Positions 1-49,424 of a DNA stretch of 49,424 nt are shown in pieces. This stretch comes from an uncultured Saprospiraceae bacterium (GTDB lineage Bacteria > Bacteroidota > Bacteroidia > Chitinophagales > Saprospiraceae): assembly GCA_937923485.1 (NCBI GenBank), contig CALDUE010000092.1, positions 1-49,424 of the forward strand. Direction: 5' to 3'. The position numbers were made by a program, and so were the translations under genes. Positions within the stretch are counted from its first letter, which is position 1. Each line of letters starts with the position of its first letter. The notes beneath the pieces were generated by a model. It ran no database searches. It had not been told where the DNA came from and worked only from the letters and a program-made list of their open reading frames with translations.

Positions 1-989
1 TGAAAGCCATCATCCCAGTAGCAGGAGCAGGTAAACGACTTCGCCCTTTTGCCTATACTCAGCCTAAGCCACTCATTCCAGTAGCAGGAAAGCCGATCTT
101 AAGTTATATCGTTGAACAGCTTCAAGAGCTCGGCGTAACGGAGTTCATTTTTGTTATTGGGTACTTGGGGGAGAAGATTCGCGATTTTGTTGAAGAGACC
201 TACCCAGAATTGAAGACCAAGTTCGTAGTCCAAGACGTGCGAAGAGGCTCGGGACACGCGGTTTGGTTAACAAAGCAGGCGGTTGGACGGACGAAGAAGA
301 TCGTCATAGTCTTCGGAGATACGGTCGTTGATGGAGGCGTGGAAGATATTTTCAATTGCAGCCACACGTGTATGGCGATCAAACCTGTCGATGATCCGCG
401 TCGCTTTGGTGTCGTTGAACTGAAAAAGGACGGGACCATAAAGGCGATGGTTGAAAAACCACGTATGCCGCGCAGCAACCAGGCACTTGTTGGATTTTAC
501 AAAATTGCCGACTTTCCATTGCTCTGTGAGACTTTGGGAAGGCTGTTAGAGCAAGATCATAAGGAAAGCGTCACCCTTACCGACGGCTTGATGACGATGC
601 TAGATGGCGGACATACGATGCATGCTGAACAAGTGCTTAGGTGGTATGATTGTGGGGACCCCAAGGTGCTTCTGAATACTAATCGCACATTCCTTACCAA
701 GCGGAAGTATGGCGAAAGTCAAGTGCCAGCTTTTGATAGGACGGTCATCATTCATCCTGTGGCCATTGGTAAAAACTGTACGATCAGCGATGCAGTCATC
801 GGACCGAATGTATCTATTGGAGACAACGCGGTTATTGAGAAGTCTATGGTGAGTGAAAGCATCGTTGGGAACAACACGATGCTCATTCAAGTTAATCTAT
901 CAGAGTCCGTCATCGGGAATGATACGGCACTCCACGGGAGACCGCAATCACTGAATATCGGTGACAATACAGAACTCGAGTTAGGTTAA
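1..989 (+). CDS. Sugar-phosphate nucleotidyltransferase with C-terminal beta-helix (start cut by window edge)
   Basis: This is a nucleoside-diphosphate-sugar pyrophosphorylase of the glucose-1-phosphate thymidylyl/uridylyltransferase type, which makes an activated sugar for envelope polysaccharide. The first base of its ATG lies just outside the window, because the sequence opens with TG followed by AAA GCC ATC. Full length would be about 329 residues. The N-terminus has the nucleotide-binding loop PVAGAGKRLRPF followed by QPKPLIPVAGKP, both typical of the family. From about residue 240 hexapeptide-like repeats (HPVAIGKN, SDAVIGPNVSIGDNAVIE, SVIGND) indicate a left-handed beta-helix. The exact sugar and nucleotide cannot be read from the sequence. 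The stop lies 48 bases before the ATG of the next gene, so co-transcription is possible. Confidence 0.85.
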   Translation, partial: KAIIPVAGAGKRLRPFAYTQPKPLIPVAGKPILSYIVEQLQELGVTEFIFVIGYLGEKIRDFVEETYPELKTKFVVQDVRRGSGHAVWLTKQAVGRTKKIVIVFGDTVVDGGVEDIFNCSHTCMAIKPVDDPRRFGVVELKKDGTIKAMVEKPRMPRSNQALVGFYKIADFPLLCETLGRLLEQDHKESVTLTDGLMTMLDGGHTMHAEQVLRWYDCGDPKVLLNTNRTFLTKRKYGESQVPAFDRTVIIHPVAIGKNCTISDAVIGPNVSIGDNAVIEKSMVSESIVGNNTMLIQVNLSESVIGNDTALHGRPQSLNIGDNTELELG

Positions 990-1010
990 GGTTTGTTTCG
1001 TGGTCAATTA

Positions 1011-1024
1011 GTTTTTGCGAAAGC
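1011..1024 (+). repeat. 14-mer copy, one mismatch (position 6 T)
   Basis: GTTTTTGCGAAAGC. It lies just upstream of the hydrolase ATG and 66 bases before an exact copy in the same orientation. Confidence 0.7.
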
Positions 1025-1037
1025 ACGTTGCCTTCAT

Positions 1038-1769
1038 ATGAGCAAGTCATTTCTACCTATCGCCATACTGTTTTTTGTTTTGGCGAAAGCTGCAATCTGT
1101 GTAGCTCAGGAAGACGCTCCCCTACGCTTATATCTCATTCCAGGAACAGGAGCAGACGAGCGACTTTTTCATGCCTTAGACTTGAGCAGTTTTGATACGG
1201 TGAACATCAATCTGCCCGTCCCACTCAAGAAAGAATCAATGCATGCTTATTCTTTGAGGATAGCGCATGATCAGATTGATACGACGCGACCTTTCGCTTT
1301 GCTTGGGGTTTCTTTAGGCGGAATGGTTGCCACAGAACTTGCGGACGAACTCAATCCTGAGGCTGTGATCATCATCGCTTCCGCTAAAACGGGTGATGAG
1401 ATCCCTCCAAGCTATCATCTCGCGCGGTATCTGCCCATTCATTATTTGGTCGGAGGGCGTACCATGCGTTGGTTCACCAAACAGGTTCAGCCAATATTCG
1501 AGCCGATGGAAGATGAGCAGCGCGACTTGTTTATCACGATGTTATATGAGAAGGATCCGGCGTTTTTGAAAGGGGCTGTGCGCTTGATGGTGAATTGGGA
1601 CCGCACGGAGGCACCAGAAGGAATCATTCATATTCATGGCGAGCTTGATCACACGGTACCCTATAAGCATACGGCCCCCACTCACAGTGTTGTGAATGCG
1701 GGCCATATGTTGACCTACAGTATGCCTGAGGTTGTGGAGGGGGTATTAGCGGATGCTACGAAACACTAA
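1038..1769 (+). CDS. Exported alpha/beta-hydrolase family protein
   Basis: This 243-residue protein has the alpha/beta-hydrolase pattern: a nucleophile elbow GVSLGG with Ser92, a late acidic residue in HGELDHTVPY and a C-terminal His in NAGHM. The first residues (MSKSFLPIAILFFVLAKA, then CVAQED) form a signal peptide, so it probably acts in the periplasm or on the surface. The frame is open from a TTG at 993, but the ATG at 1038 puts the hydrophobic segment at the N-terminus and is preferred. Two copies of the window's 14-mer sit here, one imperfect just upstream (1011) and one exact in the signal peptide (1077). The stop overlaps the stop of the convergent Fe-S gene by four bases. The substrate is unknown. 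Confidence 0.8.
   Translation: MSKSFLPIAILFFVLAKAAICVAQEDAPLRLYLIPGTGADERLFHALDLSSFDTVNINLPVPLKKESMHAYSLRIAHDQIDTTRPFALLGVSLGGMVATELADELNPEAVIIIASAKTGDEIPPSYHLARYLPIHYLVGGRTMRWFTKQVQPIFEPMEDEQRDLFITMLYEKDPAFLKGAVRLMVNWDRTEAPEGIIHIHGELDHTVPYKHTAPTHSVVNAGHMLTYSMPEVVEGVLADATKH
1077..1090 (+). repeat. 14-mer GTTTTGGCGAAAGC, exact
   Basis: Inside the hydrolase signal peptide, reading V-L-A-K-A. Confidence 0.9.
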
Positions 1770-3586
1770 AGAATCCCAACCGAATCCGCAGTGATATGAA
1801 TCGCACGCGTTTCATCGGCACGGAATTGATCTGTATCGTCACCGTTCTCGAGGCGAAGTACGCCGCGTGGGCAAACTGCTGAACAGACACCGCAACCAAC
1901 ACAACTAGAGCGGACGATATCCTGTCCACGCTGTGCGTAGTAGCGAACGTCAATACCCATCTCACAATAGGTGGAACAGTTACCACATGAGATGCACTGA
2001 CTGCCATTGGTTGTGATACGAAACTTAGACTTATAGCGCTGTACGAGACCGAGGTATGCAGCAAGCGGGCAACCGAAGCGGCACCACGTTCTGTTACCCA
2101 TCAAAGGATAGAATCCTGTACCAACAACTCCTGCGAAACCTGCTCCAATCAAAAAGCCGTACCACTTGCGAATGTCGTACGCGTTAAAAATCCAGATCTG
2201 TGCATTGCCTGTGAAGAAATGATAAAGTACAGCCGCCGTCATTACGATTGCCGCGACGAGCACACCGTGAATAATAAATCGTTCGTACTTCCAAGCACGC
2301 ATACTCTTGTCACTGAGCTGGCGATATGGATCACCCATAGTTTCGGCCAAGCCTCCACAACCACAAACCCAGGAACAATACCAGCGCTTACCATAGAAGT
2401 AAGTCAAAACAGGCACTCCAATCACAATTAGCGCTACTCCCCAACCTAGGAGGAAAATTCCGAAGGTTCCACTATCCAGCAACGAGTTAAGATTCCAGTC
2501 AAAGAAAAAGCTGTAATCAAGCGGCCAGATAAGCTTAAGGTCTACACTCGGACCACCAAGTCTAGACATCAGGTCTGGAATGAGAAACGCAAAGCCCGTT
2601 TGGAAAAACATCACGGAGCCTGTACGAACTAGCTGATACTTGTTATGCTGATATTTTGACCACATACGTACACCCATCACGAGGACGATCACTGTATATA
2701 GCGTACCGTATACAGACCATTGACTGGCAGAACCGCCACTCAAAAATTCTGTAAGGGGATTGACCATGATGACCCATGGAGTAATTAGATAAGGTGACCA
2801 GTACAACAAAAGATAGAAGACGATCAGGTAGGTCCCACCCAAAATTCCGAGCGTTCCTGAAGCCATGTCTGGCGAGGCACTTCGCTGTGGAGTGTGCTTG
2901 GCACTATTCTGCACAATGAAGATGAGAACCGATATCAAGATGGCTACACCTGCCGTTACTGCCGGCCAAACCCACTGTCCAGACATATACGTCACACCAT
3001 AGGCAAGTACACCAATAATGGTGAACCCTAAGAATACGCTTCTCCAAGTTAGTGTAAGCCCACGGGTAAGAGGTGAGTGGTAAATGTGATCGTTCTTGAT
3101 ACCTGGATCAGCTGAGAACTTAGGGAGGATGTAGAGCAAACCTCCTAAAATCCCTAGCCCAAACGTTAGCCCAAACCACAACCAAGGATTCGCAGTAATC
3201 GGTCCCGTGCTTGAAGAGCGAATAAGAGGAAAGAGTTGATCTTTAAAGTAACCGTCTCCTAATTTGAAGTCCCATTCCCCAAGGTCATCAGGAGCTCCAG
3301 ACTTTTCAAACGTTGCCTCAAGTGCTCCTTGGGCTTTTGTGAAAACTTCGTGATAAGCACTTTTGACTTCAAATGGACTACCAAACGTCTGTCCTGTAAA
3401 GTCAAGATCCTTTGCAGCCTTAGCAATTGCTGCTTTTTGATACTTGTTTGAGCCTTCCGGCAAAACATCAGACGTAATGGTATAGCTCTCAAGACCAAGC
3501 ATGGCTGTAAAGAGCAACAAGGCAAGACAAAACAAACCTAAGCCTAGCCATTGCAGACCTGTTTTATGAACTGATTTATTAGACAC
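1766..3586 (-). CDS. Polytopic membrane Fe-S protein (NapH/NosR/CcoG-like ferredoxin domain)
   Basis: This 606-residue protein has many hydrophobic segments. One lies at the N-terminus, a large soluble loop follows (about residues 35-125), and further helices run to about residue 490. The C-terminal third carries membrane-proximal Cys motifs (CSWVCGCGG, CRFGCP) and then two 4Fe-4S ferredoxin motifs, CISCGNCSTYC and CVGCGVCSAVCPRG. This arrangement is known in NapH, NosR and CcoG relatives, which move electrons between quinone or flavin and periplasmic or cytoplasmic partners. The GTG start overlaps the end of the upstream FAD oxidoreductase gene by eight bases, so the two are translationally coupled and probably form one electron-transfer unit. 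The extra N-terminal half is not part of NapH or CcoG as I know them. The physiological acceptor is unknown. Confidence 0.85.
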   Translation of the reverse strand: MSNKSVHKTGLQWLGLGLFCLALLLFTAMLGLESYTITSDVLPEGSNKYQKAAIAKAAKDLDFTGQTFGSPFEVKSAYHEVFTKAQGALEATFEKSGAPDDLGEWDFKLGDGYFKDQLFPLIRSSSTGPITANPWLWFGLTFGLGILGGLLYILPKFSADPGIKNDHIYHSPLTRGLTLTWRSVFLGFTIIGVLAYGVTYMSGQWVWPAVTAGVAILISVLIFIVQNSAKHTPQRSASPDMASGTLGILGGTYLIVFYLLLYWSPYLITPWVIMVNPLTEFLSGGSASQWSVYGTLYTVIVLVMGVRMWSKYQHNKYQLVRTGSVMFFQTGFAFLIPDLMSRLGGPSVDLKLIWPLDYSFFFDWNLNSLLDSGTFGIFLLGWGVALIVIGVPVLTYFYGKRWYCSWVCGCGGLAETMGDPYRQLSDKSMRAWKYERFIIHGVLVAAIVMTAAVLYHFFTGNAQIWIFNAYDIRKWYGFLIGAGFAGVVGTGFYPLMGNRTWCRFGCPLAAYLGLVQRYKSKFRITTNGSQCISCGNCSTYCEMGIDVRYYAQRGQDIVRSSCVGCGVCSAVCPRGVLRLENGDDTDQFRADETRAIHITADSVGIL

Positions 3587-4949
3587 GAGCTGTAGATTTT
3601 GAAGTTAGTTTCTTGAGGAAGCGCTGGACTCCAGACAAGCCGCGTTTTGATTTAAGTTTTATAGAAGTTCCCTCCTGCGCATTAAAGGCGCTTACGATGG
3701 CTTCTTCATGCTCCTCATAAAATTCTGGGTCGAAGTTCGCCAAACCTAAATGTTCGACGACCTCATTGATGTTCGTTTCATTAGCAATCCAAGCCTCGCA
3801 GACTTCATGACGATAGCGAATACCCATCAAATGAAAACCGAGAACAGCTTTAGATGCTTTACTCCAGTACAGGCGTATGGCCTTGTCTTCTGTTGGATGC
3901 TGCCAGTAGAACCAACTTTGGTTTTCTGGAAGTTCATTTGGAGTTGATCCATACACTTGATACTCTAAATCAAAGAATTTCGCTGAGTTGAAGAAAATAC
4001 CTGGACGGTAAGGTGTCGGCTTGCCTAAAATGTTATAAGCAACTGTTTCGCCCATCATCCGACCTGTGTACCAAATCGCCTCAATCGGACGACGACCAGG
4101 TTGAGGCTCGATCAACTCTGCACAATCGCCGATAGCATAAACATCCTTGAGATTGGTCTCAAGGTGATCGTTAACCTTGATTCCTCTGCCTAGCTCCAAT
4201 TCTGAAAAACTGAGCCATTCAATATTTGGCTTCACTCCTGCGCTGATGCCTACAAATTCGCAAGGAAATTTCTCTCCTCCTTTAGCTACCGCCATCTTCA
4301 CTTTTCCATCTCCGTCACCCCAGATTTCTGAAAGTTCGGTTTCAAGACGCAGGTCTATACCGTGCTTGCGCTGAATATGCTTGGTCACCATTGTGCTCTC
4401 GTCTGGAGGAAGAACGCGGTTCCAATACGACTCCTCGCGTACGAGAAAACTCACAGGTATTTGACGGGTGTGAAAGCACTCTGCCATCTCAATACCTATC
4501 AATCCTCCACCAACGATGACTGCTCTCTTTAATCGTTCTTCAGAATGCCGCTCCATGGCTTCAATATCTTGAAGCGTTACCATACCATGAACTCCATCGA
4601 GATCTTGTCCTGGCCAATCGTAATAGCTTGTAGTGGAGCCCACAGCAAGAACTAACTTGTCATAGTTCATTGTAGAACCATCAGCGAACACCAACTGCTT
4701 TTCATTAAATCGAATGGTCTCGACCCAAGCACGCTTTAGATTGATCCTGTTTTTCTCCCAAAACCAATCTTCGTACGGTTTTAAGTCTTCGCTGCGCATA
4801 TGTCCCATGTAGGAATACATTAGCGCCGGACGCGAGTAGTGAAATTCACTTTCACCAGAGATCATTGTGATCTCGTGTTGAGACTGCTTTCGCAGGTGGC
4901 GGGCAGCTGTTACGCCAGCAATCCCGTTGCCAATAATGACGATGTGCAT
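3579..4949 (-). CDS. FAD-dependent pyridine nucleotide-disulphide oxidoreductase family protein
   Basis: This 456-residue flavoprotein begins with the FAD-binding dinucleotide fold VIIGNGIAGVTAARHL and has a second GxGxxG motif, VIVGGGLIGIEMAE, near the middle for NAD(P)H. The FAD-closing motif VYAIGDCAEL follows. No redox-active CxxC or CxxxxC pair is visible near the first fold, so it is not a disulphide reductase. It resembles the NADH:rubredoxin, nitrite-reductase and ferredoxin-reductase group. It is the first gene of a two-gene operon whose second gene, a membrane Fe-S protein, overlaps it by eight bases. I infer that NAD(P)H electrons pass through this flavoprotein to the membrane Fe-S partner. 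A cluster of GCAAG half-sites (4981-5017) lies just upstream of the ATG. Confidence 0.85.
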   Translation of the reverse strand: MHIVIIGNGIAGVTAARHLRKQSQHEITMISGESEFHYSRPALMYSYMGHMRSEDLKPYEDWFWEKNRINLKRAWVETIRFNEKQLVFADGSTMNYDKLVLAVGSTTSYYDWPGQDLDGVHGMVTLQDIEAMERHSEERLKRAVIVGGGLIGIEMAECFHTRQIPVSFLVREESYWNRVLPPDESTMVTKHIQRKHGIDLRLETELSEIWGDGDGKVKMAVAKGGEKFPCEFVGISAGVKPNIEWLSFSELELGRGIKVNDHLETNLKDVYAIGDCAELIEPQPGRRPIEAIWYTGRMMGETVAYNILGKPTPYRPGIFFNSAKFFDLEYQVYGSTPNELPENQSWFYWQHPTEDKAIRLYWSKASKAVLGFHLMGIRYRHEVCEAWIANETNINEVVEHLGLANFDPEFYEEHEEAIVSAFNAQEGTSIKLKSKRGLSGVQRFLKKLTSKSTARV

Positions 4950-4980
4950 ATTCTTGTGTGCAGAGTTGTGGACAAGGTAA

Positions 4981-5017
4981 TAGCAAGTTTATCACAGCTT
5001 GCTAAACAATTTGCAAG
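4981..5017. promoter_or_regulatory. Three GCAAG/CTTGC half-sites at 15-bp spacing (candidate operator)
   Basis: GCAAG starts at 4983, its complement CTTGC at 4998 and GCAAG again at 5013, so start-to-start spacing is exactly 15 bp twice. The first two form a 7-bp inverted repeat (TAGCAAG...CTTGCTA). The block begins 31 bp upstream of the FAD oxidoreductase ATG, in the divergent gap shared with the T9SS cargo gene. It may be a regulator-binding site for the redox operon. No regulator gene is adjacent. Confidence 0.35.
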
Positions 5018-5151
5018 TTGTGTAAAAGGCATTGCTTTTTGAGCAGATTTTGAGAAAATTGCTCGTGTTGCAACTCTTAACACGATTTTAATGTCTTTAC
5101 AGTAGACTTGTTTATAGTATAGTCTTATCTTTAAGGCTGTAAATCACTGGC

Positions 5152-5823
5152 ATGCGAATAGCTCTACTTAGTATTTTTCTTCTTATGAGTTTTGTTGGCT
5201 TCTCACAGTCCCTCTCTTTTGAGAAGGTACTTGTGGAAGAGCCAGCTAATCCTGCCGTAGATGACATTCCAGCATTCAATAATATCATCAACTCTAGTAA
5301 CCAAGCCATTAGAGCTCGATGGATACGCGAAGTGAACGATTTACCTAACGGCTGGAAGAGCTCAATTTGTGATTCAGAACCGTGTAATCAGTCACGCATC
5401 GACTCCGCTGATTTCATCCTCCCAGCCAACTCATCTCTACAGATTACTCCACACGTATTCCCTAACGGAACCGCTGGTGAGGCACAAATCACAGTCCGCG
5501 TTATAGACCTTGATGACCGCAGCAACAATGCCGTTGCAACATTTTCTTTCCCTTCTATCAGTAGCGTAAAGGATCCTTTTTCTGCAGGACCAAGACTTTA
5601 CCCTAATCCAGCAACCGACCAATTCAGCATTCTCTCCGACGAAAGCTTAAGCGAAATTACAGTCACGAACATGCTAGGTAAGTTGCTTAAGGTGCTTCCA
5701 GGACACTCTCCTTCGTACGATGTGAGCGATCTACCAAACGGCATCTACCTCGTATCGATGAAAGATAGCTACGGAAGAATCATCAAGACGCTAAGGTTTA
5801 GCAAGAGGAGCTATCGCCCATAA
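5152..5823 (+). CDS. Secreted protein with type IX C-terminal sorting domain
   Basis: This 223-residue protein has a signal peptide (MRIALLSIFLLMSFVGFSQS). A beta-rich central part contains two Cys in SSICDSEPCNQ and a PNGTAGEAQITVRV segment that resembles proteins judged by immunoglobulin-like folds. The last 80 residues form a type A T9SS sorting domain (LYPNPATDQFSI, VTNMLGKLLK, DLPNGIYLVSM and a basic tail). It should cross the inner membrane by Sec and the outer membrane through the SprA-type translocon, which is encoded at 35-42 kb. Its function beyond export is not recognisable. A strong terminator follows the stop, so it is probably monocistronic. Confidence 0.8.
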   Translation: MRIALLSIFLLMSFVGFSQSLSFEKVLVEEPANPAVDDIPAFNNIINSSNQAIRARWIREVNDLPNGWKSSICDSEPCNQSRIDSADFILPANSSLQITPHVFPNGTAGEAQITVRVIDLDDRSNNAVATFSFPSISSVKDPFSAGPRLYPNPATDQFSILSDESLSEITVTNMLGKLLKVLPGHSPSYDVSDLPNGIYLVSMKDSYGRIIKTLRFSKRSYRP

Positions 5824-5852
5824 GTCGGCTATACATTTCAGATTAAACCTCA

Positions 5853-5887
5853 AAAAGGCCAGCACTCTCAATGAGCGCTGGCCTTTT
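5853..5887 (+). terminator. Rho-independent terminator after the T9SS cargo gene
   Basis: AAAAGGCCAGC (5853-5863) pairs perfectly with GCTGGCCTTTT (5877-5887), with an inner CTC/GAG pairing in the loop. The A and T flanks make it usable in both directions, so it can also stop leftward transcripts from queD. Confidence 0.85.
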
Positions 5888-5975
5888 CAGTTGATGCTAT
5901 CCACTGCAGCTTTATCGGACGACATCGAGAAAAGGTCTCCAATGGGCTGGGCCCCTAGCAATTCTCCAAGCAGGA

Positions 5976-6383
5976 TTAAACTGGATACCCTACTGCGTTC
6001 CGAGGCGTCTCCCAAAGTTTTAGCGAAAGCTCAAGACCTGCAGGTAGTCTAGGAAGCAAGTAATCGTAGATCGCGGCTGCAATGTGCTCTGCACTAGGCA
6101 TGCGGTCTTGAAAGTCTGGCACATCTAAGTTGAGGTTCTTGTGATCAAACCGATCTTCAACTTCTTCTTTGATAATCTGCTTGAGTACGCCCAAATCCAT
6201 TACATAGCCCGTATCAGGATTCACATTCCCTTTCACACAAACTTCCAGTTCGTAATTGTGCCCGTGAAAATTGGCGTTGTTGCAAGGTCCGAACACTTCT
6301 CTATTTCGCTCATCCGACCACTTCGCATTATGCAGACGGTGGGCGGCGTTGAAATGGGCTCGACGGTAGACTGCTGCACGCAT
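5976..6383 (-). CDS. queD: 6-carboxytetrahydropterin synthase / 6-pyruvoyltetrahydropterin synthase family
   Basis: This 135-residue T-fold enzyme most likely converts dihydroneopterin triphosphate to 6-carboxytetrahydropterin in queuosine biosynthesis. The zinc ligands are His15 in FNAAHRL and His40 and His42 in FHGHNYEL. The catalytic Cys34 lies in FGPCNNANFHG. DHKNLNLD and PSAEHIAAAIYDYL are the usual family blocks, and the length is typical. No other queuosine gene is nearby. A 6-pyruvoyltetrahydropterin synthase role is the alternative, but that eukaryotic-type activity is uncommon in this phylum. One near-copy of the 14-mer repeat (6017) lies in the C-terminal coding part, reading as KLW in the protein. 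The gene is divergent from holB. Confidence 0.88.
   Translation of the reverse strand: MRAAVYRRAHFNAAHRLHNAKWSDERNREVFGPCNNANFHGHNYELEVCVKGNVNPDTGYVMDLGVLKQIIKEEVEDRFDHKNLNLDVPDFQDRMPSAEHIAAAIYDYLLPRLPAGLELSLKLWETPRNAVGYPV
6017..6030 (+). repeat. 14-mer copy, one mismatch (position 6 A)
   Basis: GTTTTAGCGAAAGC, within queD on the non-coding strand of that gene. Confidence 0.7.
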
Positions 6384-6525
6384 AAGGATTTACTTTTAGA
6401 GAACTGAAGCTCTGTTTCTGCAACATACTCACTTCGATTCGTTCAACGAATTAACAGTTTAAGATCGGGCAGGTTCGTATACCTTTACTGCTGGTCTTAC
6501 CTTAGCCACTCTAGCACTACCCCAA

Positions 6526-7680
6526 TTGTCGTTTAATACACTACTTACACCTAGTTCAATACCTGCCCAGTGGACGGCTGCGGTAGATGATGAACGTGTG
6601 CCTCAAGCAGTCTTGCTTGCAGGAGCGACGGGAGCTGAGATCCTACCGCTTGCGCTAAAACTTATTGAGTACCTCCAGTGCGAGCAGCGAAATTCAGGTA
6701 CAAAAGAAACGGCTGGCGAAAGTTGTGGAACCTGCGACAGTTGCAGGAGCCACCGAAAACTAACGCACCCAGATGTCCACTTCACCTTTCCTGTGGTGGG
6801 GACAGGGGTGACCAGTGCTAAAATGCTCCCTCAATGGCGGGAGGAAATTCTAGCGAATCCATACCTCGACCACAGTGCTTGGCTTCGGGTCCAGACCAAA
6901 GACAACAAACAAGGAAACATCAACCGTGATGAGGTCATGCGCATCTTGCATGATGTCTCGCTACAGCGCTTCACCGATGGCTATAAAGTCGTCATGATTT
7001 GGGGTGCTGAATACCTTGGCGACGAGTCGAACCGTCTCCTCAAAATCATTGAGGAACCTCCAGCCAAGACACTTATACTTCTGCTCACAACACGCTTTGA
7101 GCGGATTTTACCAACCATCACCAGCCGCTGCCGCATATATCGCTTACCTCCTCCTCAAACGGAAAGGATATCGAACTTGCTCGAGCAGCGCGGTGTAGCG
7201 CACGATCGTGCACTCCAACTTGCTTATGCCGCAGATGGAGACATTGGTCGTGCAATTGCTAGTATAGCTTACCAGGCTGACGAGCAAACTGTTGATCTGG
7301 CTTCTTGGCTCAGAGAGTGCTTCTCTGGAAAGGGAGCTCCGATCACTCAGTCGGCGGCCAAATTGGCTGCCCTCACCCGCGAAGAACAGAAGCATTTTCT
7401 GCTCAACGCACTGCGCTTCGTGCGCGAACTTGGCGTTGCATGCGCTGAGAATCCTCAGCCACTTCGACTCGCCCCAAGCGATGCGCAGGTGGCAACCAAG
7501 CTGGCCGCGCTAGTATCCTGGCCCCAGCTGACGGCGCTCGCCGACGAACTCAATCGTCTGCTCGCAGCCGTCGAACGTAACGCGAACGGGAAAATCGCCT
7601 TTGCGGCGACCTCGATTCGCATCCATCATATTCTCGCCCGGCAGCGTTCGGACTCACATCCCATGCGTCGTGCGAGCTAA
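6526..7680 (+). CDS. holB: DNA polymerase III delta-prime subunit
   Basis: This 384-residue clamp-loader subunit helps load the sliding clamp during replication. Residues 1-200 show an AAA+ fold with a degenerate P-loop (LLAGATGAEILPLAL, no GKT), a zinc-binding Cys cluster CGTCDSC, then GNINRDEVMRI, KVVMIWGAEYL, NRLLKIIEEPP and TTRFERILPTITSRCR, all standard for delta-prime. The loss of the P-loop lysine is expected because delta-prime does not hydrolyse ATP. The start is a TTG at 6526, and no ATG or GTG is available between it and the upstream in-frame stop at 6460. The next gene is ricT, 11 bases after the stop, an order also known in Firmicutes (holB-yaaT). Confidence 0.9.
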   Translation: MSFNTLLTPSSIPAQWTAAVDDERVPQAVLLAGATGAEILPLALKLIEYLQCEQRNSGTKETAGESCGTCDSCRSHRKLTHPDVHFTFPVVGTGVTSAKMLPQWREEILANPYLDHSAWLRVQTKDNKQGNINRDEVMRILHDVSLQRFTDGYKVVMIWGAEYLGDESNRLLKIIEEPPAKTLILLLTTRFERILPTITSRCRIYRLPPPQTERISNLLEQRGVAHDRALQLAYAADGDIGRAIASIAYQADEQTVDLASWLRECFSGKGAPITQSAAKLAALTREEQKHFLLNALRFVRELGVACAENPQPLRLAPSDAQVATKLAALVSWPQLTALADELNRLLAAVERNANGKIAFAATSIRIHHILARQRSDSHPMRRAS

Positions 7681-7691
7681 ACTTTTCCCCC

Positions 7692-9119
7692 ATGGCTTGC
7701 GCATCTTGCGGAACCAAAAATGCCGACGGCAGCCCATCTGGTTGCGGATCCAAAGGACACTGTTCCTCTGGCGGCTGCAACCGAATGAGCACCTACGACT
7801 GGCTTACCATCCAGGGCGTTCGTGACGTTGCCGAACAGAATTACGTAGAGGTTTCATTCAAACACGGAACCCGTAAAGACTTTTACTACTGCCCTCCTGA
7901 AATTGGAGCTAGTACGAGTGACGTTGTTGTCGTGCAAACCGATAAAGGGTTTGACACAGGATACATTACGCTCTCAGGTGAACTCGTGCACGCGCAAATG
8001 GCTAAACGCGACGTCAAAGCGAGTCTCATCAAGTATGATGTAATTCGCAAAGCGCACGACCGAGACCTTGAGCGACTTGATGAGGCACGCTTACTCGAAA
8101 AGCAAACCCTCGTTCGTGCTCGTGTACTTGCCTACGCTACGGAATCTCCAATGAAACTTAGCGACGTTGAGTATCAGGGTGACCTCACAAAAGCGACGTT
8201 CTTCTACACTTCAGAAACAAGAATCGACTTTCGGGAACTTATCAAATCCCTCGCAAGAGAGTTCCGCGTTCGCGTAGAAATGCGCCAAATAGGCGCTAGA
8301 CAAGAAGCCGGCCGTCTCGGTGGCATTGGTTCTTGTGGGCGAGAGCTGTGCTGCTCAACTTGGTTGACGGACTTCAAGAGTGTCAATACATCAGCAGCAC
8401 GTTATCAGGGCCTCGCACTCAATCAGACGAAGTTATCTGGACAATGCGGCAGACTAAAGTGCTGCCTCAACTTTGAGCTCGATACTTACCTCGATGCCTT
8501 ATCAGATTTCCCAAAAAAGGCAGACAAGATCAAATTGCCTAACGGTAAAGCGGTTTTGGTGAAAACAGATGTCTTCAAACGTCTGATGACCTATCAAATA
8601 ATGGAAGGTCGCAAGCGCGGACCGTATGTTACCATGACCGTCGAGCAGGTGCACGAAGTCCTCAAAAACCCTGAGGCCGACGTACACACGTTCATCGCCA
8701 TTGAGAGTGAACGCCAAACACAATTGGCCGAAGAAACTGCGGATGAACATGACTATGGTGATGTTACCGATGTAGTTGACATTCCGCTCGAGAAGCGTAA
8801 CCGCAAGAAGAAAGGCGCTCGTAAAAAAGGTGGCAATCGATCAGGCGGTCAACGCGACAATGCTAAGCAAGACAGAGCAAGCGGAGGTTCGAGTAAATCT
8901 CGAAATCGCTCTCGCAGTCGCAATAAGCCAGCTTCCGCCAAAACAGGTGGCGATCCGGCAAAAGCGACAAAATCAAGCAGAAGACCTAAAAGCCCCAAAA
9001 GCAATCAAGGAGGCGAGTCAAAACCTGGGGATAAGCCAACTGGCAATCGCCAGTCTCGCAACCGAAATAGAAGAAAACCTCGAGGCCCGAAACCAGGAGG
9101 CGGGGATAGCGGTAAATAG
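7692..9119 (+). CDS. ricT: PSP1/RicT-family protein with long basic tail
   Basis: This 475-residue protein of the PSP1 (YaaT/RicT) family starts with a Cys-rich segment (CASCG, CGSKGHCSSGGC). The core runs to about residue 350 and includes RIDFRELIKSLAREFRVRVEMRQIG, GGIGSCGRELCCS and SGQCGRLKCCLNFE. In Bacillus, RicT with RicA and RicF forms an Fe-S complex that affects RNase Y and mRNA processing. Whether that applies here is inference. Residues about 365-475 are low complexity and rich in Lys, Arg, Ser, Gly and Asn, suggesting RNA contact. The tail is so repetitive that a long out-of-frame ORF also stays open through it. It directly follows holB. gldH, often beside this family in Bacteroidota, is instead at 30 kb. 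Confidence 0.87.
   Translation: MACASCGTKNADGSPSGCGSKGHCSSGGCNRMSTYDWLTIQGVRDVAEQNYVEVSFKHGTRKDFYYCPPEIGASTSDVVVVQTDKGFDTGYITLSGELVHAQMAKRDVKASLIKYDVIRKAHDRDLERLDEARLLEKQTLVRARVLAYATESPMKLSDVEYQGDLTKATFFYTSETRIDFRELIKSLAREFRVRVEMRQIGARQEAGRLGGIGSCGRELCCSTWLTDFKSVNTSAARYQGLALNQTKLSGQCGRLKCCLNFELDTYLDALSDFPKKADKIKLPNGKAVLVKTDVFKRLMTYQIMEGRKRGPYVTMTVEQVHEVLKNPEADVHTFIAIESERQTQLAEETADEHDYGDVTDVVDIPLEKRNRKKKGARKKGGNRSGGQRDNAKQDRASGGSSKSRNRSRSRNKPASAKTGGDPAKATKSSRRPKSPKSNQGGESKPGDKPTGNRQSRNRNRRKPRGPKPGGGDSGK
8931..8944 (-). repeat. 14-mer copy, one mismatch (position 10)
   Basis: Plus strand GCTTCCGCCAAAAC, in the basic tail of ricT, reading A-S-A-K-T. Confidence 0.65.
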
Positions 9120-9164
9120 TACCAGAAACACTTACACGACCAAACTTTAAGAGATTTTTTCAGC

Positions 9165-10577
9165 ATGCAGTACGACGTAACCATCATCGGATCAGGCCCA
9201 GGAGGCTATGTAGCAGCAATCCGTTGCTCTCAACTCGGTATGAAAACAGCAATCATTGAGCGCTACCCTAACCTCGGAGGTACGTGTTTGAATGTTGGAT
9301 GCATCCCTTCAAAGGCTCTCCTAGATAGCTCAGAGCATTATCACGATGCCATCCATCGCTTTCAAGATCATGGCATCAAAACGGGTAAAGTCTCGGTTGA
9401 TATGCCACAAATGATCAATCGTAAGGCAGGTGTTGTCGAGCAAATGACCAAGGGCGTTCAGTTCTTGATGAAGAAGAACAAAGTTGAGGTCTTACACGGC
9501 CACGGTTCCTTCAAGGATGACCATACTGTTCTCATTACAAAGGATGACGGTACTACCGAAGAAGTAACTTCCAAAAAGATCATCATTGCTACAGGCAGCA
9601 AGCCTATTGCTCCCCCAGCCTTCAACTACGATAAGAATCGCATCATCACCAGCACGGAGGCCCTGATGATCACGAAAGTGCCTAAGAGCATGGTTGTCAT
9701 CGGAGGTGGGGTTATTGGTCTAGAGCTTGGAAGTGTATACGCCCGCCTTGGTACTCAAGTTGAGGTAATAGAATTTGCAGATCGCATCATCGCAGGAATG
9801 GATGTTGATTGCTCGAAAGAGCTCATGCGGTCTATGAAGAAGCTTGGCGTGAAATTTCACACGAAACACGCGGTGAAAGAGGTAAAAGCCAAAGGCAAGA
9901 CAAAAGCAATTGTCACCTACGCCGCCAAGGACAAGGAAGATGACTTGCAAACAATTGAAGCAGACTACTGTCTGGTTGCCATCGGGCGCAAGCCGTATAC
10001 AGATAAGCTTGGACTAGAGAATGTCTCTGCGGTCAAAGTAGACGAGAAAGGTCGCATCGAAGTTGACGAGTACCTCCGCACAGGAGCTGAGCACATTTAT
10101 GCTATTGGCGACGTGATCAAAGGTGCGATGCTTGCCCACAAAGCTGAAGAAGAAGGTGTCTTTGTTGCTGAGCACATGAACGGCGAGAAACCACACATTA
10201 ACTACAATTTGATCCCGGGAGTCGTCTATACGTGGCCTGAGGTTGCGAGCGTCGGCAAAACAGAGCAAGAACTCAAAGAAGCTGGCGTGAAGATCAAGGT
10301 CGGTAAGTTCCCATACAAAGCACTTGGTCGTGCGCACGCAAGTATGGACACCGAAGGCATGGTAAAGATTATCGCCGATGAAGCTACCGACGAAGTTCTT
10401 GGTGTGCACATGGTGGGCGCTCGCGTTGCCGACCTAATAGCCGAGGCGGTAGCCGTAATGGAATTCCGAGGATCAGCTGAGGACATCGCGCGTATGAGTC
10501 ACGCCCACCCTACCTATGCAGAGGCTGTGAAAGAAGCCGCTTTGGCAGCAACGGGTAATAGATCGTTGCACACGTAG
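9165..10577 (+). CDS. lpdA: Dihydrolipoyl dehydrogenase (E3)
   Basis: This 470-residue flavoprotein reoxidises dihydrolipoamide in 2-oxoacid dehydrogenase complexes and the glycine cleavage system, passing electrons to NAD. The FAD fold is VTIIGSGPGGYVAAI. The redox disulphide is Cys41/Cys46 in GGTCLNVGCIPSK. The NAD fold is VVIGGGVIGLELGSVYARLG, FAD closing is IYAIGDVI, and the catalytic C-terminal block is HAHPTYAEAVKEA. Length and motifs are fully normal. The E2 subunit at 18.4 kb is in a separate operon on the other strand. Two stem-loops lie in the 362-bp gap downstream. Confidence 0.96.
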   Translation: MQYDVTIIGSGPGGYVAAIRCSQLGMKTAIIERYPNLGGTCLNVGCIPSKALLDSSEHYHDAIHRFQDHGIKTGKVSVDMPQMINRKAGVVEQMTKGVQFLMKKNKVEVLHGHGSFKDDHTVLITKDDGTTEEVTSKKIIIATGSKPIAPPAFNYDKNRIITSTEALMITKVPKSMVVIGGGVIGLELGSVYARLGTQVEVIEFADRIIAGMDVDCSKELMRSMKKLGVKFHTKHAVKEVKAKGKTKAIVTYAAKDKEDDLQTIEADYCLVAIGRKPYTDKLGLENVSAVKVDEKGRIEVDEYLRTGAEHIYAIGDVIKGAMLAHKAEEEGVFVAEHMNGEKPHINYNLIPGVVYTWPEVASVGKTEQELKEAGVKIKVGKFPYKALGRAHASMDTEGMVKIIADEATDEVLGVHMVGARVADLIAEAVAVMEFRGSAEDIARMSHAHPTYAEAVKEAALAATGNRSLHT

Positions 10578-10626
10578 GAAGTTGGTGTTGAGTATGGTTC
10601 GATCAACAAACGTTCGGACCATCTAG

Positions 10627-10655
10627 ATATAGAGCTGGGTAACCAGTTCTTATAT
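10627..10655. repeat. Imperfect inverted repeat downstream of lpdA
   Basis: ATATAGAGCTGG (10627-10638) faces CCAGTTCTTATAT (10643-10655), with one mismatch and one extra base around a 4-base spacer. There is no T-run, so it is more likely an RNA 3'-end stabiliser or operator than an intrinsic terminator. Confidence 0.5.
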
Positions 10656-10688
10656 CATGTAATATTCTAGAAAGCTATCGACCGACCA

Positions 10689-10723
10689 TGTGTAAATTTG
10701 CAGCGGCACAGCAAATTTACACA
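10689..10723. promoter_or_regulatory. Perfect 13-bp inverted repeat between lpdA and mqnC
   Basis: TGTGTAAATTTGC (10689-10701) and GCAAATTTACACA (10711-10723) are exact reverse complements around a 9-base spacer. The AT-rich arms and the absence of a T-run argue against a terminator. An operator for a dimeric regulator is the simplest reading. It lies about 220 bp upstream of mqnC and 110 bp after lpdA. Confidence 0.5.
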
Positions 10724-10939
10724 AATCAGTCTTAGGGTATTTGATATAGCACATCTCCCAAGCACTGTAAGTGAAGCTCAACGAGGTCTGTTAAGACGAT
10801 CTTTCCATGGCATACTTAAACGTACGGTTTTCTCCTTAAAAGCGATAATCTTCAATTCCTAAGAGAAAATTTGACTGTTTCTATTTAAGGTTGTAGAATC
10901 TTTCTCACAACACCCTACAAATCCATCTGTTACTCCAGT

Positions 10940-12109
10940 ATGGCTAAAACACGCGCCAACGATCCTGCCCGAACTACTGCGCTACTTGAGCGAGCAATCA
11001 ACCTTGATTGGTTAACACCAGAAGAAGGGGTTTATCTTTTTGAGAACGCACCCACTGCTGAGTTAGCGTTTGTTGGAAACGCCATGCGTCAGCACCATGT
11101 GCCTGGCGATGTGGTGACGTGGATCATTGATCGAAACTCCAATACAACCAACGTCTGCATTGCAAATTGCAAGTTCTGCAACTTCTACCGCCGTCCTGGT
11201 CACGAAGAGGCTTACATCACTACGATTGACCAATACAAAGAGAAGATTGACGAGATGTACGAGCTCGGTGGTCGCCAGTTGCTTTTGCAAGGAGGACACC
11301 ACCCAGACCTTGGGCTGAAATTCTACGTCGATACATTTTCTCAGCTCAAAGCGCTGTATCCAGATTTGAAACTTCATGCACTCGGACCACCCGAAATTGC
11401 GCACGTTTCGAAGCTTGAAAACATGTCACATTACGATGTTTTAAAAGCTCTCAATGAAGCTGGACTTGACAGTCTACCAGGCGCTGGAGCAGAAATTCTT
11501 GATGATCGCGTGCGTCGCTTAATCAGCAAAGGAAAGTGTGGCGGCCAGGAATGGCTGGATGTTATGCGCGCAGCCCACAAGCTCAACATCACCACAAGCG
11601 CGACGATGATGTTTGGTCATATCGAGACCAACCTTGAGCGCATGGAGCATTTCACACTGCTTCGTCAGGTACAAAGCGAGAAACCTGCCGAGGCAAATGG
11701 CTTCTTGGCCTTTATCCCATGGCCGTTTATGGACGAGGATACTATCCTCAAGCGCATAAAGCGAGCGCGTAATACCGTGACTGGAGACGAGTATATCCGA
11801 ATGATCGCTATGAGCCGCATCATGCTTCCTAATGTAGTCAATATCCAATCCTCTTGGCTAACGGTCGGTAAGAAAATTGCCCAATTGACCTTGCATGCTG
11901 GCGCCAACGACTTTGGGTCTATCATGATAGAAGAAAACGTTGTCAGTGCTGCTGGAGCAGCTTTCCGATTCACCGCTGATGGGATTCAAGACGCCATTCG
12001 TGAGGCAGGGTTTAAGCCACAACTCCGTACGCAAGAGTATGAGTATCGAGATTTGCCGACCAATATTAGACAGCAGGAACTAGATAAGACCACGATGGAA
12101 GTGGACTAA
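10940..12109 (+). CDS. mqnC: Cyclic dehypoxanthinyl futalosine synthase (radical SAM)
   Basis: This 389-residue radical-SAM enzyme of the futalosine menaquinone pathway cyclises dehypoxanthine futalosine. The 4Fe-4S/SAM motif is Cys73, Cys77 and Cys80 in CIANCKFCNFYR. LLLQGGHHPDLGL, GLDSLPGAGAEIL, TTSATMMFGHIE and the C-terminal LHAGANDFGSIMIEENVVSAAG are conserved in the MqnC/MqnE/CofH group. The CxxxCxxC spacing and the HHPDL block fit MqnC better than MqnE, which I consider the only real alternative. Its presence implies menaquinone respiration by the futalosine route. nadC follows after 59 bases on the same strand with its own promoter-like element. Confidence 0.9.
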   Translation: MAKTRANDPARTTALLERAINLDWLTPEEGVYLFENAPTAELAFVGNAMRQHHVPGDVVTWIIDRNSNTTNVCIANCKFCNFYRRPGHEEAYITTIDQYKEKIDEMYELGGRQLLLQGGHHPDLGLKFYVDTFSQLKALYPDLKLHALGPPEIAHVSKLENMSHYDVLKALNEAGLDSLPGAGAEILDDRVRRLISKGKCGGQEWLDVMRAAHKLNITTSATMMFGHIETNLERMEHFTLLRQVQSEKPAEANGFLAFIPWPFMDEDTILKRIKRARNTVTGDEYIRMIAMSRIMLPNVVNIQSSWLTVGKKIAQLTLHAGANDFGSIMIEENVVSAAGAAFRFTADGIQDAIREAGFKPQLRTQEYEYRDLPTNIRQQELDKTTMEVD

Positions 12110-12156
12110 GTGAGCAAGCTCTTGCTGACCTGGCAGCACACGTCAACGGGACGACT

Positions 12157-12164
12157 TACATTCG
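12157..12164 (+). promoter_or_regulatory. TAnnTTYG element four bases before the nadC ATG
   Basis: TACATTCG matches the Bacteroidota -7 consensus TAnnTTTG except for T to C at the seventh base. Four bases (CGGC) separate it from the ATG at 12169, so transcription would start at or next to the start codon. Confidence 0.5.
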
Positions 12165-12168
12165 CGGC

Positions 12169-13026
12169 ATGGCTAAACCATTCCTCGACGCAGAATTACT
12201 CCAACCGTTCATTCGCCGCAGTCTCTCAGAAGATATCGGACCTGGAGACCATACTAGTCTAGCAACGATACCTGAAGGAAAAATTGGGCGCGCCCGCTTG
12301 CTCGTGAAAGATCATGGTGTCTTATGTGGAATGCCAGTTGCTAAGGCCGTATTTGACTACTTAGACCCTAGCTGTACGATTGAAGAGCTGCTCTCTGATG
12401 GAGACGAAATCTCCCCGGGACAAGAAGCATTTTACATTGAAGGCCCCATTCGTACAATCCTTGGTGGCGAAAGACTCGTCCTCAATACCATGCAGCGGCT
12501 ATCAGGAATAGCGAACATGAGTCGTGTTTTCGCGAAAGCTGTGAAAGGTACCGGAGCCAAAGTGCTCGATACAAGAAAAACTACCCCGCAGCTCCGTTTC
12601 TTAGAGAAATATGCAGTGGTTGTTGGAGGATCTTACAATTATCGAGATGGACTCTATGATCGCATTATGATTAAAGACAACCACGTAGATGGCGCAGGTG
12701 GCATGCGTGAAGCAATCGAAAGCGTACACAAATACCTGCGAGCAAACGACCTTGATCTAGAAATGACGGTGGAAGTGCGTAATCTCCAAGAACTCGACAC
12801 GGTGTTGAGCATCGGCAATGTGAACCGCATCATGCTCGATAATTTCGAACTCTCAGACCTCCAGACCGCTGTTGATACAATCGGTAATCGCCATGAAAGT
12901 GAGGCGAGTGGTGGAGTTAATCTCGACACCATCCGACCAATTGCAGAAACAGGAGTTGACTTTATAAGTGTAGGCGCGTTGACGCACTCAGCTCAGAGCA
13001 TTGACTTGAGCTTGAAGATGATGTAG
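12169..13026 (+). CDS. nadC: Nicotinate-nucleotide pyrophosphorylase (carboxylating)
   Basis: This 285-residue enzyme converts quinolinate and PRPP to nicotinate mononucleotide in NAD synthesis. The diagnostic blocks are EDIGPGDHTS near the N-terminus, LNTMQRLSGIA, LDTRKTTPQLRFLEKYAV, GGSYNYRDGLYDRIMIKDNH and the C-terminal GVDFISVGALTHS. Length is normal. It follows mqnC by 59 bases, but a promoter-like TACATTCG four bases before the ATG suggests it also has its own, possibly leaderless, transcript. A one-mismatch copy of the 14-mer repeat (12526) is embedded in the coding sequence. nadA and nadB are not in the window. Confidence 0.95.
   Translation: MAKPFLDAELLQPFIRRSLSEDIGPGDHTSLATIPEGKIGRARLLVKDHGVLCGMPVAKAVFDYLDPSCTIEELLSDGDEISPGQEAFYIEGPIRTILGGERLVLNTMQRLSGIANMSRVFAKAVKGTGAKVLDTRKTTPQLRFLEKYAVVVGGSYNYRDGLYDRIMIKDNHVDGAGGMREAIESVHKYLRANDLDLEMTVEVRNLQELDTVLSIGNVNRIMLDNFELSDLQTAVDTIGNRHESEASGGVNLDTIRPIAETGVDFISVGALTHSAQSIDLSLKMM
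12526..12539 (+). repeat. 14-mer copy, one mismatch (position 6 C)
   Basis: GTTTTCGCGAAAGC, within nadC, reading V-F-A-K-A. Confidence 0.7.
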
Positions 13027-13030
13027 GTAC

Positions 13031-13222
13031 TAATTGTCAATTGATAATTTTAAATTGATAATGTTCATGACGTACGCGACACTCAATCCAAAGAGAAGAA
13101 TCGTCAGTTGAGAATGTCACGACTCCCCTACGAGACCCAATTGACCAATCTCATGCTTCGCACGAGAATTTGGGCTCTACCTACGGAACATCTCGGCATT
13201 ATCAATTGACAACTGACAATTA
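13031..13222. repeat. MITE-like element with imperfect terminal inverted repeats
   Basis: The left end (13031-13063) and the right end (13197-13222) are inverted copies. The outer 13 bases (TAATTGTCAATTG against TAATTGTCAGTTG) differ at one base, and the inner 13 (TAAATTGATAATG against TCAATTGATAATG) also differ at one base. The left end carries seven extra bases between these blocks. The core of about 133 bp has no ORF. This is the layout of a short non-autonomous element or an intergenic repeat family. It begins five bases after the nadC stop. I see no clear target-site duplication. Confidence 0.55.
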
Positions 13223-13249
13223 CCAATTGGAGTTGGCATAAGCCAACGA

Positions 13250-13492
13250 CTATAGCGGATAACTCTTCAACGTCAATAAAATAAGCAGAATTAGGCTAGC
13301 AATGATCAGCCAAAAACGGAAATCCTTATAAATCAGTGTAGTGTCCTCCATAAAAATACCGTACAAGCTGTAGCCGAGTGAAAGGTATAGCACGGTAAAG
13401 GCGATCATTGTAGACGGTTTTATTGAGGGGTAAACCCAAAAAAAGTCATGATGCCAAGGGGAGGTACGGTCGTAATCGAGATACGACCGCAA
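13250..13492 (-). CDS. Small two-helix membrane protein, unknown function
   Basis: This possible 80-residue protein has two hydrophobic segments, one from about residue 29 (STMIAFTVLYLSLGYSLYGIF) and one near the C-terminus (FWLIIASLILLILLTL). They are separated by a short charged loop (EDTTLIYKDFR). The only start for the full length is a TTG at 13492, because the frame closes upstream with no ATG. An internal ATG would give 52 residues and keep both helices. An 8-bp perfect inverted repeat (13467-13489) lies in the first codons. I recognise no family, and the call rests mainly on hydrophobicity. Confidence 0.45.
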   Translation of the reverse strand: MRSYLDYDRTSPWHHDFFWVYPSIKPSTMIAFTVLYLSLGYSLYGIFMEDTTLIYKDFRFWLIIASLILLILLTLKSYPL

Positions 13493-13579
13493 GGCGCAAT
13501 GTGGAATAATCTGTCGATTGTTCTTTTGCCCTTACAAGATAGAGAAAGGCCAAATAGCATGCCAGCTACTCAGATACAA

Positions 13580-14620
13580 TTAACCCATTGAGGTTAATAA
13601 TGCTTTATTGATCTGCGCGGGGAGTGTCGGCCCTGCATAAACCATCCCACTGTAAACCTGAACGAGGTCAGCGCCGGCAGCTACTTTTTGAAGTGCACTC
13701 TTGCCATCTATGATGCCACCAACGCCGATGATTGGAAAGCCAGCAGGTAAGTTTTTGCGCAAATAAGCGAGTACTGCTGTAGAGCGTTCGAGTACGGGAG
13801 CACCACTAAGTCCGCCATTGCCAATCTGAGAAACCGTCTCTATGTCAGTGTTGAGTGGTTCGCGAGCGATGGTTGTATTGGTAGAGATCAAACCAGCCAG
13901 CTTAGTTTCTTGAGCGATGGAAACGATGTCATCGAGTTCTCCTTCAGAGAGATCTGGAGCAATCTTTAGTAAAATTGGACGAGGCTTCGCATATCCAGCA
14001 TTTCTTGCTTGTAGCTCGCTTAGAAGACGCGTAAGCGGCTCCTTTGCCTGGAGACTGCGCAAGCCGGGCGTGTTTGGAGAACTCACGTTTACAGCAAAGT
14101 AGTCTACGAGTGAATGAAGCCTATCAAGACAGATCAAGTAGTCAGTGGTCGCTTCAGCATTTGGGGTGTCTTTGTTCTTGCCAATATTGCCACCAAGAAT
14201 CATCCCGTCGGGTCTGCCATGACGCTCAATGTTATCGGCTAGCGCATCGACTCCAGCATTGTTGAACCCCATGCGATTAATGAGCGCTCGGTCTTTGGGG
14301 AGCCTAAAAAGACGTGGTTTGGGATTACCAACCTGCGGACGAGGCGTTACCGTTCCTAGTTCTACGTAGCCAAATCCTAGTTTGGCCATCAAGGGATAGT
14401 AGACGCCGTCTTTATCAAACCCAGCGGCAAGGCCAACAGGATTTTTGAATTTCAATCCAAAGACTGTCCTAGCAAGTTTAGGATCATCAACTCTCCACCC
14501 ACTAGTGAACGCGTCGGTGATGGGACCTCCAAGTTGCACAGTTTTAAAACTCTGCATAGTTAAATGGTGCGCTCGTTCTGCATCGAGCGAAAAGAGTAGC
14601 GGTTTGAGTAGCTGGTACAC
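13580..14620 (-). CDS. pyrD: Dihydroorotate dehydrogenase (quinone), class 2
   Basis: This 346-residue membrane-associated FMN enzyme oxidises dihydroorotate in pyrimidine synthesis with quinone as acceptor. The start is the GTG at 14620, which gives MYQLLKPLLFSLDAERAHHLT, the standard class 2 N-terminus. An upstream TTG at 14644 would add eight unlike residues and is rejected. Family blocks include NPVGLAAGFDKDG, GFGYVELGTVTPRPQ, the class 2 catalytic-serine motif VNVSSPNTPGLRSLQ, and IGVGGIIDGKSALQKVAAGADLVQVYSG near the C-terminus. The menaquinone implied by mqnC is a plausible acceptor. It is divergent from a GHMP kinase gene with only about 65 bases between annotated starts. Confidence 0.94.
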   Translation of the reverse strand: MYQLLKPLLFSLDAERAHHLTMQSFKTVQLGGPITDAFTSGWRVDDPKLARTVFGLKFKNPVGLAAGFDKDGVYYPLMAKLGFGYVELGTVTPRPQVGNPKPRLFRLPKDRALINRMGFNNAGVDALADNIERHGRPDGMILGGNIGKNKDTPNAEATTDYLICLDRLHSLVDYFAVNVSSPNTPGLRSLQAKEPLTRLLSELQARNAGYAKPRPILLKIAPDLSEGELDDIVSIAQETKLAGLISTNTTIAREPLNTDIETVSQIGNGGLSGAPVLERSTAVLAYLRKNLPAGFPIIGVGGIIDGKSALQKVAAGADLVQVYSGMVYAGPTLPAQINKALLTSMG

Positions 14621-14685
14621 GAGGGTCTTATTAGCTTGCCGCAAAACTACTGATCATCGCTTCCCAAACTCCCGCCAAACTGCTG

Positions 14686-15558
14686 ATGTTAGGAGAACAT
14701 ACCGTTTTACACGGTAGTGCAGCCTTTGCGGTGCCTTTACGGCGGTATTCTGCGCGTGTTGCCTTGCAACGTTTAACATCGGATGCTCATCAACTCCCGA
14801 TCGAAAAGGGTATCCACGCAAGTTTTGATTTTGGCAAGTGGCTAGCTTTCGCCAAAACGTCAGAAGTACTCGCTGGTAAGCTAGACTTCGAGCGATGGGA
14901 GCAAGAATCGCAAGGCCTGGGCGTGTATGCAGACATTCCCATTGGGTACGGTTTGGGATCTAGCGGGGCTATCACTGCCGAAGCATACCGCAGGTATCTG
15001 CTAGAGGAGGTGCCATCTCTTCCGCTTCTGAGGAAGCAGCTTGCCGCTTTGGAGAGTTTCTTCCACGGCGAAAGCTCAGGTCTCGACCCTTTGGTAAGTT
15101 TTTTAGACCAAGCCATTTACATTCATCCTTCTGGAGAAATTGAAGCGGTGACCATGGCAGAGACCTTTCCAATATTTGACTCAAAAGGAGCTTGGTTTCT
15201 GATCGACTCAGGCCAACCACGCGCTGGTAAGGATGCGATAGCACGTTTTGGCGAAAGCTGTAAAGACAATCGTTGGGTAAAAGAAGTACTCAAGCCAATG
15301 AATGTGCTAGTTGATGCACTCGCTCAAGGATTCAAGCTTGAGCATGTAGACGGGCTTTCGCCAAAACTTAGAGCGCTAAGCGAGCTTCAACTTGAAGCAT
15401 TGAAGTTTTTGATTCCTACCTCTATTGAGACAAAATGGAGTCAATGGCTCAGCAAGGATGTGGCTTACCTAAAGCTCTGCGGTGCAGGTGGCGGAGGCTT
15501 CTTTTTGGGATATGCACCAGATAAATCAAGCATTCGTGAAGAAGTAATCTGGTTATAG
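14686..15558 (+). CDS. GHMP-family kinase (mevalonate kinase-like)
   Basis: At 290 residues from the ATG, this protein has the GHMP kinase fold: motif 1 GEHTVLHGSAAFAVPL, ATP loop GYGLGSSGAITAEAY and motif 3 KLCGAGGGGFFLGY. It fits mevalonate kinase-like proteins best, which would place it in isoprenoid synthesis, but other GHMP substrates remain possible. Family proteins usually have a Lys a few residues before GEH. Here that Lys (in PAKLLMLGEH) is encoded upstream of the first ATG. The frame is open back to 14635 with a CTG at 14650, so translation may begin at a non-AUG codon. Three exact copies of the 14-mer repeat (14845, 15245, 15354) lie inside this one gene. Confidence 0.82.
   Translation: MLGEHTVLHGSAAFAVPLRRYSARVALQRLTSDAHQLPIEKGIHASFDFGKWLAFAKTSEVLAGKLDFERWEQESQGLGVYADIPIGYGLGSSGAITAEAYRRYLLEEVPSLPLLRKQLAALESFFHGESSGLDPLVSFLDQAIYIHPSGEIEAVTMAETFPIFDSKGAWFLIDSGQPRAGKDAIARFGESCKDNRWVKEVLKPMNVLVDALAQGFKLEHVDGLSPKLRALSELQLEALKFLIPTSIETKWSQWLSKDVAYLKLCGAGGGGFFLGYAPDKSSIREEVIWL
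14845..14858 (-). repeat. 14-mer, exact (first of three in the GHMP kinase gene)
   Basis: Plus strand GCTTTCGCCAAAAC, reading A-F-A-K-T in the kinase. Confidence 0.9.
15245..15258 (+). repeat. 14-mer, exact (second in the GHMP kinase gene)
   Basis: GTTTTGGCGAAAGC reading R-F-G-E-S, a different frame from the first copy. Confidence 0.9.
15354..15367 (-). repeat. 14-mer, exact (third in the GHMP kinase gene)
   Basis: Plus strand GCTTTCGCCAAAAC reading L-S-P-K-L. It faces the second copy as an inverted pair 109 bases apart. Confidence 0.9.
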
Positions 15559-15566
15559 AATGGCTT

Positions 15567-16121
15567 CTAGGCTTTACGGGAAGTGAGCACGAAGGCAGGT
15601 GGAATGTTCATCGGGACAAAGTCGACGTTAATGTTTCCAAAAATGCCTTGGTAGACCTTCTTACGCATAAGACTATAATGTATCTGGGAGAATGGTGCAC
15701 CTATTCTTAGCGCGTCTCGACAGAGTGTGACAATTGTATCGGCGAGTGACTTTGGCAGCGATACAAAAGGGATTGCGCTTACGACGCAGTCAACTTCTCC
15801 AAAGTTATTTTCAGCTAGATATATTGGCAATTTCTCTGCAGTGTCCTCCACGACGATGAGTCTCTCATCCTTGAGTTCACGAAGCTTCTTGCAAAATTTA
15901 GGATTGACCTCAAAAGTGAGAAGCTTGGCATCAGGATGCATGGCCGCGAGCATGTGTTCAGTGATTACTCCATCACCTGCGCCGAGTTCTACGAGGAAGC
16001 GAGCAGAATCAAAATCAATTGGCTTGATTACACCTTTACAAAGGGCCTTACTCGAACGAGTTACCGTGCCTACCGTCTTTAAATCACGAAGGCTTTCTCT
16101 AAAGAAACTGATTGGGCCCAT
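15567..16121 (-). CDS. Class I SAM-dependent methyltransferase, phospholipid N-methyltransferase-like
   Basis: This 184-residue protein has SAM motif I LVELGAGDGVITEHML, an acidic end of beta-2 (LLTFEVNPKF) and motif IV VDCVVSAIPFVSLP. These resemble the PmtA and KsgA-related group that methylates phosphatidylethanolamine or rRNA adenine. The N-terminal FFRESLRDLKTVGTVTRSSKALCKGVIKPI is typical of short PmtA-like proteins. The stop is only eight bases from the convergent GHMP kinase stop. The OmpA-domain gene lies downstream on the same strand only 25 bases... in reverse order it is upstream, ending at 16147, so the two may share a transcript. The substrate is inferred from resemblance only. 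Confidence 0.72.
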   Translation of the reverse strand: MGPISFFRESLRDLKTVGTVTRSSKALCKGVIKPIDFDSARFLVELGAGDGVITEHMLAAMHPDAKLLTFEVNPKFCKKLRELKDERLIVVEDTAEKLPIYLAENNFGEVDCVVSAIPFVSLPKSLADTIVTLCRDALRIGAPFSQIHYSLMRKKVYQGIFGNINVDFVPMNIPPAFVLTSRKA

Positions 16122-16146
16122 AGAATTGTAAAAGGTTAGAGAAGAT

Positions 16147-18372
16147 TTACTCCTCGGTTGATTTAGAAGCGTTAAATCGCCCTAACTCTGGATAGTCTTC
16201 GGCAAAGGAAACAACTTCTGAATCATCTAGCCGCAAACCATTTAGGTAAGCAACAACTTTAGCGTTAGTAAATCCCTTACGCAAGAGTTCATCTGCCATT
16301 TGACGGGCAGAACTGTAGGTAAGGTAAGCACCAGTGCTATATCTGTACTTACCAGTAGACACATCGCTCTCAATCGTCGGCGAAGGGAGTAAAAGCCACG
16401 ATTCATTTTCGTACCGCTGTCCAAGCTCAGCAACTTCAACTCGGAAAACGATGCCATCCTGAAAATCTCGATAGACTTGAAAGAGATCATTCGCGATAAA
16501 GTCTGGAACCCGAGGATCATTGTACATTGGCGATAGTACGTAGTCGTCACCAGGTACGACATGGAGTTCAATTCGTCGGTTGAATCGCTGTCCTTGTACA
16601 CTAGGTTGATCGTTGTGCGAATTGTTGGCCATCGGATACGTCGAACCAACACTCATCAATTGTATGCGGTCTTTGGCCACGCCTCGCTTAACGAGGTAAT
16701 CTGCGAAAGTCTCTGCACGCTTAATTCCAAAATAGGTACGAAATCGCTGCGCATCTGTATCGTCACTATGCGTTGTGATGATAATTTTCGAGCCTGGATA
16801 TTTAGACAGAAAGTCTAGCGCACTGCTGGATTTTTGAAGATTTCCAGGAGTGATAATCTTGTCATCCTTACTGTAAGGAAGAGGTTCTAACTCGACAGAA
16901 ACAGGTATAAGCGGCTTCTCATAGATCGGACTCTGCTCTGTTGGGCTTTCTCCACCAATTGCTAGCGCTTCGCTCGTTTTTGCTTTTTCGAGCACCTGTA
17001 AGAAGGTTATCGGGCGACTTAAAATTTCTTGCTCCCTTAGCTTCTCTTTGAAGTAGGCCGCGTAAATGTCTTTGCCTCCAATGCTCGTAGTTCGAATATC
17101 TGAATCAAAATAGGCCTCTAAGCCATTATTTGCAACCCGAAAATTAAGCTCATCTCCTGCGCTGTTGATGGATCGGCCGACGTTTTGAGGGATGTCCCAC
17201 GCAACTTTTCGATCATCGAATTGGGCCATAAATACATCGAAGCCGCCAATGGAGGCATCTACCCGATTGCTAGAAAAAAACAATGTACGACCGTCATTAC
17301 ATAGATATGGACTGCGTTCGTCGTAGGCAGAGTTGATAGTTGGTCCGAGGTTTTTTGCTGCCTGCCATTCTCCATTTCTGCGGACAGAAGAGTAGATATC
17401 AAAGCCACCGTAGCCGCCTTCGCGGTTACTGATAAATAGCACTAGTGTGTCTTTGAATAAGTGCGGATCATTATCTCCAGCACGCGAATCCAATGGTGAA
17501 TTGTTCCATTCAGGAGCAAATAGATTTCTCGCTTCCGCTTGAGAACGGAAGGTGTCTACGAGGATATCGCCTGAATAAAGATCTTTTCCTTTCCAGAAAA
17601 GCAGAACACGCCCGCCCATCCCAAAATCTAAAGCGATGTCGTGTGAGGTAGAATTTAGCAAATAGCTAAGTGCATCACCTGATGTCCAGCGTCCATTTTC
17701 CACTTGCCCAGAAAACATGTCCGCGTGCAGCGTTCCTGTCACTTCATTAATGAGGCCATTGTCGTCACGATAGCCACCAGAGACACCTTCGCGTATGCTT
17801 GCGAAATACATTCGATCCTGATAGTTAGGACTAAGCAGGGGGTGAAATTCTTGACCGATGGTATTGATCCCTGCGCCTAGATTCTCGCTGTATGCTGATA
17901 AGGCTCCTGAGTTCGGCCCCATACGCGACGCTACGCCGAGTCTTCTAATATCGTCAACGATTGACTTGTAGAGCGGGTGCTTGTCGTCTATTGAGCGGAG
18001 ATAACGCTTGTAATGCTTTGCTGCGGCGTTGTAATTCCCTTCATGGTGATCAATTCGGCCCAAATAGAGGAATGCCTCCTCGGGCATTTTCTTACCTGTG
18101 CGTATCAACCCTTCGAAGAGCACCCTACTCTCTTCAAGGTCGTTGGTTTTGTAGAGGCTAACGGCCAAAGGATACCAGATATCTGAATCTTCAGGCTTGT
18201 ATTTGCGATAAACTGTTAGCGCCTCCGCAGCGGGGAAGAACTTACCGGCATCAAAATACTCCTTCCCATTACGCTTGTAGTCGCGCGGGTTCACTTGCCC
18301 GTAGAGCTCATTAACCGCAAGGCTAGAGAGCAAGCAAAGCATGCTGACAAATGCGAGGGAGAGTCTATTCAA
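16147..18372 (-). CDS. Envelope protein with TPR, PD40 propeller, OmpA and SPOR-like domains
   Basis: This 741-residue exported protein starts at a TTG that gives a good signal peptide (MNRLSLAFVSMLCLLSS, ending near YGQ). Domains in order are TPR-like helices (about 30-150), WD40-like PD40 repeats (about 165-440, for example FISNREGGYGGFDIY and LFFSSNR), an OmpA peptidoglycan-binding domain (about 490-605, ending NRRIELHV) and a C-terminal SPOR-like segment (FRVEVAEL, then TGAYLTYSSARQMADELLRKGF). PorE in type IX secretion has a related TPR-propeller-OmpA layout, so a role anchoring the machinery to peptidoglycan is possible. The SPOR-like end is extra. No Cys lipobox is seen. Confidence 0.8.
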   Translation of the reverse strand: MNRLSLAFVSMLCLLSSLAVNELYGQVNPRDYKRNGKEYFDAGKFFPAAEALTVYRKYKPEDSDIWYPLAVSLYKTNDLEESRVLFEGLIRTGKKMPEEAFLYLGRIDHHEGNYNAAAKHYKRYLRSIDDKHPLYKSIVDDIRRLGVASRMGPNSGALSAYSENLGAGINTIGQEFHPLLSPNYQDRMYFASIREGVSGGYRDDNGLINEVTGTLHADMFSGQVENGRWTSGDALSYLLNSTSHDIALDFGMGGRVLLFWKGKDLYSGDILVDTFRSQAEARNLFAPEWNNSPLDSRAGDNDPHLFKDTLVLFISNREGGYGGFDIYSSVRRNGEWQAAKNLGPTINSAYDERSPYLCNDGRTLFFSSNRVDASIGGFDVFMAQFDDRKVAWDIPQNVGRSINSAGDELNFRVANNGLEAYFDSDIRTTSIGGKDIYAAYFKEKLREQEILSRPITFLQVLEKAKTSEALAIGGESPTEQSPIYEKPLIPVSVELEPLPYSKDDKIITPGNLQKSSSALDFLSKYPGSKIIITTHSDDTDAQRFRTYFGIKRAETFADYLVKRGVAKDRIQLMSVGSTYPMANNSHNDQPSVQGQRFNRRIELHVVPGDDYVLSPMYNDPRVPDFIANDLFQVYRDFQDGIVFRVEVAELGQRYENESWLLLPSPTIESDVSTGKYRYSTGAYLTYSSARQMADELLRKGFTNAKVVAYLNGLRLDDSEVVSFAEDYPELGRFNASKSTEE

Positions 18373-18378
18373 AATTAT

Positions 18379-19689
18379 TTAAACAGTGCGTTTAGGGTCA
18401 AATTGCTCGAGGTAATCGGCGATGCGACGAAGGAAACTCCCTCCAAGTGCACCATCAACTACGCGATGATCATAGCTCAATGATAAGAACATCATATGGC
18501 GTATCGCTATTACATCACCATGTTCGGTTTCTAACACCGCTGGGCGTTTTCGAATTGCCCCAGTAGCTAGAATTGCTACTTGCGGCTGATTAATGATTGG
18601 TGTACCCATCACATTACCGAAGGTACCCACATTGGTAATCGTAAACGTACCACCTTGAATTTCTTCAGGTTTTAGTTTGTTTTGACGTGCGCGGGTTGCT
18701 AAATCGTTAACGTTTTTTGCTAGTCCGGGAAGGCTAAGCAAGTTGGCTTCCTTAATGACTGGGACGATGAGGTTGCCACTTGGCAAAGCAGCCGCCATTC
18801 CAATATTTACTTTCTTTTTGACGATGATTTTGTTGCCATCTACAGACACATTGACCATCGGATAATCAGCCATAGCTTTCACTACCGCTTCGAAAAAGAG
18901 TGGTGTAAAAGTGATTTTTTCACCATATCGCTGTTGGAAAGACTTTTTATTGGCTTCACGCCAGTTCCACATATTGGTAACGTCTGCTTCAACGAAGCTT
19001 GTTACGTGTGGACTTGTAGCCATTGAGTTCACCATGTGGTCGGCAATTAGCCTTCGCATGCGATCCATTTCAATGACCTCGTCACCATTTTCTAAGGTGA
19101 TACCGACCGGTTTTGGTGCGGCTGCCCTTGCCGGAGCTGCAGCTGGTTGGGTTTTGGCAACAGCTGAAGATCCTCTATGCTTTAGGTAAGCGAGAATATC
19201 GGCTTTATTGACACGACCTTGATGGCCAGTGCCAGGAACACTTTCGAGTTCGGCTTGACTCAATCCTTCCTCTTTGGCAATTTTGCGAACGAGTGGAGAA
19301 AAGAACCTTCCGTCAGCGCCTATCCGTTGAATTTCGCCGCCACCATGAGCTACAGCAAGCGGTGCCGATACGGCTTCAATCACCTCAGGGGCAGGGGCAG
19401 AGACCTCTTTCGCAGCGGCATTAGGGGCAGAAGCTGCTGGAGTTTCACCTCCCGTATTGATAATAGCGATTACTTCACCAACGGGGACGACGTCGTCCAC
19501 TTCAAACCGAATCTCAGCTAATACACCGGCAACCGGCGAAGGAACTTCACTGTCAACCTTATCGGTGGCAATTTCGAGGACAGTTTCATCGACGTCAATG
19601 GTGTCTCCTACTTGTTTACTCCAAGAGAGGATCGTTGCTTCGATAATGCTTTCGCCCATTTTGGGCATGATGAGTTCTACGGCTGCCAT
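18379..19689 (-). CDS. 2-oxoacid dehydrogenase E2 acyltransferase
   Basis: This 436-residue dihydrolipoamide acyltransferase transfers acyl groups to CoA in a pyruvate- or branched-chain-type complex. The ATG at 19689 gives MAAVELIMPKMGESI, the usual lipoyl-domain N-terminus. An upstream TTG (19746) is rejected. Lipoyl Lys44 is in EIATDKVDSEVPS. An Ala/Pro-rich linker follows, then a peripheral-subunit-binding domain (FFSPLVRKIAKEEGLSQ to GRVNKADILAYL) and a catalytic domain ending SLSYDHRVVDGALGGSFL with His and Asp of HxxxDG. MGESI and the single lipoyl domain favour the branched-chain or 2-oxoglutarate type over pyruvate. E1 is not nearby, and lpdA at 9.2 kb can supply E3. Confidence 0.92.
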   Translation of the reverse strand: MAAVELIMPKMGESIIEATILSWSKQVGDTIDVDETVLEIATDKVDSEVPSPVAGVLAEIRFEVDDVVPVGEVIAIINTGGETPAASAPNAAAKEVSAPAPEVIEAVSAPLAVAHGGGEIQRIGADGRFFSPLVRKIAKEEGLSQAELESVPGTGHQGRVNKADILAYLKHRGSSAVAKTQPAAAPARAAAPKPVGITLENGDEVIEMDRMRRLIADHMVNSMATSPHVTSFVEADVTNMWNWREANKKSFQQRYGEKITFTPLFFEAVVKAMADYPMVNVSVDGNKIIVKKKVNIGMAAALPSGNLIVPVIKEANLLSLPGLAKNVNDLATRARQNKLKPEEIQGGTFTITNVGTFGNVMGTPIINQPQVAILATGAIRKRPAVLETEHGDVIAIRHMMFLSLSYDHRVVDGALGGSFLRRIADYLEQFDPKRTV

Positions 19690-19776
19690 ACGGTCAGAGA
19701 ATGATTGCGAGAAATTTGGATGGCCTCTTTCAAGTTGCAAAGGCAAAAGAAAGCGACCGGTTAGGGTGCCACAAAA

Positions 19777-21024
19777 CTAGGCTATTAAGAGGAACCTACG
19801 AAGCATGTCTAAAGCAGTTGTTGAAGTACGTGCAATATTGGTCGCTCGATCATGTCGAAAGGAGAGTTTACGGGTGATTATTTGGTTACGAGTACCGATA
19901 GCAACCCAAATAGTTCCTACAGGCTTCTCCGGAGTACCTCCGCTTGGTCCTGCAATTCCACTGGTTGCGATGGCAACATCAGCTCCGAGGAGTGGAAGGA
20001 TTCCTTTTACCATCGCTCGTACGGCCTGCTCACTTACTGCTCCATGCTGCTTAAAAATGTGATCAGGAACGCCGAGTAATTTCTTTTTTACGCTATTGTC
20101 GTAGGCAATTACACTTCCATAAAACACCTTACTTGCTCCTGGGCGCTCAGTAATGGAGTGCGCGATCATGCCTCCAGTACAGCTTTCTGCAGTGACCAGG
20201 GTCATTTTCTTCTTTAGCAAAAGCTGTTGCACCACTTCTACCATGCTGGTGTTGCCATACCCATAGATGAGCTCTTTTGGCAGAAGTTTGACAATCTTCA
20301 CTTTCCAAGCTTCCAATTCTTTTAGCAAGGCTTCCCCATTGTCACCTTCTGCATTGATGCGTACACGCACGGTGCCGAGTGAAGGCAAGTAAGCAAGACT
20401 TATGTGTGAAGGCAGCTTGTCTTCAACTGCTTGAATGGCAGTGGCTATCTGCGTTTCGCCCCACCCGGCCGTGTGGATGGTAAGCTCTTTGCGAGTCTTG
20501 GATGAAGCTAATGGCAAAAGACGTGGGACGACCTCCTCTGTTATGAGGTACTTCATTTCTCTTGGAACACCGGGCATAGCTATGTATATGACGCCGTGTT
20601 TTTCGATCCAAATTCCTGGAGCCGTTCCTTGTTTATTTAATAAAGTCTGTGCTCCTTGAGGTTGATATGCTTGTCTTTTGTGTAAGGGAGAAAGCGGTCG
20701 TTTAATCAATTCTTTGAAGATATGCTCAATACGAGCAAACGTCTCCTCATTAAAAACTAGCGGAAGTTCAAGATGCTCAGCTATAGCCTCTAAGGTGAGG
20801 TCGTCCTTGGTGGGACCTAGTCCTCCTGTGAGAAGTATAACCCTACTCGTTTTGGCGGCATGCGTTAAAGCAGCGCCAATTTCGAGCTTGCTATCACTCA
20901 CAGTCATGGTTGATGCTAGCTCGATTCCTTGCTCGTAGAGATAGGATGAGATCCAATGAGCATTTGTATCGAGTACTTGCCCAATGAGAAGTTCATCACC
21001 GATGGTAAGGAGCGTTGCTTGCAT
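19777..21024 (-). CDS. cinA: CinA-family protein (competence/damage-inducible, NMN amidase type)
   Basis: This 415-residue two-domain protein has an N-terminal MoCF-like domain (TIGDELLIGQVLDTNAHW, LLTGGLGPTKDDLTLEAI) and a C-terminal PncC-type nicotinamide-nucleotide amidase domain (VTAESCTGGMIAHSIT, SVIAYDN, ATSGIAGPSGGTPEKPVGTIWVA). The family recycles pyridine nucleotides, and in some bacteria it is tied to competence. That is of interest here because a DNA-uptake-like 14-mer fills the window. A promoter-like TATTCTTG lies four bases before the ATG, just after an intrinsic terminator for birA-side transcripts, so it is probably transcribed independently. Confidence 0.92.
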   Translation of the reverse strand: MQATLLTIGDELLIGQVLDTNAHWISSYLYEQGIELASTMTVSDSKLEIGAALTHAAKTSRVILLTGGLGPTKDDLTLEAIAEHLELPLVFNEETFARIEHIFKELIKRPLSPLHKRQAYQPQGAQTLLNKQGTAPGIWIEKHGVIYIAMPGVPREMKYLITEEVVPRLLPLASSKTRKELTIHTAGWGETQIATAIQAVEDKLPSHISLAYLPSLGTVRVRINAEGDNGEALLKELEAWKVKIVKLLPKELIYGYGNTSMVEVVQQLLLKKKMTLVTAESCTGGMIAHSITERPGASKVFYGSVIAYDNSVKKKLLGVPDHIFKQHGAVSEQAVRAMVKGILPLLGADVAIATSGIAGPSGGTPEKPVGTIWVAIGTRNQIITRKLSFRHDRATNIARTSTTALDMLRRFLLIA

Positions 21025-21028
21025 GCAT

Positions 21029-21036
21029 CAAGAATA
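21029..21036 (-). promoter_or_regulatory. TAnnTTTG-like element four bases before the cinA ATG
   Basis: On the minus strand TATTCTTG (one mismatch to TAnnTTTG) is followed by ATGC and then the cinA ATG at 21024. This is the same geometry as at nadC, ruvA, purD, rluF and cvpA. Confidence 0.35.
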
Positions 21037-21058
21037 CGCTAGCCATATAATTAGTTCT

Positions 21059-21099
21059 AAAAAAAAGAAGCCCTGACCTCTAAAAGAGATCAAGACTTC
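21059..21099 (-). terminator. Intrinsic terminator between birA and cinA (minus strand)
   Basis: On the minus strand GAAGTCTTGATCTC pairs with GAGGTCAGGGCTTC through 14 positions, including three G-U wobbles, and is followed by about eight T. It would stop transcripts arriving from birA, 35 bases before the cinA start. Confidence 0.7.
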
Positions 21100-21138
21100 C
21101 AATTCCCAGAAGTGATTCTTTGCATGCGCGGGGAATCA

Positions 21139-21270
21139 TCACGCAGCAATATTTTTTTGCGCTAACGCTTGGTTGACAAATAAGTTTTCCAAAAGTTCAA
21201 AAGAGTGTAATCGAAAAAACTGAGTTTTTTCTAGAGAGCAGATTTCACAAATTGCTTCATGTCGTCGCAA
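21139..21270 (-). CDS. Possible 43-residue small protein
   Basis: Between birA and the terminator an open frame with a TTG start encodes 43 residues. They begin MRRHEAICEICSLEKT and end NLFVNQALAQKNIAA. The frame stays open further upstream, but no ATG is available. The residues look protein-like (CxxC, amphipathic C-terminal half), and the ORF ends 40 bases before an intrinsic terminator. No family is recognised, and a chance ORF of this length in AT-rich DNA is quite possible. Confidence 0.22.
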   Translation of the reverse strand: MRRHEAICEICSLEKTQFFRLHSFELLENLFVNQALAQKNIAA

Positions 21271-21344
21271 GTCACCTGTTAGGACAATGATACAAATTTT
21301 CAGCCTAGCATGTTTCTCAATACTTTATTTGGGTGAGGTATTTT

Positions 21345-22160
21345 TCACTTTTCCCCAAATTTCCTTAGAAACTTTAGTTCATCTAGGGAAAAACGATACT
21401 CCACGCCCTCTTGCTCTAGTCGCAATTCTCCAGTCTGTAGAACGCCCAATAATTTCCCCAAGCGTTCTTTGTTGGTCTTCAACTCCAAAAAGTGCAACCA
21501 TTGTCCAAAACCGAATAGGTGGGTGTGATACCGTTGCTGGAGAGCGTAGACGTCGCCCAAACGCACGATTTGCTTCAAGTGTAGCTGGGCAGACTGAAGC
21601 TTTCTGGTCAGTGCAATCATGACGTCGCGCAAATCGAACATTCGTTTATTTAGTGCAGCAATGCTTGTAGCAGTTGTACCCGTTTCAAACTCCAGCTGAT
21701 TAACATTCAACCCAATTCCAACAACAACGTAGGATACTTGATCGCCCGTTAGGACGCTCTCAATCAAAATGCCTGCGATTTTCTTGTCCTCGACAAGAAT
21801 ATCGTTTGGCCACTTCACCTCTACATCTTTTCGATCTACATACCCTTGAACCGTATCCCTTACCGCCAGCGCAACACTTTGAAGAAGTAAAAAAAGTTGA
21901 TCAGGCCGAAGCCCAGCACTTGTAAGCAGGTAACTAATCAATAGGTTTTTGCCAGGCTGAGCGTCCCAGACACGACCTAGTCTTCCTTTCCCAGCAGTCT
22001 GAAAGTCCGTTCTTAGGGAGTAGCCTTCCGGCAAAACTTGACCTGTTTTGGCGAAAGCTTGCACCTGCTCTCTAAGAGAATTGTTGGTTGACTCAATTTG
22101 GACGACTTTAGCGCCAACTTTTGTCCAATCCTCTGTGTTTTCTTTGACATACCTTCCCAC
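21345..22160 (-). CDS. birA: Biotin-[acetyl-CoA-carboxylase] ligase
   Basis: This 271-residue enzyme activates biotin with ATP and attaches it to the carboxylase carrier protein. Conserved blocks are IESTNNSLREQ near the N-terminus, then the biotinyl-AMP loop region TDFQTAGKGRLGRVWDAQPGKNLLISYLL, VEVKWPNDILVEDKKIAGILIE and VVGIGLNVNQ. There is no N-terminal DNA-binding domain, so it is a ligase only and not a BirA-type repressor. The GTG start at 22160 is supported by TATCTTCT four bases upstream. The exact 14-mer at 22045 encodes AFAKT in the surface between the first two blocks. It is divergent from rsfS. Confidence 0.92.
   Translation of the reverse strand: MGRYVKENTEDWTKVGAKVVQIESTNNSLREQVQAFAKTGQVLPEGYSLRTDFQTAGKGRLGRVWDAQPGKNLLISYLLTSAGLRPDQLFLLLQSVALAVRDTVQGYVDRKDVEVKWPNDILVEDKKIAGILIESVLTGDQVSYVVVGIGLNVNQLEFETGTTATSIAALNKRMFDLRDVMIALTRKLQSAQLHLKQIVRLGDVYALQQRYHTHLFGFGQWLHFLELKTNKERLGKLLGVLQTGELRLEQEGVEYRFSLDELKFLRKFGEK
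22045..22058 (+). repeat. 14-mer, exact (in birA)
   Basis: On the non-coding strand of birA; the protein reads A-F-A-K-T. Confidence 0.9.
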
Positions 22161-22164
22161 TTAA

Positions 22165-22172
22165 AGAAGATA
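22165..22172 (-). promoter_or_regulatory. TAnnTT element four bases before the birA GTG
   Basis: On the minus strand TATCTTCT keeps TA and TT of the -7 consensus but not the final G. It is followed by TTAA and the GTG at 22160. It is a weak member of the N4 series. Confidence 0.25.
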
Positions 22173-22270
22173 TCGATGCGTGCTCAAAAATCGTTGCACC
22201 TTTGTAATTCTCATAAGCCAAGTGATTAGTACCCATCATCCCTGGATGATACCTCACAAATTTACCACCT

Positions 22271-22657
22271 TTGCCTAAGCAACCAACTGTCTCTCTATCT
22301 GCTGAACAAACTTTAGCACTGAGCGAAATCATAATCGATAGCATTCAGGACATCAAAGGAAAGCGCATCGTGCGCCTTGACCTTAGAGAGATCGAAGATT
22401 CGCCAGCTGATTTTTTCATTGTCTGCGAAGCTGACAGTAACGTGCAAGTGCGTGCAATCGCAAATAATGTTCGTTTACGAGCACGCAATGAGCGTGCTGA
22501 GCGGCCAGGATCCATAGAAGGTTTAGAAACAGGCCTTTGGGTCTGTATGGATTACTTCGATATTGTGGTACACATCTTCAGTCCAGAATCTCGTGAATTC
22601 TATGATTTAGAGAGTCTTTGGAGTGATGCTCCTGCTCAAACATATGAAGACACTTAA
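22271..22657 (+). CDS. rsfS: Ribosome silencing factor RsfS (Iojap family)
   Basis: This 128-residue protein binds ribosomal protein uL14 and blocks subunit joining in poor growth conditions. Family blocks are IIIDSIQDIKGKRIVRLDLREIEDSPADFFIVCEADSNVQVRAIANN, GLETGLWVCMDYFDIVVHIFSPESREFYDLESLW, of normal length and order. The start is taken as the TTG at 22271, because the frame closes upstream at 22247 and no ATG occurs before the conserved core. It lies 123 bases upstream of ftsH on the same strand, an order commonly seen in Bacteroidota. Confidence 0.9.
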   Translation: MPKQPTVSLSAEQTLALSEIIIDSIQDIKGKRIVRLDLREIEDSPADFFIVCEADSNVQVRAIANNVRLRARNERAERPGSIEGLETGLWVCMDYFDIVVHIFSPESREFYDLESLWSDAPAQTYEDT

Positions 22658-22780
22658 GCTCCTTCATCCTCTCTGAGTGTAATTCTATCTAACAAGCAGT
22701 CCTTTTTGAGACAACTTCACAACCGTAGCCACTCGCCCAACGTATACCACAAAGAACTTTCCTAGTAACCTACCCATCGC

Positions 22781-24760
22781 ATGAGCGACAAGAAACAAGA
22801 AAAGGACGGCGGACCAAAGATTAAGCTCTATTGGGTATATGCCCTATTGGCTTTGGTCATTCTCGCATTCAATGTCTACACCTTCAACCGAAATGGTGTT
22901 GAAGAAATCAGCCTGCAGGCTTTCGAGCAGTACGCTGAGCAAGGGGACGTTGAAAAAGTCCTTGTCATCCGTAACCTCAATAGTGTTCAAGTTTTCCTTA
23001 ATGAGGACGCTTTAAAAAAGAGCACGCACAAAAAAGTCGCCGATCAAGGTGTTACACCTCAGCGACCAGCTTACAGTTTTGAAATCTCAACTGTCGAAGC
23101 TTTTGCAGGAAAAGTCGACAAGATCAACGACGAACTTGGTGCTGGCAAGCAAATAGACGTGCGATATGAAGAGCGTACCAATTACCTCGGCGTAGGTCTT
23201 AGCTATTTGCTTCCAATCATGCTTCTCCTTGGCCTCTGGCTACTCATTATGCGTCGTGTAGGCGGTGGTGCTGGCGGACCTGGAGCACAGATCTTCAACA
23301 TCGGTAAGTCTAAAGCAACACTTTTTGATCAAAATGCAAAAGTGAATGTCACTTTTGCTGATGTTGCAGGACTCGAAGAAGCAAAAGAAGAGGTAGTTGA
23401 GGTTGTTGACTTCCTCAAGAATCCAAAGAAATACACAAGTCTTGGAGGTAAGATTCCGAAAGGTGTTTTGCTTGTAGGCCCTCCAGGAACAGGTAAGACG
23501 TTACTTGCCAAAGCAGTAGCTGGTGAAGCTGGTGTTCCGTTTTTCACGATGTCAGGCTCTGATTTCGTCGAGATGTTTGTTGGAGTCGGTGCAAGTCGTG
23601 TTCGTGATCTGTTCAAGCAGGCTCGCGACAAAGCTCCTTGTATCATCTTTATTGATGAGATCGATGCGATTGGCCGTGCCCGTGGAAAGGGTCAAATGCA
23701 AGGTGGAAACGATGAGCGCGAGAATACCCTCAACCAGCTTTTGGTGGAGATGGATGGTTTCTCTACAGACAAAGGTGTAATCCTCATGGCGGCAACCAAC
23801 CGACCGGATGTACTTGACCCCGCCTTACTGCGCCCGGGAAGATTTGATCGTCAGATTGGCGTGGATCGCCCCGACCTTACTGGTCGTGATGCGATTTTCA
23901 AGGTTCACTTGAAGAACATCAAAACCGATTCAAGTATTGATTCTCACATTCTCGCTGAAATGACGCCTGGCTTTGCTGGTGCTGAGATCGCTAATGTTTG
24001 TAATGAGGCTGCACTAGTAGCTGCTCGTCGCAACAAGACCGCGGTTGACATGGACGATTTCAACCACGCACTCGATCGTGTAATCGGTGGTTTGGAGAAA
24101 AAGAATAAGCTCATCTCTCCTCAAGAGAAAGAAATCATCGCTTATCACGAGGCTGGCCACGCTGTTGCAGGTTGGTTCCTCGAGCATGCGAGCCCATTGG
24201 TTAAGGTTACCATCGTCCCACGTGGCGTTGGAACGCTTGGTTATGCGCAATACTTACCAAAGGAGGAGTACATCACACGTACAGAAGCGCTACTCGATCG
24301 TATGTGCATGACCTTCGGTGGCCGTGCTGCGGAGAAGATCATCTTCAACAAGATATCTACGGGAGCTCAGTCTGACTTGGATCAAGTCACCAAGATGGCG
24401 TACTCAATGGTCAGTGTCTTTGGCATGAGCGATAAAGTTGGTCAGGTAAGCTTTTACGGGATGCAAGACCAGAGCTTCACCAAGCCTTTCTCTGACGACA
24501 CAGCTACAAAGATTGATGATGAAGTGCGCCGCTTGGTAAATGAGCAGTATCAACGCGCTCAAGACCTGCTGTCGAAGTATCGCAATGAGCTCGAGATTCT
24601 AGCTCGTGAGCTGCTTGAAAAGGAGGTGTTGGTGAAAAGCGACCTGGTCCGTCTTATCGGCGAGCGTCCCTTCAAATTAACGCCAAAGCCCTCCGCAAGT
24701 ATTGGCTTCCCACCCGAGCGTGATGTAACAATTGAGAATCAGATTGAGGACCACGATTAA
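22781..24760 (+). CDS. ftsH: ATP-dependent zinc metalloprotease FtsH
   Basis: This 659-residue membrane-anchored AAA+ protease degrades misassembled and regulatory membrane proteins. It has one N-terminal helix (about 15-32), a periplasmic domain and a second helix (about 143-162). The AAA domain has Walker A GPPGTGKT (233-240), Walker [12 protein letters not shown] and the second region of homology [18 protein letters not shown]. The zinc site HEAGH is at 456-460, with the third ligand region downstream ([10 protein letters not shown]). Length is usual. The gene ends at a strong bidirectional terminator shared with the two-component operon. Confidence 0.96.
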
Positions 24761-24780
24761 GTCCTTGCTGACCTTAATAG

Positions 24781-24824
24781 AAAAAGGGCTGATTCCGCAT
24801 TCGTGCGGAATCAGCCCTTTTTTA
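24781..24824. terminator. Bidirectional terminator with TTCG loop between ftsH and the response regulator
   Basis: AAAAAGGGCTGATTCCGCA (24781-24799) pairs with its complement (24804-24822) around a TTCG tetraloop. The A and T flanks serve convergent ftsH (+) and the two-component operon (-). Confidence 0.93.
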
Positions 24825-24848
24825 GTGGGTGATCTTAGTAGCTCGTTG

Positions 24849-25574
24849 CTATTGAGCTTCCTCCTGCTCCACCAATCTAAATCCATTCCCGTGGATGTTC
24901 ACGATCTCTAGATTTTCATCGGCTTTGAGGTACTTGCGAAGTTTGGTTACGAAGACATCCATGGATCGAGCCGTGAAGTAATTGTCCTCGCCCCAAATCT
25001 TGGTGAGCGCTTCCTTACGGGTGAGTACATCATTCTTGCGGATTGCGAAAAGACGTAAAAGTTCAGCCTCTTTTGGTGAAAGCTTCTCCATTTTCTCGGT
25101 AGACTTGCCTTTGTCATAGGTAAGTTCACGTAACGCATACTCATAGTGAAACCTACCGATGTTGAACTCTCGGACGCCATCATCTGGATCAGCTTGCGGT
25201 TGAGACCGCTTGAGAATTGCTTGGATGCGCATCAATAGCTCCTCACTTACAAACGGCTTGGTCATATAATCATCAGCTCCTGCACGGAAGCCTTGCAAGA
25301 CATCTTCTTTCAGATTCTTAGCAGTCAAGAAGATGATCGGCACTTGCTTATCTCGCTCTCGAATATCCTTGGCAAGCGTAAAACCATCTTTTCGAGGCAT
25401 CATCACATCGAAGATGCAGATGTCAAAATGATTTGGTTTGAAAGCGCGGAGTCCAGCTTCGCCATCGGTGGCTAGCGTGACATCATAGTCGTGCATTTCG
25501 AGATACGAGCGAAGAACATCTCCGAAATTTTCGTCATCTTCTACGAGGAGGATATTTGGATTCTGATTGGCCAT
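24849..25574 (-). CDS. OmpR-family response regulator
   Basis: This 241-residue protein has a receiver domain (ILLVEDDENFGDVL, phosphoacceptor Asp in IFDVMMPRKDG, IIFLTAKN, DDYMTKPF) and a C-terminal winged helix (LSPKEAELLRLFAIRKNDVLTRKEALTKIWG, SMDVFVTKLRKYL). It is the DNA-binding partner of the histidine kinase that ends 52 bases upstream on the same strand. The pair resembles the RprX/RprY type of Bacteroidota. Target genes cannot be read from the window. It ends at the bidirectional terminator shared with ftsH. Confidence 0.93.
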   Translation of the reverse strand: MANQNPNILLVEDDENFGDVLRSYLEMHDYDVTLATDGEAGLRAFKPNHFDICIFDVMMPRKDGFTLAKDIRERDKQVPIIFLTAKNLKEDVLQGFRAGADDYMTKPFVSEELLMRIQAILKRSQPQADPDDGVREFNIGRFHYEYALRELTYDKGKSTEKMEKLSPKEAELLRLFAIRKNDVLTRKEALTKIWGEDNYFTARSMDVFVTKLRKYLKADENLEIVNIHGNGFRLVEQEEAQ

Positions 25575-25626
25575 AAGTGGAAGGAAATTCTAAATTGAAA
25601 GGATTAAAAAAGGTGTTTTCAAAGTG

Positions 25627-27129
25627 TTACTGTTGCTCTTCGCCAGAAAATTTCCGAGGAAATTCGACAGAAAAGGTTGACCCTTCCCCTAGCTTAGAAT
25701 CGACCGTGACTTTGCCGCCGTGGGCATCAACAATCGCTTTGACGTAACTCAAACCGAGGCCGAAACCCTTGACGTCGTGGCGGTTGCCTGTATGAACTCG
25801 GAAGAACTTTTCAAAAATTTGATTTTGATCTTCTTTTGTCATGCCAATGCCATGATCGCTAATACTAACCTTAACGCCAGTCTTGGTGTCTTCAGTGCGC
25901 ACTTTTATAAATGGGGCATTTTCACTGTATTTTATAGCATTATCCATCAGGTTGTGCAGGATGTTAGAAAGGTGCGTACGATCTGCAACGACTACTGAAT
26001 TAGTGGCGACTAACGAGGTTTCAATCTTTCCATCTAACTTTTCAACTTGCAGTCCCATATGCGTTACCGCCTCTGCTAAAAGCTCGTTGAGGTCAACCGA
26101 AATCGGCTTGAGCTTGAACTCTTTTCGGTCGATTTGGGCAGCTTGCAAGACTTTTTCCACCTGTCGGTGCATGCGGTTATTCTCTTGACGAATGATCCCC
26201 GCAAAGCGCTCGAGTTTTTCCTGCGAGCCGCTCACTTTAGGATTGGTAATTGAATCCGCTGCCAAACTGATCGTGGCGATCGGCGTCTTAAACTCATGCG
26301 TCATGTTGGAGATGAAGTCGTTTTTCATCGTCGACAGCTTCTTCTGCCTGAAGATGATAAAGATCGAATAGGCAAAACAGCCTAATACCACACAAAGAAG
26401 TAAGCCGCTGAGCAAGATCGTTAACCAAACCGGCCCCATCACAATTCTCGATTGACCTGGAAAATGTATCATCAGCAAGCCTGGTGGCTGCAGCGCAATA
26501 TCATCATAGAGGTAAACCGCATACTCGCTGTTGCCCAAAGAACTTTCTTCATCGAGCTCATCGACGAGGTCTATTGGACCTTGATCGCCGACAATGTAAT
26601 TTCCATCAATGATGATGAAATTTCTTCTCTGCTTGCTAAATATGCCATACGAGTAGCCGCTTTTCAGACCTCTATCGGCAAGTTCTTGGCGCAAGATGGT
26701 GTCTAGAACAGCAGGGTCCAATCTACTTTCAAGTGGTGCGTCAAGCGCCCGCTCACTGTACTTCATGTACTGCTGCCAGTTATCCATGCGCGAGTTGTAG
26801 CACTGTCGGCAGGTACAATTGTGTTTATGCCCAGGCACGGCTCCGATGTTTTCTGTACGCTGCGTGGCAAGGGCGAGGTTGCTCTTATTTCCGCTGTCGC
26901 CAAAACTCCTTTCGAAGTAATCAATCGAATAGCCATTTACATAGGCATCGAGGCTTTCGAGCTTCTCCAATCGATCAGAAGTAGCATTGAGTGCGCTGAA
27001 TACACTTTCGTCAAAGTGTTCGATATTCAACTCAATCATGCTCTTGATCCACGTAAACTCCATGGCAGCGATGCCCACCAAGGCAACACTCATTACAGCT
27101 ACGATAGTCCAGATTTTAGCTTTTGACAT
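25627..27129 (-). CDS. Sensor histidine kinase with Cys/His motif in periplasmic domain
   Basis: This 500-residue kinase has TM1 at about 7-24, a periplasmic region at about 30-230 and TM2 at about 234-260. The dimerisation domain has His278 in NMTHEFKTPIA, and the ATPase domain has NLMDNAIKYS, SDHGIGMTKED and GFGLGLSYVKA. The periplasmic part contains HKHNCTCRQC at 101-110, two His and three Cys in ten residues, which could bind a metal or form a redox switch. This is unusual for a sensor domain, and I do not know the family. It forms an operon with the OmpR-type regulator downstream. One imperfect 14-mer (26893) lies in the coding sequence. Confidence 0.93.
   Translation of the reverse strand: MSKAKIWTIVAVMSVALVGIAAMEFTWIKSMIELNIEHFDESVFSALNATSDRLEKLESLDAYVNGYSIDYFERSFGDSGNKSNLALATQRTENIGAVPGHKHNCTCRQCYNSRMDNWQQYMKYSERALDAPLESRLDPAVLDTILRQELADRGLKSGYSYGIFSKQRRNFIIIDGNYIVGDQGPIDLVDELDEESSLGNSEYAVYLYDDIALQPPGLLMIHFPGQSRIVMGPVWLTILLSGLLLCVVLGCFAYSIFIIFRQKKLSTMKNDFISNMTHEFKTPIATISLAADSITNPKVSGSQEKLERFAGIIRQENNRMHRQVEKVLQAAQIDRKEFKLKPISVDLNELLAEAVTHMGLQVEKLDGKIETSLVATNSVVVADRTHLSNILHNLMDNAIKYSENAPFIKVRTEDTKTGVKVSISDHGIGMTKEDQNQIFEKFFRVHTGNRHDVKGFGLGLSYVKAIVDAHGGKVTVDSKLGEGSTFSVEFPRKFSGEEQQ
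26893..26906 (-). repeat. 14-mer copy, one mismatch (position 11)
   Basis: Plus strand GCTGTCGCCAAAAC, in the kinase gene, reading F-G-D-S. Confidence 0.6.
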
Positions 27130-27359
27130 AATCAGCTTGTGTAAGACACTCTTATAAACCCGAAAGTGCTTGTTTAGTGGCGAGGCGAGGCTTCGTTAAC
27201 GTGAATTTAATGGTCTTTGGTTATGTATTGAGCGAAGCTGTCGCAACGTTGACTTGATAACGGTTTTTAAATGGTCAAAAGCAGCGACCTCAACTTCAAA
27301 ACGTTAGGTTACTTTTACGCCTGCTTACAGAGCAGTTTTTCTCAACTTTACTTTTTCGC

Positions 27360-27857
27360 ATGTATCGCAATTTGCTTTTTTTCAGCCTCCTACTTGCAGG
27401 CTCTAGTTTATTCGCCCAAACCAAAGTTGGCCACGTAAATACTGGTCTTGTCCTTGAATCCATGCCTGAAGCTGCAGTCGCAGATAGCTTGATGCGCCTG
27501 TATCAGGACTCTCTCGAGACTACCTTCAAAGCACTTGAGGCTAATTTTGAGCAGAAGTACAAAAATTTAGCAGACAGCGTTCAGCTCGTTACGCCTAAGA
27601 CACGTCAGTTGCGTGAGCAAGAACTTCAAGGACTTCAACAGGGTCTGCAGGCCTTTCAACAAGAGAGTGCTCGTATGTTCGAAACTCGACGTAGCCAATA
27701 TTTGACTCCACTCGTCCTGAAAGTTCAAGCATCTATTGACTCGTATGCAAAGGCTAACAATTACAGCCTTATACTTGACACCAGTGTTCCTGGTGCTTTG
27801 TTATACGTCAACGAGGCCGAAGACCTGACTGAAGCAATTATAACCGACCTGCAGTAG
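27360..27857 (+). CDS. OmpH/Skp-family periplasmic chaperone
   Basis: This 165-residue protein has a signal peptide (MYRNLLFFSLLLAGSSLFAQ) followed by VGHVNTGLVLESMPE, the usual Skp N-terminal strand. A long coiled-coil-like stretch (about 45-125, rich in Gln, Glu, Leu) leads to the C-terminal strand NYSLILDTSVPGALLYVNEAEDLTEAI. Skp proteins hold outer-membrane barrels during export, which fits a genome with the very large SprA barrel. It is not next to bamA, so it may be one of several paralogues. The ATG at 27360 is preceded by a TACTTTTT element with a 3-base gap. Confidence 0.85.
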   Translation: MYRNLLFFSLLLAGSSLFAQTKVGHVNTGLVLESMPEAAVADSLMRLYQDSLETTFKALEANFEQKYKNLADSVQLVTPKTRQLREQELQGLQQGLQAFQQESARMFETRRSQYLTPLVLKVQASIDSYAKANNYSLILDTSVPGALLYVNEAEDLTEAIITDLQ

Positions 27858-27899
27858 TCAAAAACTGCCCCTCCAATACGCGATTGTTCTAGTGAACGC

Positions 27900-28967
27900 T
27901 TAGACTGTTTTGGCGAAAGCTTGAAAACCCTGATCTAAGAGATCTAAATCTAGATACCCAACTGGTCGTCCATCATTCTCTTCGATCGCAATCGACCGAG
28001 GGAAGACAGAGAACTGCTGACTTACCTCTCGCAGCGGCGTATTGCTGTCGTGGCAGATAACCGTTGGCATTTCTAGGTTGCCTACGTGTGTGGTGTGTTC
28101 ATCAAGGCGCTCTAGCATCCGCAGGTTAACGAAACCAATTGGGCAGCACTCATCCATGATGATTGCCCCGCCATGTTTGCTACGCTGTAGATATTCGATA
28201 ATCTCATCAATAGGCGTCACCGGATCAAAGGCTCTGGCATCCTTTGCCAACGAACTGATCATGGTATCTGAGAGATAGGCATTTACAACTGCGGACCCCA
28301 TCTCCCTACTAGCGATGATGAAAATGAAGAGTGCGAAGCCCATTAAAAAAAAGCTTCCCTCATATATTCCGTATGCGAGTAAGCTCAGGCCGATAATTCG
28401 AGAAACCCATGAGGTAATCCTCGTAGATTTTAATCTCGTCATCGTTTGGCAGAGGCCAGCCCGTAAAATTCGGCCGCCATCAAGTGGGAACGCAGGAATC
28501 AAGTTGAAGACAAAAACTGCTGCATTGAAGAGGCTCAAGCATACCAGAGCAGACCCTAAGTCATAGTTGTTCAGGTATGGTAGCCACTCATGTCGAGGCC
28601 AATACCACAGCGCAGGCAATAGTGCCAAGGCAATAAATAGATTGACCAGCGGACCCGCTAGCGCAACCCACATTTCTTCGCTTGGTCTTGCTGGAAGTGA
28701 CTTCAGACGCGCTATTCCACCGATTGGAAGCAACAATATATCAAAAACCGAAACGCCATAGCGACGCGCAGCATATGCGTGACCCATTTCGTGTAGAAAG
28801 ACGCAGCCTACCACCGCCAGAAAGAAAGCCACCATCCAGATCACACCGCGTACACTAGTACCAGCATAGAGGGCATAGCCCCCGATAAGGAATGGCAATA
28901 CCATTGTAGACCAGTGAACGCGCACTGACGTCTCTCCTAAAGTTCCTATCTGGCTGAAGCCCTTCAC
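27900..28967 (-). CDS. Site-2 protease family (M50) with CBS domains
   Basis: This 355-residue membrane protease has HEMGH (59-63) in VFLHEMGHAYAARRYG and the second zinc ligand in NLIPAFPLDGGRILRA, within about six hydrophobic segments. The last 120 residues form a CBS pair, which usually binds adenine nucleotides. This fits the Rip3 and SpoIVFB-like group of intramembrane proteases that release transcription factors. The substrate is unknown. The start is a GTG at 28967. The last codons before the stop are the exact 14-mer repeat (27907), encoding AFAKT, so the repeat shapes the C-terminus. Confidence 0.9.
   Translation of the reverse strand: MKGFSQIGTLGETSVRVHWSTMVLPFLIGGYALYAGTSVRGVIWMVAFFLAVVGCVFLHEMGHAYAARRYGVSVFDILLLPIGGIARLKSLPARPSEEMWVALAGPLVNLFIALALLPALWYWPRHEWLPYLNNYDLGSALVCLSLFNAAVFVFNLIPAFPLDGGRILRAGLCQTMTRLKSTRITSWVSRIIGLSLLAYGIYEGSFFLMGFALFIFIIASREMGSAVVNAYLSDTMISSLAKDARAFDPVTPIDEIIEYLQRSKHGGAIIMDECCPIGFVNLRMLERLDEHTTHVGNLEMPTVICHDSNTPLREVSQQFSVFPRSIAIEENDGRPVGYLDLDLLDQGFQAFAKTV
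27907..27920 (+). repeat. 14-mer, exact (C-terminus of the M50 protease)
   Basis: Forms the last sense codons before the stop of the protease gene (A-F-A-K-T). Confidence 0.9.
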
Positions 28968-29043
28968 ATGGAAGAAACAGCGGGCTCGATGCTTAGTTGA
29001 CTATTATCAGATAATGATCACAACTACCTGACCTTCAGGCTAA

Positions 29044-30231
29044 CTATGCGTGTTCTACATGAGAGGTCATGGCCATCGGAGGATACAATTCTCCTTTTAG
29101 AAGTGCTCGAGAAAGGACGATCTTTTGAACTTCAGAGGTTCCTTCGTAAATCTGGGTAATCTTCGCATCACGCATAAGACGCTCAACATGGTACTCTTTC
29201 ACAAAGCCGTAGCCTCCGTGAATTTGTACAGCCTCTACGGTTTGCGTCATCGCCACTTTTGAAGCGTAGAGTTTAGCCATGCTAGAAAGCGTATCGTAGT
29301 TAAGCCCCCTATCCTTTGCCTGAGCAGCCTGATACACGAGCAATCGGGCAGCTTCCACTTCGGTAGCCATGTCCGCAAGTTTGAAAGCGATGGCTTGGTG
29401 TTGGGCGATAGGTTTGCCGAATGCCTCACGCTCCTTAGCGTAATTGGTAGCAAGCTCTAATGCACCAGCCGCGATACCTAGGGCTTGAGCGGCGATGCCG
29501 ATACGGCCTCCTGAAAGAACTTTCATCGCGAACGTAAACCCAAACCCATCTTCACCAATGCGGTTCTCTTTCGGAACGCGGACATCGTTGTACATGATGG
29601 TCGTCGTATCACTTGAACGAATACCAAGTTTATCTTCCTTCGCACCAATAGTCACACCTTCCCAACTAGCCTCTACAATGAGGCAGTTGATGCCTTTGTG
29701 GCCTTTATCAGCATCGGTTTGCGCCATCACGAGGTGTACTGAAGATGATCCACCGTTTGTGATCCAATTCTTGGTTCCGTTGAGGATATAGTGATCCCCC
29801 ATATCGACCGCAGTCGTTCTCTGACTTGTTGCGTCGCTTCCTGCTTCTGGCTCTGACAAACAGAAGGCTCCTATCCACTCACCAGATGCGAGCTTAGGCA
29901 AGTACTTCTGCTTTTGGGCTTCATTACCGTACTTCTCTAGACCAGAGCAAACCAATGAATTATTAACCGATACGATTACCGAACAGGAATTGTCAACCTT
30001 ACTTAGTTCTTCAACGGCAAGCACATAAGAGAGGGTGTCCATTCCGCCGCCGTTATAGGCTGGATCGACCATCATTCCCAAAAAACCAAGGTCCGCCATT
30101 CCGCGTACCTGCTCTGTAGGATAAGTCATCGTATTGTCCCGCTCTACAACGCCTGGTAAAAGTTGTTGCTGCGCGAATTCACGTGCTGCTTGCTGTACAG
30201 CGAGGTGTTCTTCTGAAAGTTGGTAAAGCAT
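29044..30231 (-). CDS. Acyl-CoA dehydrogenase
   Basis: This 395-residue flavoenzyme oxidises acyl-CoA thioesters in fatty-acid or branched-chain degradation. The ATG at 30231 gives MLYQLSEEHLAVQQAAREFA, and an upstream GTG at 30255 is rejected. Conserved blocks are AFCLSEPEAGSDATSQRT, NGTKNWITNGG, the FAD-binding REAFGKPIAQHQAIAFKLADM, QIHGGYGFVKEYHVERLMRDAKI and the catalytic-base region YEGTSEVQKIVLSRALL. Short-chain acyl substrates are typical of this length. A full TACCTTTG element lies 23 bases before the ATG (30255-30262), giving a short normal leader. A 76-bp intergenic gap separates it from the M50 gene. Confidence 0.93.
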   Translation of the reverse strand: MLYQLSEEHLAVQQAAREFAQQQLLPGVVERDNTMTYPTEQVRGMADLGFLGMMVDPAYNGGGMDTLSYVLAVEELSKVDNSCSVIVSVNNSLVCSGLEKYGNEAQKQKYLPKLASGEWIGAFCLSEPEAGSDATSQRTTAVDMGDHYILNGTKNWITNGGSSSVHLVMAQTDADKGHKGINCLIVEASWEGVTIGAKEDKLGIRSSDTTTIMYNDVRVPKENRIGEDGFGFTFAMKVLSGGRIGIAAQALGIAAGALELATNYAKEREAFGKPIAQHQAIAFKLADMATEVEAARLLVYQAAQAKDRGLNYDTLSSMAKLYASKVAMTQTVEAVQIHGGYGFVKEYHVERLMRDAKITQIYEGTSEVQKIVLSRALLKGELYPPMAMTSHVEHA

Positions 30232-30254
30232 AATTGGTAAACAGTTAGGGCCCA

Positions 30255-30262
30255 CAAAGGTA
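30255..30262 (-). promoter_or_regulatory. TACCTTTG -7 element upstream of the acyl-CoA dehydrogenase
   Basis: On the minus strand TACCTTTG fully matches TAnnTTTG and lies 23 bases before the ATG at 30231. This implies a short leader, unlike the N4 group. Confidence 0.45.
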
Positions 30263-30338
30263 AGACGAATCGCTTTGATCTTATGAACGAAATCTCAATG
30301 AGTCTGTCAAGAATAATTCCTCTAAATCCGAAGAGTAT

Positions 30339-30812
30339 TTACTCAGAAGCGACGTAGATCGACAGATCCATTCCGTTCAAGGCTCTTAAAGAATCTTGCC
30401 TACTAAATTGATGAATTGTAAGACCATATTGACCAGCTTCTGGGTACTTGGCCCCTTGCTGAAGCGGTATAGTGAGCACGCATATTTCTCCCGAACAGTC
30501 TCCCAACCACTGTCCAAATTTGTCTGAAAGTTCAAGGCTTACTTCTTCGGACTCACGAAGACCATTGGGATATGTCGTGACAAATCTAGTGTAGAGGTTT
30601 TGCGTAGCAAAAACATCTGTATGAGCAACTTCTAAATAAAGGTCATACGCTTTGTCGGTGTCTACAATATCGTACACGAAGACAACAGAATCTGCATACG
30701 TCCACTGACCTGGCATTGGGTGCTCTTGCTCATAGATTAACTCTGGACCACAAGAGGACAAGCCGACAAGTGCGACTATGCAAAAACCGAAAATTGTGGT
30801 CCAGCGAATCAT
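30339..30812 (-). CDS. gldH: Gliding motility lipoprotein GldH
   Basis: This 157-residue lipoprotein has a lipobox ending LSSC with lipidated Cys21. It shows the GldH pattern: YEQEHPMPGQWTYADSVVF, YDLYLEVAHTD, NLYTRFVTTYPNG, LELSDKFGQWLG and AGQYGLTIHQFSR. GldH is needed for gliding in Flavobacterium and is widespread in this phylum. Its ATG overlaps the dnaJ stop (30809-30812), so it is translated with the grpE-dnaJ chaperone operon. In many relatives it lies beside ricT and holB, which here are 21 kb away. Confidence 0.87.
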   Translation of the reverse strand: MIRWTTIFGFCIVALVGLSSCGPELIYEQEHPMPGQWTYADSVVFVYDIVDTDKAYDLYLEVAHTDVFATQNLYTRFVTTYPNGLRESEEVSLELSDKFGQWLGDCSGEICVLTIPLQQGAKYPEAGQYGLTIHQFSRQDSLRALNGMDLSIYVASE

Positions 30813-31969
30813 TGGAAAAGATCCTTGACCTTCGAGAAGAATCCTCGCTCGGAACTTGTATCTGCATCGGGAGAAAAGTTTTCGCTCTCTCGAAGTTCTT
30901 CGAGCAGTTCCTTCTCACGATCGCTAAGACGCTTTGGTGTAAACACATTCACATGCACAAACTGGTCTCCACGACCATGGCCTTGCACACTTGGCAGTCC
31001 TTTGCCTCGAAGCCTTTTCACTTCCCCCGATTGTGTTCCACTCGAAATATCGAAGCGAACATTACCTTCTAACGTCGGCACTTCAACCTTCGTACCTAAG
31101 GCTGCATCAGCAAAATTAATGTAGAGTTCATGCACAAGATTTTGACCTTCGCGCTGAAGTGAATCGTGCGGTATTTCTTCAATGTTGATGAGCAAATCTC
31201 CTGCTGGTCCGCCCTTTTTGCCGGCATTTCCGCGGCCTGTCATGGAGAGCTGCATTCCTTCTGCGACGCCTGCTGGGATGTCAAGATCGATGGTATCCTC
31301 ACCGTACATCACACCGTCGCCCTTACATTTCGAGCAATTGGCTTTGACTTCTTGGCCACTGCCTGAGCAAGTTGGACACGTTGTCGTAGTCTGCATCTGT
31401 CCGAGAAACGTATTTCTCACCTGACGTACCATACCCGATCCGCCGCAAGTACTACAACGCGATACGCTCGAAGCATCCTTAGCACCAGAGCCCTCACAAT
31501 TATCACAGGTGATCTGCTTCTTGATCTTAATTTTCTTGGTGACACCTTTTGATATCTCTTCCAAGGTGAGTTTCACACGCGTTCGCAGGTTGCTCCCGCG
31601 TTGACCGCGCGCGCGCCGTTGCCCGCCTTGTTGGCCGCCACCGAAGAAGCTTTCGAATGGTGATCCTTGGCCGAAAACATCTCCAAAATTCTGGAAGATA
31701 TCCTCCATGGTCATGCCTCCAGCGCCACCAAATCCGCCGCCTTGACCCATTCCGGCGTGGCCGTATCGGTCATAGCGCGCGCGCTTTTGAGGATCCTTGA
31801 GGACTTCGTAAGCGCTAGCTGCCTCTTTGAATCGCTCCTCTGCCGCCTTGTCATCCGGATTACGGTCCGGGTGATTTTTCATGGCTACCTTTCGGTACGC
31901 CTTCTTGAGCTCCGCTTCTGTCGCAGACTTTGAGACACCTAGTACCTCGTAGTAATCGCGTTGTGCCAT
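30809..31969 (-). CDS. dnaJ: Chaperone protein DnaJ
   Basis: This 386-residue type I J-protein has a J domain with HPD at 33-35 (KNHPDRNPDD). A Gly/Phe-rich region follows (about 75-115), then four zinc motifs (CDNCEGSG, CSTCGGSG, CPTCSGSG, CSKCKGDG) and C-terminal substrate-binding domains. It works with GrpE and DnaK in folding. grpE is upstream on the same strand and gldH overlaps its end. The length is standard. Confidence 0.97.
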   Translation of the reverse strand: MAQRDYYEVLGVSKSATEAELKKAYRKVAMKNHPDRNPDDKAAEERFKEAASAYEVLKDPQKRARYDRYGHAGMGQGGGFGGAGGMTMEDIFQNFGDVFGQGSPFESFFGGGQQGGQRRARGQRGSNLRTRVKLTLEEISKGVTKKIKIKKQITCDNCEGSGAKDASSVSRCSTCGGSGMVRQVRNTFLGQMQTTTTCPTCSGSGQEVKANCSKCKGDGVMYGEDTIDLDIPAGVAEGMQLSMTGRGNAGKKGGPAGDLLINIEEIPHDSLQREGQNLVHELYINFADAALGTKVEVPTLEGNVRFDISSGTQSGEVKRLRGKGLPSVQGHGRGDQFVHVNVFTPKRLSDREKELLEELRESENFSPDADTSSERGFFSKVKDLFQ

Positions 31970-32054
31970 GTTGTGTGATCTATCGATTGTCGCGACGGTT
32001 TTTCGCCTGCAGCAATCACAATTGAGAAAGTCCTTCTACGGACAGTTAGGGAGA

Positions 32055-32627
32055 TTACTTGCCGACAACCACTTTCGCGTGGCGGATCAGTTTGTCATTT
32101 AGGGTATAGCCAGGCTCGATCGTGTCTACGACTTTACCCACCATTTCTGGGGATGGAGCAGGGATTTCGGTAAATGCCTCGTGCAATTCTGCATCGAAGA
32201 CCTCTCCTGTTGATACCATTTGCTTTAAGCCTAGACTTTCTAAGGTCCGCTTGAGCTTCTGATAAACGAGTTCGACACCATTAGGGAACGTCTCTTCAGT
32301 ATCCTCCTTTTCAGAGTTGATTTTCGCTCGATCAAAATCATCAACTACGGGAAGCATCGAATTCATTGTCCCAATCGCCGCAGTAGCGCGCTCTTCATTA
32401 CGTTGACGAGCAGTACGCTTACGGAAGTTGTCAAACTCGGCCATTAGCCTCAGGTACTTATCCTTCAGCGCCGCGAGCTCGGTTTGTAACGTCTCAAGCT
32501 CGCTGACCTCTTCTACCTCTGGAGCTTCTTCAGTTGTAGATTCTGTTGATTCTGCTTGCGCGTCGTCATTCAAAATTTCTTCTTTGTCCAATTCAGGAAG
32601 ATCTTGATCTGTTTGAGAAGATTGCAT
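32055..32627 (-). CDS. grpE: Nucleotide exchange factor GrpE
   Basis: From the ATG at 32627 this is a 190-residue GrpE, which releases ADP from DnaK. An acidic N-terminus (about 1-45, Glu-rich) precedes the long helix (ELETLQTELAALKDKYLRLMAEFDNFRKRTARQR). The beta domain follows (GVELVYQKLKRTLESLGLKQM, HEAFTEIPAPSPEMVGKVVDTIEPGYTLNDKLIRHAKVVV). A GTG at 32654 would add nine residues but has no support. A perfect 9-bp inverted repeat lies 113 bases upstream. dnaJ follows after 85 bases. Confidence 0.95.
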   Translation of the reverse strand: MQSSQTDQDLPELDKEEILNDDAQAESTESTTEEAPEVEEVSELETLQTELAALKDKYLRLMAEFDNFRKRTARQRNEERATAAIGTMNSMLPVVDDFDRAKINSEKEDTEETFPNGVELVYQKLKRTLESLGLKQMVSTGEVFDAELHEAFTEIPAPSPEMVGKVVDTIEPGYTLNDKLIRHAKVVVGK

Positions 32628-32739
32628 ATGCGTTCGGTTTTGATAGCTAAACACGTGGCTTAGCTCTTCGTCCGCGAAATAACTACAAGTAACCTACCAG
32701 CAGCGTTTTTCGGACAGCATGACACCCGCAAAGTTGCTT

Positions 32740-32770
32740 TTGTCAGGTCGCTTTCGTCAAAACCTGACAA
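32740..32770. promoter_or_regulatory. Perfect 9-bp inverted repeat upstream of grpE, enclosing a 14-mer copy
   Basis: TTGTCAGGT (32740-32748) and ACCTGACAA (32762-32770) are exact reverse complements around 13 bases. The spacer is most of a one-mismatch 14-mer (32750-32763). Position and symmetry suggest an operator for the chaperone operon. It is not CIRCE (TTAGCACTC/GAGTGCTAA). No T-run follows on either strand. Confidence 0.5.
32750..32763 (-). repeat. 14-mer copy, one mismatch (position 7), inside a stem-loop
   Basis: Plus strand GCTTTCGTCAAAAC, lying in the loop of the TTGTCAGGT inverted repeat upstream of grpE. Confidence 0.7.
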
Positions 32771-32943
32771 TAATGAATTCACACGCTGAAGATTTAGATG
32801 ACAAATGCTCAGTTTCGCTTCCTCATTCGGTGTCCTGCTTAGGAAAAGGAACTCTCGGATGCGTATTCTCGAAGTTGCGATTGCTTAGCGGCGATTCGAT
32901 AAAATGTCTGAGGTTCTTAGTTCAATCAACCTTGTTAATGCGG

Positions 32944-33657
32944 CTAATACTCACTGTACTGAATGAATCGTATACCTACACTGAGCTCAAAAGAGATGTT
33001 GTTGATTCTACGTTCGGCGAAGACGCGGTCATTGTTCCCTGTAAAAGGATCGAAGCCTATAAATGAAGGTTGAAAGTACTGTCGAGAAAAGTCAGGACTA
33101 ACACGAATTTCTACCAGACCATCCAAGGTTGGAGACAGTGGAAAGTCTATTCCTGCACCGATGTCTATACCGTAGACGAATCGATTCACGAATTGCTCTT
33201 GCGGAAAAGAGAGTAACAAAAACTCATTGTTTTCCAGCTCAACGTCGTTTACTTTATTAGTCTGGTTCACATTCACCTCTCCGCGCAGGGCTAGTGAGAC
33301 ATGAGCTTGCAGGCCATTTACTGCGTACAACTGCTTGCCACCTGCAATGAGTGCAATGTTGTTAAAGATGAATTCGGTCTTGGATTGACGGCGTCCTCCT
33401 GACAGGGTTGTGAAGGTGATTCTATTGGCAGAGCCCCGTCTGTGATAACCTACACCTGCATATAAGGTACGAGGATCTGTCTCACTGATGTTTTCGACTT
33501 GAAGGTCAACATGGTAGCCGAATAGTGGCCCTTGGTCAAAATTATTGAACTGCTGCACGCCGACACTTGGGCCAAACTTGAGACTGTATCCAGTATGCTG
33601 GGCAGTGCCAGTTAAACTCCCAATGATTAGAGCGATGGAAAGAACTAAATAGCGCAT
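32944..33657 (-). CDS. Outer-membrane beta-barrel family protein
   Basis: This 237-residue protein has a signal peptide (MRYLVLSIALIIGSLTGTAQ) and alternating hydrophobic strands with a C-terminal barrel-like end (NISFELSVGIRFIQY). It fits the PorT/OMP_b-brl type of small Bacteroidota barrels. The blocks GYSLKFGPSVGVQQFNN, LYAGVGYHRRG and GIDIGAGIDFPLSPTLDGLVEIRVSPDFSRQYFQP are consistent with an outer-membrane barrel. It could be PorT itself or an unrelated adhesion barrel. No known name can be assigned. It is upstream of grpE on the same strand, separated by a long gap. Confidence 0.7.
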   Translation of the reverse strand: MRYLVLSIALIIGSLTGTAQHTGYSLKFGPSVGVQQFNNFDQGPLFGYHVDLQVENISETDPRTLYAGVGYHRRGSANRITFTTLSGGRRQSKTEFIFNNIALIAGGKQLYAVNGLQAHVSLALRGEVNVNQTNKVNDVELENNEFLLLSFPQEQFVNRFVYGIDIGAGIDFPLSPTLDGLVEIRVSPDFSRQYFQPSFIGFDPFTGNNDRVFAERRINNISFELSVGIRFIQYSEY

Positions 33658-33709
33658 GGACAGTGGGTTAACAATCTTTAGGTGTACGGTGATTTGTACT
33701 AAAAGTTGA

Positions 33710-33988
33710 TCACTCTACAATGACTCCTCGCCAAAAGGCAACGCGGCCTTTAATCTTATCTGCAATGGGCTTTGTTTCAGGATAGTACCAAGCCGCATCC
33801 TTATTCTGCTCGCCTTCAATCTCAACATTGAGGTAGCTGGCAACCCCCTTCCAAGGGCAATTTGTGTGTAGTTCGCTTTCGCTAAAACGTTCAGAAATTA
33901 GTGATTCTCTTGGGAAGTAGTGATTTCCTTCGACAACGATAGTATCGTCTGATTCGGCGAGTAGGACGCCTTTATAGGTTGCACGCAT
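33710..33988 (-). CDS. DUF427 domain protein
   Basis: This 92-residue protein has the DUF427 pattern: TYKGVLLAESDDTIVVEGNHYFPRESL, HTNCPWKGVASYLNV, DAAWYYPETKPIADKIKGRVAFWRGV. It is small and cytoplasmic with no known enzymatic role. A promoter-like TACTTTTA lies four bases before the ATG. A one-mismatch 14-mer (33875) is inside the coding sequence and reads FSES in the protein. Confidence 0.87.
   Translation of the reverse strand: MRATYKGVLLAESDDTIVVEGNHYFPRESLISERFSESELHTNCPWKGVASYLNVEIEGEQNKDAAWYYPETKPIADKIKGRVAFWRGVIVE
33875..33888 (-). repeat. 14-mer copy, one mismatch (position 6 A)
   Basis: Plus strand GCTTTCGCTAAAAC, in the DUF427 gene. Confidence 0.7.
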
Positions 33989-33992
33989 GGCC

Positions 33993-34000
33993 TAAAAGTA
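33993..34000 (-). promoter_or_regulatory. TAnnTTTA element four bases before the DUF427 ATG
   Basis: On the minus strand TACTTTTA (last base A instead of G) is followed by GGCC and the ATG at 33988. Confidence 0.3.
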
Positions 34001-34144
34001 CAATACGCTGAAGTCTTCTGAGCGTAACGCAAGAGTCTAAGAGCTTCTGCACACAAGGCGCAACCTGCATATTAGCAACTCGCACCTCTCTGGGACTCTA
34101 TTTCAAGACTTCATCTTACTGATTTTGAATCACTTACCAGTACA

Positions 34145-34158
34145 GCTTTCGCCAAAAC
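34145..34158 (-). repeat. 14-mer, exact, intergenic
   Basis: Plus strand GCTTTCGCCAAAAC in the 451-bp gap upstream of the lipoprotein gene. Confidence 0.9.
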
Positions 34159-34439
34159 CACCTAGAAAATAAAGTGACTCAACCCGACGAATCGTAGAAT
34201 TGGATAGACTTTAAAAATACGAAGCGGTGCAAATCGGGTATTCGTATACCAGACCAAGGGTAAAGTGCTACCTCATGTGGGGCATGCGCTATTGCAGCAC
34301 CCCAAGAAGTGCCCTTACACTTGCATCAGCGCCTCAGGGCGAATCAGCTTAACCAGCTTTACACACACACACTTTAGAAAGCGATCGCGGACATCACCCC
34401 TCCGCCCCCAGCGAGCGACGCAGCAACAAACACAGTAGC

Positions 34440-35168
34440 ATGCCGTTCACTTTTCGTTTACCCGTATTGGGCACCGTTTTCCTCGCACTTATACTCTTGA
34501 CAGCTTGCGGAAGTCCTAAACTACTTCTAGACGCAAACGCTGATAATCTCCGCAAAGCGCGAACGATCACCAATACCTTCTACGACGCTTACGGCCAAGA
34601 ACTTGGTCTTAAAGACGCGCCATTTGTCACGGTGGGAATTGAAGGAGGTCCTGGCTACTCCTACGACGAAAGTCATAACGTGCTTTTCATTACTCCTTTC
34701 AGTCACGCTGACTTCGATACGCAAAAATTATTTGCAAAGGCAGCAAGAGAACAACGCGCTGGCGCTAGTTATGACGAGTTGCTGTTTACTTTTTTCGCAG
34801 CGCATCAAATGATGCACCTCGTATATGATCGCTTACCGCTTGCTCCAACGAATCAATACGAGGAAGAGCAGCGAATCAATACAATGACATGGCTTTTTCT
34901 CAAGGAGTACGACCTGATGCCTGTCAACGAAATGGAACAACTTGAGTTACTCAATGCCTTAGAGGCCAACCTCGTACGTCGCTTTCCTTCAATTCTGAAT
35001 AAGAAAAGTAGCGTTGCAGATCTCGAAGTACTGGATAACGGCAGCTACTGGTACGTAACGAGCGTAAGTCTACAGAAATCACGACGCGTTGCCGATGCTA
35101 TGGGCAGCCAACGCAATTACGTAGGAAGTCTTAGCGGTCGTGTAGCTGAAGCAGAAGCAAGCAACTAA
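34440..35168 (+). CDS. Lipoprotein with metallopeptidase-like HQMMH motif
   Basis: This 242-residue lipoprotein has a lipobox ending LTAC with Cys23. The centre has FFAAHQMMHLVYDRL (His122, Gln123, His126) followed by EEEQRIN about 15 residues later. That layout resembles metallopeptidases, which use HExxH with a downstream Glu, but the catalytic Glu is Gln here. It may therefore be an inactive relative or a metal-binding protein. The residues after 190 are probably a separate tail. No known family name. It converges on sprA with only a 19-base gap. Confidence 0.65.
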   Translation: MPFTFRLPVLGTVFLALILLTACGSPKLLLDANADNLRKARTITNTFYDAYGQELGLKDAPFVTVGIEGGPGYSYDESHNVLFITPFSHADFDTQKLFAKAAREQRAGASYDELLFTFFAAHQMMHLVYDRLPLAPTNQYEEEQRINTMTWLFLKEYDLMPVNEMEQLELLNALEANLVRRFPSILNKKSSVADLEVLDNGSYWYVTSVSLQKSRRVADAMGSQRNYVGSLSGRVAEAEASN

Positions 35169-35187
35169 ATCAGTTGAAGTCTCTCTA

Positions 35188-38100
35188 CTAGTTCAGCTTG
35201 AACCTCACCGTAAGTCCTGCCTGCGTATTCGTCGTCGGGAAGCTCGTGGATACCTTCGGCGTTTGTCGACGGTAATCGAGGAACAAACGAAGACTAAGCT
35301 GCTCGTTGATTTCATACTCTGCACTTGGACTCAGTGTGAAACTCGTAGCACCACGGGTAGGTTGATCTCCAATTTGATCAAGTTGACGATTCAGCGTTAC
35401 ATCATCAGAGTAACGTATGTCAATCTGAATATCTAAGTCATTTCCGACACCATTCTTAGGTCCTCCTCGACGAGGGGTACGACCTGGTTGACCAGCATTT
35501 TGGGCCTCTTCTTCTTGCTTACGCTTCGAAGTTGTCTTCTTCGCCTTCACTCCGAAATATTGAAGTAAGTCAACATTCTTGATTACATAACCATATCCAA
35601 GACTGAACTCATCTGAATTTCGCTCAGCAAGCGTATTGTCAACGAAGCTCATTCCTAAGTTTCTCGTTTTACTTACACTCAATCGAACGCTCATCTCATT
35701 TTTAAGACGGGCATCGATACCGATAAGAGGCGAGAATTGCTCGCTGATGACGAGGTCAGGTATTACAAGTTTTGAATAGAAACTCTGGGTTGCAGGGTTG
35801 GTCGAGGTTCGTGATGTCGCTAGCAAGTTTGTATTGAAGCTATTAATTGTCAGAGAACTCTTGTAGCTATGGGTCAGGCTGAAACTGGTAAAGATTTCGT
35901 CCATACCCTTAAGCCTCGCCAGACCATTATAAGTAAGTCTCCAATTGACTTTTGGTAAAGTATTTAAGACATCCAGCCTTACATTATTTGCATCTTGATC
36001 GGTGTAAGCCGCTAAGAATGAAGCGAGTTGAACTTCTTGTTGATTTGGACCAAACCCTTCTAAGAATCCCCGTGACGCAAATGCGGTATCAGCATGTGGC
36101 TGACCTGGATTAGCTAGTGTTGAGTTCAGGCGTTGACTTACGATAACTCGATTATCCTCGAAGTTCTGGAACAAGTCAGACTGATTCGTAAAGAGTGTGT
36201 TTACCGCTCCGTAACTGATGGTGTAAGAACCTATATCTACTGGTACCAAGCGCGCGAAATTGTTACCTGTACCCAATGTATCCTTGAAGAACTCACTGTG
36301 GTTTTCAGCAGAACGCTTGTTTAGGTCTAAGTCAATTCTAAAATCCTTAAATGGCTCAATAGTCATTTGCGCCGCTAAATTCTGGGAGAACGTCTGAAAG
36401 ACTTGTTGATTAAGTCGGATATCATCCGTAAAGAATCTCTGGTTTTGGAAGAGGTAATCTTGATCGCGAGGTCCTCCAAATGAATTTCGGATATCTGGCT
36501 GCAGACCTCCAACGAAGTCAAACCCTGGATCTTTAAAGCCTTGCGACAATCCTAAATATTCAGTTTGCTCCGTGTACCCTGGAAGTGTTGTACTAAACTC
36601 TTCACTGAACGTCACGTTCGCTCGTCGAATGAGCAGGAATGGTCGGATGGCTATGCGCTCAATTTTTGAAACATCACGCTCTCTTTTTTTCTTTTTCTTA
36701 TCGCCTTTCTTCTTAGCATCTTTCCCATCAGCATCCTTTCCATCTTTGGAATCAGCATTTTTAGGATCATCTGAAGCTGCATTATCTTTTGTGGCATTAT
36801 TACCTAAAGCTCTACCTCGAGGATCTCTTCCTCGCCCTCCTCTCTTAGAGGCTGCTTTATTTCCATTTTCAATTTTCTGGAGATACTTACTCTTACGATA
36901 AAGTGTCTCAAAATTCAGGTCTCCACGAACTTGACGTTGCTGCCCGTTAGAGATTACGTTTCCTAGGAATGTAAGATCTTGAGATGCAGCATTCCAATTA
37001 TACGTGCCCGTATATTGGGCAGTAATGTTCATGAAATCCAAGAATGGAATTTGCTTCGTTGGAAGCGTATAATTCACATTAAAGTTGTGCTGATACGCTT
37101 TGTTGCGACCGAAGTTGCGGAGGGCAGTCCATACTTGCTCTTTACGCACATCCTCGGGGAAGGGATTCTCATCATCATCAAACGTCGGAAGTTCGTCTAT
37201 CACCGCACGATTGGTAGCATTAAACTGGAAACGTAATCCTTTCGAGAAATCCCAATTCAAGTTGTAATCGCGATCCCAGGTCCAGTTACGGTTGAAAAAC
37301 GTATTTAGTGCAGGATCAGTCCCACTAAAGCGATAACGCGTGGACTGAAGAATTCGATCCATTGTCGTTGAGAAAGCGAATCTGCTTGGTAGCGGATTAA
37401 AGTTTAACTCTTTGACGAGGTCGAGATATTTGTTGTTTTTTATCAGCTTCTTAAATGGAGTAATTGGTTTGCTTTTTAACGCATAGTTGTAATCAAGCGA
37501 ACCGAAATAATTTACCGTTTCATCTAATTCAATTAGCGGTGTTGTACGGTCTGTTTCATTGTAGACGTAGCTTACACTAAAGTTCGAGATATCCCACGGG
37601 AGAGGCGCACCATCGACTTTGGTTCGCTCTTTACGTACGTTCGTGAAGTTGATCTCACGCTGTACCGTTTTGTCTTGAGCTTGGCTCCGAATAGAATCTC
37701 TTGTATTGGCTGGAGCAGCGGCAATCTTATCTTTTAGATTGATGTCTAAATCGTACGGGTCAAATTCCGGACGTTGTACATTGTTCGAGTACACCACTGT
37801 CATAGGAACACGTACACCACTGTCGTCCGGTAAAAATTTACCCATCTCAAAAGAGCCGACGACATCGTAAACGAATTCGGATCCCCTCGCGCGTTCAACA
37901 AGCTTCTGATCTAACGATCCCCAGCCTATCGAGGTAAAGGAACCACTTGCGCTAATCGACCCAAAATCTGCAAGTTGCATATCTAAGCGAGCTAATCCAG
38001 CAGATCCTCCACGCTCATCAAGTCCGTTTAGGCGAAGCTCATTTACCCATACTTGCGTACAGATTTCTTTTGCACCTCCAGCCGGATTCCGTATGCCGAT

Positions 38101-41100
38101 CATGACACCTTTCACCAAGCCTAGGTTAGGATTACCTATGATAGAGAGCGTTCTTCCTCCACCCGGAAAGCGGCCATCATCAATTGTAAATTCCTGACCT
38201 AAGGGTCTATTTGTTCCGTTACGCTCAATTTTTAAATCAATGAGATCTTGAAGGTTTATTTCAAGGTTATTGACTGGTGGCCAGATTACATCTGAAAGCT
38301 CATCAGCTGATAAATTTGGCGTAATTTGAGATGCACGCGTAAAACTCAGCGGAAGTTCATATTCATAGTAGTTGTCCAAGAAATCACTACCGAGCCTAAT
38401 AAAGAGTCTTGCATCTTCATTCTCTAAAAGTTCTGGAGCGACATCAGTTCCATCAATGTCAAACTCTTCAGCGTGAACGAACATGCGCAACGTTTCATAG
38501 ACGCGCATGTCTAAATTGACAATCTTGTAAATACCTCTCGCATCTCTGTCTTCCAAGCCACATACGGTGATGACTTGAGACTGCTCATTCTGTTGCAGGT
38601 TACCTACGGTATTAAGCTGTTGCTCACGAACAATTCCATTAGGCAGTACATAGCCAAACGGTTGACGGCCACTATTTTCTTCGATATTAACTGCATCAAT
38701 ATCAAAGAATACATCTGGCTCTGTAGTAATACCAGGACCAGGATCTCGAAGCGCTGTAGTACGCAGGTAGCGTCGCCACTGGTTACGAACAAGATCAAAT
38801 CGTGCGAAACGGAAAGTTACTGGACGCTCAAAGCCCTTCATGTACATCCGTATGTATCGGATTGATCGAAAATCTTGGATTGATCCAACTTTCGAATCGT
38901 ATTCGTCGAGCGGAATCTTAAATCGATAGAAGATCATCTCTTCTCCGTTCGGACCTGGAAATCTTGTCTCCTGTGTGATATACCTAGCAGCTTCGAGATC
39001 GACTTCGCCAGGTGCGTTTCCTTGGCGGAAAGGGATTTTATATTGGAAGTAACTCTCCGTTTCTGAAAGTGTGTTGTCTCCATTGAGATCCTCGGTATCT
39101 GGGAGAGTTGAGAATCCAACAGCAATGCCGTTATCAGAGGCAATTGGTGAGTTTCCTTCAAAGCCATTAAAGCGTTTGTAACGCTCTACAGTTGTTGTCG
39201 CAGTACTGTTTTGGAAAGATACAAAGTCATCATTGGCAGGATCGGCCATGATTTCTTGTTGGGCTCCAGGGTTTGTAATGTCTGGAAGAACTTGGTTTAA
39301 CCACTCAGAAAAAACCGTAGCTTCTCCATCATTATTTAAGCCATCAAAGCCAATATCTTGTTCAAGACGGTTGGCTTGCTCCGTATCAAATGCAGGAGTT
39401 ACTGGGGCCATTCGTGGCACGCGACCGTAAGTGGTAAGGTCAGTCGGGCGATTTCCATTGTCACCATTTCCCGCAGGTAAACCGTTTTCAAAAAACAGGC
39501 GACTATCGCGAATAATATCTTCGGAAACATTACCAAATTCAATGTAAAGGTCCCCTTCGAATTCAGATGAATTTCGTGCATCTAGAAAAGGACTCAAGAC
39601 GATAAATTCCAAGAATTCTATGTTGGCTGCTTGAAAATCATTCGTTTGCAGTTCTCTCATAATCCCACCAAATCGGGAACTAGGATCTTCTAGTCGACCA
39701 TCATCGGTAAGACCCGCTGATGTGCTGTAGCCTCCATTTGGAACATCAAAGTTGTACGGTCCACGTTCTTGCGGATAGTACGTCAAGTCAAAAGTGAACA
39801 GCGCATTGTTTGTGAACTGGTTGAGCTGACGACCTGGGAAGAGATCTTGTGGCTGTACCTGAACATCATAAACGGTTGGTGTTCCAGTTCTTCCAACATT
39901 GTCGATTCGATACCAGTTAAGCAGGGCGCGGTTTGCATTCAAAGCAAGCGAATCCTCACGGCTTACAAGTGTTGGCCTTGCTTCCGGGAAAAGCGGATTA
40001 TTCTGAGGAACGGAGGCGAGTGTCCAAGCGTTAAGTGGTGTCTTCAAGTCAAATCCTGAGGCAGAGCCCTCAAAATCATCCACGTAGACCGTTCCACCTT
40101 CATCATTCAGATCGATAGCCCTCGAGTGGCCCGGCTTTAAGAAGGCAGCCTCTGCTGAGAAGTTGATGGTCGATTGCTCTTTTGTACTTAGCCCAGGAAT
40201 CTTATCTACGAAGCGAGTAAGCCATGGAGCGTCATCACCGTAGACCAAATCAACACCAAAGATCCTGTTATTAATAGGATCGTCGCCAACATTTACTTTC
40301 TGCGTGAATGGTCGTTCAAAGAGGTGTAAGTAGGTGCCTCCAAGACTTAGTTTTTTATTGAATTCGTAGTCAGCCCTAAGACCAACCATCGATCGGTTTT
40401 GAAGACCGAACACTGCATTGTCCTCAAAACTTACTCGAACTGGTACACCTGAGGTGAGGAATGCATCGTTAAGGATTTTGATTCTACCAATATTGTAGTC
40501 AATCTCATAATCCTGCCCTTCCCTGAGAATCTGCCCAGCCGCTGTTACACGTACTGATCCTCGAGGAATATTAAAGGCTCCAAGACTAATCTCACTGGAG
40601 ACGCTAGACTTATACGATCCCTTGATGATGTATCGGTTAAATTCGGGGTACTCCCGAGCACGAGTGACCGTGGAGTCATAGAGGATATTGTAGACAAACC
40701 GCCGTTCATCAGCGGGGTCATCAATCTCATCTTCAAGTTTTTGTCCAAAGGGTTCAAGCACCGGGAACATAATTCGACCATTCCTCGGGTAAATCGTTAA
40801 ACCTGGAACAAAGTCGAAAATTCCATCAGGTTGAGGGTCAAGCTGAACGTTGAGTTGATCAACATCCAATACGCGGATCAGAGGAACATTTGCAATATTA
40901 GATTCTGGCAAGAATCGCTTCTCACCCTCTCCTGGATCTTCGTAGGTAATGTTCAGTAAGAAGTCTTCTTGGTTTACCTGGTAAGCACCGATGTTATAGA
41001 AGTTCTTCATCATCAGCGCCCAGTTTGGGACATCAACTCGCGGAGTGGTACTCTTAAGCAAGCGCGTGTAGATCACATTCAAGTTGGTAGTGTCTCCAAC

Positions 41101-42594
41101 TGGTAAGTCGTTTGAGAACTCACCTACTTTGAAGACTCGTCCATTGTACGTATACTCATACGCCACAGCGAGTACTTGATCTGGACGAACGTTCACGTTG
41201 ATACTCACGAAACCAAGCTCAGGGTGGTAGCTGAATTCTGATTCTGTGAGTAGACGAGCACGGACGCGCTCAAAATCACGCGATTGCTGCATATCGAAGA
41301 ACGGTCCTTGGAGGCGTCCTACAATGTTTTGGCGAAAGCGATTTGAAGGATTACTTACAAGATTATCAAAAAGTGCGTTCGCTCCGTTATCGGGAAGGAT
41401 TTTGCCATCAAGGCTCATCCCGCTGTTTAGGTTGATTTCGTTTGATCGGTTAGGATTGGTTATTTGATCAGGAAAGCCCTCACCTAAATCGGCAAGAGCT
41501 ACAATCTCACGAACACCTTCTGTCTGGTCTCGATCATTGGTGAGCCAAACCTCAATACGATTGATCTTAAACTGGGAGATGATCGTAGGGAGATTTTGTA
41601 AGGACTCCTCGAAGGATTCAAGATTAAAGTGGGATAGCAGGAAGTGACGATTCTCGTCATACTGATCTGCCCGAACCTCAAACTCTTGGAACTGAGCACC
41701 ACCTTGAATTTCGATCTCATCACGCTCCGTCTTTTGCTGACTTGCGAGGGCCGTAACTTTCAGTCGACCAAACTTGAGATCTGCTCGTACACCCAGAAGG
41801 CCTTGAGATCCTTGTATAAGTGATGAACGAAGCGGAAGGCTTACGTTGCCTGCTTCGATGTTTTGCAGAATTTCATCTTCTCCAAACTCGGCAGCATTGT
41901 AGGTAACCTTGATAAGCTGACGGTCGAAACTGAAGTTTGCGCTGTTGTTGTATGATGAGCTCAACTGAAGCTTTGACCCGATAGAGCCCGTAACGTTCAT
42001 TTGAATGTTCATCTTGAAGTCGAAACCACCTGTTCGCTGCTGACGTGCAATCAAGGCTGGGTTCTCGGTCGTTCGGAAATCGACCCCGAAAGTGAGGTCG
42101 ATGTTGCCTCGTGTATCAATATTGACATCAGAACCACCAAAGAGGCGATCAACTAGACTGTTCTCGACATCGATTGCTTCAATCGGATCCTCTACATTTC
42201 CAAGACCTACTCCGTCTGCACTTACCCTTCCCTGAAGCTGATCGAAGTAACGCTGCTGTGACTGACGATCACGGAACTGCTGATACTCATCGAAAGTGAG
42301 ATAGGTGGGAGATCTGAAGTATGATCCACCGATGCGCTCTGTGACGATGTATCGGTTAGAAACAGGATCGTATTCTACTTCCTGCGTAACCGAAGCTGGG
42401 TCACGTAGATCTATGCGGTTCGATGGAGGATCTGTGATAAAGTCACCACTCCGATCCTTTATAGGTGGAAGCGTATCTGAACTAATCTCAAAGAGATGTG
42501 GTTCAATATCGTGTAGAGATATAGATGTCGCTGAGGCAGTAGTGCCGGCGGCTATAAATAGTGCTACAGTGAGAAGTATAAACGTTGACTTCAT
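35188..42594 (-). CDS. sprA: Cell-surface translocon protein SprA (type IX secretion)
   Basis: This 2468-residue protein matches SprA, the giant outer-membrane barrel that forms the T9SS translocon and is needed for gliding. The signal peptide is MKSTFILLTVALFIAAG, with cleavage near SATS. SprA-type repeated regions (ANLKF-like strands such as GSYKSSVSSEISLGAFNIPRG and VYVDDFEGS, IDLNDEGGTVYVDDFEGSA) follow, and the C-terminus ends in a barrel strand (QAGLTVRFKLN). Residues about 1905-1985 are a highly charged Lys/Asp/Gly insert (RGGRGRDPRGR, KDGKDADGKDAKKKGDKK) not expected in a barrel. The exact 14-mer (41326) lies in the gene. ruvA is upstream, a common SprA neighbour. Confidence 0.93.
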   Translation of the reverse strand: MKSTFILLTVALFIAAGTTASATSISLHDIEPHLFEISSDTLPPIKDRSGDFITDPPSNRIDLRDPASVTQEVEYDPVSNRYIVTERIGGSYFRSPTYLTFDEYQQFRDRQSQQRYFDQLQGRVSADGVGLGNVEDPIEAIDVENSLVDRLFGGSDVNIDTRGNIDLTFGVDFRTTENPALIARQQRTGGFDFKMNIQMNVTGSIGSKLQLSSSYNNSANFSFDRQLIKVTYNAAEFGEDEILQNIEAGNVSLPLRSSLIQGSQGLLGVRADLKFGRLKVTALASQQKTERDEIEIQGGAQFQEFEVRADQYDENRHFLLSHFNLESFEESLQNLPTIISQFKINRIEVWLTNDRDQTEGVREIVALADLGEGFPDQITNPNRSNEINLNSGMSLDGKILPDNGANALFDNLVSNPSNRFRQNIVGRLQGPFFDMQQSRDFERVRARLLTESEFSYHPELGFVSINVNVRPDQVLAVAYEYTYNGRVFKVGEFSNDLPVGDTTNLNVIYTRLLKSTTPRVDVPNWALMMKNFYNIGAYQVNQEDFLLNITYEDPGEGEKRFLPESNIANVPLIRVLDVDQLNVQLDPQPDGIFDFVPGLTIYPRNGRIMFPVLEPFGQKLEDEIDDPADERRFVYNILYDSTVTRAREYPEFNRYIIKGSYKSSVSSEISLGAFNIPRGSVRVTAAGQILREGQDYEIDYNIGRIKILNDAFLTSGVPVRVSFEDNAVFGLQNRSMVGLRADYEFNKKLSLGGTYLHLFERPFTQKVNVGDDPINNRIFGVDLVYGDDAPWLTRFVDKIPGLSTKEQSTINFSAEAAFLKPGHSRAIDLNDEGGTVYVDDFEGSASGFDLKTPLNAWTLASVPQNNPLFPEARPTLVSREDSLALNANRALLNWYRIDNVGRTGTPTVYDVQVQPQDLFPGRQLNQFTNNALFTFDLTYYPQERGPYNFDVPNGGYSTSAGLTDDGRLEDPSSRFGGIMRELQTNDFQAANIEFLEFIVLSPFLDARNSSEFEGDLYIEFGNVSEDIIRDSRLFFENGLPAGNGDNGNRPTDLTTYGRVPRMAPVTPAFDTEQANRLEQDIGFDGLNNDGEATVFSEWLNQVLPDITNPGAQQEIMADPANDDFVSFQNSTATTTVERYKRFNGFEGNSPIASDNGIAVGFSTLPDTEDLNGDNTLSETESYFQYKIPFRQGNAPGEVDLEAARYITQETRFPGPNGEEMIFYRFKIPLDEYDSKVGSIQDFRSIRYIRMYMKGFERPVTFRFARFDLVRNQWRRYLRTTALRDPGPGITTEPDVFFDIDAVNIEENSGRQPFGYVLPNGIVREQQLNTVGNLQQNEQSQVITVCGLEDRDARGIYKIVNLDMRVYETLRMFVHAEEFDIDGTDVAPELLENEDARLFIRLGSDFLDNYYEYELPLSFTRASQITPNLSADELSDVIWPPVNNLEINLQDLIDLKIERNGTNRPLGQEFTIDDGRFPGGGRTLSIIGNPNLGLVKGVMIGIRNPAGGAKEICTQVWVNELRLNGLDERGGSAGLARLDMQLADFGSISASGSFTSIGWGSLDQKLVERARGSEFVYDVVGSFEMGKFLPDDSGVRVPMTVVYSNNVQRPEFDPYDLDINLKDKIAAAPANTRDSIRSQAQDKTVQREINFTNVRKERTKVDGAPLPWDISNFSVSYVYNETDRTTPLIELDETVNYFGSLDYNYALKSKPITPFKKLIKNNKYLDLVKELNFNPLPSRFAFSTTMDRILQSTRYRFSGTDPALNTFFNRNWTWDRDYNLNWDFSKGLRFQFNATNRAVIDELPTFDDDENPFPEDVRKEQVWTALRNFGRNKAYQHNFNVNYTLPTKQIPFLDFMNITAQYTGTYNWNAASQDLTFLGNVISNGQQRQVRGDLNFETLYRKSKYLQKIENGNKAASKRGGRGRDPRGRALGNNATKDNAASDDPKNADSKDGKDADGKDAKKKGDKKKKKRERDVSKIERIAIRPFLLIRRANVTFSEEFSTTLPGYTEQTEYLGLSQGFKDPGFDFVGGLQPDIRNSFGGPRDQDYLFQNQRFFTDDIRLNQQVFQTFSQNLAAQMTIEPFKDFRIDLDLNKRSAENHSEFFKDTLGTGNNFARLVPVDIGSYTISYGAVNTLFTNQSDLFQNFEDNRVIVSQRLNSTLANPGQPHADTAFASRGFLEGFGPNQQEVQLASFLAAYTDQDANNVRLDVLNTLPKVNWRLTYNGLARLKGMDEIFTSFSLTHSYKSSLTINSFNTNLLATSRTSTNPATQSFYSKLVIPDLVISEQFSPLIGIDARLKNEMSVRLSVSKTRNLGMSFVDNTLAERNSDEFSLGYGYVIKNVDLLQYFGVKAKKTTSKRKQEEEAQNAGQPGRTPRRGGPKNGVGNDLDIQIDIRYSDDVTLNRQLDQIGDQPTRGATSFTLSPSAEYEINEQLSLRLFLDYRRQTPKVSTSFPTTNTQAGLTVRFKLN
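41326..41339 (+). repeat. 14-mer, exact (in sprA)
   Basis: On the non-coding strand of sprA; the protein reads R-F-R-Q-N. Confidence 0.9.
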
Positions 42595-42856
42595 TCGTCA
42601 GTTCAAGTCCATTTGATTGGACGGTGGGTCGGTCAGGAGGGATTACTGGAATGTATCGCCGAGAAAGGGTGCATTAGTATAAGCTGAGGTCAATCTTTTT
42701 ACAGATTTGGTCATTTAACTGCATTCTTAATCAGGATATGGCCCAATTTCAAGTTTTAACGTCTTCAAAGTGTACGTAATTCACAGCATTGAGTTTCGCT
42801 ACAGGGGTGAATGTACAGATACTATTTCCACCTCATACGTGAGCGAGATGTTAAGC

Positions 42857-43471
42857 CTATTTACCTAGCTCCACTAAGGCCGCACGCACCAATTCTCCAT
42901 CTGTATCCAACTTCGGTTGCGCCTTGGTGACTTTGTTGAGTGCTCTTTGGGCTGGAATTTTGGAGTACCCAAGAGCTTGAAGTGCTTGCAGCGCGGCCGT
43001 TCGAGCCGAATTTTCAGACGCAGGACTCGTCAACTGGACTCCATCCGCCACGTCTCCACCGAGCACCTTGAGGATCTTATCCTTCAAGTCTAGGATGATC
43101 CGCTTTGCTGTTTTCGGCCCAACTCCTTTGATGGACTTGAAAACATCTTCTCGATCTTGCGTGATGGCGGCGGCAAGTTCATCGGGCTTGATGCTGGACA
43201 AAATGATGCGAGCGGTATTGGTTCCAACTCCTTGAACACTAGTAAGTAATAAGAATACATCCCGCTCCATCGTCGTTGCAAACCCAAAGAGTGTAGGGAT
43301 GTAGTCTTGACCGTTTACATGGTAGTGTATGAAGAGTTTTGCGCTCTCTTTCCCATCGATAGCAGCATAAGTTTGTAAGGAAATATTGACCCTATACCCC
43401 ACTCCTCCAACGTCAAGGACAATGGCATGAGAGGTTTTATGAGCGATCGCACCTTTGAGATAGTCAAACAT
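42857..43471 (-). CDS. ruvA: Holliday junction branch-migration protein RuvA
   Basis: This 204-residue DNA-binding subunit holds the Holliday junction for RuvB. It has an OB-fold N-terminus (MFDYLKGAIAHKTSHAIVLDVGGVGYRVNI), two helix-hairpin-helix motifs (LLTSVQGVGTNTARIIL, FKSIKGVGPKTAKRIILDLKDKI) and a C-terminal RuvB-contacting domain (ALQALGYSKIPAQRALNKV). Length is usual. It is directly upstream of sprA on the same strand, with a 262-bp gap. TACGTTCG lies four bases before the ATG. Confidence 0.96.
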   Translation of the reverse strand: MFDYLKGAIAHKTSHAIVLDVGGVGYRVNISLQTYAAIDGKESAKLFIHYHVNGQDYIPTLFGFATTMERDVFLLLTSVQGVGTNTARIILSSIKPDELAAAITQDREDVFKSIKGVGPKTAKRIILDLKDKILKVLGGDVADGVQLTSPASENSARTAALQALQALGYSKIPAQRALNKVTKAQPKLDTDGELVRAALVELGK

Positions 43472-43475
43472 GCAG

Positions 43476-43483
43476 CGAACGTA
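43476..43483 (-). promoter_or_regulatory. TAnnTTYG element four bases before the ruvA ATG
   Basis: On the minus strand TACGTTCG is followed by CTGC and the ATG at 43471, so the transcript should begin at or beside the start codon. Confidence 0.5.
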
Positions 43484-43592
43484 CTACTTACACATCAAGT
43501 CTACATGCATGTTGTTCGTCCAGAGGATAATATTCAATTGGGGCGTTAGAAAATTGGGCTGTTTACTCGATCAATTAGCTGGCTAGAGGTAG

Positions 43593-43600
43593 TAGGTTTG
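43593..43600 (+). promoter_or_regulatory. TAGGTTTG element four bases before the purD ATG
   Basis: TAGGTTTG matches TAnnTTTG completely. CCCT separates it from the ATG at 43605. No convincing -33 TTG box is visible at the usual distance. Confidence 0.55.
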
Positions 43601-43604
43601 CCCT

Positions 43605-44861
43605 ATGCGCATACTTCTCATCGGTTCTGGCGGTCGCGAGCACGCCATTGCTTGGAAACTTCAGCAAAGTCTTCGACTCACTAAGCTTTTTATCGCTCCA
43701 GGAAATGCAGGAACCGCACAGATCGGGACCAATGTACCTGTCGATGTAGCGAATCATGATGAAGTGGCAAGTTTTTGCGCAAGCGAGAAGATCGACATGG
43801 TCGTCGTGGGACCTGAAGTCCCATTAGTTGCTGGGCTTTGTGATGACCTTTCGGCAAAACTTCCTTCACTAAAGCTCGTCGGACCGGGTGCTGCTGGGGC
43901 GCAACTCGAAGGTTCCAAGGCCTTCAGCAAGGCGTTTATGGCCGAGTTTGGAATCCCTACCGCAGCGTACCAAACCTTCACCGCTGGGGATGTTGCCGCA
44001 GCTAAGGAGTTTTTGCGAAAGCTGGAACCTCCATACGTCTTAAAGGCCGATGGTCTCGCCGCAGGAAAAGGAGTTGTCATCCCACATACACTAGCAGAAG
44101 CAGAGCAGGAACTCGACGAGATGCTTAGCGGGAAATTTGGAGAAGCAAGCGCCAAAGTGGTCATCGAAGAATTTTTAGACGGTCCAGAATTCAGCGTATT
44201 CGTGCTTACCGATGGCGACGATTATCAACTTTTGCCCGTCGCCCGCGATTACAAGCGTGCAGGAGAAGGTGATACTGGCCCTAACACGGGAGGAATGGGA
44301 GCCGTGAGCCCTGTCCCTTTTGCCGATAAACACATGATGGCCAAAGTGCGTGAACGTATAGTAGAGCCTACGCTTCACGGTCTACGCACACGAGGAATTC
44401 CCTATACAGGAATTATCTTCCTCGGCCTAATAAACGTTAAAGATGAGCCTTACGTCATCGAGTACAACTGTCGACTAGGAGATCCTGAAACAGAAGTGAT
44501 CATGCCTCGCATTACCAGCGATTTGCTAAGCTTATTTGATAGCATGTTCGATGGTACGCTTTCGCAAAACCAGTTAAGTATCGACAGCCGGGCAGCTGCC
44601 ACCGTCGTCATGGCCAGCGGAGGATATCCTTCGAGTTATGAGAAAGGGAAAACCATTTCAGGACTTGACGAGCTAAACGATTGCATCCCTTTCCTTGCCG
44701 GGGTAAAGGAGCAGGAAGGCAGGCTCGTAACGAATGGTGGAAGGGTACTTATGCTTACAAGTTATGGGCTAACCTATATGGAAGCGGCGGAAATGAGCAA
44801 GCGATCGGCTGCATCCGTGCATTTTGAGGGCGGGTTTTTCCGAAAGGACATCGGTAAATAG
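43605..44861 (+). CDS. purD: Phosphoribosylamine-glycine ligase
   Basis: This 418-residue ATP-grasp enzyme makes glycinamide ribonucleotide in purine synthesis. Blocks are MRILLIGSGGREHAIAWKL, APGNAGTAQIG, VVVGPEVPLVAGLCDDL, YVLKADGLAAGKGVVIP, DYKRAGEGDTGPNTGGMGAVSP and YVIEYNCRLGDPETEVIMPRI, in normal order and length. A complete TAnnTTTG lies four bases before the ATG. Two imperfect 14-mers (44009 and, weaker, 43771) lie in the coding sequence. It converges on the pseudouridine synthase gene. Confidence 0.97.
   Translation: MRILLIGSGGREHAIAWKLQQSLRLTKLFIAPGNAGTAQIGTNVPVDVANHDEVASFCASEKIDMVVVGPEVPLVAGLCDDLSAKLPSLKLVGPGAAGAQLEGSKAFSKAFMAEFGIPTAAYQTFTAGDVAAAKEFLRKLEPPYVLKADGLAAGKGVVIPHTLAEAEQELDEMLSGKFGEASAKVVIEEFLDGPEFSVFVLTDGDDYQLLPVARDYKRAGEGDTGPNTGGMGAVSPVPFADKHMMAKVRERIVEPTLHGLRTRGIPYTGIIFLGLINVKDEPYVIEYNCRLGDPETEVIMPRITSDLLSLFDSMFDGTLSQNQLSIDSRAAATVVMASGGYPSSYEKGKTISGLDELNDCIPFLAGVKEQEGRLVTNGGRVLMLTSYGLTYMEAAEMSKRSAASVHFEGGFFRKDIGK
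44009..44022 (+). repeat. 14-mer copy, one mismatch (position 6 T)
   Basis: GTTTTTGCGAAAGC, in purD, reading F-L-R-K-L. Confidence 0.7.
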
Positions 44862-44894
44862 GCGCAGGTCCTCACGGTGAGTGCAACTATAGCT

Positions 44895-45647
44895 CTACCT
44901 TTTTTCTTGGTTTTGTGAGGAGACTGGCCCAGCGTAACTGTCTTTGAGCAATTGCTTCAAGTGTTGCACCTCCGTAGTTGTAAAATCACGCGCTACGCCA
45001 TATTCCAATTTCCCAAGAGGCATGTGCATGATGCGCACGCGACGTAGTTTCCGTACACGGTAGTCGAGCGTCTCGCACATTCTTCTGATCTGGCGGTTGA
45101 GGCCCTGTACAATGACGATTCGGAACGTTTTCGGTGCTACTTGCTCTACGTAAGCTGGCTTGGTGGTGACTTTCAACCCTGGGAGATAAACACCTTCTGC
45201 TACACGTCTTAGAAAGGAAAGCGAGACAGGCTTATCGACGGTGACCACGTATTCCTTCTCATGCTCATTGGCTGCACGAAGAATTTTATTGACTTCGTCT
45301 CCGTCGTTGGTTAGCCAAATTAGCCCTTCTGAGTTCTTATCGAGCCTTCCTACAGGAAAAACTCTTCCAGGATACCCTACAGCATCGATGATGTTGGTAG
45401 GGTCGCGTTTGTCGGTAGTGCATGTGATACCAACAGGTTTGTGATAGGCTAGCCATACGGCGTTGGGCTTGCGACCAATAGGCTCTCCATCAATGAGAAC
45501 GACGTCCTTTTTTCGCACGCGGTTGCCTTTTCGGGCGACTTCTCCATTGAGCTTGACACGCCCTTCATCTATCATGACATCTGCTTGTCTGCGAGAACAA
45601 ACACCACTTGCAGCGATAAATTTATTGAGAGATATGCTGTCGGCCAT
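44895..45647 (-). CDS. rluF: 23S rRNA pseudouridine synthase, RluF/RluB type
   Basis: This enzyme of 250 residues from the ATG at 45647 converts uridine to pseudouridine in large-subunit rRNA. The S4 domain (SLNKFIAASGVCSRRQADVMIDEGRVKLNGE) is followed by the RsuA-family catalytic motif VGRLDKNSEGLIWLTNDGD (catalytic Asp in GRLD) and the NRQIRRMCETLDYRVRKLRRVRI block. An ATG at 45749 would add 34 unlike residues. The shorter start is preferred because the S4 domain begins there and TACCTTCG lies four bases upstream. RluF rather than RluB is suggested by sequence character only. Confidence 0.85.
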   Translation of the reverse strand: MADSISLNKFIAASGVCSRRQADVMIDEGRVKLNGEVARKGNRVRKKDVVLIDGEPIGRKPNAVWLAYHKPVGITCTTDKRDPTNIIDAVGYPGRVFPVGRLDKNSEGLIWLTNDGDEVNKILRAANEHEKEYVVTVDKPVSLSFLRRVAEGVYLPGLKVTTKPAYVEQVAPKTFRIVIVQGLNRQIRRMCETLDYRVRKLRRVRIMHMPLGKLEYGVARDFTTTEVQHLKQLLKDSYAGPVSSQNQEKR

Positions 45648-45651
45648 GTGG

Positions 45652-45659
45652 CGAAGGTA
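45652..45659 (-). promoter_or_regulatory. TAnnTTYG element four bases before the preferred rluF ATG
   Basis: On the minus strand TACCTTCG is followed by CCAC and the ATG at 45647. It supports the shorter of two candidate starts, since it would lie inside the coding sequence of the longer one. Confidence 0.5.
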
Positions 45660-45821
45660 ATAGCCTGAGTACTCTGGAAAGGGAGAAATCGCTTTCCGTT
45701 TCCTCCCTGCCTGATACCACTCTCTAAACTTATTGAGCGTCTCCCCCATTTAGATCATTTCGTCCACATTCTAGAGACACCTTGCACTCGTTAGCGTTAC
45801 ATTACGTTAGCCAATCTTACC

Positions 45822-46064
45822 ATGTCAACATTCGATTTTTACAGTTACCTCAATACGTACACGCCAGAGCTACAAGCAAAGGCGTTACGATTAGCGAATG
45901 GAGACATGTCCTTTGCACGGGAACTGTATCAGGTCACCGCAACCAGGGCGCTAAAGATGCCTACGGATAGCTGTAATGCTGGAAATGTCGAATTTTTCGT
46001 TGATGGCATTATGCTCGAGGCTTACATGGAGCTTGCCACAGATGAAAACAATCCAGCGCTTTAA
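45822..46064 (+). CDS. Small hypothetical protein (80 residues)
   Basis: An 80-residue ORF with an ATG at 45822 begins MSTFDFYSYLNTYTPELQAKALRLANGDMSFARELYQ and ends ELATDENNPAL. It is mostly helical with no membrane segment. The first half faintly resembles region 2 of extracytoplasmic-function sigma factors (FARELYQVTATRAL), but the conserved acidic core of that region is absent, so I do not assign it. It occupies an otherwise empty gap between the divergent rluF and the convergent cvpA, with an overlap of neither. The family is unknown. Confidence 0.5.
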   Translation: MSTFDFYSYLNTYTPELQAKALRLANGDMSFARELYQVTATRALKMPTDSCNAGNVEFFVDGIMLEAYMELATDENNPAL

Positions 46065-46072
46065 GGAAACAT

Positions 46073-46612
46073 TTACTCCTGGCGAATTTTCTTCCCCTCC
46101 ATGGCCCGCTTACCTGCATCACGCACGTTCTCAAGAGCAGGTTTTGCTTTACCTAGGACTGCATAAGCCTGATCGGGAAAAGCTTCTAACGAAGTGTAGG
46201 TCATACTCTTCTGTTTTGCTTCTGGGCTGATGAGGTTAGCGGAATTGATGAACAGTAAAAGAATACTGAAAACAAGCGTTGCGAGAATTGAGGTCGTCAA
46301 TCCTCCAGCAATCTTATTTATAAAATTCAGGTTCAAGGTCGTAAGTACTCTCTCTATCGCATTTGCGACGAGTCGTAGCAGTAGCAATACCAGCACGAAG
46401 GTTACTACAAAGCCGATGAGAGGTAATGCACCTTCTACAGGTGTCTTAAATAGCCTTGCAATTAACTCTGTTGTCTGAGGTGCAAAACGAACAGCTAGCA
46501 CAAAACCAATGAAAAGTGCTGCAATTGACACGACTGTTCGGATAATTCCTCGAGAGTAGCCCCAATAGAAACCAAAAGCCGCAACTGCTGCAAAAACTAG
46601 ATCAATCCACAT
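46073..46612 (-). CDS. CvpA family membrane protein
   Basis: This 179-residue membrane protein has four hydrophobic segments and the CvpA start MWIDLVFAAVAAFGFYWGYSRGIIRTVVSIAALFIGFVLAVRFA. The third and fourth helices (LPLIGFVVTFVLVLLLLRLV, GGLTTSILATLVFSILLLFI) follow, then a charged cytoplasmic tail. CvpA in Escherichia coli relates to colicin V production and to purine-linked operons and stress tolerance. Its biochemical role is not settled. TATGTTTG lies exactly four bases before the ATG. Confidence 0.85.
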   Translation of the reverse strand: MWIDLVFAAVAAFGFYWGYSRGIIRTVVSIAALFIGFVLAVRFAPQTTELIARLFKTPVEGALPLIGFVVTFVLVLLLLRLVANAIERVLTTLNLNFINKIAGGLTTSILATLVFSILLLFINSANLISPEAKQKSMTYTSLEAFPDQAYAVLGKAKPALENVRDAGKRAMEGKKIRQE

Positions 46613-46616
46613 AGGT

Positions 46617-46624
46617 CAAACATA
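46617..46624 (-). promoter_or_regulatory. TATGTTTG element four bases before the cvpA ATG
   Basis: On the minus strand TATGTTTG matches TAnnTTTG completely, followed by ACCT and the ATG at 46612. Confidence 0.55.
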
Positions 46625-46802
46625 CACGGATCGTTGATTCGTAACATGTTATGTTGAAATATGGACGCGTATTTGCACCGAGAAGGTCAAAATGCGATTA
46701 TTTGGCGTTTTCTTTTACTTATTAACGGTGTTTTACATGTTAAATCGTAAACTTGTTGCTCAGTTGATTCTTTTTAGCTGATAGAGACTACCAAATTCAC
46801 AC

Positions 46803-47291
46803 ATGAAACAACTTCTTTTTTCTGCGCTCTTACTGTTTTGCGCATCTACTTTGCTGGCAATAGCCCCTGGTCCTCAACCTAAAAATAAAACCCTGCCTAA
46901 GGTATTTATTCTTGGCCAATTTGAGAGCAGCTACGATGATCTAGTTGTCTCATACGAGCAGAGTTTATTGACCGCATGCGACTGCACGATGAAGGTTGCA
47001 TTCGGTAAGTGGCTTGGCATGCTTCACGAATTGGAGCTCTATGCAGCGAGACAAGATGTTGACATCCGCGGAGTTAAGGTTTGGCTTCATGTCTTTTGGA
47101 AGCCTGACGGGTCAATCGATCATATTGCTTACCATCTGCGCCCAAATAGTAAGGTGATGGATGAAAAGTTGATGAGTGATTTACTCGATGGTTTCGCTAA
47201 ACAGTACAGTTTCCCCCTTACTGCAGAGACTGGTTTTGCACATTATTCTACAGGTTCTTTCCCTGTTTTTGGTGAAGTAGCTGGAGAATAA
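46803..47291 (+). CDS. Secreted hypothetical protein
   Basis: This 162-residue protein has a signal peptide (MKQLLFSALLLFCASTLLAIA) followed by a Pro-rich stretch. The mature part includes VFILGQFESSYDDLVVSYEQSLLTACDC and VWLHVFWKPDGSIDHIAYHLRPNSKVMDEKLMSDLL. The strand-turn-helix order (LHVFWKPDGSIDHIAYHL, then a helix) is reminiscent of a TonB C-terminal-like fold, but TonB itself has features missing here. I recognise no family. An intrinsic terminator follows the stop. Confidence 0.65.
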   Translation: MKQLLFSALLLFCASTLLAIAPGPQPKNKTLPKVFILGQFESSYDDLVVSYEQSLLTACDCTMKVAFGKWLGMLHELELYAARQDVDIRGVKVWLHVFWKPDGSIDHIAYHLRPNSKVMDEKLMSDLLDGFAKQYSFPLTAETGFAHYSTGSFPVFGEVAGE

Positions 47292-47324
47292 TAAAGCCGC
47301 TAAGAAGTCATAGCATTGTCAGTT

Positions 47325-47363
47325 AAAAGCCCTGTTTGCACCCTTGCAAACAGGGCTTTTTTT
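47325..47363 (+). terminator. Rho-independent terminator before ahcY
   Basis: AAAAGCCCTGTTTGCA (47325-47340) pairs perfectly with TGCAAACAGGGCTTTT (47345-47360) around CCCT, with T to 47363. It closes the secreted-protein gene. Confidence 0.92.
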
Positions 47364-47388
47364 ATGCCATTAATTCTTAGGATTATAG

Positions 47389-47396
47389 TACTTTCG
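47389..47396 (+). promoter_or_regulatory. TACTTTCG element upstream of ahcY
   Basis: TACTTTCG matches TAnnTTYG and lies 42 bases before the ahcY ATG, just after the preceding terminator. It would give a normal short leader, unlike the N4 group. Confidence 0.4.
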
Positions 47397-47438
47397 TAAC
47401 TCAAATCTCAAGGAACTTTTCCTTGTAAAATTACCCGA

Positions 47439-48749
47439 ATGGATACTGCTACGACCACCCGTTACAAGGTCAAAGACATCAACTTGGCCGATTGGGGCCG
47501 TAAGGAAATTGAACTTGCTGAAGCTGAAATGCCAGGCCTCATGGCTTTGCGTGAAGAGTTTGGCGCAAGTCAGCCACTTAAAGGAGCTCGTATTGCGGGC
47601 TGCCTCCACATGACTATCCAAACAGCGGTCCTTATCGAGACGCTGACTGCATTGGGTGCAGAGGTTACCTGGAGTTCATGTAACATCTTCTCAACTCAAG
47701 ATCAAGCCGCAGCCGCTATTGCTGCTACGGGAGTTCCTGTTTTTGCTTGGAAGGGCATGAACGAGGAAGAGTTTGACTGGTGTATCGAGCAGACGCTCAC
47801 TGCCTTTGAGGATGGTAAGCCACTCAATATGATTCTCGATGATGGTGGAGACCTTACAAATATGGTACTCGACCGCTATCCAAACTTGGTCGACGATATC
47901 CGTGGACTTTCTGAGGAGACTACTACAGGCGTTCACCGCCTGTACGAGCGCATGAAGAACGGTACGCTCACAATGCCTGCGATCAACATCAACGACTCTG
48001 TAACCAAGTCAAAGTTCGACAACAAATACGGCTGTAAAGAATCTTGTGTGGACGCGATTCGTCGTGCGACAGACGTCATGATTGCTGGTAAAGTTGCCGT
48101 TGTTGCTGGATACGGCGACGTTGGTAAAGGCTCTGCTGCTTCACTTCGAGGTGCAGGCGCTCGTATCATCATTACCGAGATCGACCCGATTTGCGCGCTA
48201 CAGGCTGCAATGGATGGATTCGAGGTTAAGCCAATGGACAAAGCTGTTCTTGAAGCGGACATCATTGTAACTGCCACTGGAAACAAGGATATCCTCGTTG
48301 GACGTCACTTCGAGAAGATGAAGGATAAGGCTATCGTAGCAAATATTGGTCACTTTGACAACGAGATCGATGTGGCTTGGTTGAAAGAAAACCACGGCCA
48401 GTCGCACGTTAACATTAAGCCACAGGTTGATAAGTACACGATTGACAACCACGACATCATACTTCTAGCAGAAGGACGCCTCGTAAACCTAGGTTGTGCT
48501 ACCGGACACCCAAGCTTCGTGATGAGTAACTCATTTACAAACCAAGTTCTTGCCCAGCTTGAGCTATGGCAGAATACCGACAAGTACGAGAACAAGGTCT
48601 ACATGCTTCCTAAGCACCTCGATGAGAAGGTTGCATTGCTCCACCTAGCAAAGATCGGAGTTGAGCTAGAAAGTCTTTCTAAAGATCAAGCTGACTATAT
48701 CGGTGTTCCTACTGAAGGCCCTTACAAGCCAGAGTACTACCGCTACTAG
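47439..48749 (+). CDS. ahcY: Adenosylhomocysteinase
   Basis: This 436-residue enzyme hydrolyses S-adenosylhomocysteine to homocysteine and adenosine in the methyl cycle. Blocks are [52 protein letters not shown], the NAD site [31 protein letters not shown] and the C-terminal [14 protein letters not shown] plus PYKPEYYRY. Length matches the bacterial enzyme without a large insert. Its product feeds SAM-dependent reactions such as those of the radical-SAM and methyltransferase genes in this window. A terminator follows. Confidence 0.97.
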
Positions 48750-48812
48750 GAGTCCGTTTTTGTAGGCCTTTCGTTTACTAAGACTTCGGTCTAGCCATCA
48801 CTTAGACCTTTG

Positions 48813-48826
48813 GCTTTCGCCAAAAC
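48813..48826 (-). repeat. 14-mer, exact, beside the ahcY terminator
   Basis: Plus strand GCTTTCGCCAAAAC. Flanking bases extend the hairpin to TTTGGC/GCCAAA around TTTC (48810-48826), directly before the terminator. Confidence 0.9.
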
Positions 48827-48830
48827 TTTT

Positions 48831-48866
48831 AGCCCGTCTGTTCGAAAGAGCAGACGGGCTATTTTA
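48831..48866 (+). terminator. Terminator after ahcY
   Basis: AGCCCGTCTG (48831-48840) pairs with CAGACGGGCT (48851-48860), extended inward by TTC against GAG with one G-U pair, and is followed by ATTTTATTT. The exact 14-mer (48813-48826) lies four bases upstream. Confidence 0.82.
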
Positions 48867-49000
48867 TTTGTGACTTTCGGCTGACGTCTTATTGAAAATT
48901 AACCGAAAGATGTTTAAAGCCTATTTATATTTTTTCTTTTCTTTAACATTTCAATTATAGTCCCATCTTCTATCTCATTCAAGCCTTGTAAAACTTACAA

Positions 49001-49424
49001 TTGAAACAGTTTACACGACAGCTTATACTCTTCGGAACGCTTCTCTTAATTTCCTTAGAGATACTTGCTCAAGCACCTCCAATCTGTGGTCCGAACCCGG
49101 TCATGACTCCTTTTTGCAATCAAGCTTGCATCATTTGCGACATCGATGGATTTTCTGGAGTCAATGGATCACCAACTCCAAACTGGGATGAGCCTGCTGG
49201 ATTTTGTGCGCCCACGCCGCACAACCTTCGCTGGATAGGATTCATCGCAGGATCAGTGGACCTCACACTATAAATTTTCGTGGATAACTGCACTATTTTT
49301 CCTGTGAATAGTAGAGGGCTACAAATGGGAGTATATGAAGTGATTGATTGTAATGTGAATGCCGCAGTAGCTGTCACAAATTGTGATCCGCGGGTAAGAC
49401 CTGGTGAGACAGCTGTCCTTAGCA
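49001..49424 (+). pseudogene. Secreted-protein gene interrupted by an in-frame TAA (runs off window)
   Basis: A TTG-started frame encodes a signal peptide (MKQFTRQLILFGTLLLISLEILAQ) and the Cys-rich segment PPICGPNPVMTPFCNQACIICDIDGFSG. It reaches GSVDLTL and meets TAA at 49271-49273. The same frame stays open to the window end and continues with protein-like sequence (IFVDNCTIFPVNSRGLQMG, then VYEVIDCNVNAAVAVTNC). CAA in place of TAA would restore it, a single base change. This resembles N-terminal regions of large Saprospiria secreted proteins. It is either a nonsense mutation, a sequencing error, or a recently truncated gene. The remainder lies outside the window. Confidence 0.7.

What the first reader, a model, noticed from the sequence alone, without database searches (positions are those of the whole stretch)
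1..49424. A 14-base sequence, GTTTTGGCGAAAGC, is scattered through the window at far above chance
Seen: nine exact copies at 1077, 14845, 15245, 15354, 22045, 27907, 34145, 41326 and 48813, about one per 5.5 kb, plus at least eight copies with one mismatch. A random 14-mer is expected about 0.0004 times here counting both strands. Orientation is mixed (5 plus, 4 minus). Copies lie between genes and inside genes in at least five different reading registers (VLAKA, RFGES, AFAKT, RFRQN, LSPKL), so selection acts on DNA and not on a peptide. In five of eight variants the changed base is position 6, giving a core GTTTTNGCGAAAGC. The last eight bases are GCGAAAGC, known as an extraordinarily stable DNA mini-hairpin. 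Inference: a genome-wide signal such as a DNA uptake sequence, a nucleoid or segregation site, or a protein-binding repeat. Such uptake sequences are established in Pasteurellaceae and Neisseriaceae but I know of none described in this phylum.
Basis: partly seen in the sequence, partly recalled or inferred. Interest (0 to 1): 0.92.

Follow-up and report, generated by a model that had tools for sequence, protein, structure and literature searches.

The report
Genome-wide DNA hairpin signal in Saprospiraceae
These bacteria carry well over a thousand copies of a tiny DNA hairpin, mostly inside genes and on both strands, whose paired bases change together; it looks like a self-recognition mark read on single-stranded DNA, a kind of genome signal I could not find described.

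Summary
The 14-mer occurs 508 times in the 3.31 Mb genome (253+/255-) and 547 times in its sister species. It is one form of a hairpin, GTTTT-N-[w C G N A A G w'], where w and w' may be any complementary pair: 280 of 285 G000 sites pair (G-C, C-G, A-T, T-A). Five other genera carry the same hairpin behind ATTT or TTTT leaders. In nine whole genomes the G-C and C-G forms number 10,089, against 47 with G.G. Sites in genes are equally sense and antisense, so the signal is DNA, not RNA; covariation implies that a folded single strand is read. Between species at 77% identity 28 of 31 sites are kept; 6.5% of control blocks match. In this genus each strand carries a site about every 4 kb, more evenly than chance; a second genus did not show this. 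I judge it a self-DNA signal on single-stranded DNA, most likely in natural transformation (inferred), with a Chi-like role as main rival. The linear uptake-word reading is only partly right. No reader protein was found, and my capped paper searches found no such system.

The parts
1011..1024 (+). hairpin site GTTTTTGCGAAAGC
   Evidence: kept in G001 with changes at 6 and 10
1077..1090 (+). hairpin site, exact 14-mer
   Evidence: kept in G001 with a change at 6
1377..1390 (-). hairpin site GTTTTAGCGGAAGC
   Evidence: kept in G001
3453..3466 (-). hairpin site GTTTTGCCGGAAGG (C-G outer pair)
   Evidence: kept in G001 as GTTTTGCCGAAAGG
6017..6030 (+). hairpin site GTTTTAGCGAAAGC
   Evidence: not kept in G001
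6648..6661 (-). hairpin site GTTTTAGCGCAAGC
8931..8944 (-). hairpin site GTTTTGGCGGAAGC
   Evidence: kept in G001
12526..12539 (+). hairpin site GTTTTCGCGAAAGC
   Evidence: kept in G001
14845..14858 (-). hairpin site, exact 14-mer
15245..15258 (+). hairpin site, exact 14-mer
   Evidence: kept in G001
15354..15367 (-). hairpin site, exact 14-mer
22024..22037 (-). hairpin site found by the structural pattern (more than 2 mismatches from the 14-mer)
   Evidence: not among the matches
22045..22058 (+). hairpin site, exact 14-mer
27907..27920 (+). hairpin site, exact 14-mer
33875..33888 (-). hairpin site GTTTTAGCGAAAGC
34145..34158 (-). hairpin site, exact 14-mer
41326..41339 (+). hairpin site, exact 14-mer
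43771..43784 (+). hairpin site GTTTTTGCGCAAGC
43847..43860 (-). hairpin site GTTTTGCCGAAAGG (C-G outer pair)
44009..44022 (+). hairpin site GTTTTTGCGAAAGC
44834..44847 (+). hairpin site found by the structural pattern (more than 2 mismatches from the 14-mer)
   Evidence: not among the matches
48813..48826 (-). hairpin site, exact 14-mer
8553..8566 (+). probable variant site GTTTTGGTGAAAAC (inner C-G replaced by T-A)
26893..26906 (-). probable variant site GTTTTGGCGACAGC (loop variant)
44558..44571 (-). probable variant site GGTTTTGCGAAAGC (no spacer base)
32750..32763 (-). unpaired near-copy GTTTTGACGAAAGC (A7, C14), an exception to the pairing rule
   Evidence: not counted as a site

Best explanation
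Each site is a miniature hairpin that forms when its strand is single: a T-rich leader (GTTTT in this genus; ATTT or TTTT in relatives), usually one base, then a stem of 2-3 base pairs closed by C-G around a G-N-A-A loop. A protein reads the leader, the loop and the fact that the stem is paired, but not which outer pair it is. Because one strand only is read, each strand needs its own sites; in this genus each has about one per 4 kb. I propose that the hairpin marks a strand as self when DNA is single-stranded, most likely after one strand of an incoming fragment has passed ComEC in natural transformation; a marked strand is protected, or loaded with DprA/RecA, and recombined. Strands that carry a site are recombined more often, so sites would spread and be restored by the kind of molecular drive thought to maintain uptake sequences (recalled); a change of reader would then change the leader across the genome. 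Shown: covariation, both-strand intragenic placement, per-site conservation, leader dialects, and strand-wise spacing in this genus. Inferred: recognition as a folded single strand. Conjectured: transformation as the setting, and the reader protein.
For: Covariation: position 7 x 14 is Watson-Crick in 196 of 198 (G000) and 128 of 129 (G001), and in 84 of 87 in further G000 contigs. Outer-pair pairing exceeds all 2000 column shuffles in 8 of 8 sets. Whole genomes, summed over the nine with strong signal among the 26 counted: 5,920 G-C form and 4,169 C-G form against 47 with G.G. DNA, not RNA: sense 79 and antisense 88 of 196 in G000, 50 and 48 of 128 in G001; other genera similar, e.g. 38 and 50 of 101 in G027. 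Conservation: 28 of 31 G000 sites are sites in G001 at 77.1% identity (28 of 32 in reverse); changes within kept sites are at positions 6 and 10 only; 6.5% of 8,861 control blocks are identical at the same 12 positions; the 3 and 4 sites not kept align without gaps. Spacing: successive sites are on opposite strands in 231 of 364 cases (p 3e-7); same-strand gap CV 0.786 against 0.953 for shuffled labels, 0 of 1000 as low; none of 144 seven-mers of similar count reaches any of the three measures. Dialects. ComEC in 22 of 23 genomes, G000 included. Riemerella columbina, in the same phylum, prefers its own DNA in transformation (PMC7965970, passages seen).
Against: No direct link to transformation. 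ComEC is also present in the two genera without the hairpin (G007, G103). Strand-wise even spacing is absent in G029, the one other genus tested at length (adjacent same 38, opposite 45; same-strand CV 1.16). In the window's genus the share of same-strand gaps above 10 kb is not clearly reduced (4.6% against 5.8% for shuffled labels, p 0.09). The third base pair is weak there (107 of 276, shuffled mean 87.4, maximum 105; G001 44 of 122, within the shuffles). Three of four folded oligonucleotides with the GTTTT leader fold no better than many of their shuffles (27, 29 and 80 of 200 at least as good). Site positions are not shared across genera (2 of 28). Among the 28 kept sites no outer-pair switch was seen, so compensatory change is seen across sites but not within one.
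Confidence: 0.45

Rival explanations
1. Chi-like recombination signal: the hairpin, on the strand unwound at a double-strand break, changes the resecting nuclease-helicase or loads RecA; both orientations are needed so that breaks can be repaired from both ends.
For: Strand-wise spacing of about 4 kb fits a directional, single-strand-read signal. PDDEXK_1 nucleases of the AddAB/RecBCD kind are found in 22 of 23 genomes.
Against: E. coli Chi is polar (adjacent same strand 21, opposite 10 in 150 kb), whereas here strands balance (imbalance 0.23 of expected in 20 kb windows). G000 itself had no PF12705 hit, though its assembly is 85% complete. The hairpin-free genomes G007 and G103 have such nucleases. 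In known enzymes Chi is read as an unfolded strand (recalled).
Confidence: 0.2
2. Single-strand initiation or restart signal: the hairpin is a priming or primosome-loading site for exposed single strands, as hairpins at single-strand origins of small phages are (recalled).
For: A single-strand-read hairpin on both strands at intervals.
Against: A lagging-strand role predicts strand bias by replichore; plus/minus counts by contig are 21/21, 10/10, 12/8, 2/2, 12/8, 5/3, 20/18, 9/8, 3/2, 11/11 in the first G000 sample. Presence limited to some genera (absent in the samples of G007 and G103) is odd for a replication need.
Confidence: 0.12
3. REP-like element recognised by a Y1 (RAYT/TnpA-REP) transposase: leader tetranucleotide plus hairpin, read as single-stranded DNA.
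For: Same layout of a guide sequence 5' of a hairpin, and a Y1 subclass found mostly in Bacteroidetes with atypical structures (PMC6006769, passages seen); REPs inside genes, and CGTC repeats in Bacteroidetes, are reported (PMC3733652, passages seen); Y1_Tnp genes occur in 20 of 28 genomes, G000 included.
Against: G029 and G155 (100% and 99% complete) have the hairpin but no Y1_Tnp hit, while the hairpin-free G007 has two. Sites not kept align without gaps, so they arise or vanish by substitution. 167 of 196 lie in genes. Stems are 2-3 bp against 7-20 for REPs (PMC6006769).
Confidence: 0.08
4. An RNA element (tetraloop hairpin in transcripts) or a terminator.
For: C(GNAA)G is also a stable RNA tetraloop (recalled).
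Against: Sense and antisense placement are about equal (79:88; 50:48); no Rfam match in the window at the gathering score; stem too short for a terminator.
Confidence: 0.04

Closest known systems
DNA uptake sequences (DUS of Neisseriaceae, USS of Pasteurellaceae)
   Same: Short signal, over a thousand copies, in genes and in both orientations, lineage-specific dialects, kept at the DNA level.
   Different: DUS/USS are fixed words; here arms covary as base pairs, the outer stem pair is free, and in this genus spacing is strand-wise. Uptake bias has not been shown here.
REP sequences with RAYT / TnpA-REP (Y1 HUH) transposases
   Same: Guide sequence 5' of a hairpin, read as single-stranded DNA, many copies.
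   Different: 2-3 bp stem, mostly inside genes, changed by substitution, no Y1 gene found in the two g29 genomes.
Chi sites (RecBCD/AddAB)
   Same: Strand-directional signal every few kb, read on a single strand.
   Different: Chi is an unstructured short word with strand bias; here hairpin structure and local strand balance.
HIP1 and other highly iterated palindromes
   Same: Genome-wide short word in one lineage.
   Different: HIP1 is a fixed palindrome (recalled); here the sequence is polar and the stem pair varies.

Membership tests
DUS/USS uptake sequence | High copy number genome-wide, in and between genes, both orientations | tested here: met
   508 exact copies 253+/255-; 167 of 196 sites in genes, sense about equal to antisense
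DUS/USS uptake sequence | Fixed linear word | tested here: not met
   Outer stem pair is G-C, C-G, A-T or T-A, 196 of 198 paired
DUS/USS uptake sequence | Raises uptake or transformation by DNA that carries it | not testable with these tools
   needs a competent culture
DUS/USS uptake sequence | Host has ComEC | tested here: met
   (also met in the hairpin-free genomes, so uninformative)
REP/RAYT | Host encodes a Y1_Tnp transposase | tested here: not met
   none in G029 and G155, which carry the hairpin; but present in G000, with 5 matches
REP/RAYT | GTAG/GTGG guide and 7-20 nt basal stem, largely extragenic | tested here: not met
   leader GTTTT/ATTT/TTTT, 2-3 bp stem, mostly intragenic; definition from passages of PMC6006769
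Chi | Strand bias along the chromosome | tested here: not met
   strand imbalance 82 against 324 expected; E. coli Chi 21 same, 10 opposite
Chi | Alters RecBCD/AddAB | not testable with these tools
   needs enzymes
KOPS / segregation site | Polar towards the terminus | tested here: inconclusive
   strands more equal per contig than chance (largest departures 4/1 and 5/2 in short contigs), which speaks against it; but replichores are unknown in this draft genome
RNA regulatory hairpin | Sense-strand bias | tested here: not met
   no Rfam match in the window

The most novel reading that the evidence does not exclude
A chromosome-wide code written in DNA secondary structure: over a thousand mini-hairpins per genome, each readable only on a folded single strand and, in this genus, placed evenly on each strand, label single-stranded DNA as self. 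Different genera use different leader dialects, so a receptor for folded single-stranded DNA must have co-evolved with its sites.
Probability: 0.6. Interest if true: 0.95.

Novelty: categorically new. Interest (0 to 1): 0.88.

Why it matters
The genome-wide signals I know of (uptake sequences, Chi, KOPS, HIP1) are fixed words, and the hairpin repeats I know of (REPs) are thought to be mobile and are mostly extragenic. An intragenic signal, changed by substitution, whose base pairs covary would be a self mark read on single-stranded DNA. It could also bear on how Bacteroidota, in which a screen found several transformation proteins without known relatives (PMC8459023, passages seen), tell self DNA from foreign. 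The paired-swap test makes it directly testable with synthetic DNA.

Tried and rejected
RAYT/IS200 origin: disfavoured because no Y1_Tnp was found in G029 and G155. RNA element: rejected by sense/antisense balance and no Rfam hit in the window. Mobile insertion: rejected, the 3 and 4 alleles without a site align without gaps. Amino-acid repeat: rejected, sites in all three frames of both orientations. Chance or composition: rejected by permuted motifs, backwards controls and 144 control seven-mers.

Led nowhere: ComEC and PDDEXK_1 presence do not separate hairpin-bearing from hairpin-free genomes. Viral contigs: the scan stopped at its limit with 120 stretches; the 80 listed each hold one copy, so it shows no phage rich in sites and no more. 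Genus g148 (family f24, same class) has a surplus of TTTNGCGAAAGC (47-100 in eight of the ten of its genomes that I counted, 6 and 9 in the other two) but at most 15 of the C-G form, so I do not count it as the same hairpin system; 80 kb of one of them gave 8 TTT-led paired hairpins against 1.5 expected, but only 8 of 19 paired with the ends left free. Shared positions across genera: 2 of 28, at 52-65% identity where alignment is poor. Strand-wise spacing was not reproduced in G029; smaller samples of G027, G155, G161, G181 and G104 gave adjacent same/opposite 42/54, 20/22, 9/17, 9/11 and 7/16, which lean the same way as the window's genus but were not tested further. The G293 sample of 38.5 kb held no TTT-led hairpin although its whole genome has a weak signal.

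Paper searches, all in the held open-access library and with capped listings, in which I saw no description of such a signal: (searches returned no paper).
Full report
OBSERVATION. In the window's genome (3.31 Mb in 216 contigs, 85% complete) the 14-mer occurs 508 times, 253 forward and 255 reverse, with none for the pattern read backwards. The other genome of the genus (G001) has 547; the other 58 genomes of that search have 0 to 11 each. The family is probably Saprospiraceae: 5 of the 80 listed named records that hold the 14-mer are labelled so, and one of them (L077, 8 kb) has 7 TTT-led paired hairpins, five with the GTTTT leader. That identification rests on labels, not on a tree.

THE REAL MOTIF. 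In 412,525 bases of G000, 52 of 58 one-mismatch copies differ at position 6 or 10 (35 of 39 in 251,132 bases of G001). Frequent further forms, GTTTTGCCGAAAGG and GTTTTGACGAAAGT, showed that positions 7 and 14 change together. With both positions left free, the pairs are G-C 140, C-G 35, A-T 19, T-A 2 and 2 unpaired in G000; G-C 100, C-G 24, A-T 4 and 1 unpaired in G001. Contigs added later gave 84 paired of 87. The next pair, 8-13, is nearly always C-G (196 of 206 in G000, with 4 T-A and 2 T-G), and the loop is G-N-A-A. So the motif is GTTTT, one free base, then a hairpin wCG-N-AAGw'. Thirteen further G000 copies lack the free base. Seven oligonucleotides made from these forms fold as DNA with -1.8 to -5.6 kcal/mol and a scrambled one does not; but three of the four with the GTTTT leader fold no better than 27, 29 and 80 of 200 shuffles, so predicted energy adds little for this genus and the covariation carries the argument. 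The exceptional stability of such DNA mini-hairpins is recalled from the literature, not looked up.

RELATIVES. In a sample of the family (398 genomes) GTTTTNGCGNAAGC is abundant only in G000 (1,128) and G001 (1,217); genomes of several other genera have 20-97. Their sequence shows the same hairpin behind other leaders: mostly ATTT in G161 and G104, mixed ATTT and TTTT in G155 and G029, TTTT in G181, and TTTT before ATTT in G027 (55 and 27 of 101). The pairing holds there: outer pair 46 of 46 in G155, 90 of 106 in G029, 101 of 122 in G027, 31 of 36 in G161, 25 of 28 in G181, 27 of 34 in G104, above all of 2000 column shuffles in each. In G155 a third pair also forms in 46 of 46 if G.T is counted; in the window's own genus that third pair is weak. 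Whole-genome counts of TTTN-GCGAAAGC, TTTN-CCGAAAGG and the mismatched TTTN-GCGAAAGG in 26 chosen genomes read: G000 789/179/1, G001 870/207/7, G027 421/440/6, G029 212/357/4, G155 763/1030/2, G061 592/315/11, G161 953/601/4, G181 724/308/7, G104 596/732/5; weaker in G086 96/31/6, G031 127/69/4, G092 147/79/10, G293 142/64/1; absent in G007 3/4/4 and G103 1/6/3. Of the other 11 genomes (family f24), nine have the first form in surplus (42-100) but all have at most 15 of the second. Only the G.G mismatch was counted genome-wide, not C.C.

DNA, NOT RNA; STRAND-POLAR. With genes predicted by a simple script, 79 sites are sense and 88 antisense of 196 in G000 (27 intergenic, 2 at gene ends), and 50 and 48 of 128 in G001 (26 and 4), in all three frames. 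The other genera give sense/antisense 38/50, 20/16, 13/15, 9/9 and 13/13. A transcript signal would be one-sided. A duplex-binding protein does not make two positions covary. What remains is a folded single DNA strand (inference).

CONSERVATION. G000 and G001 were aligned over 67,232 bases at 77.1% identity: 28 of 31 G000 sites are sites in G001 and 28 of 32 in reverse; away from alignment ends 25 of 27 and 25 of 29. Within kept sites only positions 6 and 10 changed. Among 8,861 control blocks 6.5% are identical at the same 12 positions. All seven sites present in one species only align without gaps. So each position is held by selection or drive, and sites come and go by substitution. Across genera positions are not shared (2 of 28), although alignment there is poor.

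SPACING. Successive sites tend to be on opposite strands: 118 of 186 in the first G000 sample, 73 of 114 in G001, 40 of 64 in further G000 contigs, together 231 of 364 (p 3e-7). Strand counts per contig are far more equal than chance (sum of squares 82 against 324 expected, p 2e-4; 32 against 84, p 0.012, in the further contigs). Each strand by itself is evenly spaced, with mean same-strand gaps of 4.0 and 3.8 kb: the gap CV is 0.786 against 0.953 when strand labels are shuffled, 0 of 1000 as low; short same-strand gaps are fewer, while gaps above 10 kb are not clearly fewer (p 0.09). None of 144 seven-mers of like abundance reaches any of three measures. The result was not reproduced in G029, where sites are sparser and the site definition is looser. 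It therefore holds for one genus, in two species sampled mostly at different places.

MECHANISM. A signal read on one folded strand and needed on each strand points to a process in which either strand may be the one presented single. Import of one strand in natural transformation is the best candidate I know: ComEC is there, the dialect pattern resembles uptake-sequence dialects (recalled), and transformable members of the phylum exist, one of which prefers its own DNA (PMC7965970, passages seen) while another uses several proteins without known relatives (PMC8459023, passages seen). But ComEC is equally present in hairpin-free genomes, no reader protein was found, and a Chi-like role in break repair explains strand-wise spacing about as well; against it stand the lack of polarity (E. 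coli Chi: 21 same, 10 opposite) and the hairpin itself. I put 0.45 on transformation, 0.2 on Chi-like, 0.12 on priming, 0.08 on a Y1-type enzyme and 0.04 on RNA; the rest is for something I have not thought of.

NOVELTY. Ten searches of the held library, with capped listings, showed me no such signal. The nearest kinds fail on a tested feature: uptake sequences (fixed linear word), REPs (transposase in every host, long stem, extragenic), Chi (polarity), RNA hairpins (sense bias); KOPS is disfavoured but not settled, since replichores are unknown. Papers seen only in passages: PMC7965970, PMC8459023, PMC3733652, PMC6006769; PMC2346458 was seen in its first part of three; other papers in search listings only.

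Noticed in passing
window 35188-42594; L392 9-13608: Long stretches with few or no sites coincide with giant ORFs (2468 aa in the window, which holds one site; 1743 and 2718 aa in L392, none). They may be surface proteins; their domains were not searched.
   Followed up: partly
genomes of g148 and g179 (family f24), e.g. G789: TTTNGCGAAAGC is in surplus (42-100 against 6-15 backwards controls in nine of 11 genomes counted) but the C-G form is at most 15: a separate, sequence-fixed signal or a coding effect. Several named Flavobacterium records hold the exact 14-mer.
   Followed up: partly
G272 (genus g27): Only 5 copies of GTTTTNGCGNAAGC where four congeners have 48-97: possible recent loss of the system, or a misplaced genome; useful for gene-content comparison.
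   Followed up: no
window about 13184-13228: A stretch of about 40 bases with 86-89% matches at five places in G001: a short dispersed repeat, unexplained.
   Followed up: no
G086 sample (L171, L256-L261): About 40 copies of a repeat ending ...AATAAGGATTGAAAC, which looks like a CRISPR array.
   Followed up: no
G031:C3:197337-197674: Three exact 14-mers spaced 162 bases apart on one strand, probably in a tandem repeat.
   Followed up: no
window 19777-21024 and 6526-7680: Genes for CinA (competence/damage-inducible protein) and a DNA polymerase III delta-subunit-like protein lie in the window; no special site pattern was looked for around them.
   Followed up: no
L047 (record labelled Cytophagaceae bacterium SAT51): Four TTT-led paired hairpins with mixed leaders in 8 kb: possibly another dialect.
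   Followed up: no
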